A stretch of DNA of 64,000 nucleotides, from positions 1,986,501-2,050,500 of the forward strand of contig OX387200.1 in the NCBI GenBank assembly GCA_947561715.1, read 5' to 3'. Positions 1 to 64,000 of the stretch are shown in pieces. Under the pieces are notes generated by a model. The model made no database searches. It was not told the origin of the DNA and was given only the letters and a program-made list of their open reading frames with translations. The DNA comes from Ascidia mentula (Eukaryota > Chordata > Ascidiacea > Phlebobranchia > Ascidiidae). Each line of letters starts with the position of its first letter. The stretch's first letter is position 1. Position numbers and translations under genes: made by a program.

Positions 1-113
1 CGTCACAGAACAAAATGCATAATATGACGTCATACAACAAAATGGACCTCACAAAAATCTTGCGCGCTCTTGCTCTTACAGCACCTATGATTGATAATTT
101 TTTAAACATTTTC

Positions 114-278
114 TCAATGTCGCATAGTTTGCAGACATGTCATCGCATAAAACGCAGTGTTCTTTATTGTTCTGAACATTATTAGTTTCAACGTTTGCAC
201 TTCCCGCAATAAAATACTGATTAGCAAACAGAACAGTATGTCACTGACGGTTAATGCCAAGCAGTTATGAAAGTAATT
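114..278 (-). pseudogene. Relic of a terminal transmembrane exon
   Basis: Read on the minus strand, this stretch stays open for 54 codons and encodes a hydrophobic segment (about residues 9-24) followed by a short basic tail. It aligns with the better preserved terminal exon at 31387-31710: both have an N-Y-x-H-N-C start, a CLLxSILLxEVQT core and a methionine-containing tail. Upstream, near 279-300, the reading frame shifts relative to that homologue, so it is probably a decayed copy. The function is unknown. The rest of the gene, if any, would lie at higher coordinates but is not recognisable. Confidence 0.45.
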
Positions 279-366
279 TACGCATTTTCGTTACCGTGGG
301 TTGTTCCAACTCACTGGCGTTGCTGTAATTAGCCCTGCAAAGTATCCAACAGGTGCTTGTAAACAA

Positions 367-436
367 TACCATACAACAACTGTCTCATTATCATACAACA
401 ACACGCACAAAAAAGATTCCGGGTTGTTGTATGGTA
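367..436. repeat. Short inverted repeat (14-bp arms)
   Basis: Arms at 367-380 and 423-436 are exact reverse complements (taccatacaacaac and gttgttgtatggta), separated by 42 bases. No gene is visible between 279 and 850, so it may be part of an old interspersed element. Confidence 0.5.
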
Positions 437-852
437 TATAAAAAAACAGAGTCCAAGATAAACGAAATGAAATAAATTGCTAAGTTTGCAGTAGTTCTGC
501 TGACCGGAATGCTTGCTACATTTTTGACAAAACAAACTACCACAAAAAATGATCCGGTCACATTATTTGTTGTTACTGATTTGCGTGGTTTCAATTTTCC
601 AATTGAAAGCATTGTACGTTTATGCGTTGTCATTTGCCATTCCAGTAACAAAACAATTTTATGCAATTACAAGCGTTTTTCAAACATGGTGTCTGCACGA
701 AATAATGTTAACTCTTTAGCGACACCTGGAGTTTTTACAGCATATGGTGAGGGCTACCATTTGGCGGCAGGAATAGAGACTGGTAGCGCACTACCAGATA
801 AACACCTATGGTATTTTTTGACCGTCACGGTTCACACTATGGGATGAAGAAG

Positions 853-1480
853 AAAACAGAACCCACAGGTTTAATTATGGCGAATTTTGAGATATCTGGT
901 AGCTATAAATTAACAAATCTTTTCCTTAAATTCAAAACACTTTTGCTTGTGCTGGGACTTGCAGGAGTGATTTAGTACCGAAGAACGCGAAATGTAACAA
1001 CAGCCAAGTGTGATTTTGTGTTAATGATTTCATGTTATTGTGTTTGATATATTATATAAGACACCGTAGAAGTAGTATACCATCCTTCGCATAGCAAGAC
1101 AGGATCGCCCCACTGCGCACGCCCTTATTATTGGCGATCTCAGCTCTCGTATTCTGATCATAAGCTTCACAGACTTCGCAGCCAAGGCATTGCAGCAAAG
1201 CTGGATCAGCAACTTTTCCCGACAAGTTGGAGCTAGATCTGAAAATTATATAGAATACCTTTCCTTGTTTCTTGATAGAAAATGAAAATAAACATGTTTA
1301 CGAGAATGTAGCGATGGATTCAACTGCCCACGGTAAACTTCTCATCCTTAATTGGATCATTTTCAGTTTTATACGCTATTTTCAAAACACAGATACAGAA
1401 ATAAAAGTTTCATATATTGATAGTCAAATTGTTCCTTATACACCTTAATTTTTGTGACATCGAAGTGGTTTTATCTTTTA
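853..1480 (+). pseudogene. Decayed 3' end of a gene-D-like receptor
   Basis: From 853 on, the sequence matches the 3' end of gene D (from about 35404). It keeps a piece of the membrane-proximal exon (ACAGGTTTAATTAT), the end of the transmembrane exon near 945-1010 with TAG replacing the Trp codon of the paralogue, and the cytoplasmic exon at 1279-1336 that still reads HVYENV. The external part of the TM exon is missing, and a short interspersed element sits between 1062 and 1262. Bases about 1442-1668 have no counterpart at 36.4 kb. It is a dead copy created by segmental duplication. It shows the pYxN-type tail is an old feature of this branch. Confidence 0.8.
1087..1230 (+). mobile_element. 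Diverged copy of the 'caggatcgccccactgcgc' short interspersed element
   Basis: Shares aggatcgccccactgcgca, ggcgatc, gctggatcagc and tgacaagt-type blocks in the same order as the monomer at 1994-2176 (reverse strand) and 20030-20155. It lies within the duplicated receptor 3' end, and the corresponding interval at about 36225-36235 lacks it, so it inserted after the duplication or was lost from the other copy. Confidence 0.6.
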
Positions 1481-1873
1481 CCCGCGTGTTCTTGTCTATT
1501 ACTGTGCGTATCAACTGCACACCTGGTAGTCAGTTGTGGGAATGGTTGTGCTGCACGCCGAGCGTCCTGGAGACAGAGATGAGCTTTTGTAGATGTGTTT
1601 TTACTCTTTTTACGTTGTTTGACAGACACCGACAAAGCTTTTTTAGCGAAAAATATATTTCTATAAGTGTCGTCCCTACTTTGATTTACAATTATTTGCA
1701 AGTTTACAATGTTTTTTATGTGCCAGTGTAATAAAAAATGTTGTATACGGGGCAGGTCGTTTTGCTATGCATTTTCAATCTTTCTGACAATGCATTTGCA
1801 ATTGAAGACGTTAGTTTATTTGAATGCCAGCTTCGGTTTTGATGACATTCAAAATGTAGTGCAGAAAAATTAA

Positions 1874-2189
1874 TTTATTTTTGCATCATGAGGTTTTCAG
1901 GCTTGGCAGCCCAGGCAATGCAGCCCAGCTGGATCAGCCACTTTTTCCTGACAAGTCGGAACAAGATTTGAAAAATCAAGAGGTTAACTTGAGCTTGATT
2001 TTTCAAATCTTGTTCCGACTTGTCAGGAAAAAGTGGCTGATCCAGCTGGGCTGCATTGCCTGGGCTGCCAAGCCTGAAAACCTCATGATCGCGATACGTT
2101 AGCTGTGATCGCCAAGCAAGGACCTGCGCAGTGGGGCGATCCTGCCTATCATGCCATTGCATGAAATATTACTGAGTTTATTTTTGCAT
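1874..2189. mobile_element. Foldback element with 94-bp perfect inverted arms and 13-bp target-site duplication
   Basis: Arm 1 (1887-1980) and arm 2 (1994-2087) are exact reverse complements over 94 bases with a 13-base spacer. After arm 2 come about 90 bases ending in tgccattgcatgaaatattactgag. The element (1887-2176) is flanked by identical 13-mers tttatttttgcat at 1874-1886 and 2177-2189. The duplicated locus near 36735 has a single copy of that 13-mer, so the empty site is in the same window. A 13-bp duplication suggests target-primed retroposition. No tRNA-like promoter boxes or coding capacity were seen. Confidence 0.8.
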
Positions 2190-2419
2190 TTCATCATTTT
2201 TTCGAAAATTTGTTTTTGTTTTTATTTTAGCTTTTCATCTTTATAATTTCCACAAAAATTACACGGTCATATACAGAATACGACGTCTCCAGCTGATCTG
2301 TTGCTTGCTAACATAAAAAATAAAAAAAGTTTTTTAGTAATTGTTGTTTCAAGGGCAACGTATCGACCCCCAGTAATAGCAGTGTTTAGGTGTAGATTCT
2401 TCCAACCCTTTTGTAACGA

Positions 2420-2468
2420 CTGAACAAACAATCAAAGTGAAAGTGTTTTCGTGTATACTGTGACGTCA
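2420..2468 (+). repeat. Dispersed repeat ending in a TGACGTCA palindrome
   Basis: The block ctgagcaaacaatcaaagtgaaagtg...tatactgtgacgtca recurs at 36972-37021 (through the segmental duplication), at 43343-43392, and inverted at 29306-29355. Each copy ends in the CRE-like palindrome tgacgtca. Confidence 0.7.
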
Positions 2469-2986
2469 TAGCCTTTAGCCAACAAACAATATCTGCTAGT
2501 AGGTTGTTGTGTCGATGAATTCAGAAATCGTGCTTCTGGTCTTTGCAATGAAAAATTTATTTGCATTTAATATTAAATGCTTTGGATAAAAAGACACAAA
2601 AAAAATTTAAATTATTGAGAAAGATTTATGAAAACGAATTACATTTAAATGTGGTCAGTTAGCACCATTGCGACATTTATATTCTACAATTACTTCACAT
2701 AACTTACATATTATCTCCATATCCTATGTATCGAAAGGGGATACCGACTATAAATTCAGTCCCTTACAACTTAAACTTCCACTAAATAATTGAAACGAAA
2801 CCTCCACAGTTACGAGTAAAGTGTCCCATTGTAGTTTGTTGCCGAAATTGATTAACTAGGTGACAACTTGACCATAGGATAAATTCCTGCCCTTTGCCGA
2901 TAGAAAACGCAGAAAAACCTCTACGCCCAAACTAGCAGTAGCTTTTTTCCAGCCAAAGTGCGGTTATTCCTACCACTACCTTTAAT

Positions 2987-4138
2987 ATGGCTGATAATGA
3001 AACTCCCGGTCCAAGTTTGACAGCCACTTCGCAAGGGGGTACTCTATTGGCAGAATCTGAGCTCATAAATGTTACTCCAAGTAATTTACGAACCCCACGC
3101 CCTCACTTTTCCGCCGATACCGTTTTTAATGGGGACGACTCTGACCGTTTTCCTTTAGGCGACCGTGCGGGACGGCGGAGTTTAGCAGACCAGGCACCTA
3201 AATTGCGTTTGCTGAAATTTCGGCCCAAATTGCCGAAGGCGTGGTTTCGCAGCTTTAAGGCCATTTTGTCAAATTGTCACGTATCGAGCGAGTTTGAGAT
3301 GTTTAACTACGCGGTTTCCTGTTTGACTCAGGACCAAATTGCCAAGGTGGGAAACGCCATTTTAAATATCGAGAGTGATCGGTTTCCGTATTCGAAACTA
3401 AAGCAAGCTTTATTACGCTATTATGAACAGAGCGACATAACACGTTTAAATAAGCTTCTAAACGAGACAAGCTTGCAAGGTAGGCGTCCCACTGACTTGC
3501 TTAATGAAATGATTGCATTGTTAAATCATCCGGGCCCATTAGATGCGACTACTGAGAGGCTGTTGAAGCGGTTTTTTACTGATAAGTTGCCTGCTAACGT
3601 TCGTCTTATTTTGTCAACGGACTATGAGGATAGTTTGGAGAATCTCGCGTTAAAAGCTGACACTATGATATCTCTCAGTGCGCCGAAACTAGATATTCCT
3701 GATTTGGGGAATTCTTTGGCTGTGACTCCATCTGTGTCTTCTGTGTCTTCACAAATGCTAATCAATGATAATGTGGACAGACGGATGAACAAAATTGTGG
3801 AGCAAATAAATGCTTTGTCCACACAAGTCCATTCCCGAGCGCGATTTGATACAGGGTTTCGCGGTAGAGAGTTTCGTCCGCGATCGGCTAATTTTCGCCA
3901 GCAAATACGCCCCTCAGGCCCGCGAAACGCTTGGCAACCCTCGGGCCAAAGGTGGCAGACCAGGCAAAGATTTGGAAGGCCTGATGCCGGATTTTCGCAG
4001 GTTGGTCGGTCTGACCACGGCTGGCCGCGAGGTTCTGGAAACCTGTGCTACTATCATTCGCTTTTTGGTGACGTTGCTAAACGCTGTGACCCACCTTGCC
4101 GTTTGAACTATCAGTTCAGGAATAAAAAAAACCTGTAG
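2987..4138 (+). CDS. gag: Gag polyprotein of the retroelement
   Basis: An open frame of 383 codons starts at an ATG about 110 bases after the truncated 5' edge. Residues about 75-230 are charged and helix-rich, as expected of a capsid region. The C-terminus has an Arg/Gly/Gln-rich nucleic-acid-binding stretch and then the finger CYYHSLFGDVAKRCDPPC, matching Cx2Hx9Cx3C. Capsid-like proteins package element RNA into cytoplasmic particles. The frame is intact, unlike pol and env. Protease lies downstream in the -1 frame relative to gag, so translation would have needed a frameshift or similar event. Family assignment rests on the finger and position. Confidence 0.85.
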   Translation: MADNETPGPSLTATSQGGTLLAESELINVTPSNLRTPRPHFSADTVFNGDDSDRFPLGDRAGRRSLADQAPKLRLLKFRPKLPKAWFRSFKAILSNCHVSSEFEMFNYAVSCLTQDQIAKVGNAILNIESDRFPYSKLKQALLRYYEQSDITRLNKLLNETSLQGRRPTDLLNEMIALLNHPGPLDATTERLLKRFFTDKLPANVRLILSTDYEDSLENLALKADTMISLSAPKLDIPDLGNSLAVTPSVSSVSSQMLINDNVDRRMNKIVEQINALSTQVHSRARFDTGFRGREFRPRSANFRQQIRPSGPRNAWQPSGQRWQTRQRFGRPDAGFSQVGRSDHGWPRGSGNLCYYHSLFGDVAKRCDPPCRLNYQFRNKKNL

Positions 4139-4139
4139 G

Positions 4140-4500
4140 CGCCTTTCCACCTAGTTTTGGTCGGAAAGGCGGAATTGAGAAACGTACTTTTTCTGTATTT
4201 GATAAGCGTCTTAATCTTTCCTTTTTAGTGGACTCTGGTTCTGATGTAAGTTTGCTTCCCCGTTGGTTTGTTCGGAATAGGTTCTATCGTCAGCATAAAA
4301 CCTTGCATGGGGTCGGTGGTAATTTCATTTATGCTGATGGGTAAAAACGCCTGAGTTTTGATATTGGACTAGGTCAGACTTTCACCTGGACTTTCTATAT
4401 TTGTAATGTCGATCAAGCTTTGATTGACAGTGATTTCCTGTATGCCTTTGCTCTGTTGGTTGATGTGCCGAACAGAAAACTTTTGAGCAGACGTGCTTTC
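4140..4500 (+). pseudogene. Retroelement aspartic protease, interrupted
   Basis: In the pol frame, the catalytic stretch LVDSGSDVSLLP (about 4225-4260) identifies an aspartic protease with the DSG active site. A flap-like GVGGNFIYADG follows, then TAA at 4342-4344 in frame. The DFLYAFALLVDV stretch near 4432-4467 is the usual C-terminal part of Ty3/gypsy proteases. The enzyme would process Gag-Pol. The in-frame stop makes this copy non-functional. Confidence 0.75.
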
Positions 4501-5805
4501 CGCACACAGTCAGCTTGCTTTTGCCCCAGGCGATGTTCTGGTGCTCGGCGCGTGCGTGGCTTTAATTTGACGTCACCGCGTTTCACGCATCAGGACCGAG
4601 ACGTGCGTCAGTCACGTCGGTCGCAGTCTTGTAGTAGACGCAGGGAATTCCCCCGCGGGAAATTACCTTTGCCTGCAGATAGTGGTTTGAGAATGAATCA
4701 AAACACAGGGTTTGTGCGAGGAATTAAAAGAGATAGTGATGGAGGACCTAATGCAGTCTTTTCCAGTCAAAAGTCTAAGTTACCAGTTGTTCAGAATAAT
4801 AAGAAATCTGTAAGCAAAGATGAAAGCAATGAGTTTAGGAGATTATTGCTCGAGTTTCCTTCAGTCCTTGAGCCTTTGTCTTTGGACAAACCGGTTAAGC
4901 ACAACATTAGACATCATATTATAACTACTGGTTATCCAGTGAGTTGCAAACCCAGGTGTTTGTCTCCTGAAATGTTGCAATTGGTCAATGATCAGTTTGA
5001 TGAACTTGAAAGAAAAGGAGTAATCAGAGATAGTGAAAGTCTTTGGGCTTCCCATCTTCATGTTGTCTCTAAGAAAGGCGGTGGTTTGAGACTCTGCGGA
5101 GATTTTAGGCGAATTAACTCGATAACCCTAAGCATGCAGAGACCAATACCCCATTTAGCAGATTTTGTCAATGGTTTACATGGAAAAACAATCTTTGCAG
5201 CCCTTGATTTGAAAAATGCTTTATATAACATTCCTTTGACAGCTGATTCCATTGCCAAAACAGCCATTGTGATTCCTGGAAGAGCTGTCGAATATTTAAG
5301 AATGCCTTTTGGCCTTCGTAATGCTCCACAATCATTTCAGGCCTTTATGGACAAAGTTTTAAAGGGATTGTCCTTTGTGTATTGCTACATCGACGATTTA
5401 TTAATCGCTTCAAGTTCTGCAGAAGAACATAAAGCTCATCTACGCGCTGTGTTGTCAAGGCTTGATGAGTATGGTCTTGAAATTAATGTTGGAAAGAGTG
5501 AGTTTGGAAAAGCAGCTTTAGATTTCTTAGGACACAGAATATCAACAAAAGGTTATAGCCCTTTAGGAGAAAAGGTTGAGGCTATAAGAAAGTTTCCCAG
5601 GCCTACTACAGTGAAAGAGTTAAGGAGATACCTTGGAATGTTAACTTTTTATCGTAAGTTTATTCCTCATTGTGCAGCACATGTGCGGTTGTTAAACGCA
5701 ATGCTACGGAAGGATAGCGTAAAGAGAAAGACTCTGCAGTGGTCGCCTGAGGCTATTACAGCTTTTGAAAGATCTAAAGAATTATTGAGCGAGCAAACAC
5801 TGTGA
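4420..5805 (+). pseudogene. pol: Reverse transcriptase domain (pol), frame-broken at its end
   Basis: The open frame covers a poorly conserved linker and then a full reverse transcriptase palm. It shows a substrate-grip region (LDLKNALYNIPL), MPFGLRNAPQSFQ, the catalytic YIDD box at 5386-5397 and the FLGHRIS and YLGMLTFYRKFIP thumb motifs. YIDD replaces the more usual YVDD. The frame ends at TGA 5803-5805 just before RNase H, which continues in another frame, so one or a few bases were lost or gained here. Confidence 0.85.
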
Positions 5806-6464
5806 AATACCCAGAAATCAATGGAAAATTCAGTCTTCTGTGTGATAGTTCTAATTTTGATTTGGGGGCGGTTTTTCATCAGTTCACTGGTGACAGTTGG
5901 TGTCCACTCGCTTTCTTTTCCAGAGGCTTAAACGAGGCTCAGCGGAAATATTCCGCGTTTGATCGGGAATTATTGGCAATCTATGAAGCCATCCGATACT
6001 TTAAACCCTTATTGCGTGGAAGGGATTTCAACGTCGTGACAGACCATAAGCCTCTTGTCAATGCTTTTCGGGCCAAATCAGATCATTTGTCTCCCAGACA
6101 GGAAAGACATTTTGATTACATTTCACAATTTACCAACCGCATTGAACACATAGCGGGTTGGCATAATCAAGTTGCTGATTGTTTGTCCCGAATTGAAATC
6201 AATGCACTTAAACTCTCTTCTGATGTTTTTGACTTAGAGAATCTTGCTAAAGGTCAACAGACGGCAGAATTTCAAGAGATGTTGTCAGATCAGTGTGTTA
6301 GTTTGAAGTTAGTTAGCAGACGACTTCCAGATAGTACCACCTCTTTGGTTGGTGACGTTTCTACAGGTGTGTTTCGTGCTGTTGTTCCTGTTGCATACCG
6401 GAAATGTGTATTTGATGTGTTACACAATTTGAGTCATCCTGGAATTAGAATCAGTAAGAAATAA
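5802..6464 (+). pseudogene. pol: RNase H domain and start of integrase (zinc-binding end)
   Basis: The acidic residues of RNase H occur in order: LLCDSS, FDRELLAIYEAI and VVTDHKPL, followed by the C-terminal IAGWHNQVADCLSR. The frame continues into the first half of the integrase zinc-binding domain (LHNLSHPG, two His) and is stopped by TAA at 6462-6464. The Cys pair (WCETC, about 6513-6527) lies beyond that stop in the same frame. Confidence 0.8.
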
Positions 6465-6495
6465 ATTGGTGAACGATATGTCTGGCCTGGAATGA

Positions 6496-7101
6496 ATGCA
6501 GACATACAGCATTGGTGCGAAACATGTTTACCTTTGTCAAGTTAATAAGGTCCATCGTCACAACATTGCACCTTTGTCTCGTTACATAGAACCTACAGAC
6601 AAATTTTGCGAACTTAATATTGACGTCGTCGGACCGTTACCTAATTCTAAAGGGTATTCCTATCTTCTTACAATCATTGACAGATTCACCCGATATACTG
6701 ATGCAATTCCAATGGTCGATTTTACAGCTCAGAGCTGTGCTGATGCTTTTCTGCTCCACTGGGTGGCGCGATGAGGTTGTCCATTGCGTTTGACTTCTGA
6801 TCGAGGTACAAATTTCTTGTCAGGTGTATTTCAGGATTTATGCAAATTGTTGGGTATTAAATTTTGTTCAACTACGGCTTACCATGCTTCATCTAATGGC
6901 CTGGTGGAACGAACTCATAGAAGACTCAAAGCAGCATTAAAATCTTATGAAAATCCCACTGATTGGTACTCTAACTTGGGTTTGGTTCTTCTTGGAATTC
7001 GTGCTAGTCACAATGTTGATTTAGATTTTTCACCAGCAGAAATGGTGTCAGGAAAGAAGTTGAGATTGCCAGGAGAGTTTTTCGTAAATAGAACCGAGTG
7101 A
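6496..7101 (+). pseudogene. pol: Integrase catalytic core, one in-frame stop
   Basis: The rve-type core is readable. The first Asp is in LNIDVVGPLP, a further acidic block is LTIIDRFTRY, the second catalytic Asp is in LTSDRGTNF, and the Glu is in the SSNGLVERTHRRLK helix. TGA at 6772-6774 splits the core without changing frame. A frameshift near 6520-6545 separates it from the zinc-binding domain. The enzyme would join element cDNA ends to the host chromosome. Confidence 0.85.
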
Positions 7102-7595
7102 AACTAAGTCTGAATATGAAACTAAGTCTGAATAAGCGATTGACATCTTTCATGTCTGAGTTACGTTTTCCCCCCAGGCGTGACCATCCAGTTAGAAAAT
7201 CTTTCATTGATAAGAATATTCTAACAACTTCACATGTTTTTGTCAAAGTTTCCGGTCATAAACCACCGTTGCACCCTTCTTACACGGGACCATATAAGGA
7301 TTTGGAGCGACATGACAAATATTTTGTTTTGGCAATGTTTGGTAAAGCGAATAGCGTCTCCATTGACAGAATTAAAGTCGCGCGCTTGCCAAATGTTGTA
7401 AATGACAATGAAACTCCTGAGAGCACTGATTCTTTAGTTGAAACAGTACCTTCTTTTGTTGTTGACTCTGAGTTAACCACGGATCCTTTGCTTTCAGGAG
7501 AGGCAAATTCTGGTTTTCCTGAGGTGCCAATTGAACCAATTAGACAAACGAGAAGAGGACGAGAAATCAGGAAACCTTTGAGATACAGAGACTAA
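7098..7595 (+). pseudogene. pol: Integrase C-terminal domain of the retroelement
   Basis: Contains the beta-barrel-like stretch HVFVKVSGHKPPLHPSYTGP and a final RRGREIRKPLRYRD tail typical of Ty3/gypsy pol ends. The frame change from the core coincides with a direct duplication of about 17 bases (gaaactaagtctgaata at 7101 and again at 7119), a likely cause of the break. It stops four bases before the env-like start. Confidence 0.7.
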
Positions 7596-7599
7596 GGTC

Positions 7600-9440
7600 A
7601 TGCTGCTTTTACAGTGCTTTCTTGTTGTTGTGTTTTTGGGTTGTTCCACTTGTGAACAGACCTTTCAGATTTGTCATGAAACGATGTCTGATGGCGAATA
7701 TGAAATAAGCAAACCTCCGTTGTGTAAACGCCCTGAACCTGAAAACGTCACTTCTTGTAAGTCAAAAGTTTATCATCCTTCTACTGATTTTATTAAGATT
7801 AAAGTGTTTATGTGTCAGCTTATGGTTGAATCGTACACAAGTGTGTCTTATTTGTTTGGTGCAAAGACTCATGAGATAAACACTGTAGCTGGTGATGCCC
7901 CTCTAGCGTTTGTGAACAATGGTCTAGAACTCACACCTCTTCTATGGGTGATTTGGTTCCCTTAACAAAGTCCTCTTGGTCAACTCGCAATAAGCTTGAA
8001 ATTAAATACCATTGGCCAACTTCTGCACAAGGCAGCGTCCGAAATGCTATTCTTACTGAATCTATTGTTCTTTATGATCATATAAATAAAGTAATGAAAA
8101 GCCCTCTTGGAATTTTATCGAATTGTAACATTCATCGTGGCGCGTGCACTGTTGGGACACGTTCTTATGTGTGGTCAGTTCCATCTCGCATAGATTGTCC
8201 TGTTGCTAAACCTTTGGGTACTCATGACCTACTTATCCATTTTCAAAAAGGGAAGCCGGCCCCTTATCGAATGGAAATTCGAAATTTAGGAATGAGTATT
8301 CATCATAGTGTAAAGTGTCTGCCTAATGTTGGTGATTGTTATAGCGGTATTCCATTTTGTGCACCTGGAGGGTTGATTTTGGTTACAGAGAATTGTAGCG
8401 CTTTGAGAACTCCTTTTACATCTAGACATCTTCCACCTAATGATAGTAGTTCTGCGCCTAGGTCGGATCCCCTGGGTTTGTTGTTGACTGAACTGAGCGA
8501 TACTATGAGCTAAGGGTTCGTTAATGTAACCGCCGATATACATTATTTGGAATGTCAATCAACGTCTTTGCTCACTACTATTTATTCTTTGTTGTCTCGT
8601 CAATATCCAGGAGAGACCTTAAGTAAACTCCTTGAATTGCCTAAAGCCGCCATCACTATCGGTGTAGTTACCGCGATAACTTGCGAGCCTGTTTCCGGAA
8701 CTGTGATACGGAATTTACGACATGGGGATTTATTTGCCACTAGACCTCTTATTCAATTTAAAGACCCCAGCAGCAATCGCTCTATTATTGGACAATACTA
8801 TCGTGATGTTTACAAGAATGTTAAATTCCTTGAGACTTATATTCCGGGGAGAATTATGTCCTTTAAAGTGGGTGATGTTTATTACACTTATGAGAATTAC
8901 ACTTTAGCTCATGTCAACTCGAAAGTGCATTATCTTACTCCCCAATTAACACCTGTTCACTATACCCCACATACTGTTGATTATCAATCTATAATGAATG
9001 AATTCCCTAGACCTTCCACTGGCCTAGATGACATGACAAGCATGTTAATGGCTTTGTCGCAGGCTCGACTCACACATGATAAGCTGTATCATTACATAAA
9101 CTCTAATTTAAAGAGTAATGTCGACGCCGATATGGGTTTTGTTGCAAGAACGGCGGAAAACGTAGTCACTAATGTTTTTATTGCTGTCATTAGTAACATA
9201 ACCAGCCCTTTTATAGGAGGTATAATGGTAATTTTGTTCTTTCTGGCACTTATATGGGGAGGAATTCTAACATTTTGGGCTCTTAAACATTATCTGCCAA
9301 TAGGATTGCAAATAGCCCGGGGAAAAGTAAATGCTTATCGCAATAAAAGTGTGGCTGACAGCGAAGGACCTAACGCTAGAACGGATGTAGGTGTAGTGCC
9401 TGCTTCCAATGTAAGCCAAATCTATCCAAATTTAGATTAA
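7600..9440 (+). pseudogene. env: Env-like glycoprotein, possibly a class III (herpesvirus gB-type) fusogen; broken
   Basis: It begins with a hydrophobic signal-like N-terminus and many Cys and N-glycosylation sites follow. The frame shifts around 7940-7965, and TAA at 8511-8513 interrupts the rest. The last section (to 9440) is open and contains ITCEPVSGTV, RPLIQFKDP and GDVYYTYENYTLAHV, then a transmembrane segment near 9220-9290 and a hydrophilic cytoplasmic tail. The order and wording of these motifs recall the central domains of glycoprotein B-like fusogens rather than baculovirus F-type Env, but no search could be run. In an intact element it would sit on the particle surface and mediate membrane fusion. 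The frameshift and stop show this copy cannot make it. Confidence 0.6.
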
Positions 9441-9740
9441 AGTGGTGGAATGATTGTACTATGTGGTGTATAAATAAAAAAAAATAATATACCCCTAAAA
9501 AAACCAAAAAAAAAGAACATATATAAAACAAAAGACAACATAGATGGTCCCTAACACACTAATTACCTTTTGCCATGTCACATTTTTCACATTGTTTTTC
9601 GTTGCCGTGTCCTATGTTTCTATTCTATGGTGTTTTGTATCGTGTACATGTTATTTCGTCATGTAGTCTCCTGTTGTTTGTTTCTTTTCATTTTCTCTCT
9701 TATATCGTTGTTCTTTGCCTATTTTGTGAAACACTTTTTG

Positions 9741-10046
9741 GGGTGAGACAAGTGTAACGATATGAGGTAATGTGTTTTTCATTCGCATGAAACTTTTCCA
9801 TGAGGTAATGCAATGACTTAGCAGTTCGTACCAGGAAGTGTAACTCCCATTTTCTCGGAACGACAACGGAGAATCGCTCGTAAGATGCAATTATCGATAA
9901 GCGCTCTCACGCAACTGCATACCTTAAATGTATATAAAAATCTGTGGTTTTGTGGTGAAAACTGTTCTACAATTTGGCGTGCTCGTGGGACCAAAAACGT
10001 ATGATTCCCACATATCTGTGTTTCGTCTTGGTGATATCTGAATAAA
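9741..10046 (+). promoter_or_regulatory. Polypurine tract and probable 3' LTR start with TATA box and poly(A) signal
   Basis: A purine-rich run (gggtgagacaag, 9741-9752) is followed by tgtaacg at 9753, a common LTR beginning. A TATA-like tatataaaaa lies at 9931-9940 and aataaa at 10041-10046, as in a U3-R region. The LTR end is not resolved. The earlier A-rich 9470-9535 could be an alternative tract. Confidence 0.5.
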
Positions 10047-10394
10047 ACAAACTAACCCAAGTTTGGTTTATCTGAAGTCTGGGAGTCAGAAGTCAGGAAA
10101 CAAATTCAATTGCAGCTGAACACGTAATCAACAAACAAAACAAACACCAATTTTTGCACACTGTAGCTTCATTGAATATACGCCCCTATCATACGCGGTG
10201 CGCAGTCAACCATTAATTTAAATTTTATTCGCACTAAAGTTTAAGAAAGCCATCTATGAAATTTGTAGCCGGCCAAGGCGCCTTTAATCTATGCTATAAA
10301 AACTGTCCGCATTGCTTAGTCGAAAGTCAGTCTTTAAAGCCTTTGGTACACATGTTTTTTGACTTATTTCTTCATATCACTGAATCGCCGGCGG

Positions 10395-11945
10395 AACAAA
10401 GGATGCAGACGGAAGTTTTCCTGTAGAATTTTACAGCCTTCTGGCATCCCGCACAACGACAAACCGTTTTGCCTCACCTATTTTTTTAATACCTACTGTG
10501 TTATCCGTTCCCATCAACCCGACATTATCTAACCAACTGGCACTCGCTTACTTGAACAGATTTATCAGTCAAGTGCTCGCTCACTGAGTCTGGTTACTTT
10601 CGTTTTATCGCTCGTACCCACGTTCGCTCACTTACACTATAAGTTACTAAAAAAACTATTTCGCAAGACGCCACTGACGCTTGTTGGTTATTTCAATTCC
10701 CGCCGTCTGATATTGTAACCTATGTATTCTGAAATAATTAAACATTTTACTGCCAGTTTTTCATGTACACTGAAAGAAATCACCGTGACAGCTTTGTTCC
10801 AAACATCTATCGAATTTTACACAACTTAATTCCCAACAACCAGAGGGAGAAAACAAAATCACAAGCCATCATCACACCAAGGATTACCAGAAGATGGAAT
10901 ATTGCTAATATTGGTTAACACGAATGTTTTCCTGACTTAATTCCCATACACAACTACAACGCAGACAGAACCAAGGATGCAGACTTTCCTCAGAACTCCC
11001 ACAGCCTTCTGTCATTCGTCTTGACGACCGATCTTTTTATCGTACATAAATGCTTTGCTACCCGTTCTCTCTTTACAACCAAACTCCCCAACATCAAGAA
11101 ACCAACTGGCACTCGCTCACTGCCTGATATTGCAACGTTTGCTTCTATTCAATAAAGTTGGTCTGCACACGGAGCAAATTAGTTGGTAAAAGAAAAAGAA
11201 CACGCAAGGTAGACTTAGATCAGTTATAACAGCATCCAAGCACTTCAAACGCTGCAAGCCAGGCGATGACCAAGACGCGACTGTGACTAAAACACTTACG
11301 CAGACAAGCCGGATCACGCGGACCTTGATGTTTTGAAAAGGAAGAGAGCAAATTATTTTTTCTTGCTCTCTCTCACACACACATGCGGCTGAGCTATTGG
11401 TTTCCTAAGGCCGGGTCCACACTCACGCTTTGCACCGGCGGATTCTCGGTTTGTTTTAATGTCCCGAGCGTACGCCCGCACGCCGGCGTATAATGAAACA
11501 AACAAAGAATCCGCCTGCGCAAAGCGTGAGTGTGGACCCGACCTAACAGTTTTTCAACAACTTACCACATAGCGGCCGTTACAGAATTCCCAACATAGGA
11601 ATTATTTTACGATGTGAAATCAGCAAAAAAGCCCCTCGAACACAATTGTTTCCTTCTCAATAAGGGATTAAAGGTTGGGTTTACCCATATTTAAAGCGAT
11701 TCCAAAATAAAATTCTCCCACTGGCACATTTTTCTTTCTGGGGTCCGCAGGCGAAACGAAGTTTGCAAACGGAGTTAAGCTTTCTCAACAAAACTTACAA
11801 CGAACTAACAAGTCACTAAGGCGCTTGATTGCATTAATATCCGCCTGATACTGCAACGTGCTTCCTATTCGCAAATAAATAAGTCTGCCCACGGAGTGAA
11901 ATTGGTGGAAAGAAATAAAGAACACGCAGGAGCAGACTTAGAAAC
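10395..11945. repeat. Two nested sets of diverged direct repeats
   Basis: 10395-10560 and 10970-11125 share aaggatgcagac, acagccttctg and aaccaactggcactcgct in order. 11122-11225 and 11840-11945 share gcctgata-tgcaacg, gtctgc-cacggag and agaacacgca. No coding region is evident from 10140 to 12170. This probably reflects an old tandemly duplicated non-autonomous element. Confidence 0.6.
11406..11546. mobile_element. PIF/Harbinger-like MITE
   Basis: Terminal inverted repeats of about 50 bases begin ggccgggtccacactcacgc at 11409 and end with the complement at 11543. The 135-bp element is flanked by the trinucleotide taa on both sides (11406-11408 and 11544-11546). A TAA/TTA target site and GG-starting termini fit the PIF/Harbinger superfamily. 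No coding capacity. It is much more GC-rich than its surroundings. Confidence 0.75.
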
Positions 11946-12176
11946 ACAAGTAGCTGCAACAAACCCAATGAAAAGTTGCACGTTTTAAAAAAATTTGTTT
12001 TCCAAGTAGGAAAATACGATGTGAAAATGAATTTTTGGCCAAACGTGCGAATCCCTAATTGGGTCTAAAACGATGGACGCTGATTTAGATACGATAAACT
12101 TTTATAATGGCAAACAAGCTGCAACAAAAGTTGACCAGAATTATCTCGCCTTGTCGACTTAAATCTCAAAGGATTC

Positions 12177-15100
12177 TCAGGGTAAATGATTTTCTTGTGT
12201 TTCAACGGCATCTCGTTTCAAAAAACTTTTGCCGTTAGTTTTTGTTCCCACATAATAAGGTAACTGAGTTACTGTGCCTTTTTTGCCCCCAACTTCTTCT
12301 AAAACGTACGACGAGATAAAGGAGCATAAATTGTTTTTATTCAACACGATTACGTGGTATAGAAAAACAAAGTACTGTATTATCTTAAATGCCTGTAAAC
12401 GAACGGCGAACTTTTGTATCACAATAAAAGCTTTACATCTATAGGACCTCCATGTAATCACGGTCAATTTTTCTTTCACTATTTGTAGTTATCTCACTTG
12501 CTGCAAAATATCAATTGTACAGTAAATAGTTTATTCTTAATGAAACAGCACAACCTACCATATACATGTTCCTTGCTGCTATTAATATCCGTTGGGGTTG
12601 CTGTATTTTTCCAAGTGGACAAATTTTGATGAACTTGTGTATTAACATCAGGTGTCACATGTTTATTTATGTTATCTTTCATTTTAATACCTTCAGAAAA
12701 AAACAATGAACTAAAGGTAATAAAAAAGGTTTCTATTATTGAACCGCCAGGTCAAAGTTAGTAAAAATTAAACAGCACTTACTTGTTGACCTTCTGTGCC
12801 ACAAAAATGCTGCAACAGCTGTTAAAACTAAAATTAAACCCCCAACAGTTGTGCCTATTATCAAGGGTAAATTGTGCTTTGGTGTATCGCCGTTCACAGA
12901 AATTATGATTACAAATGAACTTATACCAACTGCATTTGAAACTTTTAGTGTGTAAACATCTGCAGCTTCCTAGAGAAATCAAAATAAGTTATTTGATTAT
13001 TTGCGCAAAAAATATTACCAGAAATCAGCAATTCTGATATGTATTATTTTTAAACAATTGTCTTTATGTGAAAAAACATGTATACATAATAATTTAAAAT
13101 ATCATGTACTAATAAATGAATGGAAAAGATACAACAAAACCATTTTTGTGACATTTAAAATTAATTAGGTTCACTTTATCTAAAGCTTACATCAATGTAA
13201 AATATGAATGTTTGGTTCTTTTCTGACATCCATGTAACATCTTTATTGTCACCTCAAAAATATAAACAAATTTATTGAATAATTTAGTCGAAAATAAATG
13301 TTTATCCAACAGCACACCTGGTGATTCCAAAACGGAGGCCAGAGGCTGAGGCACTTAGTTATTGACTTTTTCAAAGTTATTTCTTCATTTAAAAAATGTA
13401 AAGCAACCAAACGTGAGTAAAACACATAAAAACAGTCCAAATGTTTTTTAAACAACTCATAAAATTATTCATTCCCTCTCAACTACAGTTTTATTAGCAT
13501 AAAGTACTTGTGGATGATGTAGAAAGTAGAAAGAATATCTAGTAGAATGAAACTGATACTTTTGACAGAAGGGATCCATTTTTATGTCAAGGAATTAACA
13601 AAAATTGCTTGAATCAAATTTACTACTAACATTTTGCAAGCAAATGATCAAACTAAACATTACACAAAAAACTACATGAAAAAAACTTTGCTAGACTTGT
13701 TAAAACAGCAAACCCAAGAGCTGATTGGTTGGCAAGTGTTTTTTCTTCATAACTAAATAGCATTTAACTTTTCTTGTATTGTTACCATTCTCACAAAAAA
13801 TATGTACAAACAACATTATTTGAAAGGAAAAAACAGGGACTTACAAAGCACCGTCAAGGTATGATGAAATGACCAACCAATAGTATTGTTGACTGCCGAA
13901 TATTTTGAGAGGGCCCGACAACAGATGTGTGCATTGTTCAGTTGAGGTTCCAGAAGTAAATTGTATGTAGGACTGCACTGAAGTGATTAATGCAATGTTT
14001 AAAATTTATACATCAATGTCATTCAATAATTTTAAAAACACATTTGTTTCCAAAATACCTGTGTCACAGAGTCATTGCCAATATGGAATGTGAAGTTTGT
14101 GACAATTGGATAAATGGGTAGAGTAACATTGCATGTGATGGAAATATTTTTTCCGGAAACTCCAGTTATATTTCCACTAAGCAATGGGTTGGGATCTTTA
14201 AACATAACTTAGATTTTCAAACCTTTAGTTTTTAGCCAAAGGTTTAAATAATTAAAAAACTTTTTTTATTCTAAGTGTGTTTGCATTTCCCAAGCTACAT
14301 ACAGGTAATCAATTAAAAATGATATGGAAATCATAAAGTTGAATCTGTTGTTCATAAATTGTTTGTCTGGCTTTAAACACTAAAATGGTGTTGCTTTTAA
14401 AACAGTATAACACAATATGTAAACTTGTATGCTTTAAATGGTATCTGTTTTTAAAAATTACACAAGAAGAGGCACAATACACTTACTATGAAAATCACAA
14501 ATATTTTGTTTCAAAAATTGAAAGTGATAGTGTTTTTCAAACAAAACTGCACTTTTTACCAAAGGTAAAATATTTAATGCTAGTGAAGCATAAAATTAAC
14601 TCCAACAGAGATTTTTGTTTCATTTTTTTATTACCTCCCCAACATTCTAATCCTTCAGCTCCAAACCATGTTGCATCATTTTGACAAATTGTATCCCTGA
14701 TACCAGGAGTTGAGTTGCTGTAAAACAACTCTTGTCCTGCTGGGCATTTGAACTTTCCTTGTACATTGTATTCATAACCTGATGCAGTGATGGTTGGTCC
14801 AACAACGGATATGCTTGATAAACAATCTTTACAAAAAATAAAGCTTTGCAAAGTTTAAATATTTTGTAAGCATGTTTTTCAACTTTAATTATTATTGAAA
14901 TTAATTATGATTGTTTTGTAATTATTTAATGTAAACCAATTGTACTTTGTACTTAAAGGCTACGTTTAGCACATGAGGCATACATTAGTTTACTAATTTA
15001 TACTTTTACCTGTTACACTGAAATTTATTGATGAATTAGGAATGTAGTCCCATGAAACTGAACGATGAAGTGAAGAAGAAATGTTAAAAAAAGTAATGAC

Positions 15101-16232
15101 AACTTTGAATACATTCAGACTGTTAGATATACACTCTACCAGGCACCTGTAGACAAAAAACTATTCTTAGATGCTTAGACATGGGACAGTGGACAAACCT
15201 GACAAAAAATAAACTTTAAAAATTCATTCCAATAATATTTCCAAGTTTATTTATAATTAATTTTAAATGTTAATGAACTACCCATGAAAAAACGTAATTA
15301 CCTGCGGGGAATGTTGGGCAGCAGTGCTGATGAAAAATTCTCTGAGCATGTGGAATCGCTGTCCGTCAGTGTCACAAGAACCTAAGTTACAGCATTTTCT
15401 TCTTGAATTTTACCAGGAGAAAATCAAACTATTTTGTTTAGTGTCACATTGTCAAGATACTGGTAATGTGTACTAAACCCAAGACACTAGTTTTGAATAA
15501 AACTGCAACAAGTTATGCGATTAAAATGATCTTGTGGAGGTAAGGAAGCCAATCATGGTGCAAAACTTGTACTTTGATAAATTGTAATTTGTACTGTGAC
15601 TCCATCATAAAAATTGGCTTTATTGCCTGGATTTGTGCCTATCTACCAACTCTAATGTATGTTTTAATGTGGACATTGGAATAATGCAAGGTAGTAATTT
15701 CCAAACACATTCTATAGTATTAAACTGGAGATTGTTCAACAAAAGAGTATAGCTGAATCATACTCTTTTTGATATTTAACATTTAGGTGCAAATAACTCT
15801 TTACATACATTATTTACTATCCATTCATTAAAATATAAACTGTATATAAATGATGATGATGTTGCTTGAACATAGCTTGTTATTGTTGTATTGGATCCTG
15901 TTGCCTGATTGGGAGAAGGTAGAATTGACAAATTGGTTGTTTGTCCTGCAAAACAAACTATAAAGTTATTGTGTATAACAACATGAAATGGACCCCTGAA
16001 CAATGCAAATCAGAAACAGAAATTACATAATAAACAAACCACTACAATTTATTGTGATGAAAGAATTAGATAGTTAGTCACACAGAGTTACTGCCAATTT
16101 GCTCAAAACTTCATGGCAGAAAACAATAGTAGAAACAACATTTGATTACATACCCTTTAGTAGTGGAACATTCACAAATACAACACATATAGCTAAAAAA
16201 ATATGTGGATATACTGGTGCTTGAAACATCAT
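12177..16232 (-). CDS. Gene A: type I membrane receptor, N-domain + CCP + Ig-like, tyrosine-bearing tail
   Basis: Eleven exons give an uninterrupted 465-residue protein: 16232-16154, 15945-15809, 15381-15302, 15146-15010, 14826-14635, 14195-14059, 13977-13845, 13252-13191, 12969-12783, 12690-12559, 12298-12177. Phases close throughout and nearly all introns are GT-AG. Exon 1 is a signal peptide. Exons 2-4 are the three-exon N-terminal domain shared with D, E and G. Exon 5 is a sushi domain with four Cys and a W-F-G...ECWG end. Exons 6-7 form an Ig-like domain. Exons 8-9 give a degenerate Ig fold (DVTW...ADVYTLKVSNAVG) without the canonical Cys, then a TM segment. The tail has HVYG and LPYYVG tyrosines. 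It is divergent to B with about 830 bp between starts. The short exon 8 is the least certain. Confidence 0.75.
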
Positions 16233-17061
16233 AATATTTTGCACCTTAAAAATATGAAAAATGTTCATTCAACAAAAATGGTTTTGAAACCTTGCACAAA
16301 CAACACACATGACTTAAAACCCAACTTCCAGGTCAACAAAAACAATAAATGTTTCTTCCTGCAAGTTACAAAAGATGTACATAACCGCAGGAAACTACGC
16401 GGACCCAAGCTAAGGAGAACCACATATGTTCGACTCTAATAATTTAGGTACTGTTCCACTTTCGTTTTGTTAACAACCCACCAATGACGAAACACAACAG
16501 ACCAAATATTGACAAAGCTGTCTTATTTTTGTATAAATGACATCACTGGAATAAAATACTGCTTGCCTAGCTGCCGCACTGCAAGGGACGTTTTGCACTA
16601 ATATTGAATCAAACCGCCAACACAAGCTCGTTAACAGAACGAACTCACGACAAGCAAACAAACTTATTTGCTGCGTGTGTTCCTACAAGCGTTAGGCGGG
16701 TTTCATGTGCGGTTTGGTTAAATTTAATACCTGAAAGAAAACTTTTCTGGTTTTGATCTAACTAATCGTTATTACATCTGATCGTGAAAGAAAGTTCATA
16801 TGTCGTCGTCTAGTTCTTTACAAGGTCATCCTTTTTTGGTTTTCTTGTAAATGCGCATTTTAAAAAAGAGCCCATACATTACCTGTAGCAATAACCTATT
16901 AATTGACTTTGAAACTTTACATAAAATGTAGAAGTAAAATATTTGATTTCATGGTAAAAAAAAACTTTATTGGCAACACTTGTGTCTTGGTGAGTTTTGT
17001 TTAAAAATTTAGCAGTTGCTGGTTTTCTCTTTTTTCAGGTAGTACAAGTTTTGTAACAACA
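16233..17061. other. Divergent intergenic region between genes A and B
   Basis: Separates the start codons of A (minus) and B (plus), so it should hold both promoters. No TATA box is convincingly placed and no coding exon was recognised. Confidence 0.4.
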
Positions 17062-18060
17062 ATGAATAAAAACCTTTGGATTGTTTTGGGAACTTTTCTT
17101 GTGTTGTGCTTGCAAAGTTCAGGTAGTCTACGGTTATCCTGTTTGCACATCAAAATTTAGTGTTTTATAGAAATGTTCCCTAACTCTTAGATGCACAAAT
17201 AATTTCATTATCTGATGGTCTCATTGATGGTGGAAATGTTGCTGTGAACTTTCGGCCAAGTGTTACATTCCGGTTTTCGCTGGATACATACACAAGCTGT
17301 AGTTGGAAACGAAACTCCGATTCACTTCTTCATTTTTTTGTATTTAATGAATGCATTGACAGTGATTCTTTACCACCAAATTTAACCTGTGTTCAAATTT
17401 CTACAACTGTTACTGCAACATTTATACCACTACCTGTTACCAGCCAAAAAAACCTTTCAATTGATCTGATCTGTTCTCCACCAAATCAACCAACGCCAAG
17501 CATATTTCTTACCGGAAAATGTAAGTGATTTTTAGGTATTTGTTTGTACATAATACTTGTCTTTCTTATTTGCACAAAACCTGTACAACTGGTAGTTAGC
17601 CTAATAAAAGGATTAACTTTCAATAATTACTGTTTTACTGTAAGGTTTAGTTGTAAAAATCTGGATAGCTATATTTCCTGTAAAGTCTTGCTTTTGTGGT
17701 TTTAATGTCTGTATACTTTATTTTTCATTTTTTTAACATTACCTGAGATAAGCCAATAAATATTCACTTTTTCCTGTTTATTCCTTGCTATTTCCAAAAC
17801 ATTTGCTGTGTCATTCAATTTACAAAGAATAACATGATCAAAATATAAGGTTGTAATATGTGCTATGATTTTCAGACTGTGGAAATGTTACATTTCCTGG
17901 AGTAATTCAGGATGTACCAGCCAACAATGACTACATGAGCACCCATACCTTTTCATGCATGACAGGATATCAAGGAGCATTTCAAACTGCTACATGTCAA
18001 GCTGATGCTACATGGAATCTTGTACAGCCTGTCTGTACAAGATTTATAATTTTGGATTAA
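17062..18060 (+). CDS. Gene B: small secreted N-domain + CCP protein
   Basis: Three exons (17062-17122, 17191-17520, 17876-18060) encode 191 residues. Exon 1 is a signal peptide. Exon 2 encodes an unfamiliar 110-residue Cys-containing domain in the position of the N-terminal domain of its neighbours. Exon 3 is a clean sushi domain (CGNVTFPG, FSCMTGYQG, TCQADATWN, VC) ending eight residues later in TAA. No membrane segment exists, so a soluble product is predicted. Exon junctions are all phase 1, as in the larger receptors. It could act as a soluble partner or decoy; that is inference. Confidence 0.8.
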
Positions 18061-18230
18061 AACATGATATTATTCAAATCTTCCATTGTCTCACTCTCTT
18101 CAGTTTTATAATAGTTAACCTACAATTTTTGCTTTTGTCAAGTCAATAATTTTTCATTTTGATGGGAAGTTAATGCATCCCATCTCACTTCTTTAAACAC
18201 TAGTTGTAAAGGCCGTCTAGTAAATTACCT

Positions 18231-18425
18231 GCCCAGCATTCCAAACCTTGGGATCCACTTCAAACTGCATTGTTTTGACAAACCGTGGTGATTGCAATTG
18301 GATAAGTTGAGTTAGTGTAAAGCAACTTCTCATTGGTGTTACATTGAAATTTACCAATGCCATTATAGTTGTAGTTGACTGCATAATGACTGGTCCTAAA
18401 AGGTGTTACTTGGGCATTCTGAAAT
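18231..18425 (-). pseudogene. Orphan CCP exon with frameshift and stop
   Basis: On the minus strand the sequence reads like the CCP exon of gene A (KFQCNTNEKLLYTNST, TVCQNNAV, QGLECWAG). It has a frame break after the first Cys block and TGA where the family has Trp. An acceptor-like and a donor-like site remain. No neighbouring exons of the same gene were found, so it is a stranded fragment just 3' of gene B. Confidence 0.75.
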
Positions 18426-18429
18426 GACA

Positions 18430-20010
18430 AAATAAAATCAAATATTAGAAGAACAATCTACTACATAGATAAACTTGCCGATCATGCAATGTTAGAAGAG
18501 CACACTTTGACAATGACAAAATTAAATTTTCATGCAAATTAAAGCTCAATCAACACCACATAAATTTATTGCAAAAATTCATCAAATGATAAATATTGGG
18601 AGCAAAATTACACCTGGGAATCATAACTTAACCTACTGTTAGCTACAGATTACAAATATAAAACTAACTGTTTACATCTTAAAAAAGCAAGTGTGGATTT
18701 AACTGCAAAGGTTGAATGCAGTTTTTTGGCAATAAGAACCACGAGTTATATTTCGATTGTGTGTTATGGTGTAGCCATTACATGGCTTTCAAACAACACA
18801 AAATCACATCAGAGAACTGTACGCTGTGAAACAAAAGCACTAAATTTCGCGAGTTGGTGTCTTTAATAAATTGTTGTTTCCCTTTACAAAAAAATATGCT
18901 TTTCCGTAATGGAATGTATTTGAAAAATTTCCCAAAAACATTATGGCGATAGATGGCGCTAAAATTCTGCATAAAAACCTTGAATGGGATTCGTTACCAG
19001 GCCGGACAAACTGTGTTCGAGTTCGGTTGTAAAAAACAATCCGGAGGTCTATGATCACCAAAATTTTCGGCTCAGAATGTTGAACAGCGAAGCAATCTTT
19101 TGAATGAAGATTGTTGTCGTCAAAATGTATTATCTTTTTCCACTTGTTTTATTGTAATGTACGTGTAGGTATAGGGTAGGAGTATATAATGTGAATAAGG
19201 TGAGCACATTATGAGCTTTTTCTGCAAACAACCCGCAAATACTTTCAAATATTACGTGTATGTGCGTGTATGTACAAGGTGAGTTGAAAAATGTGCGTTC
19301 ATTGATAAGTTATTTACAACTTCAAGATTCGGTCAATATATCGAAAACCAACCTTTTCGGTAAATTTATAAATTAGATTTGGAAGAAATAAAATATGGGA
19401 AAAGTATCTCGCACAATTTAAGAACATGCTGAAATTGGTTTATTTGCGTATAAAGGTGATATATAACACGTAGGGTTGGTTGACGCTTTTACATGTGAAT
19501 AGGAAATAAGTCAGGATATAATCACCACGTTGTCCTGATCATATTGCAAGTTGTTGATATGTTTTTTTTATAACATCCCACCACAGGATCGCTGAATGCA
19601 CCCTTCCATTTTGTTGGGAGAGCAAACCAAGATTTTACCAGAGCCAGATATCTTATTCCCCACAAGAGGGCGATAAAAATCGTATTTAGTACAAGGAGAC
19701 CCTTCATGGTTAGCTTCCAAGCAAGCTATTTCTTGGGTTTAGAATTTTCGGCTCCAAGATACAAAACAATCAATAAACGTGACGTCTGCAAATGATGGCA
19801 AGATTCAATTTTTTTGAGATTTTCGTCTGATTAAAAATGGTAAAAAGCAAGTCACAAATGTAATTTCCTGGTTTAATTCTGGGGAAAAACGGTCTTGATG
19901 GGAAAAAGTACCCGGATGTTTAAGATTTGGGACTAGAAATTTGTCTACGTGACTAATATAACTCTGTTGCAATTGTGCGGTGACAAATATGATTTACCCA
20001 CTGTATCAGA
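18430..20010. other. No gene recognised
   Basis: Short open frames on both strands have no family features, splice-site support or homology to other parts of the window. Confidence 0.4.
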
Positions 20011-20012
20011 TA

Positions 20013-20155
20013 ACGCATTAATGTTTCATGCAATGGCATGATTGGCAGGATCGCCCCACTGCGCAGGTCCTTACTTGGCGATCACAGCTATCGTATCGCG
20101 ACCATTAGGTTTGCAGGCTTGGCCCCTCCCAGGCATTTTGGATCAGCCACTTGTT
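20013..20155 (+). mobile_element. Copy of the short interspersed element seen at 1994-2176
   Basis: tttcatgcaatggcatgat, ggcaggatcgccccactgcg, caggtcctta-cttggcgatcacagct and ggatcagccact occur in the same order as the reverse complement of 2176-1994. The end is diverged after about 20150. Confidence 0.75.
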
Positions 20156-20159
20156 TAAT

Positions 20160-22370
20160 GTTTATACGTTTTACAATATCATCTTTCTTGTTTATGCTGC
20201 GCAACATCGCCTGGCAAAACGTATAGCGGTTCATATGATGTATATACAAAAATAAATCTGGTCAACTTTTAACAATTGGTTGTAAGAGTCAGTTCAACTG
20301 TGACGTCATACAACAAAATATGACCTCACAGCAATGTTGCGCGCTCATGCTTTTGAGAGGACGGCACTCATGAATGGTAAATTTTCTGAACACTCAAATT
20401 CACCGCTTTAGATGTAGCTCGTTTGCGACATCTTGTGATCCATCGATTCAGTTGTAGTTTAAAACCACTGCCTGCAGTTTGTGCGATAAAATCTGTCGCA
20501 TGTATGTAATTGTTTGGATTCGCAAATTGATTTACTTAATTTTATGCGTAATCTGTTTCGAAAGCAAATTACACCTATACCAAATGTTATGCTGGGATAA
20601 ATGACGAAACGATCAACGTTATGATGTCAACAATTTTCCACGCGGAACACGTCTACCGCACGATTGTAATTGACAATTGGCTTTTGACCTACACTTGTCG
20701 TCTGGTTACAATTAATCAACACAACCTATTTTACTCGTTTAATTATAATGTAGTGCACATCGATAACCGTGTCAACAATGTTTGCTCCAGTTGGTTTAAA
20801 CCGTTTATTTTGTGAAAAAAGACAACATAGGGTATCTTTAAATATACCCACAGTGTTTAGTAATTATAATAACCTAAATTTTCGTTGTTGATGATTTAAC
20901 TGAGCCATGTCCATCTTAGGGAAGTGAAGTTAACGCCGTAAGACTTCGGGCAGACAACCAGCCTATAACAAAAATATATGTGTTCTCTTCTCCAGGATTA
21001 ATAATTTTTTTGGACAAGTTCCATATTTTTTTTTTATTTTGTAAAACAAACGACCAAAAACTCATTTTTGACTTCAAATATTGAAAAATTGAGATCTAAG
21101 CCATTGACTGCAGATGCTGGCCTAGCGATCACTGTATAACTTCCGTAATGGCAATATGCACACGAAGCACCAGCTTTTGACAACAGGATCAGTCTCATTG
21201 TTGTTTGGAATATATATTTCGCCCTGTGGGCATCTTCAGTTCCTTAGTTACAGTAAACACAATAATAAAATGATTTAAAAACAGTCTTTTTCAAATTCCG
21301 TTTTTTTTATTCAGTGTTGCATTTTTTAACATCATAGAGCCAAAGAATGTCAAACTCACTTTGTAATACCCAAGACAAAACTAAATGAGAATGAAAACAA
21401 CAATATTAAAAAATATTTTTTGTATTCGGTGGTCCAGTATATTTTATACATTTAATTACAGCGCAACTGATTGTCTTCGCGTTGCCACTAACGCGAACAC
21501 ACTTAATCACAACCGAAATGCTTGTATAATTTCAATAGGAAAAAATACAGACGTTGCGTGGATAAATTATTATTGCAAAGCCAAGTGCCACAAATTTCAA
21601 AATTAATAAATTAATGACAACAAAACAAACGGATGACGGTGATTGTGTCTCCACAAAGTCTTTGCCTGGCTGTATTGATGAGACCTTTCAGGTCGAAACA
21701 TTGGTCATCTGTCTGCAATTCACAAAACTCATATTATTGGCTGCACTTAAATAACAATTTACGCCGCACAAAAAACACAAAAATGTAAAAGTGCGAAATG
21801 AATTGGCCTGAAACAACGTGGGTCTTAAAATAAAAATTAAAACTTTTTGAGGGAAAATATCACAACACCAGATTAAGATAAAATTTCATCATTCTTCATT
21901 TCAAAATTTGTTTGCACTGGGTTTTTGAAGACAGAGAAAAAACATCGTTTTAATTCTTTCTTGTTTCAGTGGCTTATCTTCCACCAAAAAATGTTTCTAT
22001 ATTGTTCATGAAAACAAACCCAATCATTACATTTGAACTACGCAAACAAATGCAGCTTTTCATTACAATCAGTTTTAGTTTACAAGACATACATGCATAT
22101 TTCTCATCAATTCGTTCTTGTCTGCAATAGTCTATGTTTGGTAACGAAATGACAAAATAAACTGGTGGTAAGAAGGATATTAATGAGTGAAAAATCAGGT
22201 AAAGCAGCGAATGAAAATTCATCGTCAAAATTTAAAAAAAATATCTCATGATTTGGAAAACTTTAGACACAGCTAGTGTTGATTTTAATTTTTGTGGTCA
22301 ACATAGAAAATTAGGGCATATATTTGCGAAAAAATATTTTTAAATATACCATTTGCTGTAACCTGGCATT
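20160..22370. other. No gene recognised; diffuse repeats
   Basis: 20290-20345 resembles 15-70 (tgacgtcatacaacaaaat, gacctcaca, ttgcgcgctc), so an unknown dispersed repeat is present. The rest is AT-rich with no supported exon. Confidence 0.4.
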
Positions 22371-22383
22371 ATAACCACGTTTA

Positions 22384-24500
22384 CCTAGACAAGAGCCTTT
22401 AAAAAGGAAAGTCCCATCCTCCAAACAAGTTCCATTCATCGAGCCAATATACCCTGTATTACATTCAAACTCGCATGTTTGTCTAAGGTTACAACTCCAG
22501 CCAGGTAACATCTTTACACTTTGACAATTTGTGCCGCAGTCTGATAAATCTGTAACAACGACTATGATTATTCCGCTTGGTGGGAGTACAGAGTCGCATT
22601 ATCACTTACCCGCTACAACAACAAACTGTGTGCTGAACAACAGTTTTCTATCAAAAGCATGGGCAGACATGACAACTGAACCATCACTTATTTGATGAAG
22701 TCCAAATGACATTTCAAAACTTATGAAATCGTCCGCAATCACACTAAAAATGTGTTGCAACTTTTGTCTGTGTGGGATTATTTAGTTGTATTCCGTTTCC
22801 TAAAAGACGAACAATGTCACAGACAGATTTGTAGATGTAAATAAATACATAAACGGCTTAATTGTTTCAAACAAATTGTTTGAGGTAAAGGTTTAGCTGT
22901 TGGTTATTAAAATAGTATAAAAATGGCTTTCGCCTGCATAGGCGTCATCATTTTTTTGTGAGATTAAAACATTCGCATAAAAATAAAAATAACAAAAAGT
23001 TCTAATTAAATTGATTAAATAAGTAAGTAGATGAAACAGAAAATGGAAACATGTCGTTTCCTTTTGTGCCGTGTCTGTAGTACCCAACTATTAACTGCAC
23101 TACAATACAGGGCCTTACGATTCCGTTGACACAAAGATTAGTTAGTGCGAACTCACATGAACACACAATGTCGAAACCATGCGCAGCATGAACACGCGTT
23201 GTTACGCAACATTGTACGTCATGGCAGCAAGGTTGGATGTTTGTGAAGATAAATGGCTGAACTGCACACAAGCCAGAAAAAAACATCCCAAATATTATCC
23301 ACCCAGGATTAGTTGACGGAATTTATTGGTGTTTCATTGTTGTGCCTTATTGTTGTATTACACCTTTTGTCATTACTGGCATCACGTACATTTATGTGCA
23401 ACAACGTGTGTTCATGCTGCGGGTGGGTTCTACGTCAAGGACTATTCTATTGTATTCTATAGCATTTGAGGAACCAACGTACTTGGCAAATGCACAACAT
23501 CCCAACCGCCACTTTGCACCAAGCTATAGCGGTTTGCATTATCTTCGAAGTTCAGGTCAACAGATTCAGAAAAGTGATCCTACGACAGACTGGCTGCGAT
23601 TCTACGACAGACGGTGATTCTCCGTGAGGTAATCACCTTTACATGGGCGCCTGACTCGATAACCTTTATGGTTTTATCGGTGCCCATGCCATTTCATTTC
23701 CTTGTATATTGTTGCTTTTTTTCGCAAAATAAACATGATTTGATTTGATTTTAACAGAATTGCTTGCAGAACATTCTACACAACATTAAAACAATTTGTA
23801 AAAACACAACCTTTAAAGAGTTACATCTATATAAGTATTCTGAAAATAACAATTGAGGAAAGAAATTAAGAGCTAGACTTTTAAACCACAAAGTTTCACA
23901 TGTCGGTTTGACAGTGAATATCAGGCATTCAAGTTTGCTGTAGATTCAAACCTGCAACTACTTGAAACGACAAAGTATCAGAAACAAGAGAGTCGGTTTC
24001 AATTTTTACAGTAAGAATATTGTCTTCAGCTTGCACTCCAATGTTAAAAAAACAAAGTTATTAAGTTGGTACCGAGTCTTTCGCTGTAAATGAAGGTTAG
24101 ATAAATATCATGTAAGTTTAACATACACCAATTCAACTACCTGCTGCACGTTACACGCGATTCGTAATCAGTCGAGGGGTATTTTTGGCAAAAGCAATGT
24201 CTTTCTGCTGTACACGAACAAACTACCACTTTCTAGAACACAATCATGTTTTATGACACTATTTTTCCTTAGTGTGAACAGCAGCTATGAAAATATCACA
24301 AAACATTCAAGACGTTCTCAGGGTTAAAAAATGCTCTTTAATGTAAACTTCTGAATAACGAGCAAAATAGATGGTCTTTTTGTAAATGTGGTAAGAATCC
24401 TATAATTAATCTGGTTATTTCCGACCTTTTCGTTTAGATACCAGTCTCCCTGAAAGTATACGGTCCATGTCGAGTTTGTACGGCGCACTGAGTCATAAAG
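22384..24500 (-). pseudogene. Gene J: decayed minus-strand type 2 receptor (N-domain and Cys-rich exons)
   Basis: Fragments appear in gene order on the minus strand. A possible first N-domain exon lies near 24500-24430 (TWTVYFQGDWYLNEK before a weak donor). A second N-domain exon at 24232-24141 keeps the usual length and phase. A third at 24083-23952 is two bases short in phase, so frame-broken. A Cys-rich exon lies near 23266-23110. A second set follows: about 22845-22770, a third-type exon at about 22762-22618 ending FSTQFVVVAG, and a Cys-rich exon at about 22541-22384 with six Cys. No signal peptide or TM exon was found. It sits head to head with gene C. It may be a pseudogene or a poorly resolved gene. 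Confidence 0.45.
23573..23757 (+). mobile_element. 3' end of a dispersed retroposon, inverted partner at 30456-30640
   Basis: gatcctacgacagactggctgcgat...ggtgattctccg...gcgcctgactcgataacc...aaataaacatgatttgattt is matched in reverse complement at 30456-30640. Ending in short tttga-type units suggests the 3' terminus of a LINE or SINE. Two copies in opposite orientation flank gene C. Confidence 0.65.
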
Positions 24501-24592
24501 CAGGTAAAAAAGGCATCTGTTTGATCAACGTGTATAACATCGTGCGACTTGGGAGCGATTTTTTAATATTGATTTTCTGTTGTGATGGAAAG

Positions 24593-27500
24593 ATGCCTAT
24601 CTGTACAACATTTGCTTTAATATTGTGGAGTAGTTCGTTAACTTGTGCTTTATCTCAAGGTAAGTTTGTAGATTTATAAAAGAATTGTGGTACAATGGTC
24701 AATATTTCGCTGGTTTATAGACAGGCTATACTTTCTAACTATACTTTCTAAGCTTACGTACCTACTTATTGATTTGATTCGACCTGATATCCTGATTATT
24801 GCTTATTCGTTTTAATGGCGAAAGTACATTTTATAGTATCTACAACCTTCTGTTCGAACATTATGGAGAAATACTGCTTATGTATAAACATGTTTTGTCA
24901 GGGTTAGAGCTCACACTCTTTTACAGAAATGCGTTTAGTCAACAGTGAACAGGACCACTGGGAACCAAATCGTACAACTTGGGCTAGTGGTTATGTGGGA
25001 ACACTCTACTCGTTAACATGCAGCAGCCAAACTGGCAATATTTACGGATCTGTGGAATGGACCATATATTTATCAAATGGAATCAATGACACCGCTCGAT
25101 ATCAGTTAGCAAATATCAATAACAGATACACTCTTCAAAAGATCAAAAATTTCACTCATTGGTGGTATGATACAGAGCTGAACGTGGACAATTCATATGT
25201 AACGACTAAGTTTGTGATGAACATTCCCCTCAACGATACGTTCAACAACAGCTTTCTGGTGGTGATAAATGGGAATTGTGTTGAAATGGAAAGATCAGTT
25301 AACATATCCATTCAAGGTGATGCTATAATCGTTTTTACCATGTCTGCCCTGCGTGCCATCTTTGGCACGCTATAAGTGACTGTTCATGGCACACAAAGTG
25401 ATATATACATTACCATACCATAGTGATATAAATGTAGATATATCTGCTAGGCGCACTTCCTTCAATATGTTACCGATTTCTGATTTACATCTTGCAGAAA
25501 AATGCGACAAAACATGCAATATTTATTAACATTACAATTAAAGCGTTTAAACGTTTAAAAACCAAAACTTGTAGAAGTTTTGACATTTTGTCATAGCCAT
25601 CTAGCTCTATAACCAGTCAATCCCGCGGATATTGTCATCCCTTAAAAATCAGAAGCTGGAACACGACTTTTCATGTATTTTAAGGGTCGTTCAATTAAAT
25701 ACCATTTTTCCAAATATACTTAGGAAATTGTCAACCTACTGAATAAAGGGTTAAACTTTTCTTTAGAATTTTATTGGTATCGCCAATATTAATACGAGGA
25801 TGTATGCCTTTTAATTATTGTTGATGGCAAAAGTAATGAAAATGTTGTGAAACTCTTGAGATGAAAAACGAAAGCTGGTTCTATTGCATTATCATTCTTG
25901 TATTCCTTTTTTTGCTTTAGACTTAAAAAAAATAAAAAAATAAAATATTTCAACAATGGACCATGTCTGGTTTTCAATTTCGGTATTGCTTCATCTATCA
26001 AAATGACGCAATGTTCTCTTTGTGTCAAGCATATTGTGCGGTTTACAGTAGGCCTACACCGGAAAGTTGTTGACATCAATTGTGGGCCTGCTATTGTTTT
26101 AGGAAAATCGGTTGTAATGGTGGAAAAAAATGCCTTGCGCCAGGAGTGTTTGTTGTACAAATTACCCTTGTGGCAGCGGTTGACTTTTTTTCGTTTAAGA
26201 CTTGATTTATGGAACAGTTGCAATTGTCAGCAACCACAACCAGGGGCTTTATCATTCTGTGAATCCAATTTTCACGTCACTATAATTGAATTTACAACAT
26301 GTCACATGGTTACTGTAGACATTATACATACGACATTTTGCATTAGTAAGTTTGTAGCAATGATTTATTGAAGCATTCCCAAAAAAGCTATCCAACGATC
26401 AACAAGCACATATTCATGGTTGATATTAGTGTCATGCTTAGACTTTTAACTAAAACACTGATTAATTTGTGTTTAAAGATTGTCCCAAAAATCTTGGCAA
26501 AGTGGTTGTGAAATCATCAAATCCAACCTACAACGAAAGTGGACAGTTCGGTTGCTTAAATAATAGCAAGCTATTCTACAATGATGGAACAGAGTTAATT
26601 GATGCGAACACAACTTGTTTAGAAAGTGCTGAGTGGTTTGGTCAAAATAACTTACAATGCTGGTCAGGTTGGTTAAAGTTGTTTATTGTCTGAACAATAC
26701 AAATTTTTTGTTCGCAAAATGTTAAAAAATATTACAGGTCTACGAGTGTGAGTTTATTGCAGTTTAGACGTTAACGCCAACCATGAATAACACCACAACT
26801 GCTGCCTTCATTTTTAGTGTTCATTTGATGATTTTGATAGGTCTAATAATATTTGATTTTGATTTTCAGCTCCTTTGGTAACCTTATCAACAAACTTAAC
26901 CAAAAATCAGGGAGTGGAAAATAGAAGTGTGGAACTATCATGCCAGTATATGGAAACAACTCCTTACGGAAATTTTACAATTTATTACGTCGGGAGTGAA
27001 AAGCGAACAACAATGGTGATAATTATAGTTTTAAGTTTAGTAAAAATGGTTTGTCTTTTGAAATCTCAAGATATACGTTTACTGCAATTTTTGAAACGCA
27101 ATATTTGTAGAGTCGCAACTTAACAATTGAGCTCAGCCGTTCATTAAATGGTGTGAATGTATTATGTCAAGCTGATACTCCATTCACACAAATATACACC
27201 GATACAGGAAAGTCGAATGTAATTACTCTGGATGTATTATGTAAGTATAGCATTTGGTCCGATTTCTATTTAACAAGCACCATCTTACCACATAAGTTGG
27301 ACTACATCATTTGCTACTTTCCAGACAAACCTTATGATGTAATGGCTTCCATCGACAACAACAATCCTTCCATAATCACAAATGGTTTAATGGCGTTACT
27401 GAATTCAAGTCAAACAGTTACATTTTTATGTACAAGTGATGCAAATCCAAAAGCAAATTGCTCTTGGATGATGAACCAAAGAATATTTTCATCACCTTGT

Positions 27501-28998
27501 ATTACACACGCATATATTATTCAATCAACAAATGTCTCATGTATTGCCAGTAATGATTATGGTACTTTAACAAGTTCCATTTTAAACATTGAAGTAGTGA
27601 GCAATAACAGTAAGTCCCAAAAACAAGTGTTTACGCAGTAATGACGTACGCTTTTGATTTTTCACCGATTAAACAGGAGTTCCCATGATATCAAACAACA
27701 ATAACACCAGACCCAAGGAAGGGGAAACGTTAAGTTTTAAATGTAGCGTTGAATATCAAAACGAACTTAATACGAAAATAACTTGGATCACACCTGCTGC
27801 AATTTTACACGTAAATACACTTGATTTTCAAAATGTGTCAAGATACGACTCTGGAAAATATGTTTGTGAAACGGCCGACGATTTTGGATCATTTTCAGTT
27901 TACATGAATTTAAGCGTATTATGTAAGTAACATTTTTGATGACATTAAAAAGTGCAATACCATGTTTGAGTGTAAGTAAAGTAATGATTTTGATGCAAAT
28001 GCATAAAATATTTAGATCCTCCTGAAGCAACCTCTAACGATGTAGTATCGTGCTTGTGGAACGATGTAGCAAATGAAACCTGCAGATTTAATTACACTTC
28101 CAATCCGATTACAAGCGACTTCATCTTATCACAAAACGGTAAATGTAAATTTTAAAAAACTGTTACTTGTAAGTGAAACTTTTCAAGTTTACTTTCGTTT
28201 TCAGAAACCATTGTAAATTGTACTGAATGTGCAATTAAAACAATTGATGGTCAGCATCAAAGTTTTTTACTGTTACTTGAGGCAAGTCATGCTTTACTTT
28301 ACGAATATGTCGCTTATATGCAAATATTACAGCGTAAATCGTGATGGTTTCGCTGCAGGCAAATTTAAAATCCTTTAACGGAACCTACTATTTTACGTCT
28401 ATATTTAGTCGACAGGCGAAGATGAAACATTTTTGCTACAAATATTTTCAAACGAATTTCAAAAAAACATTCTTCAAGCTGAGATTAAAGTTTTTGTGGA
28501 TTATATTCCATCCGACCCTGCTACCATTCCACCATCAAACGACCAGACTGTTATTATTGCGGTCAGTGTTAGTGTTGGTATTTTGCTTATACTGGGACTT
28601 GCAGGAGGAGTGATTTGGTACAAAAGAAGAGGTGGAAACCGAAAAACAGGAAAAGGTTTTTACAGTTTTGTTTCTATGTGTGGATTTTTTTTAAAATTAG
28701 TCAATGACTTTCGCTCCACGTAATTGGTTGGAGTAAAACATTATTTTTCTCTGCTTTGATCAAGTGCAGAAATGCAAAAAGTCTACTTTTGATTTCATTG
28801 GTAGAAAAAGAAAATGTTTACCAGAATGTAACGTTTGATTCAACTCCCAAAGAGGACTTTTATGGTAAACTAATCATTCTCATTTCACGTTTTCAGTTAA
28901 CAGTACCTAACATGCCTTATTATACAGATACAGAAATAAAATGTTTGGAAATGGAAAAGAAAATCGTTAGTTCAGATCCACAAATATATGGAAATTAA
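24593..28998 (+). CDS. Gene C: type 1 receptor, N-domain + CCP + 3 Ig + TM, YxNV tail
   Basis: Twelve exons give 676 residues without a stop: 24593-24659, 24927-25316, 26479-26667, 26870-27015, 27111-27240, 27325-27609, 27677-27922, 28016-28138, 28205-28281, 28409-28655, 28805-28864, 28928-28998. The order is signal peptide, a 130-residue one-exon N-terminal domain (WTIYLSNGINDTA core), a CCP, a split Ig, two single-exon Ig domains (the last with DSGKYVC), a membrane-proximal domain starting CLWNDV...C, TM (about IIAVSVSVGILLILGLAGGV) and a basic stop-transfer. The tail has NVYQNV, EDFYD and QIYGN. Many exon lengths equal those of D (130, 285, 246, 123, 77). The intron after 28281 uses a GC donor, also conserved in D. 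Several other donors (25317, 27016, 28656) are weak. Confidence 0.82.
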
Positions 28999-30310
28999 AT
29001 GAAACACTTCAGAATGAATGCAATGGGAAAACTTGTTTTTCAATTAACTGCATAAACTGTATTAATGTAAAAACGATGATTTGAGATCTTTACCAACGCA
29101 CACGTTACTATATTTACGCAATCTCATAAAAATTAGATGTACCTGTGCCGGGGAAACTTACTCTGACACGAAGTTTTGCACCATTGAAAATGTCTTCTTT
29201 TGTTGGTTGCTTTCGTTTCGAATCGCTATGTTCGCAGAAATGTTGTATTGTCACTTTTTACCGTGTGCGTTGTAGTGACCAGCAGATATTGTTGACTAGA
29301 AGCTGTGACGTCACTGTGCAGAAGGAAAAACTTTAACTTTGATTGTTTGCTCAGTACGTTGAAAGTTGGCAACGACGACGTAACAAACCAAACATTAAGA
29401 GCGTATAGGCTACGCCACAATATACATCTCAGATGTGCTAACACTTGTTATTTTCCGTCTTTCACGATTATTTTTTTCGTAACGTTTGGTACAGTTGCAA
29501 GCAGGGTGTCGATTTATGCCTTTTTCGCCATTCTAAGTGTTCGACACGCGACGCCACTGTTCGACACGGGCGGCGTGAATAAATCTTAAGTTAGAAAAAT
29601 GTTTGTGACCCGGTGTAGTAGTATTTTCTCCGGTATACAGTACCACGAACAGACCAACGCTATTGTTATCTACGCCAATGATTTTCCTATTAACATGTAG
29701 TTGTCAATTTTTGCCGTAGATGTTGTTGTGCCCGAAGACGTTGGTGCCAGTATAAGTCTTTAATTTCAAACCACAAACAATTATTTGGGAAGAAATTTTT
29801 GGAGCCACTATCAAACAACAGTATTTAACTGAACGGTTACGTATGCTGAAAACATAATGGCACTATCGTTTGGGAAGCCCACCTAAAATAAATTTGTCCG
29901 TTTAAATGTCTAAAAAAGCGCTATTGCAATAAAAAACACTGTCAGCACTAACTGACCAATGTTTTCAAACATGGAGCATTGTTACCGAACACGTGGTACT
30001 GTTACCAAACATATTGCATTGTTGCGAAACAAGTGCCATTTTTTGTTCAATCGGACTTTAAAAGAGACAAAGCAGCCCACAACATGCAAGGCTTTTTCAT
30101 TATTTCAACGTGATGTCAGTACAAAAATCCTGTAATCGAAATAAGCCTGGCCGTTCTCATGCGTTAGCTACCAGATACAACATTTTTACTATTCGACAGG
30201 CATGACAATTTTCTAAAGAGGTTCGACACGCAATAAAATATCGATGCCCTGCTTCGCAAGATTGAAAAATATACGTGCACCTGGTAATACGCTAACTCCT
30301 TGTAATATGT
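28999..30310. other. Intergenic, no gene recognised
   Basis: Contains an inverted copy of the CRE-ending repeat (29306-29355) and short open frames without exon support. Confidence 0.4.
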
Positions 30311-30314
30311 AAGT

Positions 30315-30412
30315 AACGCACCAAGGTTGTAAACGAAAGACATAAAGAAAAGGCGTGGAAAACGCACCAAGGTTGTAAATAAAATGCTTGGGAAACGCAC
30401 CAAGGTTGTAAA
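30315..30412 (+). repeat. Three copies of a 19-mer, aacgcaccaaggttgtaaa
   Basis: The exact 19-mer occurs at 30315-30333, 30361-30379 and 30394-30412 with different spacers, so it is not a simple tandem array. Function unknown. Confidence 0.8.
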
Positions 30413-30455
30413 GACGGTTAAACGCCTTTTTTGCACTAAAAGGTCAACATATATG

Positions 30456-31089
30456 AACAAATCAAATTCAATCATGTTTATTTTGCGAAAAAAAAAGCAA
30501 CTACGCGTAAGAACAATATACAAAGAAATGAAATGGCATCGGCATCTACAAAACCATAAAGGTTATCGAGTCAGGCGCCCATGGAAAGGTGATTTCCTCG
30601 CGGAGAATCACCGTCTGCCGTAGGATCGCAGCCAGTCGTACTGGGAGGTGATGGATTGCGACAGGCTGCATGTGACGAAAGGTGGCCACCCGGCCGTGCC
30701 AAAGCAAAACCCATCGAAACGCAAACGCCAACTCGGTTCTCAGAACGTTTCCTTTGATCAACATCGACAGACCTTAAACGCCCCGAGGACAGTCCAATCG
30801 TGGTGGTTTTGGTTGGAGATGGTCGGGATCGTATGGAGGTTGCTCTTGTTGAATCATCGTAGGTCATGCTGATGGTCAATCGCACGTTGTGATGTTGGTG
30901 TGCAGCGCTCCTGGGTCTGAAATGACAACAGATCCTACGACAGTAAACTAGAAAAAAAATCCTTTGTCGATAGGGAGATGACTTTATTCCGCAATATTTC
31001 TGTTCATACAATAAATTCAAAAGCCGACGGGTCAATAGTTCTCCAAAAAATAAAATTCTTTGCATACGCGTGTTTCGCGGAATGTACAT
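30456..31089 (-). mobile_element. Longer inverted copy of the retroposon 3' end
   Basis: 30456-30640 is the reverse complement of 23573-23757. Beyond it (30640-31089, reading on the minus strand) a GC-richer stretch stays open and is rich in Arg, Ser and Thr. It may be an internal part of the same retroposon or a coincidental open frame. No reverse transcriptase motif is visible. Confidence 0.45.
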
Positions 31090-31386
31090 GTTATTTTTTC
31101 TGACTTATTCTTTGTAATGAACAAAAAGTTGCTTCATTTAAAAATGTGATAATTATTTCCTATATATCAGAAACATTAGACTCACCGCGGCCTCGAAAAG
31201 ATCCATTGTTTTCAAATTTGTCGAAACTAATAACGTGGAAAAAAACAATTGTTGTTTCTACAAAGATGTAAAACAAATTTGCATGTGGTGGTGGTGCCAA
31301 TTTGGTGCTGTGGAAAGTTATATATTTTGTGTGCACATAAATATTTACAAATTGTTTCAAGTTAACAAAGTTTATTTCAACAAACT

Positions 31387-31710
31387 TCATGAAGGCTTGT
31401 TCGACGATTCATACACTTGGGCCTTTGTAGATAGAAACATTCGATTCATCGCTTTCGATGTTTGCACTTCCAGCAGTAAAATGCTCGTAAGCAAACATAT
31501 TAAAACGGCCCAGACGGTAAATGACGAGCAGTTATGGCTGTAATTTAACGCCTTGTAAATATCATTGGTTATTGCAACACATGTTGTTGTTGTGTCATCG
31601 GTCCCGTATACACTTGCGTTTTCATGTTGACTTAAACTGATCGTGAAGCTATAGCTGGCTTTGTCACACACAAGATGTGAATCATTGAAAATGCGTGCGT
31701 TTGCAAAGCC
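31387..31710 (-). CDS. Putative terminal exon of an unknown single-pass membrane protein
   Basis: After an acceptor (tttttag) the minus strand reads 107 codons to TGA. It encodes a Ser/Thr-rich extracellular portion with N-glycosylation sites and two Cys pairs, a clear TM segment (FTVWAVLICLLTSILLLEV) and a 25-residue tail ending AQVYESSNKPS. A homologous but decayed exon lies at 114-278. It does not resemble the CCP/Ig receptor ends. Upstream exons (31711-32835) could not be identified, so the gene may be incomplete or dead. Confidence 0.5.
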   Translation of the reverse strand, partial: GFANARIFNDSHLVCDKASYSFTISLSQHENASVYGTDDTTTTCVAITNDIYKALNYSHNCSSFTVWAVLICLLTSILLLEVQTSKAMNRMFLSTKAQVYESSNKPS

Positions 31711-32835
31711 CTAAAAACATGTAATCACGACATAAAACACCAAGGGTAAGCTAGACCAAATTCCGCTTTCCTACTTCTGTGGACGTTATAGATTTACTTC
31801 ATTGCGACACCTAGTGTGGAAATGTGATTTTATCTTATAAGTGAAATATGTCATATTTGTGCTGCTGATAATGGATACTGTTAATGTTAATGATGGATGT
31901 CAAATATACCAAATACTACGAAACACTAAACCAAATAGAACTCTTAAGACATGTATGTGAATCTCCCGACAGTCTTATGGCAACAAAGACCTGGTATCTG
32001 AGTTTTAAACAAGTTATAACAGAGTAAATCTCTTTTGTCTTTCCGTTGTTTTTGTAATATATATTTTGCCTATAATTTGGCATACCGGTAATATTAAAAA
32101 ACAACGCTGTTTTAAAACGAAATACGTGATACAATACAAAGAGACTGAGATGAAGATCTAAGGTCTGTAACACTGGTATACATTCTCTCAGTTGCTGCAG
32201 GCTGGTAAAAACGTGAAAGCACAAACAACTCTGGCAAGGAAACCAGCACAAACACCGATTCAGAAGCAAGAAAACAAAAAAAAATATAAAAGCACTAGAA
32301 TTGCGAACGAATCTGAAAAAATGCTCAACGGCTGGAAAGCAGCTGTTCAAAAAACACGAGGCACAGAAAGTGTTTTACCCGGAACGTGGCGGGGGTATTT
32401 CCCGAAGGCATATTAAAACACTGCACTAGAACAGCTATTTTACATGAGATAAAACCTAGCCACTTATACTAATTGTAGCCTTCATTTTCGTGGCACCACT
32501 TATCTTCGTAAATGTCTGAAAGATGTCTAAAGCAGAAGAAAATCTACCAAATTAATTTTTGGCCTTCTATTATTTAGTTGTTATTAAACGCTTTGCGAAC
32601 AATCTTACAGAAAGTAATTGTGTTTACACGTCGCAGTAGCGGTAGAAACAAGTACAGCATATGTGACTTCATCAATTCATTATTGATATAATGGTACACG
32701 TAAATTCCAAGGATAAGTGCGTGCTATTGAAAGGTAGAGGTTCAAGTAAAGAGGTTTATTTGATTTTTGTTGTTTGGACAGTTTAAGAAACTCGGATTAA
32801 CTGATACTACATGTATGTACCTTGATAAGTGCTAC
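31711..32835. other. No gene recognised upstream of gene D
   Basis: A long open frame on the minus strand (31916-32350) has no convincing protein character. The 5' exons of the 31387-31710 gene may hide here. The promoter of gene D should lie near 32600-32830. Confidence 0.3.
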
Positions 32836-35800
32836 ATGATAAAAATGAGGATACTGTGTGCGTTGGTGTTCCTAATGACGACAATTTTGGTGTCTTCTGT
32901 ACAAGGTATTTTACTTGAGTAAAATTTGGTGTGTTTCTATAAATTCCTACTCATAGCACAAAAACATTTTATTTTTCCCACTGTAGTTGGAGAAATTCAA
33001 TTGGAGTCAAAGACAGGGAAGCAAGTTGCTGGCTCTATCGCTAAGTTGTCTATAGCTGTCGCCAGGGATGTGTACATGGTTAGTTGGATAGTTAACAACC
33101 AGGTAAAAACAACTTTTATGTTGTAAGATCATTTAAACTCGATATTGCGTATTATACGAAGACAGTGGGATCTTGTTCATGGCTAATATCCAACCCAACC
33201 CCCTGTACAAATCAAGCAAACGAAAAAGAATTTTTGGAACGTATTTCACTGGGGTATGATGGAACGTAAAAGAATATTAAATATGTCCAAGTATTGTGCT
33301 GCAGAATCAGTTATACTACCGATCCAGTGGTTTTGTATTTAAACATTACTGTGAAAGCTGAAGACAACGTCACTGTCGCGTCAGTTGTTGACACGGGCTA
33401 CGTCGAAATCGACAGCCTGACATACGTGGTTATTGCAGGTGAGTTGTTGTTAATATTTTTATGTACATGTTTGCTAGTGTCAAGTTCACACTTCAAGAAG
33501 ATTTTATAGTAACAAACATTTCTTGAAAGCTTTTACTATGAAATGCATTTCTTCATTGGTTAAACTCTCATCATATTTTATATAAGAACTGTTGCGTTCA
33601 TATGGAAAAGGTGACACTGTCCACTTGTCTTCTTGTAGTTGTGCAATTCCGGTGAAGGTTGTTGCATAATAATCGAAAGGACGAAATACTTTTTTTAATT
33701 ATGGAACGCCTTTTTGGTGTACACTGACATTTTTTAAGCACCTAAAATGCAAGACAGTTTTCATGTTTCCATGAATGGGTCAAGTTGATACACAAAAAAA
33801 TATTTTGATTTAAAGCTTGTCCGACATCACAAGCTGACAACGTGGTTGTAAAATCATCAAATCCTGTATATGATGCAAAAGGACTGTTCACGTGTTCAAA
33901 TATTGGAAAGTTATTCTACAGTAATAGCACAGAGTTGATTGATGCAAACACAACTTGTTTAGAAAATGCTGAGTGGTTTGGTCAAGCAAACTTACAATGC
34001 TGGTCAGGTTTGTTCCTTTGACAGTGACTTTGATTTGACCCGTACACATGTTTTTTTTTTTTTTTGCAAAAACAATATTCGACTTTCCACCAATTTTGTA
34101 ACAAGTCACGTAATCTGTGTTTTACTCGTTGCCTATGAAAAACAAAAATATTTGAATAAAGATTACGAAGTGTCATAATCATTTGAATTCCAGCTCCGTC
34201 AGTGAATTTAATGACAAACTTAACCAACAATAAGGGATTGGAAAATGAAGTCGCAGTGTTATCATGTCAATATGTGGATACCATTCCTTACGGAAACTCT
34301 ACAATTTATTGCACTGGAAATAAATCCATAAAAGCTACAAAGGTTGATATTTTTTTGTTATTTTTTTCCCGGCATTTTTATTGAAGAAATGCATAACCAG
34401 TATAACGACGCGGTATTGATGTTAAAATATGTTTGCAAATCTTGATAATGTCTAACTTATTGCAGAACAGCGACTATACGGTTGTGCTTACTCGTTCATT
34501 AAATGGATTGAATGTGTCATGCCAAGCAGATACTCCCTTCACACAAATGTACCCTAACACTGGGCTGTCGGATATAATTTATTCGGAAGTTTTATGTACG
34601 AATGTACTTACAACAAAAATTTCAGCAACAAGGTGTTAGCAGTTATGTATAATGTCGAGTTTTTTTCCACATTTCAGATAAACCATATGACGTGACGGCT
34701 GCTATTGAAGACAACATTCCATCAATGATAACTACCGGTTTAACAGCGTTCCTGAATTCTAGTCAAACTGTATCATTTTTATGTCTAAGTAACGCAAATC
34801 CAACAGCAAATTGTATATGGATGCACAACGAAACACAATTTTCTGCAAATTGTGTTACACATGTATATATAAACAAACCTGCGCACGTTTCATGCTTTGC
34901 TAGTAATGTTTATGGAATTTCGTTAAGTTCGACTTTACAGCTGGAAGTAGTGAAAGCTAACAGTAAGTAAATGGGTATTTCTTTTAAATTTTGGTCTGAC
35001 AATCATGTTTAAAACAGGAATTGTAATTCTTTCAAACAACAATAACACCAATCCTAAAGAAGGAGAAATATTGAGTTACGAATGTAGTATCGAATATCAA
35101 AATGAACTTAACACGACCATTACTTGGATCACCCCTTCTACAACTTTACACGGAAACAAACTTGATTTTCAAAATGTGTCTCGAAACGATTCTGGAAAAT
35201 ATGTTTGTGAAACGGTTGACGACTTTGGATCATTTTCGGATATCTTAAATTTGGACGTTTTATGTAAGTGACATTAATGAAACAATTTACACTAAATTAT
35301 GCGAAAATCGTATTTTCTATATCATGCATTACGTATTAATTGTTTTAGATCACCCCGAAGCAACAACAAGCGATAAGGTAACTTGTCTATGGAATGAAGT
35401 AGAAAACAGAACCTGCAGGTTTAATTATACTTCCAACCCTCCCACAAGCAACTTCACTCTGTCGCAAAACAGTAAATATAAACTTAAATTCATTAGAGTG
35501 GTTTTAGTTGCTTTTTTTGTTTTTTAGATACCAACACAAATTGTTCCAAATGTTTTGTACAAATAATTAGTGAAGGTTATCAAAGTCTTGTATTATTGCT
35601 TGAGGCAAGTTTTGTGATATTCAGTAGCAATAACTTAATTCTTCGTATTTCCTTTTGGAGGTTTTATAATCTGTTGGTATTGTGTACATGTACCGTTTTT
35701 AAAATGATAATCTATGGGAAACAATACAGTAAAACATGAAGGTAACAAATAACTTCTAAATTATATTCATGTTAAGTCGACAGGTAAAGGGCGAAATATA

Positions 35801-36308
35801 TACACTGCAAATATATTCCAGCGAGTTTCCAAAACATGTTCTTGATGTCAAGTTTAATGTTTTCGTATATTCGAACTGAATCGTGAATATTCGAACTGAA
35901 TCATCAAACGACCATACAATTTTCATTATTGCTGTATGTGCTTGTGTCGGAGATTTGCTGGTGCTGGGATTGACTGGAGGAGTGATTTGGTACCGAAGAA
36001 CGCGTGGAAATGTAACAACAAGCAAAGGTTTTTATAATAATGTTTCTTAAACTTTGCAAATCCCACGAATTTTCGTTTACGAATTACTAGGCATAAATCC
36101 TCATGTTTAACATCCAGCCAATAATATTTACAACAAAATAAATTTGGTGAAATTGCAATTGTGCCTATGTAAACGCTATAACGAGTTTAATGATTTTATG
36201 TTTGGTCGATTATATAAGATATCTCATTTTTTGTCTTAGTAGAAAATGAAAATAAACATGTGTACGAGAATGTAATGTTTGATTCAACTCCCCGCGAAAA
36301 CGTTTATG
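32836..36308 (+). CDS. Gene D: hybrid receptor with nonsense codon before the TM segment
   Basis: Exons: 32836-32905, 32987-33102, 33162-33253, 33305-33438, 33816-34007, 34194-34342, 34466-34595, 34678-34962, 35018-35263, 35349-35471, 35528-35604, then about 35790-36027 and 36243-36308. The signal peptide is followed by the three-exon N-terminal domain (type 2), then the CCP and three Ig domains of type 1. Exon lengths from the second Ig1 exon onward equal gene C, and the CCP and Ig1 start differ by one codon. In the TM exon the phase now needs an acceptor at aaag (35789), because the family acceptor gives a shifted frame. TGA at 35877-35879 then stops translation, giving a predicted 567-residue protein without an anchor. 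Downstream the same frame still encodes a TM and the tail HVYENV. It may be secreted, or newly disabled. The intron after 35604 uses a GC donor. A 20-bp direct duplication (atattcgaactgaatc) lies at the stop. Confidence 0.75.
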
Positions 36309-37434
36309 GTAAACTTATCATCTTAAATTGGATCATTTTCAGTTTTATACGCTATTTTTAAAACACAGATACAGAAATAAACTTTCATATATTGATAGTC
36401 AGATTGTTCCTTAAGATCCACAATACACGGAAATCAATTGAGTGGTTCAATTGCCAGCATGTTAAATAATTAAAAAAAAAATTAATGCAAAACGGACATT
36501 TTATAGTCCTTACCTTTAGTGTTGTCCCTACTTTGATTTACAATTATTTGCAAGTGTACAATGTTTTTTTATGTGCCAGTGTAATAAAAAATGTTGTATA
36601 CGGGGCTGGTCGTTTTGCTATGTATTTTTATTCTTTCTGACAATGCATTTGCAATTGAAGACAGACGTTAGTTTATTTGAATGCCAGCTTCGGTTTTGAT
36701 GACATTCAAAATGAAGTGCAGACAAATTAATTTATTTTTGCATTTCATCATTTTTTCGAAAACTTGTTTTTGTTTTTATTTTAGCTTTTCATCTTTATTA
36801 TTTCCACAAAAATTACACTTTCATATACAGAATACGACGTCTCCAGCTGATCTGTTGCTTGCTAACATAAAAAATAAAAAAGTTTTTTAGTAATTGTTGT
36901 TTCAAGGGCAAAGTATCGACCCCCAGTAATAGCAGTGTTTAGGTGTAGATTCTTCCAACCCTTTTGTAACGACTGAGCAAACAATCAAAGTGAAAGTGTT
37001 TTTGTGTATACTGTGACGTCATAGCCTTTAGCTAACAAGATCTGCTGGTAGGTTGCTGCGTCGATGAATTCAGAAATCGTGCTCCTGGTCTTTGCAATGA
37101 AAAATTTATTCACATTTGATATTGAATGCTTTGGATAAAAAGGCACAAAAAAAATTTAAATTATTGTGAAAGATTAATAAAAACGATTTACAAATGTGGT
37201 CAGTTAGCACCATTGCGACATTTATATCCTACAATTACTTCACATAACTTACATATTATCTCCATATCCATTGTATCGAAAGGGGATACCGACTATAAAT
37301 TCAGTCCCTTACAACTTAAACTTCCACTAAATAATTGAAACGAAACCTCCACAGTTACGAGTAAAGTGTCCCATTGTAGTTTGTTGCCACAATTGATTAA
37401 CTAGGTGACAACTTGACCATAGGACTGCTCACTA
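35404..37434. repeat. Segmental duplication, copy 2
   Basis: Counterpart of 853-2878, including the gene D 3' end and the flank with tgatctgttgcttgctaacat and acccccagtaatagcagtgtttagg. It lacks both short-element insertions and the retroelement. Confidence 0.85.
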
Positions 37435-38829
37435 AAAATAAACATTACATACGGTGAATTTCTCATGTCGTTACAGAAAGGAAATATTTTTAATGTTGCA
37501 CACAAATAGTCGAAGATAAATGCTTGGATTTGATGTATGACCCAAATGTGGATGTTTTTTAATATGAAACTAAAACCGGACCATTAGTGTGTTAACATGC
37601 AGTTTTTATATTAGAAAGTAGTAATTTGTTGTAAATCAAAATTCATCATATTCCCGATACATATATATTTTTTTGTACAAGAGAGGTAAAACATACTACA
37701 GACTTCGATTTTTATGCTGTAATCTTCTCTATTGCGACATCTAGTTGACGTCAGTTATAGAGTGGGGGCAGTACTAGAATGTCAATCATGTCACAAAAAC
37801 CAACACTTACGTAACATTATACAAATATATGTTCAGAAAATTACTGTTTGTATGGCAAACAAGCAAAGCGATGTGACGCGATGTTCACATTTGTCCGCTT
37901 GTGTGTACTGTGTAGTTGTAAAATGTTCTGCAGTAAGCATAGGACACACAACCCACAATCGCAACTGTAGAAAATAAACTATATCTTTTTACGATACATG
38001 GAAATTGAAACATTATCAGCCTTCTTAGTTCTAAGAGTTTGTCTTCCATTTTTTAAACCAGACTGGGATTTGAACCTCCTGTTCTCGAATCCCGATCAGG
38101 TTTTCTACTTGGTATATGAGTCGGGCACCAGACAGGTGTTGCCAATCCCACGGTTTCCTCACTTAAGAAAACTTTGACTCAATGTCAACATCTGGGGAAT
38201 GTAAATGCGGTATCTAGCAGTGGTTTACAATAATTAGGACAGCTAAGCAAATTTTACATGAAATTGTCATGTGTAATATTGCAGAGACTCTTCGGGCAAT
38301 ATTATGAATTTCCAAGGAACTTTAGATTGTCATGCAACAACTTTTCAATCTAATTAAGAGTCTTTTGTATTATTATTATGCCTGGAAGCATCAACAACGA
38401 ATTGTCACATGCAATTTTTCTGCGCTCCTGTGCTTTATTTTGTTACATTTTTGCAAAACGTTGTTTTTGCTGCATACAAACTTGCTGTTTCCCATTTGAG
38501 TCTAACGCCAACAACAAACTTGAAACCCAGGGTAATAGCTGTTCCATCAATTTATCATATTTGCACTTCTCATAGTAAAAGCAGATGTCGGCTACCATTC
38601 TACGTCCTTGACGAAGTAACGTTATTCACTGTTTATTTACAAATCCCACCGTTGGACGCAATGCCCTAAACGCCCTGTTCGTTTTAAAAGGTCCACAGAC
38701 TTAGAAGAAAAGAGATTTGCTTATCGAGGGCCGTACGAAGTTGAAACGGAAAGAAATATATGTTCTGTAAGAGAAGTTCGTTTATACTTTTCCTGGGGTC
38801 CAACACTTCAAACACACCAAGGCTTGACG
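37435..38829. other. Intergenic; one dispersed repeat
   Basis: 37536-37612 (tatgacccaaatgtggat...gtttttat) matches 40449-40525 inside gene E. No supported exon. Confidence 0.4.
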
Positions 38830-41800
38830 ATGAAATCGCAAAATTTGAATTCGTTAAATATTGTATGCATGATAGTTGCGACAGTTCAATGCTTTACTGC
38901 AAATGCACAACTAGGTACTTGGTAGAATAGAATTCAAAAGTTTTGTTTGTTCAAGCTTTTCTATATTTTAATTAGTTAATCATATAGCTTTGTTTTTTTG
39001 TCAGTTCAAAGGGAAATGGCTCTATCCTACAACACTTCAGTTCAGACGGTAAATTCAAAAGCCGACTTGTCAATTATTCTTCAAAACACAGCATTCTTTG
39101 TATCCTGGAGGATCAACGGCCAGGCAATTTGGAAATGGACTACAGTTAATATAAATAATAACAACATTGTCTTTAATTGAATTTACGTGTGTGCCAAAGA
39201 ATATACATGCTGTTTGGTGCTGGTTTTTTTTTATAATGTACAAACACTTAATCCATCTTAATAATTTAGGATGTTGTATCTTGCTTCCATCAGTTAAACG
39301 CATCCAATGTTGCGTTAAATTTATTGCCGAGCATTTATGAATTAAGGACCAGCGGGAGGTTAAGTATTGAATTGAAATTAAGCATTAGTAGTAGCACCAT
39401 TGCCATATTTGTTACCCAACAGCTATAATCTAAACTCATCTTCCATTGAGCTTTATCTCGGACTGCAAAACATTGAACTTGTGGACAACGGTACAACAAT
39501 TAACATGTACTCTGGTTCCCCCCCAACAAACTTAGGTTCTGTGACGTTTCAGGTAGCGGAAGGTAGGTCTTCTTTTTTCGCTATTAGCCTTATTATTGTA
39601 CAGTGGTAGATTGTTTTGCTGGCTACTGTCAATTTTTAAACGGTTATGGATTTTCAAAGCGAGCTTGTATGTTATCCCATTGTTTCTACTACAACAACTT
39701 AATGTTTCTTTCAGAATGTATTTGGATAAATGCAGGAAACATAGACCCCGAAATTCCAAAAGGTTGTACTTACGAAAGCACATGTTTTTTGAATTGTCTG
39801 GAAAGTTATAATGGCTCTGCAAAGGAAGTTTGTGGAGGCTGTGGTGAGGTGTATGTTGATCCTGCAGATAACTCATGTGAAAAAAGTAAGTTGCCTGAGT
39901 AAACTTTCCGCTAAATCCCATTTTAGCATTCGCTGCAAATATCAACCACTTTAAAACAAAATATTCTGACGATGTCTTGCAGTAACCTGCAGCACCGAAA
40001 ACCTCCCACTAAAATCTGGGTGTGTCGTTGTATCTGATGAAATTTATTACAATCAAACAACAATTGTTAATTGTGTGAACGGGTATGAAGAGTACTTATG
40101 CAATATTTACGGCCACCTTGAATTGGTGTCGTCATTATTAGGTAAGTTGAATAGTGAAAGTAAACGCAGGAGATGCTCAATTATTTCTAAGGCTTATGCA
40201 CTGAATTGTTATGTTTATGATTTTTGGTACAAAATTGTTTTTTATAAAGCTGAATATGAAGTGACAGTGAAAAGCAGTTGATGAAAAATCGTGAAAGATT
40301 TACACACGACAAGCAATAGGTTTTTTCCTGCGAAATTTAAAGAGCGAAAATTACTTTCCGAAATTACGTTTTAATTAATTACCAATAAATTATTCCTGAA
40401 ATGCAATCGGAGCTTCGAAACCCAGCATTGGTCCTAAAATACTAAAGTATGACCCGAATGTGGATTTTTTTAATATTAAATTAAGGCGGACCAGTATTGT
40501 GTAAACATACAGTTTTTATTTTTCGACAGTTGTATTCTGTCCATATACATAAGTAAACTTTCCGCTAAATCCCATTTTAGCATTCACAGCTTTAACCACT
40601 TTAAAACAAATTATTCTGACGATGTCCTGCAGTAACTTGCAGCACCGAAAATCTCCCACTAAAATCTGGATGTGCCATTGTATCTGATGACATTTATTAC
40701 AATCAAACAACAATTGTTAATTGTGTGAACGGGTATGAAGAGTACTTATGCAATATTTACGGCCACCTTGAATTGGTGTCGTCATTATTAGGTGAGTTAA
40801 ACATTAAACATTTGCTAATGTCATGAATTTTTATATTTATGATTTTTGGTACAAAATTGTTTTTTATAAAGCTGAATATGAAATGGCAACAATTCAACTT
40901 GTAGCTGGCTCAACAGCGCTAATCAGTGTAAAAGTGAGTGGCATCAACTTCACAGCTCATTGGAATATCAACAACCAGGTATGAAACTGATTTTATACTT
41001 TAGAAACACGATTATTACTTTGTCAATTACTTCACAGCCTGTTTCAATTTGTGCAAATGAAAATGGTGAAGGTTTGCAGTATAACACAGTCGATAATAAT
41101 TATACTGACAGGGTTGTAACGAGGTATGTACATCTCCAAACAAATTGTGTTTTCCTTTTGACAGAGCCTTTACTTTTACTGTATTTGAAACTTTACCTTG
41201 ATACTTCTTACAGTTTGGACTCCACATCCACATCAAATGTCTACAATGCTAGTCTTAGTTTATCACAAGTTACAATGAATGAGAATGATACGACCATTAC
41301 CCTGCACGCATTTCAAGAAGGAACAGTTGTTGCAGCAAAATCTCTCGAAATCTTTGCAGGTTCACATAATTATTTAAGATTTTTAAAATAATCATCAAAA
41401 ATATCAAACAATGTGAAAAGTAAATAAAAACTGGATCAAAAAACCAAAGGCCCCTGGCAAGCTGTCGATCGCACACCGTATCAATAATAATGTATTAAAA
41501 TCCCAATACAGCGATCTTTAGACAGCTCAGATGGATTTATTAAGAGAAAAATATATTTCGCCTAAAACGGCAAATATCAAACAAAACCTTTTTCAAAGGG
41601 GATGTGACTACGGAAGTAAATGTTCATTTGATTGCGTTACGCCTTTTAAGTATAAATTAAATGGAATTTGCCAAGGAGATGGAAGTGTTTTAGTTACTCA
41701 AGAATGCGGACAAAGTGAGAAATTATTTGAAAGACTTTGAATTTTGCACATATTATATTTTCTACAAATTTTAAACGAAAAGTACTTGTAATTATTCGCA

Positions 41801-42010
41801 CTCAAACGTTTAAAGGTTTGTAAATGACAGAAAAGGTCTCTGCATTTTGGATCCTTAAATTTAAATTATTTTTAAACAAAGTGTGTTGGAATAGATTGGG
41901 ACGATTGGAAATGGGCAACAATGTTGACCTGCGTTGTTTTTTCCGTCTTGTTTACGACAACATTTGTCATTTATTGCTACGCTGTAGGAACAAGAGTTCA
42001 TGGTCGTTAA
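38830..42010 (+). CDS. Gene E: type 2 receptor with duplicated Cys-rich exon
   Basis: Exons in phase: 38830-38914, 39005-39123, 39270-39358, 39423-39562, 39715-39885, 39983-40141, 40633-40791, 40872-40978, 41038-41123, 41214-41359, 41526-41714, and possibly 41895-42010. The signal peptide is followed by an N-domain (three exons), Cys-rich modules, a second N-domain and a further CCP-like module lacking its first Cys. The final exon would encode WATMLTCVVFSVLFTTTFVIYC as TM and a seven- to nine-residue tail. Its acceptor is weak. Exons 39983-40141 and 40633-40791 are near-identical copies. A truncated N-domain exon (40251-40281, early stop) trails the first copy and must be skipped. The donor after 39123 is GC and that after 41359 is poor. 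If both copies are used the product is 521 residues. Confidence 0.65.
39901..40885 (+). repeat. Tandem duplication of about 650 bp within gene E
   Basis: 39901-40281 and 40556-40885 match closely, including introns (aaactttccgctaaatcccattttagcattc), the 159-nt Cys-rich exon and the start of the next N-domain exon. The first copy of that N-domain exon has a stop after nine codons. Confidence 0.9.
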
Positions 42011-44093
42011 ATGGTATGTTTCAGAAATGCACATCTGGTCAGTGTATATTACAGGTTTTGTGACCATTTTTTGTTTGATTTTAGATTGAATCCCTGGCAA
42101 ACGACAATAGTTCCCAAAACTACAAAAATAACTTTTTCTTCGTGAAGACTTGTGTGCATTAATCTTACTACGAAATATACCATTGTTTGCTTATAAGTCC
42201 TATTTCGTGTGGACAAATTTCCCTTCTCGTGTATAAAAACAAAGACAATGCAACCATTTAGCATAAAAAAATTATTGTATTTCAAATGTTGTTTCCCATT
42301 TCGAGATAAGTGTGTTCTTGTTTTAAATTATTCACATCAGCCCAGGCATTGTCGATACGATAGCAGTGTCCGCCAAATAGGGACCTGCGCATTGGTGCGA
42401 ACCTGCCAAAGGGGTTTGCATGAAATATTGCTGCGTAAACATTCCTGGTAATCTTGCCATTTCATTCTTTGTATTATATTTTAGTTACAGATAATGAGAG
42501 AAGGAACCGGAAGATTCACTTTTGAATTAAGAAAATCCACTTTTGCGCTATCACGTAATTGTTTTGATATAAAATGTATTACACAGCTAATCGAAAAGTG
42601 GGTTGACTGCAACGCTAGAGTTCCCAAGAAATGTGCAAATGTTTCATTAGCTACTATTTGATTACAAGCAACAAAACATTACGAGAATGGGAATCAACCA
42701 AAACTAAGCTAAAAGAAAAGAATGCGACAACTTCGAATTGTTTGACCTTTAGGGTTTGTTTGCAAACTTAACCCTGCACGGTTAGGTGGACATAAAAGCT
42801 TTTCAAATACAAAAGGCCATTATTTCATAGATGCTATTATCTACCTTCTTTATCGCTTGTGTGCAATCAAACTTATATCAACTTACTGTGCCAATTAAAT
42901 TGCTACCGATGGGACAAGTTGCAAAATTATCTATAATTCGATTTCCTCAAGCGGAATAACGGTGATATTTAATTTGCCACTTGAAGTCGCTACCGAGCTA
43001 AATTTTCAGGCATATTTATTCGAACTGTACCATGCGTTTCAAAACTCCAAAACGTGCTAAAATAGGATTTTTTTTAGGGGTAAATACAAAATATTTGCGA
43101 ATATTACATTAAAATTATTATATTCGAACATCTGGTTGTAAAAAAACATTGAAAATGTTGATAAGCGCTTTCAGCAAAAGTTACGTCAATTTTATTGTTA
43201 CCCTGAAGAAGTCTCGCCGAATGGCAGACGAAACGCCCGTTACATTTAAAATGTACGTTTTTTGTTCCAGAATGTTTCCAGTTCGTTGAAATAAGTTTTT
43301 TTTTGTGTTGTATGCGCACCTAATGCTGACGGTTTTAACACGACTGAGCAAACAATCAAAGTGAAAGTGTTTTCGTATATACAGTGACGTCACAGCCCTG
43401 AGCCAACAATATCTGCTGGTAGGATGAGGTTATGAAACCAACAGAAGAAATTAATGCTTCAATGCGAAAGATTGCTTTGTCATGAAGTACACTTATCGTT
43501 AAATTTCACGGAGTACTTATAATATAATTTTAATTACTCAGTATCCTGTAATAAATTCAGCACCGTGCAGGAATGTATGAATTTACGGACAGAATGAAGT
43601 GCTACATGCATGGCACAATACAGAATTAATACTGGAATAGAAACAACAAAACTATGTTTCTTGCCACAAAATTATTTTGGATAAAATTACTTGTCGCAAT
43701 GATCAATCAATTAAATCATTTGAATGATTCTATTTCCATTTACACTTGACTATTGACTGGCGACATCTTTATTTCTGTATCTATAAAAAAGATGTGTACT
43801 GTGTGATTTATACCGAGAAAGCTAGAAAAACAAATAAGTACAAACCATAAAAGTGTTCTTGTTCTTGATGAAAATCTGTGTTGACGTCAGTGCTTGTAGT
43901 GTCTGTGCAAAACATACATCGTAGTACAGCAACGGTTTCTTATTTTATCAAATTTGTTTTAAAAAGGTGAAAAAATTCATTTCAATACCTTGATATTTTT
44001 TCTCTGTTTGTGGATAATTTACGTACATTTGGTCAATATGTAAATTTTCTGCAAAAATATTGCCTCACATGTAAATACCATTACATCAAATAA
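42011..44093. other. Intergenic with repeat fragments
   Basis: 42355-42432 is a fragment of the short interspersed element (gggacctgcgca, ttgcatgaaatattgctg). 43343-43392 is a CRE-ending repeat. 43190-43270 has a palindromic-element flavour (gaagtctcgccgaatggcagacgaaacg). No coding exon supported. Confidence 0.5.
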
Positions 44094-46755
44094 TTAAAAT
44101 GTTTTTTTTGCAACACCTTTCTTCTTGGAAATTTCTTGTTTCCTTTTGTGATAAAGATATGCAGTTACCAATCCCAGAACAACAACAGCCCCAACAGAAA
44201 CACAAACCGCGATAATTACTGTTTGTGTGTTGCCAGGTCTACTTTCATCAATTACAACTTGAAACAAGGCTTGAAGTTTTTCGTCGTCAAAATCGTTTGA
44301 CCAAATATTTATATCATACGCCTCAGATTTGCCTGTTGACTACAGAAAATTTATTGCTGCAAATACCTGCCAACAGACTATTCTCGCCAAATGTTTTCAA
44401 ATATTTGTAAAGTAATAATTTGTATTTATATTGTTCTTACCTCCAATATAAAAAAAAAAGTCTGCCGATAGGAATTATTGATAAAGTAGCAGTGGTCACA
44501 AGTAGTTTTCTCCCCTAACAATATATGTCAACTAAAGATCAAGCAATCATCAATTATATCAATTTGAACCTTTCTCAAATAAGGAAAAATTGTCGGCAGC
44601 AGGATTAGAAGTAAAGTCAAATGTGCAGCTGTGATTCGCCACGTCACTCCAAGAACAATAAATAACTGTATCAGATACAGCTTTAGGAGCATCTACACGA
44701 CAAATTATGAACATATCACATTTATGAAAATTTTCAGAAAAGCAATCCAAATTGAAAATATGAACTTTTTACTCACAAAAAACGTCCAATACAAACTGCA
44801 TGAAATACGATCCAAAATCATCTTTTGTTTCACAAACATATATCCCTGAGTCTGATATTGATAAGTTAGCAATCATTATTTGAGCGTCATTGACAGTTGA
44901 AGTCGGAGTGAACCACTTTATCGTCGTGCTCAATTCAGTTTGGTAAGCAATGTTACATGCTATTGTAATTGGTTTTCCTTCTTTTGGAATCGCACTTGTT
45001 GAAACTTGAGGTTTTCCTACAAAACATGACATTTAAAGCACATCCCACACATCTCTTGTTTCTTACTTTGATCGCCAACTACTTCGATCTGCACTGGCGA
45101 GTTTTCCGCGTTCCCATATTCGTTGCTGGCATTGCACATAACCATACCACTTTGTGTGAAATTATACTTGGTTTGACAAGTTGTCGAAAAACATGTTTGG
45201 TTGAAGGTCCAAGTGCAGTTGGCTGTAGGATTTGAATCCATATGACATAACAATTCAACTAACTGAGTTGAGTTAAGCAAAAAAAAATTTCCCAGTTGTT
45301 TTATAGACGGATTGATATTCACAACGTTGACTGAAGTATCTCCTGGAGGATCTACAAAGATTCATTCAATTATATCGCAGAGTTATGTATACAATACTTC
45401 ACACCTAATAACAATTTATTCGTGTTGATTACTTCAGTTTTCTAGATAGGATCATAACGAATTAAAGCTGTTAAAAAAGTGACACATAGGATTCTTACAA
45501 AAAACTTGGAGAACGATTGCTTCTGATATGCCAGTATCATTGTAGATCTCGGTAAAAGGAGTGTCTGCTTGACAAAATAATTCGACATCCAATTGATTCC
45601 GATTTAAATTGAACAAAAAAATCTCTCCCTAAACATAATGTGTGAATATTCACAAGTGGTGGGAAATTAAACGTAAACCGAAAGCATACTTTGGATTTTT
45701 TGGTGCCATTTGTACCGAAAAAAAATACATTTGAATCTCCGACAGGAAGAACATCCATGTAGGTGCATGAGGCAGACACTAACATTCCTTCAACCCCTTC
45801 ATTGTCAGTCAAGTTTGTCGTCAAGTAAACTGACGGTCCTGCAGTAATGAAAAATATGTATATACAAAAAACCTTATTTCCCATTTACGTTTTCCAAAAA
45901 AATTTAGTTTTAATCAAATACTGACCTGTCCAACATTGCAAATCTTCCTGTCCCGACCACCGAGCGGATGCCAAACAGTTTGTGGAAGAATTAAACAATT
46001 TACTTTCGTTAGCGTAGAAAAGTTTTCCACTGTTTGCACATGTGAAATTTCCAATACTTTTATAGGTTGGTTGTGGTGATATAAGATTCACACTTAGATG
46101 ATATCCCAGAATAAGCGGGCAGTCTAAACAATGTAATAAATAATTTAAATTTCCTTCGTGTCAATTTTATTAATTTAGGAAACAATTATTATATTTTAAC
46201 ATGTTGGTTTGCATTTGCAAAACGGAGGGTTGTCATTGAAGAACACAATATTGTCTTACCTTCTACAAACACATTTGTCCCATGCTGAATTGGGTTAGTG
46301 GATTCGCCATACCTTATTTCAACGTAACTTTGATTCATAGTTTCATTAAGTGCATTTACTTCCAACGTAGTTGTTACACATTCCCCACTTGATTTAAATG
46401 TTGTATTGTAGATAGATAAATTAAACGAAGTAAGCACTATAATAGAAGGATAAACATTCCATGTCGCCGAGTCTTTGAATCCATTTGACAAATAAACGTT
46501 CCAGGTATTGCTTTTTGAGAAAGTACTACTGTAGGTAATTGAGTAAAGTGTTCCTGTGTAGCCACTTGCCCACGTTGATCGGTTTGGTGATAGCTTGTCT
46601 TTTTCACCATCAACTGAATAAACTTCTGAAACTTTTTGATTATCAATCGTACCAGCAAACAAGGGTTATATGTTACCTTGTCCAGCTTGTTCTATTGCGT
46701 TCAATGTCACTAAATGAAGCAATAGCCATAAGTTTACATTTTTGCTCACTTCCAT
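44094..46755 (-). CDS. Gene F: type 1 receptor with short, tyrosine-poor tail
   Basis: Ten exons in perfect phase encode 625 residues: 46755-46677, 46613-46260, 46123-45926, 45838-45690, 45628-45499, 45351-45067, 45016-44777, 44692-44570, 44514-44441, 44339-44094. The order is signal peptide, one-exon N-terminal domain (TWNVYLSNGFKDSAT), CCP, Ig1 (split, CxY...FCQA), Ig2, Ig3 (DSGIYVCETKDD), the membrane-proximal C-S-W/C-x-x-C domain, TM (VIIAVCVSVGAVVVLGLV) and a Lys-rich tail of about 22 residues ending at TAA 44096-44094. It is the inverted close paralogue of H, with matching exon lengths, but lacks every signalling motif of H. No charged residue sits inside the TM, so adaptor pairing is not obvious. 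Confidence 0.88.
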
Positions 46756-48407
46756 GTTGTTTGGTTGCATGTGTCGTCCGATGGTGCCAAGAACCTATTC
46801 ACAACCGTTCACCGTTTGCTGTATTGCGCAAACACATTTTTTTGCTTGTGACTAAACACAATTCTACTTTTTTTTGTTGGAACTGGGGTAAAGAATGTTG
46901 TTCCAGATTTTTGTAATATGGAAAGAACAATTTTCGTTATTTGTATTTATTTATGCCGTACTTAGCTTATCAAGTCGATACTTTGAAATATGTTGCAATA
47001 CACAACAAATCCATCAACCTACTCCAAGGAATAATTGATTAAACTAATCGCCTCGAAAATGTTTTCTGAATGCAAGATTTTTATGGATGGAAGCACCCAG
47101 ACCAAAAGCGGTGAAAGAAATAAGTTACTTTGGTGTGTAGCTAATGAAGGTTATCAGAGGTAAAAATTATTACATATTCAGTATGCGACAACAGATTAAT
47201 GCAAATTAGTTTTAGTTATTTAAGTGGGAAACGGTGCACAAAAAATTAAAAAATGCAGAATAGTTTTTAAGGTTCCGTTTGGCGATGTATTTGATAGTTT
47301 TAGCTATAAAATTTTGGTCAGCATGTGTAGATAAAAACATCCCAAATCGGGTTGCAATGGTATTTATCGCGATTTAAACTAAAAATTTCATGAAATCGGT
47401 ACTTGGTACTTATGTCGGGATATGAAGTTTTAAATTTTTTTTAAATTTTATTGCCATATTGAATAAAGCGTTATTGCCAAACATAATATACAAATTTACT
47501 AATGTTCAATTTGAACTAACAACGATTTTTAGTGCAAAGGATGAATTAAGGACATGGGACTGATAAGAGAAATCGATAGTTGCTCCTGTTCAACTTTTAA
47601 TGAACCGAATGTTGTGTTTTGAGCCACGTGAATTGAGGTAAATTAAAGAAACCATAGGTTACGCACAGTTTTACCGTGTATGTAAAAAAATACATAAAGC
47701 CACGGTACAACCTCAAATTAAAGTTAACAGGAAAGGTTTTGTTCAAAATGGCTCAAATAGGCCCCAGAAGAGCTAAAATATACCTGGGATGCCACAGGGC
47801 TCACAAAATAGCTTGCTTGCTATCAGAAAGTAGTTTGTTTGTAAGCAGTAATTTAATTTTCTTATAGTTAACATACAATTATTGAGGGAAGCAATATTAA
47901 CTCAAAATGGCATTTTTTGCGCTTTTCAATTGAAAATTCGCTTTGTGTTACAACGTTGACAATGTTGGTTGGAAGTTAAGGGGTGTCATAGGTGAACAAC
48001 GCAAATTACAATACGTGTCAACATATTTTACACTATGCAAAGGCGAACGCACATTATTGAAATAATGATTAATATTTCGAAAACACGTTAAAAGGAACAA
48101 TAAAATTATTGGGGTGCACGAAAGGTTATGATGGCATTTTAAAATGACGAAACATATGAAGAACATGCGTGTCAATTTACATCTTTGACAGGACAAATTT
48201 GGCAACCCTCTATTGGGTACTCTGGAGTTATATTTTTGTCATTTCATAGCCGTTGGGAATCAAGGTTCAGAGGTTTGAAATTCTTGTCGGGTGTCCTCAG
48301 AACATCCTTTTTGATTTGGGTTTGAGTTTGGTTTTCCATTTGTTTTTGGATCAGCTGTACCTTTAAAGCAAAATTTACTTTTTCACTTCAACATGATGCT
48401 GGTTAAA
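46756..48407. other. No gene recognised between F and G
   Basis: AT-rich sequence with no supported exon; contains the promoter side of F. Confidence 0.4.
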
Positions 48408-51400
48408 TTATACGTAACCTTCTTTGGGCGAACTACACACGGTATTGTTTCTTTTCATTATAAGAAACATAACTCCAAGGCCAACAATAACACCCCCAAG
48501 TAAACAACCAACTCCCAATCCAATTTCCTCTGTTTCATTTAGGGTACCTTGTAACATTTTTTTTCAATTACAATATGTGTTTCGGTTTAATAGCAAAATG
48601 ATAAACCCACCTGCCGGTACTGCTCTTACTTGAACGCCTAAAAATACGTTTTTTTACAAAAAAAACTGTAAAAAAACAAACCATAAGTTACCTTGGCATT
48701 CTCCAACAATTAAATATGTTCCATTTTGTTGACAAAGGGCAGTTTTATGTCCATTAGAACATCCAACTTCAACAACACATTGGTAACCGCACTCATCCGG
48801 AACATTTGTAATATTCAAGCCCGTGCCGTCGCAAGCTGAAAGAATATAATTGTGGACATATTTTTAGAACTTGTTCATATGCTTTAGCTCCTTTTACCTT
48901 CGGAAACAATTATTTCGACTTCTCCTAGAAGTGTCGTATTAAATGCCCAAACACTAATAGAGGAACCATTATCTTTGTTATCAAGAGATTGAACTTCCAG
49001 CTTAATTGTAACAACGTCAGATACCTCAAAACTGGAAAAATAAATAAAGTTTGAATTTTTTGCGAACATTCACAACATTACCTGGCTCCTTTCAGAAAAT
49101 TTAAGTGACGAAAACTAAAATTATGTCAAGATATGGTAAACATATTCTAACCTTAACAAAGTTCTGCCCTGAAATTTGCCGGAAACCGAAGACCATTGAC
49201 CCATATTGGACGATGAAAAGTATTGGAACTGACACATAACCTATAACAAGGGCATTTTTCTTAATATCGTTTTTGTTTTTTATTTATTTTTACTTGGTCG
49301 TCTGTTTTCCAAGTAACTTCAAAATCATCTACTTGAAACGCAATGGAGAAAACTGCTGCGGAACCAGCAACTTGACTACCGGTGTTACTTGATTCCAAAG
49401 ACAGAGTGCTGTTTTCTGTAAAATAAATAATTATGCTATCTTGCATTCACTTCACAGTATTAGAATTACAAAACTTAAATGCATACAATGTTTTCATACT
49501 TATAACGCATGCTACATCCCATTTGCCAGAGCTACTGCATTGAGCGGCACCGGAATCACTGCATTTAACAACACTTCCATAGTCATATGAAGGACTTGAA
49601 GCCACGCAGTTTTGTCCACAACCTTCAATAACTCCGTCCGTAACAAAACATTCCACTAGAATAATGAATTATTTAGTATAATTATGTTGGTGAAATTATA
49701 TTTGGAAACAGTTTGTTGCTGATGCTGCCAGGCACATTACTTAGTAATTTGGGGCTCTTGTGGCAAAAAGAAAACTTGTTTGAACGACGTTTCAGTCGTT
49801 ACGTCATCAACCAAAAATGTCATCCAAACAAGTTTTTCTTTAGGTCCGAAGAGCCTTAAATTACTAAATATTTGGAAACAGTTTATTTGAACATTGAGTT
49901 ATAATATCTTTCCAAAGTACCAGGAGCGCAAGTACTCTCTGAAATAGTGTACGTTCCATTTTCTTGACATGTTCCATTAACAGTACCCTGATAACCCTCA
50001 ATGCACTGTAGGGCACAAGGTTTTCCCAAATCGCAGTGGTATCTACTGGTTGTATCAACATATGGACACAATTCTTCACAACCCGAACAATCTATGATAA
50101 AATATAAGTTGTCGTTTGGTGGCGCTATGGTGTCTAGTTTGACTTACCATCAACCACAATAAAACTTATGCTGGGAAGTAGTTTGTTTCCAAAGGCTATG
50201 GCGCCAAGTAAAATAGTTCCATCCCCGGACTCAAGTTTGCCGAATGTTAGTACAAAACGGACTACTAAACTGTGTATTTCAACACTAAAACAACTGGTTA
50301 ATATTCGAAGAAATACACATTGAATTGACACATTGAAGAAACGTACCTGGCATTCGTTCTTGAGCTGAGTATATTTTCACAGGAACTGCTGTTTGTAATT
50401 AATGTATATTGACATGATGCTACATCCTGAAAATTCCTTAGTTAACTTAATAACTACCCGTTTTTAGTGTTTGCTGAAAGTAGTATTTGTGTATAGCTAC
50501 CGTGCTGTTGATTGTGAAAACCACTTCAAAATTGGCAGGAGAAATTCCATAGGAAATCGTAGCAGTTGAACCAACAACTCTTTTTCCTGTTGGATCTTGA
50601 GAAGGCATTTCTGGAAGTTTCAATAAAAACTTTAAAAAATGTCCACCTATATTCTCCGTACCTGATTTATTTAAATAAAAAAATACCTAAAAACTTTACA
50701 ACATTCCAATTGGTACTGGGTTCACACCAGGCGCAAGCGTCTACATTGCTGCAGTTGGCTCCAACAAAGTCTCCACATTTTTTTTCGGTTACCGAAGAAT
50801 CGTAAGGCACACATTCAAGCTGTAGGTTGTCTACTTGACAAACCACTAAATATGTATAAGTGTAATGTATTATTGTTTTAAGCTGTGCATCTATCAGCAA
50901 TAGAACAAAGCAACTGTAACAGTTGCGTTTGTCTTAGTTTCACATACTGCTATTCAATTCACCACAATTGCGTAACTAGACTTTTTTGAATTTGAATTTT
51001 CTCTACCGTTTTTACAGTTGTTTGTTATATCATATGTAGCATCCTGCAGACAAACCGCTGTTGCATTGCCGTAGTAACATGGATTACAAGCAATGGTTGA
51101 AATACAATCGAAACCAATACAAGGTTCAATAGATGTAACATTATAGTATTCTGAAGTGTCATTTTCAATGAAACAATCTGCAAAGAAAAACTTCTCATTC
51201 AAAAAGTATTGTCGTATTTTAAGTGTCTGTGAGTTGTGAAATTAGCTACGTTTGGCTGATCAACATGTTTAACGTCAATTGAACAACACTTTTTGTTAAT
51301 ACTTTTATTAAAATTATTGTGGAATTTTTAACGCTTCCCACCTGCAACCACTTCGAACCTTAACGTGTCGATAATGGTAACAATGCCACTGTCATAAAAT

Positions 51401-51944
51401 GTCACTGCCACAGTTACGTTGCCATCTTCTTGGAAAACCGTCATGTTAAGATACATGATACTTTGACTTGTAAAGTTGTAGCTAAATATAAATTGTTTCT
51501 GAATTAAAATGTCTATAATTCACCCTTATAAGTAAGAATAATAAACGTGCCTAAACGTGGTTCGGTTTTCGTAAGGAGAAGAAAGATTCTGACAACCGAC
51601 ATAATGCTCGTCATTAAAGCATTGGACCACATCCTTTATAACACAAAGCAGTGAGAATAATAACATAAATTTCATCCACAAACCTTTTCATACACTTTTA
51701 CCTTATCGTTTATGTTCCAAAAGCTAATAAAGATGTTCGAGGACAGACTGATGTTCAATATGGCCGTCGAACCATTGAGTTGTTTTCCTGTCGTAGATTC
51801 TAGCTTTATGACGTCAAGGTCATCTGTGTTTAATAACAGCAATGTTTTTTTCTTTGTAATATCCAAGCCTGACATACCTTGTTGATTACATTTCCCACAA
51901 TTGAAACACACCAGAAATACCGCAAGGTAACAAATAACCTTCAT
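48408..51944 (-). CDS. Gene G: type 2 receptor, three N-domain/Cys-rich units, short tail
   Basis: Seventeen exons close in phase to 683 residues: 51944-51878, 51823-51702, 51633-51551, 51481-51342, 51177-51007, 50845-50687, 50610-50501, 50426-50347, 50285-50149, 50091-49921, 49655-49500, 49415-49294, 49240-49152, 49031-48898, 48835-48692, 48637-48611, 48547-48408. A signal peptide is followed by three units. Each unit is an N-domain in three exons (first ending before W-x-x-N-x-Q/K-like residues, second with a Cys, third with DNGT-like and F-x-V-x-x-G), then one or two Cys-rich modules of four to eight Cys. A nine-codon stalk exon precedes the TM (GLGVGCLLGGVIVGLGVMFLI) and a tail of about 17 residues ending GYV. 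The second exon of unit 1 has a GC donor. A MITE lies in one intron. The N-domain fold is not identified; a degenerate Ig-like sandwich is a guess. Confidence 0.87.
49697..49884. mobile_element. Intronic MITE-like element in gene G
   Basis: Imperfect inverted repeats at about 49743-49783 and 49825-49865 (agtaattt..ggctcttg..aaagaaaacttgtttg) enclose a short core. The block tatttggaaacagttt occurs on both sides (about 49698 and 49868), as a direct repeat. Superfamily not assigned. Confidence 0.6.
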
Positions 51945-52009
51945 TGCCCAACGTTCGAAGGCCTGGAAATTACGAACACTGAAACACCATATCCTTAGTC
52001 CAAAAACAA

Positions 52010-52830
52010 AATGGAACACAGTCGAAGGAAAAAAATGATATGTTTGAACATCAGCGTTTCATGTCTGTGCAGTACAGGTAACATGTTCCTGCCACAACGA
52101 TGGTTGTGATTTACATTAGTAACAAAGGATATCAAAAACGTACAGTGTCAAGGTTATTTTTATTTATGTTTTGGTAACAAGGTACGACATGTTTATGAAA
52201 ATATGTTTTTTTTATGTTAATGGTGAAGAAGACAAGTTATCACCAAACCGATCAACGTGGGAAACAACATTTAAATCAAGTGGGAATTGTGCAACAACTA
52301 CATTGGAGGTAAATGCAATTGATAAAAATATGAATATGTTGAATAGGACATGTCCAATTAACAAACCAAATACAGCATGGGATAAATGTGTTTGTGCAAG
52401 GTAAGACAATATTGTGATATTCAATGACAACAATAAGTAAAACGTATTTCTGCGTATCTAAACAATTCCCCAGCTATAATATTTAAACCTTCAACAAAAA
52501 AGTGTTGTTAACAGCGGGGTTCGGCAAGTATTCTTTATTTTGTTTAGACTATCCGTTGAATGTAGTAAACTTTTCTACACCAATGACACCTCCATACACT
52601 GTTTGGCATCTGCTCTGTCATATAAGGTATAAAGGTTTTGTGCAAATATTTTTCATTAATGCAGAGCCTTAGTTTACTTGACGACTAATAATGAAGGAGT
52701 GGAAGGTTTGTTAGTGTCTGCCTCATGCACCTATATGGATGTTCTTCCTGTCGGAGATTCAAATGTATTCTTTTTCGGAACAAATGGCACCCAAACAACA
52801 AAAGTATGCCTTCTGTTTACGTTTGGCTTC
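52010..52830 (+). pseudogene. Shredded copy of the 5' part of gene H/F
   Basis: Similarity follows 57820-59050 in order. The leader region (52010-52110) is followed by the N-domain exon at about 52216-52401 with an internal deletion that joins GEEDKLSPNRSTW to the distal third, a truncated CCP exon near 52547-52625 and the Ig1 first exon near 52664-52803 (VSASCTYMDVLPVGDSN) with a small gap. No Ig2 onward. It is not translatable as a receptor. Confidence 0.85.
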
Positions 52831-53884
52831 TAGGCACATGACTCTGACACGAGTATTGTTACTTTCAATGCTACATCATTGAAAACACATTTGCAAGACA
52901 AACGTATTTTGATATTAATCTAATACACACTTTAATACACTCACTCACAAGCTCTTCTGGCAAACGAGAATTTACTCGGGCGATGTTTTAATCATTATGA
53001 TCGAGCTGTATCAGGACAAAGTGCATAAATGCAAACACCACGCAAGATATAAGAAAGCGTAAAAAATGCAAAAGGGGAAGAGGAAAGAAAGCAATGGAAT
53101 AAAAAACTGCGCACAAGCTAAGCCTTTTAAATCTTATGTCTTTGCCTAAACATTTTGACACGCTGTATATTATTTGTGATAAATTCGATTATTTTGCGGA
53201 GTCAATATAAGGTACAAATAACTGTTTTGAGGTTTGGTTTCGTTTTTTTCCAGAAAAAAACAAAAACAAACAAGCCAGCTTTGTAAGCATTTTTTTCAAC
53301 TAATTATAGTCCAGCACGACAAATAATTTCACTTGACAGTTGCTTACTCATTATTTGCAGTCGCATGTAACTTGACAACAAATATAACGAAAATAACTTC
53401 TTGCATTATTTCCTGCTTCTTGTGTGCATTGTTCTAGTTACTCTCAGTACGATCTTTGTATTTTTTTGAAAAGCAACATTTTCATAAAAACACAAAGAAT
53501 GTACTGAGAGCAACACTATAATAATTACACCTAACGTTTTTGTTTTCTATTACAATATTATGTACGTGTAATGTATCGCATTGTGTAAAGTTATATTTGA
53601 TGAAACCGCTAAATTTCGTGAATATGGAACATTTGTCGTCAATATTGAGGACAAAATAAAACTTTACCTGGTCTATTGATTCCAGGTTGAACACTAATGA
53701 CAAACATATTTGTAAGTTGTTAACGCAGTTCTTTCGAAATGATATCAAAACTGTAATATATACTCACGGTATATGTTGTAAAAATATGCATTTGGCAGTT
53801 TTATGACATTTATGTGGTATTTGACACAAAAGCTGTGTCTACTGGAATATGTTGAAATAAGTGATCATAAACACTCCCATTACT

Positions 53885-54395
53885 GTTGCGAGGTTTCAAA
53901 TCTTAGCTGTCGTTACCAGTGGAGAGCACATAAAGCCAGACAAATAAATAACTTCGGCAAACCTACTTACGTCAGACATAGAAGGGCAGGGGATCCGGTT
54001 CATCGTAAATTTAGCAAACGTCCCGTACCTGTTTGTATTGCTTCGTTGCCCGACTTCCACGGCAAACAAAGTCTGTGATTGCGCAAACGCTCGTCGCAAT
54101 CCTGTTGTCATTTTGTTGCAAAGACTTTCGTTTTTAGTCGCAATAAGATAATTTAGCGCATTTTGTGTAATATGAGCTATGTTATATTCCAAAGTACACA
54201 CGCAAGCACAATATGTCGGTGAAATATTCGTGGTTTTGATGTCACAAGGAAATAATTGACCGTTTCTCTACTGAACATGTAAGATATCAGACTGCTGGGC
54301 AAACAAACCAGTCGGCAGGGTAATCAGCACCCTATGCTAGTTGACAGCAACTTACCGGGCCGCTTTGGGTAACTGCTTTTTCCACCTAGTGTCAA
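53885..54395. repeat. Dispersed repeat, copies at 62468-62715, 63020-63115 and 63560-63665
   Basis: Shared blocks include agcaaacgtcccgtacctgttt, ggcaaacaaagtct, actttcgtttt, and caatcagcaccctttgctag-like with ccagcaacttgccgg-like words. Copies are diverged and non-coding. Confidence 0.75.
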
Positions 54396-54436
54396 ATATT
54401 AGATATTAAATATTATTTAGTTGATACTAGGTGGAG
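54384..54436. repeat. Small hairpin, tccacctagt/actaggtgga
   Basis: tccacctagtgtcaa and ttgatactaggtgga lie about 25 bases apart in inverted orientation around an AT-rich loop. It may be a termination or foldback structure of the surrounding repeat. Confidence 0.6.
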
Positions 54437-57400
54437 AAATAAAGTAATCTTTGCAAGAAGACGGGTACGTTTGCCGGTAACTATAGTCGTAAACAACTTT
54501 GTACACACAAAAAATGTACACGAACAGGTGTGACTGTAGATTTGAATTGTCTCACATCATTTCGGATAAATGTTACCATTTTTCAATTGATCATGTATCA
54601 CTTTTATTCTCGCAAATTCGTTTGTCTGCGTAGTTTTTTCTATACATGTATTTTGATTTTCATCGGACTACGGAAATTATTTCAAACCCCACGTTTATAT
54701 TTATTTAACCGGCAATTTAATGCATAGGATCGATCTCCGATCTAACAGTGTACCGCCTTGGGGACTTTTTTTGTTCATACCGCTTTTTCCCTGTCGAAAG
54801 TATAAATTGCTGAAACATAACAATACCGAATATGAAAATACGCAATGATCACAAACAACCACAACTTGCTGTGTGTCAAAATTATTTCCAACATTAGCTA
54901 CACTACATGAGCAATAGTTTATTGCTAAAAACAGATAACTAATATATTGTGATAAAATAAATATTTCGTCCTATCACCATTAATTTTGCATTAAAAAAAT
55001 TTTGAAAGTTCATCTTTCAGTAAATTGTTTTTAAAAACCATAACTTTCTATGACAAACAAAAATTGCTTTAAACTCATTGGGCGAATTCCACATCAACAT
55101 TTGTATTTACCTTCCTTTGGATATAAAAACTTCTTCAATATGATAAATTGGATTTTTTATACATAAAATGTTCTGTAGTCATCCGACTAAACAAAGGGAT
55201 ATTAGGTACATATTTCGTTAAACGTATTTGTAGACGAACTAAATGTAAGTGAATTATCCTCAAAATAAACCAAACAAATATCAAGATACTTATCCACATT
55301 TTTTTTTATATTTTTTTGTGATTTTTTTGTGAAATAAAAAACTATAGAATGCCGTATGTTTTACACAGAAACTATATACGCTTGCATCAACATGGATTTT
55401 AATCAAGAACAAGAACATTTTTATGGTTGGTTCTTTTTTGTTTGCCTTCGTGGCATAATCACAGCAAAGGCTTCGTTACAGATTATAACGCTCCACGACG
55501 CTGATGGCGCGGACGCAATTATTCTGTGGGACTGGGAGGTCCAAAGCCTATTGCCCAAAAATGGCCTGAATGTTTCTCCCCAGGATTCACAGTTTATTAT
55601 CTGCCTGTAGAAAAAAAATTCCCAATCCGGTGATTAGCTTTGATGAGTCTCAGTTATAATAGTCCTATCACCGTCTTGTCAATAGAAGATCGAACACCGA
55701 AGAAAGAACCGAACAGTCTACAGAATAGCCTTGCATCGTATACAGAGTCGAATTAACAGGCGCACATAAGTATTAATAATTGAAATCCGATTGGTTGATT
55801 TAGTCACGTGATGATATGCACCACCTGGGATAATATAATACAAGAACAAGCATACAAGATAATAAAAACATGTGAGTAATCGTCTGCTTTAACGTTGCTC
55901 GAAACAGTAGCAAAGGAAGTGGTAAACAGGAAATTATGGGTTTCGCTCGGGAGTCGATAAGGCATAATTGGGTTATATTCGTGTAAAGCAGGGTAAACAA
56001 GTTTGCAGGCAATTAGTGCAAGCATCCCTGCAACAGTATGCCATTACATGACGTGGCCGGTGTCGCTAAACTCGGAAAATAATTGTTTTCCTTAACCACA
56101 GTCATTTCGTTATGGTGACCTTGTGACGTAACAAGCATCTACTATGCCCTCTTCCTTTCGGCAAATAGAAGGTTTGAAAAGTTGTATGTTCAGCCGCAAA
56201 TTTAGTATGTGATAACAATATTCCATTCAAACCAAGATGCGAAACTTCATATAATCAGGTTTGGATACAATTTTAAAACTGTTTTATGGACAATCGGGAT
56301 AGTAAATAAAGGTGCTTATTAAACTTGACCGACCTCATTCTACCAGTTGGAGAACTGCAAGGTGAAATTAGCAAAGAGCTTAAAATCCACAGGCAACTTT
56401 TTATAGATATAAAAATAAAGGCAACGCCAGTCAGCAACCAAGTGTACATGGAATGGAAATGAATGAAATGATCGCTTATCAAGATAAACACATTTAAGCT
56501 GGCCAGACACATTTAAGCTGGCCAATAAAATCACATAAAAACACAGCCGTTGCGTAGAAACTAGTAACGAGATCAAATCACGTGAGAAAGCAACCGTTGC
56601 TATACATTTAATAATGAGATGCTGGACAAGACGCTACCTAAAATGCCTTAACACAAAAAAAACATGGAAAGAGATTCCGGACGTTAATGACGAAACTGGC
56701 TGTTGTGTGACCATTGATCATATTTCCATGAATGCAAACGTTGCTATGTAACGTAACATTACGTAACTTCATCAAAGGAATAGATGGTGGTTTGGTTTCG
56801 TGGACTCCAAGCTTGCTCCCTGCTGATCGCCGGTAGTACCTTGTGAACAGTTTCTGTTGAACGCTATCACACGCCGCCGTAATGGGATGAGTGTTGAATT
56901 GCTATTTGATTTGAAAGTTCATATTTTTCAAAGATCCATACAAGTGCTTTAAGTTCATGTATGTACCTAGTTCTCCAATTGGATGTTGTGCTTTTGAAGT
57001 TCCTTGTCGGTTCGAATTGGCAATGAGATTTATTTTTATTAACATCTTTGTTCCGTTATTTGCTCATGCGCATTTGTAACGATGTTTTCTTTTATAATTT
57101 AAACGAGCATTGAAAAAAGACATTTAATTCTTTATTGCATTGCAGTTCTGTTAGAACTGTTTTTAATTTTTGTTTTATCACTTTTTTGTTCCTTTTGTCC
57201 ACTGCAAAAAGGGTGGCAGCATTCTGCTGAAATAGTTGTGCAAAAAACGCAAAAGTAGTATATGCATAACCATTATCCTCAAAGTCGATTTTTGGAATAA
57301 CCCCAAGTGTGAGCCATGTCACACTTAATACTTCCAAACTGGAGGAGATCTTCCTAAAAATAATTGGCTTACAAGAGTTAGGCGTCCCCTCGTAACTTAA

Positions 57401-57957
57401 CAAAAGACCATAGATTCATGTCACAAAAACATTAGACCATAACTAAATCAAATCAAAAAACATTAGACAAAAATGCGGCTTATACACAATTCATAACTCA
57501 ATCATATGGAAGTTAGATTAATCAGCAGTTTTATCCTTCAACTAGCCATAACAACCCTGGATAAAAAAGTGTTTCATCATGCAAAGATCGATAAAGTTTA
57601 CATTTGTCTTGCGGTATGGGATCATCGAAACCAGGGATGTGCAGGGTGCTAGTGGCCGTTTGTTTATATTTGGGATTCTATTCAAATAAATTTTGCAACC
57701 GCTTGCAAAAATTTACAACCCATCTTACAAAGTTACAACCCGAATCTACCAGAACTTTTCCAACAAGCGTCGCCGTAATCACCGCAATTAAAAATGTGTG
57801 CCTAAAAAATTGCGAACAGTGGAACACATTCGAGGGGAAAAAATGATCTGTTTGCTCAATAACGTTTCATATCCCTGTACAGTTCAGCTAAGAGGTAACA
57901 TGTTTTGTGCACTAGTTTTGATAATTTGCACGCAACAAGATGGATGTCAAAGCAAAA

Positions 57958-60900
57958 ATGAAATCTTTGTTAGCAACTCTATTTATTACGATTGTATTAA
58001 AGAAGAACATTCCACAAGGTAAAATATACAATTTATTTTGTTTCACTATATGGAATATCGTCGAAGTCATTCTTATTTAGACTTAGATTACCAGATGTAC
58101 GACATGTTTATGAGAATACGTTTTTTAAGTTAATGGTGAAGAAGACAAGTTATCACCAAACCGATCAACGTGGGCAAGTGGCTACACAGGAACACTTTAC
58201 TCAATTACCTACAGTAGTACTTTCTCAAAAACCAGTGCCTGGAAAGTTTATTTGTCAAATGGATTCAATGACACGGCGACATGGATTGTTTATCCTGATA
58301 TGACAGTAGTGCTTACTTCGTTTAATTTATCTATCTACAATACAACATTTACATCAAGTGGGGAATGTGTAACAACTACGTTGGAAGTAAATGCACTTGA
58401 TGAAACCATGAATCAAAGTTACGTTGAAATAAGGTATGGCGAATCCACTATACCAATTCAGCATGGGACAAATGTGTTCGTGCAAGGTAAGACAATATTG
58501 TGTTATTCAATGACAACCATACGTTTTGCATATGCCAACCTGTTAAAATATAATAAATAAATAAAATTGACACGAAGGAAATTTAAATTATTTATTACAT
58601 TGTTTAGACTGCCCGCTTATTCTGGGATATAATCTAAGTGTGAATCTTATATCACCACAACCAACCTATAAAAGTATTGGAAATTTCACATGTGCAAACA
58701 GTGGAAAACTTTTCTACGCTAACGAAAGTAAATTGTTTAATCCTTCCACAAACTGTTTGGCATCTGCTCGGTGGTCGGGGCAGGAAGATTTGCAATGTTG
58801 GTCAGGTCAGTTTTATTGGATTTATACTAACTTCATTTAGAAAATATAAAATAAAGAAAAGGTTTTGTGTATGTATATATTTTTCATTGATGCAGCGCCG
58901 TCAGTTTACTTGACGACAAACTTGACAAATAATGAAGGAGTGGAAGGTTTGTTAGTATCTGCCTCATGCACCTACATGGATGTTCTTCCTGTCGGAGATT
59001 CAAATGTATTCTTTTTTGGAACAAATGGCACCCAAACATCAAAAGTATGCCTTCTGTTTGCGTATACTTTCCTACGAATTGTGAATATTCTTACGACAAA
59101 AATAATTGTTTTTTTGGGTTAAAATGCTTGGGAACTTAAAGACTGTTATCACACATCATGTTTAGGAAGAAAGGTTTTTATTCAATTTAAATCGGAAACA
59201 ATTGAAAGTAGAATTTTTTTGTCAAGCAGTCACTCCATTTACCGAGATCTACAATGATACAGGCATATCGAAACCAATCGTACTCCAAGTTTTTTGTAAG
59301 TATCTTCGAGTCATTTTCGACATTGTGATTGTAATTGCAATATTCAAGTAACATGAATGATCATTAACCACTTTCAACATATTTTTATTTTTGTTTGGTG
59401 TGTCGAATACATATCTTTGGCAAAATTACCGAATGAATCTTTGTAGATCCTCCAGGAGATACTTCAGTTAACGTTGTGAATATCAATCCTTCAATAAAAA
59501 AACTGGGAACAAAATTTTTGCTTAACTCAACTCAGTTAGTTGAACTGTTATGTCGGAGTGATTCAAATCCTACAGCCAACTGCTCTTGGACCTTCAACCA
59601 AACATGTTTTTCCACTACTTGTCAAACCAAGTATAATTTCACACAAAGTGGGACGGTCATGTGTAATGCCAGCAACGAATATGGGAACGCGGAAAACTCG
59701 CCAGTGCAGATCGAAGTAGTTGACGATCAAAGTAAGAAACAAGAAATGTATGAGATATGCATTAACTGTCATGTTTTCTAGGAAAACCTCAAGTTTCAAC
59801 AAGTGCGATTCCAAAAGAAGGAAAACCAATTACATTAACATGTAACATTGCTTACCAAATTGAATTGAGCACGACGATAAAGTGGTTCACTCCGACTTCA
59901 ACTGTCAATGACGCTCAAATAATGATTGCTAACTTATCAAGATCAGACTCAGGAATATATGTTTGTGAAACAAAAGATGATTTTGGATCGTATTTCCAGC
60001 ATTTTGATTTGGAGGTGTTTTGTGAGTAACCATTTCTAAAATGTGGTTTGGGGCGGTTTTCTACATTTCCTTGATGTTTGTGATGTGTAGACGCTCCTGA
60101 AGCAATATCTGATGCGAATATTTATTGTTCGTGGAATGAAGTGGGTAGTCACAGTTGCAGTTTTAACTTCACTTCAAATCCGACAACCGATAATTTTACA
60201 TTGTATAACAATGGTACGTATAGATACATATGATAAAAGTTTATTACTTTCAAGTAATTTTCCAGGAAAGAAGATATCATGCGACAAATGCTACTTTACC
60301 AACATAAGTAATGCGGAAACATTTTTTTTATTATTAAAGGTAAAAACAATGATGTAATGTTGGTGGGATACAATGTTGAACAAGTACGGAATATATTGTG
60401 TTTTGACTAGCTTTCAGTCAGGTGTTTAGGGCAATATGATTATGTTTTGGAACATGTGATCGATCGAAATGTTATTTTCTGTAGTCAACAGGCAAAACAG
60501 AGGCGTACACGTTAAATATTTGGTCAAACGAATTTGAAGATGAAACACTGGAAGCAAAGTTTCAGGTTGCGATTGATGACGAAAGTGGAGCTAACAACAC
60601 GCAAGCAATAATCATTGCTGTCTGTGTTTCTGTCAGTGCTGTCATTATTTTGGGATTGTTTGCTGCATATGTTTTACACAGAAGAAAGCAAATCAAAGAA
60701 AACGGTAATTTCTTTTTTTATTTACTGAGAATAATGTTATGCTTATGAAATTGTTGTTGGGACACGTTTGTAAATTTTTGTCAGAAAATCAACAGGACAC
60801 AATCTACGTGAATTACGCTACCAGGCTTTAAACGCAGCTTCACATTAAGTTGATTTGGTATTTTACATCACGTTTAAATGTCAAAATTATTTCATCACTA

Positions 60901-61744
60901 GCAAAAACAAAAAAGTTAAAATGAAGTGTATTTATTCACATTTTATTTGGAAAAAGTAACAGAAAAGGTGGACGCAGTAAATCCTATTCACGGAGATGGT
61001 GATAACATTGAGGCCTTACCGGATGCTTTCACAATCCCCTTAGCCAACTCACTTAAAAACGGTAAAAAGCAAGAAACAGTGAATGTAAACATATAAAAAT
61101 TTATTTAATTTTGCTTCGTATCTTTGCCAGCAATATTTTTGCAGCAAAACATGTTGATGGTGACAAAAATGGTTTACATATATTTTAGCAACAGTGATAA
61201 CGCTTTATTGTAGAAAAAGAGGAACAACTTAACCCATTGTATATATCATCTGGTACCCAAGACACTTATTCCGAAGTCCAAAAAACAAAGAAACCCAAAT
61301 GTGGTACATTAAAAGAAATTAAACTGATATGTGCCACTTCCTAGTTTTGTTTATTTTGTGATTTAGAAAAAGAAGACAAACTTAACCCTCTTTATGGATC
61401 GTATGAGGACGAGAAAGAAGAGAAGACAAATCCGCTATATGGTTCCAATTACCATACATCCGCATTGCACGGCGAAACATATGCACAAGTTAACAAACAA
61501 AAATTGCCAGAAAACGGTTAATAACCCAAACAATTAGTTTAAATAACTGTTGTGTATTTTTTCTTATAAATCTTTTCGCTTTATTTTCTGGTAGAATTAA
61601 CTTTTAGGCATTTATTACTAAATTACACAGTTTGCTTTTCCAGAAACACCTAAACCAAAGCCGCCTAAGCCACCAATCAAAAAGAAGCCAAATCTACAGA
61701 CAAAACGTATAATCCAAACCACATATTTGATACAAAATGTATGA
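57958..61744 (+). CDS. Gene H: type 1 receptor with long multi-motif signalling tail
   Basis: Fourteen exons close in phase to 758 residues: 57958-58018, 58130-58486, 58608-58805, 58896-59044, 59166-59295, 59447-59731, 59782-60021, 60091-60213, 60266-60339, 60485-60704, 60963-61061, 61214-61303, 61367-61516, 61644-61744. The ectodomain equals F: signal peptide, N-domain, CCP, three Ig, membrane-proximal domain and TM (IIIAVCVSVSAVIILGLFAAYV). The tail has LNPLYISS and TYSEVQKTK in one exon, two more NPLY and TYAQVNKQK in the next, and a proline-rich last exon (PKPKPPKPP). NPxY motifs bind PTB domains, TYxxV resembles ITIM/ITSM-type sites, and PxxP suits SH3 domains. If the donor at 61517 is not used, translation ends four bases later at 61519-61521. 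Exon 60785-60831 is an alternative short end. Confidence 0.85.
60785..60831 (+). CDS. Alternative terminal exon of gene H (short tail)
   Basis: An acceptor (ttttgtcag) in the right phase opens ENQQDTIYVNYATRL followed by TAA. Using it would end the protein right after the TM exon with a YVNY tyrosine and remove the NPLY/TYxxV/proline-rich exons; skipping it gives the long form. Both outcomes are in frame. Confidence 0.6.
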
Positions 61745-64000
61745 GAATACATTTTTTTACACAGATGTCTGAAGGACCGGCAGTGTTCGTGTGCGGCTCG
61801 GTTTTCATACAAATTTCATGTAAGGTCCCTTTGAAGCAGTCGTCACGCTGTCTACGTCAACTACTTTCGTTTTATTGTGTACATTTTTCATTGCACTTGA
61901 AAAACTAAAAGAGCTTAAAAAATACCTATTTCTTATGTGCATGACAAATTTCTGGCAATCTTAGCTATATTACTGGTCTAATTATTGCACATTTCTAAGT
62001 GGTTTAAAGTTTTTCAACTGGTGTATGCACAGCGAATTATATCAACATTACAATGTGTTTTAGTTTGTCGATTATTGTACAAACTACGTAATTTTATTTT
62101 AGTTTATATCCACGTTTAACGTTTTGTAAAGTTAACAAAAAATTTTTTTGTCGTTGGTTATACTTGCGTGAAATATAAACCTTCTATATAAGCAATGGTG
62201 CTATGTGGAACATTTGAATATTGGTACACCCGTGATTGAAGTATGCTGCACCTGTACATGTTAACGTGTAAAGAACGTTTTTAAAATTTTTACAAGAGCT
62301 GGTAAAGCATGCACCACGGAATTTCCCACATGGTGTATCCAGCAAATTTATGTTTTTTCTGAAAAATCAGACTGTTTGGATTAAAAACCTGTTTAGTAAA
62401 TTCTTACAAAAGTCGGTAAAAATTTAAAATGAAAGTAGTGCTCATAAGTAAACACTTTTTTGAGTGTTGCGAGCTCTCAAGTCTCAGCTGTCGTTATCAA
62501 CGAAAAATAAATAAAGACAGACCCGTAAATAACTTTGGGGAAACCTACTAACTTTAGGAGGGGAGGGGTCCGGTTAATGGTAAATTCAGCAAACGTCCCG
62601 TACCTGTTTGCATTGTTTCGAGGCCGGCTTCCACGGCAAACAAAGTCTATCATTGCACAAGCACTGGTCCAATCCGGTTGCCATGCTTTTTCAAAAACTT
62701 TCGTTTTAAAAGTTTACCAAACATTTTATGATACTTCAACTACTTTCATTTTGCTTAAAGTTGTACTATTTAACGGAAGACATTAATAGGGAATCCATAG
62801 GCTATTTGCCCAAATTCCCGTTGCTTTATGGTGTTTAACGGACCCGTAGATTTGTATCTTGCGAACTTGCTAGGACAGTTTAGCGTGACACATGCAAATT
62901 TAATGGGGAACATTTCATGTATCTGTAGACTAAAAATAAGTAGGTGATATCTGGGTTGTGTTGTGGTACGAAGGAATAGTTACAAGTTTTTTAAATAACT
63001 GCTGTACATGTATCAGTGTACTGAGCAAACAAACCTGTCGGGACGCTGAGCAATCAGCACCCTTTGCTAGCTACCAGCAACTTGCCGGTCCTCTTATCTT
63101 GATTACTTCTATCCGCACCAAGAGTCAAGTCTTTCGAAGAAAATTTAAGCTGTTGCAAAGACTTTCGTTTTAAAAGTTTGTCTTCGAATTCGTGACCATC
63201 GGCTATTTCAACAACTTTCATTTTGTGTTAAAAAATTTTTCATTGTCTTTTGTCTTGTTTAACTCCCAACCAGGTCTGGTTGGTTTAATACGTGATGACC
63301 ATATGGAGATAGTTAAGCGTAACCCACCAATTTAAGATATAAACGCTTTTGTTACAATTTATTCTAGCAGCAGTGAATGCTGTTCCATGATCGGCACATA
63401 GAGTATACAAAACGTAAAGAAAATACACTTGTTTTGACATTTTTCACATCATATTTATAACCCAAAGCATGGTAAAATGTCGTTGTAGGTTTGATTGGGT
63501 TGATAAAAAGTGAAATAGTACCGCGTTTCTAAAGTGTATGTTGTGCATGTATTAAACTGTTATGTAAACAAACTTGTCGGAAGGTTGAGCATTCAGCACC
63601 CTTTGCTAGTTACCAGCAACTTACCAGTCCTCTTAGCTTGATTACTTTCTATCCCCACCTAGTGTTAGGTTTGTCAAAGACAATTGTACTACAAAATATG
63701 ATGTTTGTTAGTTCCATTGAATATTAATGTTATGAATTTGACTCTCGCACGTTTGTTTCTCTATTATGTTTACCAGGTTCGTTTAATATATGTGCAATGA
63801 TTTCAAACCGAACTGCTTACTTTGGCAGTGCATCGTGCACACAGTACCATGAACAGATAAAAGATATGTGGCTTTTCTTGTGTATATCTGAAGAAAAGAT
63901 CGTCTAAACAATGTCATACATTAACAAGTGGAAAACTTTCATTTACTTTTGGTAATTATTTTCTTTTCAAATATTTGTTATAGAAGTCGACGTTTAAACA
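61745..64000. other. Downstream of gene H; repeats only
   Basis: Non-coding AT-rich DNA with copies of the 53.9 kb repeat (62468-62715, 63020-63115, 63560-63665). No exon supported. Confidence 0.5.

What the first reader, a model, noticed from the sequence alone, without database searches (positions are those of the whole stretch)
12177..61744. Cluster of modular CCP/Ig receptors that swap N-terminal domains in matching phase
Eight genes and several fragments share exon cassettes. Signal peptide, N-domain, CCP and Ig units begin and end in phase 1. The three-exon N-domain (1-0, 0-2, 2-1) appears alone (A, D) or repeated (E twice, G three times), while C, F and H use a one-exon N-domain before the same CCP and Ig cassettes. 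This suggests rapid exon shuffling of recognition modules, as in allorecognition or innate immune loci. The function is inferred.
Basis: partly seen in the sequence, partly recalled or inferred. Interest (0 to 1): 0.9.

Follow-up and report, generated by a model that had tools for sequence, protein, structure and literature searches.

The report
Paired receptor gene cluster, sea squirt
This stretch of a solitary sea squirt's chromosome holds a changing cluster of two kinds of cell-surface receptor genes, several of them sitting head to head in pairs, in a layout that resembles the self/non-self receptors described from a colonial sea squirt.

Summary
Six receptor genes (C-H) can be modelled with 73 introns (70 GT, 3 GC donors, 73 AG acceptors). 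All 44 between-module introns are phase 1, and the three-exon N-domain is 1-0/0-2/2-1 in 6 of 6 modelled copies. D has an in-frame stop before its membrane segment; A has lost its 5' end.

The reading needs correction: there are two receptor classes. C, F, H have a one-exon N, CCP, Ig modules, membrane segment and a tail (Y-x-x-V in C and H). E and G have three-exon Ns, other CCPs, no Ig exons found and very short tails. Only D joins a three-exon N to the Ig body. In the stretches fetched, 8 of 9 short-tailed genes or truncated copies lie head to head with a signalling-class gene or remnant; four of these pairs are damaged.

The layout resembles the fester/FcoR pairs of Botryllus (PMC12065747), but membrane-segment number, Ig number and size fail membership. 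Module exchange between neighbours is directly visible. Function (paired innate or allogeneic recognition) is inferred.

The parts
24593..28998 (+). Gene C, signalling class: SP 24593-24659, one-exon N 24927-25316, CCP 26479-26667, Ig1 26870-27015 + 27111-27240, Ig2 27325-27609, Ig3 27677-27922, Ig4 28016-28138 + 28205-28281 (GC donor), TM 28409-28655, tail 28805-28864 + 28928-28998 (ENVYQNV)
   Evidence: a copy with 87-96% aa identity in N to Ig4 modules lies at C67:1979602-1983829
32845..36466 (+). Gene D, hybrid: SP 32845-32905, three-exon N 32987-33102/33162-33253/33305-33438, then C-like CCP 33816-34007, Ig1-Ig4 34194-35604 (GC donor), TM exon 35784-36027 with in-frame TGA at 35877 before the membrane segment, tail exons 36240-36308 and 36369-36466
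   Evidence: C/D similarity begins about 14 bp before the CCP exon
38830..42010 (+). Gene E, short-tailed class: SP 38830-38914, three-exon N (39005-39562), CCP-type exons 39715-39885, 39983-40141, 40633-40791 (last two a tandem duplicate), second three-exon N (40872-41359), CCP 41526-41714, TM 41895-42010 with a 7-aa tail
   Evidence: (93.6% tandem repeat 39898-40148/40552-40798); GC donor at 39123
43741..46755 (-). Gene F, signalling class: SP 46677-46755, one-exon N 46260-46613, CCP 45926-46123, Ig1-Ig4 44441-45838, TM 44117-44339, short tail 43846-43902 + 43741-43780 without Yxx(V/I/L)
48408..51944 (-). Gene G, short-tailed class: SP 51878-51944, three three-exon N-domains, five CCP-type exons, one TM and a 12-aa tail (48408-48547)
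57958..61521 (+). Gene H, signalling class: SP 57958-58018, one-exon N 58130-58486, CCP 58608-58805, Ig1-Ig4 58896-60339, TM 60485-60704, long tail 60963-61521 with NPLY three times, DTYSEV and ETYAQV
22381..24457 (-). Gene A, 5'-truncated short-tailed partner of C: N exons and CCP 22386-22547 kept, signal peptide and most of the first N exon missing
12739..18457 (-). Decayed signalling-class pieces: CCP 18230-18367 (in-frame stop), CCP 14636-14824, a membrane segment within 12739-12969
52011..55443 (+). Decayed H/F-like gene head to head with G: N remnant 52246-52399, Ig1a 52672-52803, tail-exon remnant 55354-55443
30972..31067 (+). Isolated first N exon of the short-tailed type
1254..1445 (+). 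Stray C/D-type tail exons (HVYENV), outside the stated coordinates

Best explanation
A birth-and-death cluster of transmembrane recognition receptors on chromosome 4 of Ascidia mentula. Shown by sequence: two linked classes, (1) a signalling class (signal peptide, one-exon N, divergent CCP, several Ig modules, one membrane segment, tail often with Y-x-x-V and NPxY motifs) and (2) a short-tailed class (signal peptide, two or three three-exon N-domains with divergent CCPs in E and G, one membrane segment and a 7-12 residue tail there); repeated head-to-head placement of the two; recent exchange of modules among copies. Inferred: each head-to-head pair shares a promoter, is made in the same cells and acts as a unit in which the N-domains bind a ligand and phosphorylation of tail tyrosines carries the signal; exchange at same-phase introns and replacement of tails renews combinations of binding and signalling. 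Most likely role: innate immune or allogeneic recognition.
For: Models and phases. Clustering: the one-exon N of H hits 7 places and that of K1 14 others, 21 with the queries included, 18 of them on this contig at 1.755-2.144 Mb; the Ig3 exon of C hits 72 places, 65 of them at 0.93-2.16 Mb of this contig (lists are lower bounds). Pairs: 8 of 9 short-tailed genes or truncated copies in the fetched stretches lie divergent to a signalling-class N exon or remnant; start codons 633, 200, 723 and 686 bp apart in four pairs where both signal peptides were found (first ATG of each for the short-tailed gene). Pair K2 and pair A/C share sequence across partner gene, gap and N exon. Exchange: K2/C break after N; F/H mosaic. 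Tail: TY[AS][EQ]V occurs 6 times in the six-frame ORFs of the stretches against 0.4 on average in 50 shuffles, and the six places are in the tails of K1, K2, H (two), P6 and P7; the pattern was written after seeing the tails. Signal-peptide-like starts for C-H by a hydrophobicity scan. Published parallel: Botryllus fester/FcoR pairs are linked, co-expressed and tied to recognition (PMC12065747, sections). Solitary ascidians reject allografts and their blood cells react to foreign ones (PMC5465252, passages).
Against: No transcripts, expression, ligand or population data. Four of the eight pairs are damaged: A and its twin K3m have lost their 5' ends, the partner of G is decayed, and at 2097.4/2098.4 kb both sides look decayed. 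E is not head to head, nor are F, H and several other signalling-class genes. No ITIM or ITAM pattern in six window tails and four outside excerpts; F has no Yxx(V/I/L). The N-domain matched no meaningful Pfam or PDB family and its models are poor (pLDDT 47 and 55). CCP evidence is modest: Sushi at E up to 0.1 in 5 of 13 and 2 of 14 members, none of 10 single window CCPs over the cut-off. No evidence of diversifying selection specific to N.
Confidence: 0.6

Rival explanations
1. Ordinary Ig/CCP adhesion or complement-regulating proteins that happen to be duplicated, with no recognition of individuals or microbes.
For: PDB matches of H's Ig part are mostly adhesion molecules (neurofascin, MAG, NCAM2) with CD22 lower; the short-tailed CCP profile's best matches are factor B and CD55, over 23-28 of 57 positions. 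Same-phase modules are common in such proteins (recalled).
Against: Tight clustering, decayed copies, different tails on near-identical ectodomains and repeated head-to-head pairs are more typical of immune-type families (recalled).
Confidence: 0.2
2. Receptors or adhesion proteins of eggs or sperm that block self-fertilisation.
For: A. mentula is reported to have a block to self-fertilisation (PMC7344649, passages); a tight multigene cluster with module exchange would suit it.
Against: The known system of Ciona, s-Themis on sperm and v-Themis on eggs (same passages), is a different protein family (recalled); tails with tyrosine motifs fit cell signalling. No expression data either way.
Confidence: 0.12
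3. A mostly dead array or an assembly artefact.
For: A, D, the 12.7-18.5 kb pieces and the 52-55 kb copy are damaged.
Against: Five of six window models are open over 521-726 codons; the assembly is from HiFi reads with QV 64.9 (PMC11109543, first of three parts read).
Confidence: 0.05

Closest known systems
Fester co-receptors (FcoR) of Botryllus schlosseri
   Same: Signal peptide, N-terminal domain, sushi, Ig modules, one TM, tail with core Y-x-x-I/L/V motif; large linked family beside a second receptor type; relatives on several chromosomes (review sections; here)
   Different: 650-726 aa here against 520-610; four Ig modules (Ig2/Ig3 repeated in some outside copies) against two C2 Ig; no ITIM found, hemITAM not tested by pattern; N-domain not shown to be IgV. 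No Botryllus sequence could be compared.
Fester family (fester, uncle fester) of Botryllus schlosseri
   Same: Signal peptide, extracellular part over several exons with one coding the SCR, short tail, gene beside an FcoR (here)
   Different: One membrane segment in E and G against three; several N and CCP modules in one protein.
Polymorphic CCP receptor of Ciona (vCRL1; the match of name and passage is recalled)
   Same: CCP-containing protein made by blood cells of a solitary phlebobranch, proposed as individuality marker (PMC5465252, passage)
   Different: No Ig part or gene pairing is mentioned in the passage seen; sequence not compared.
Vertebrate paired receptors such as KIR, LILR, SIRP (recalled)
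   Same: Near-identical ectodomains with different tails (F and H)
   Different: No ITIM pattern found; different domain order.

Membership tests
FcoR (Botryllus) | Signal peptide, sushi, Ig, single TM and intracellular tail | tested here: met
   C and H; F with a short tail. Sushi support is modest.
FcoR (Botryllus) | N-terminal V-type Ig domain | tested here: inconclusive
   Mostly beta but low-confidence models; no family or structure match
FcoR (Botryllus) | Two C2-type Ig domains; 520-610 aa | tested here: not met
   Ig1-Ig4 modules; C 676, F 650, H 726 aa
FcoR (Botryllus) | Tail with ITIM, hemITAM or core Y-x-x-I/L/V | tested here: met
   Core motif in C, D, H and in K1, K2, P6, P7 excerpts, not in F; no ITIM pattern in any; hemITAM not tested
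Fester family (FF) | Three transmembrane domains | tested here: not met
   One membrane segment in E and in G. Outside the window unresolved: unspliced scans show three hydrophobic segments downstream of K1m and of K2m and one of P6m, none modelled
Fester family (FF) | Sushi domain and short tail without known signalling motif | tested here: met
   CCP profile's best PDB matches factor B and CD55, E 0.0016-0.0028, partial length; Sushi in 2 of 14 members; tails 7 and 12 aa
FF/FcoR locus | Each FF encoded next to an FcoR | tested here: met
   8 of 9 short-tailed genes or truncated copies head to head with a signalling-class gene or remnant, four pairs damaged; E lies between D and F. A remnant at 2062.3-2065.3 kb without such a partner was not counted (8 of 10 with it)
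FF/FcoR locus | HECT E3 ligase gene beside each pair | tested here: inconclusive
   The genome search with PF00632 did not complete (20 attempts, last); a recalled active-site pattern gave 0 hits in unspliced six-frame ORFs of the stretches, a weak test
FF/FcoR | Sequence homology to the Botryllus genes; fuhc neighbours | not testable with these tools
   No Botryllus sequence was found in the collections offered; the framework genes are not named in the passages read

The most novel reading that the evidence does not exclude
Head-to-head pairs of a short-tailed ligand-binding receptor and a tyrosine-tail partner are an ancient ascidian recognition system that predates colonial life. Botryllus took it over for colony fusion, while the solitary A. 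mentula still uses it for blood-cell or gamete self/non-self recognition, with pair heads and signalling tails exchanged as cassettes.
Probability: 0.3. Interest if true: 0.88.

Novelty: new variant of a known kind. Interest (0 to 1): 0.66.

Why it matters
If right, a receptor layout described for one colonial ascidian is also present in a solitary, distantly related one, so it did not arise for colony fusion. The origin of the Botryllus effector system then becomes testable by comparing ascidian genomes, and F/H give a chordate case of near-identical ectodomains on different tails. Searches of open papers (listings seen) listed no report of this cluster; the bioRxiv preprint on the FcoR genes is not held in the library.

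Tried and rejected
Rejected: one gene family with free N-domain swapping (only D is a hybrid); an IgV fold for the one-exon N (not shown); ITIM or ITAM tails; diversifying selection on N. A protein-collection search with the Ig3 exon of H found nothing, but a cut-out exon cannot find full-length relatives there. The structure comparison of the better N model had no match at E 0.001 or below, best 0.044 to a lipocalin. One-mode checks that gave little: single window CCPs against Pfam.

Corrections on the way: the TM identities of C are wrong (exon misframed), and the phase counts are superseded; the first ends of C, D, E and F exons were wrong. replace them. The Ig4-to-TM junction of C and D is a GC-AG intron; with it D has one stop instead of the ten shown.
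Full report
SOURCE. The window is C67:1986501-2050500 of a 195,842,439-base genome in 79 contigs. Contig lengths 23,172,987, 22,722,200, 19,871,177 and 19,661,885 equal, to two decimals, chromosomes 3, 4, 7 and 8 of Ascidia mentula kaAscMent1.1 (23.17, 22.72, 19.87, 19.66 Mb; PMC11109543, first of three parts read), and C70, 21,170,000, fits chromosome 6 (21.17). The published total is 197.0 Mb in 95 scaffolds, so the held copy is slightly smaller. I take the source to be this solitary phlebobranch ascidian (taxonomy), chromosome 4; the identification rests on lengths, not on a sequence comparison. Two glycosyl hydrolase 6 matches agree with a tunicate (that link is recalled).

WHAT IS IN THE WINDOW. 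A self-comparison of ORFs shows families of repeated exons. From splice sites and paralogue comparison I built six models (corrected in 111, 114, 128): C 676 aa, E 521, F 650, G 672, H 726, all open, and D with one in-frame TGA at 35877 before the membrane segment. All 73 acceptors are AG; donors are 70 GT and 3 GC. All 44 between-module introns are phase 1; the three-exon N is 1-0, 0-2, 2-1 in six of six modelled copies. C, D, F and H share CCP, Ig1 (split by a phase-0 intron), Ig2, Ig3 and Ig4 modules; E and G have other CCPs and no Ig exon was found in them.

DOMAIN IDENTITY. Ig is secure (Pfam Ig_3 3.6e-11 in C, Ig_2 6.9e-11 in H; PDB neurofascin 3.6e-9 with H). CCP is likely but divergent: Sushi at E up to 0.1 in 5 of 13 signalling-class members, best 0.0013, and in 2 of 14 short-tailed-class members, best 0.0012, where Metallothio_5 matched 3 of 14. 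Among 10 single window CCPs, Sushi appears in two, at 0.09 and 0.13, below the cut-off. The short-tailed CCP profile finds factor B and CD55 in the PDB at 0.0016-0.0028, over 23-28 of 57 positions; the other CCP profile finds sodium-channel beta-1 at 0.008 and no CCP protein among its 18 matches. Whole G matched no Pfam family. The one-exon N matches nothing convincing; models have pLDDT 47 and 55, with no fold match at E 0.001 or below.

THE LOCUS. Counts are lower bounds of the tool. The N exon of H hits 7 places, all on this contig. The N exon of K1, an upstream gene, hits 14 others, 11 on this contig, three with a stop inside; so 18 of 21, queries included, lie at 1.755-2.144 Mb. The Ig3 exon of C hits 72 places, 65 at 0.93-2.16 Mb of this contig. 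A short-tailed CCP of G hits 6 places, 5 on this contig. Profiles over 1931.5-2100.4, 2126-2146 and 2150-2160 kb (the rest of the region was not read) show 15 signalling-class loci with CCP followed by Ig exons. Of the 14 whose N is in view, 13 have the one-exon N; D has the three-exon N. Nine short-tailed genes or 5'-truncated copies were seen. Eight lie divergent to a signalling-class N or remnant: K1, K2, K3, A/C, G/52-kb copy, P6, P7 and decayed pieces at 2097.4/2098.4 kb. E is the exception. Not counted: single pieces at window 17869-18039 and 30972-31067, and a remnant at 2062.3-2065.3 kb with no such partner. In four pairs with both signal peptides found (K1, K2, P6, P7), start codons are 633, 200, 723 and 686 bp apart. 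In K3 and A/C the short-tailed partner has lost its signal peptide and most of its first N exon.

EXCHANGE. K2 resembles C from the partner gene through the gap to about 160 bp past the N exon (blocks of 85-91%: 1962678-1965790 against 22381-25505). Its N is 88% identical to C, but CCP, Ig1, Ig2, Ig3 and Ig4a only 36-50%. F and H match at 87-90% in DNA from 58120 to 60029. Synonymous divergence is 0.046-0.056 in N, CCP and Ig3, 0.19-0.35 in Ig1-Ig2 and 0.65-1.86 in Ig4-TM, and introns follow (95% N-CCP, 86% Ig2-Ig3, 56-79% elsewhere). The tails differ. C/D similarity starts about 14 bp before the CCP exon. E carries a tandem duplicate of a CCP exon (93.6%). dN/dS for N is 1.21 (F/H, 17.5 and 4.5 changes), 0.44, 0.70 and 0.69 (C/K3, C/K2, K2/K3); Ig3 of F/H is 1.09: no proof of diversifying selection on N.

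TAILS. H has NPLY three times, DTYSEV and ETYAQV; K1, K2, P6 and P7 carry the same TY(S/A)(E/Q)V module; C ENVYQNV, D HVYENV; F none. The pattern TY[AS][EQ]V, written after seeing the tails, occurs 6 times in 265,279 residues of ORFs against a shuffled mean of 0.4, maximum 2 in 50 shuffles. No ITIM or ITAM pattern in six window tails; no ITIM pattern in four outside excerpts.

MECHANISM. Shown: anatomy, clustering, divergent pairs, exchange, tail motifs. Inferred: shared promoter, joint expression, ligand binding by N-domains, signalling by tyrosine phosphorylation, recognition role. The Botryllus review (section 8 with its sub-sections read; abstract and passages in 15, 16, 20, 80) describes linked FF/FcoR pairs, co-expressed, with core Y-x-x-I/L/V, ITIM or hemITAM tails. 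The present locus would work like that, but membership fails on the number of membrane segments (E, G), Ig number and size, and sequence homology could not be tested. The fester exon layout comes from passages of PMC3549757. Because A. mentula is solitary, colony fusion is excluded; allograft rejection and blood-cell reactions in solitary ascidians (PMC5465252, passages) and the block to self-fertilisation in A. mentula (PMC7344649, passages) are the open roles.

Noticed in passing
2942-9440 +: A retroelement with a gag-like ORF (DUF7041), reverse transcriptase, RNase H and an integrase piece, followed by ORFs without a Pfam match in the place of an envelope gene.
   Followed up: partly
L027, L028 (C67:1592001-1602000, 1056001-1066000): A long array of Ig2/Ig3-like exons on the plus strand at about 0.93-1.6 Mb; in the two pieces read no CCP match was listed, so possibly an Ig-only branch of the family.
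   Followed up: partly
C70:12.05 Mb, C73:4.89 Mb, C2:15.40 Mb: Signalling-class relatives on three other chromosomes.
   Followed up: no
1270-2879 and 36234-37424: Duplicated segment (85-95%) carrying the C/D-type tail exons and downstream DNA.
   Followed up: no
28281, 35604, 39123: GC donor splice sites in the models; C and D share one at the Ig4-TM junction where F and H have GT.
   Followed up: partly
C67:12.99-13.02 Mb, C72:11.88-11.93 Mb and 2.08-2.11 Mb: Dense arrays of canonical Sushi exons elsewhere in the genome (150 best candidates scored); relation to this cluster not examined.
   Followed up: no
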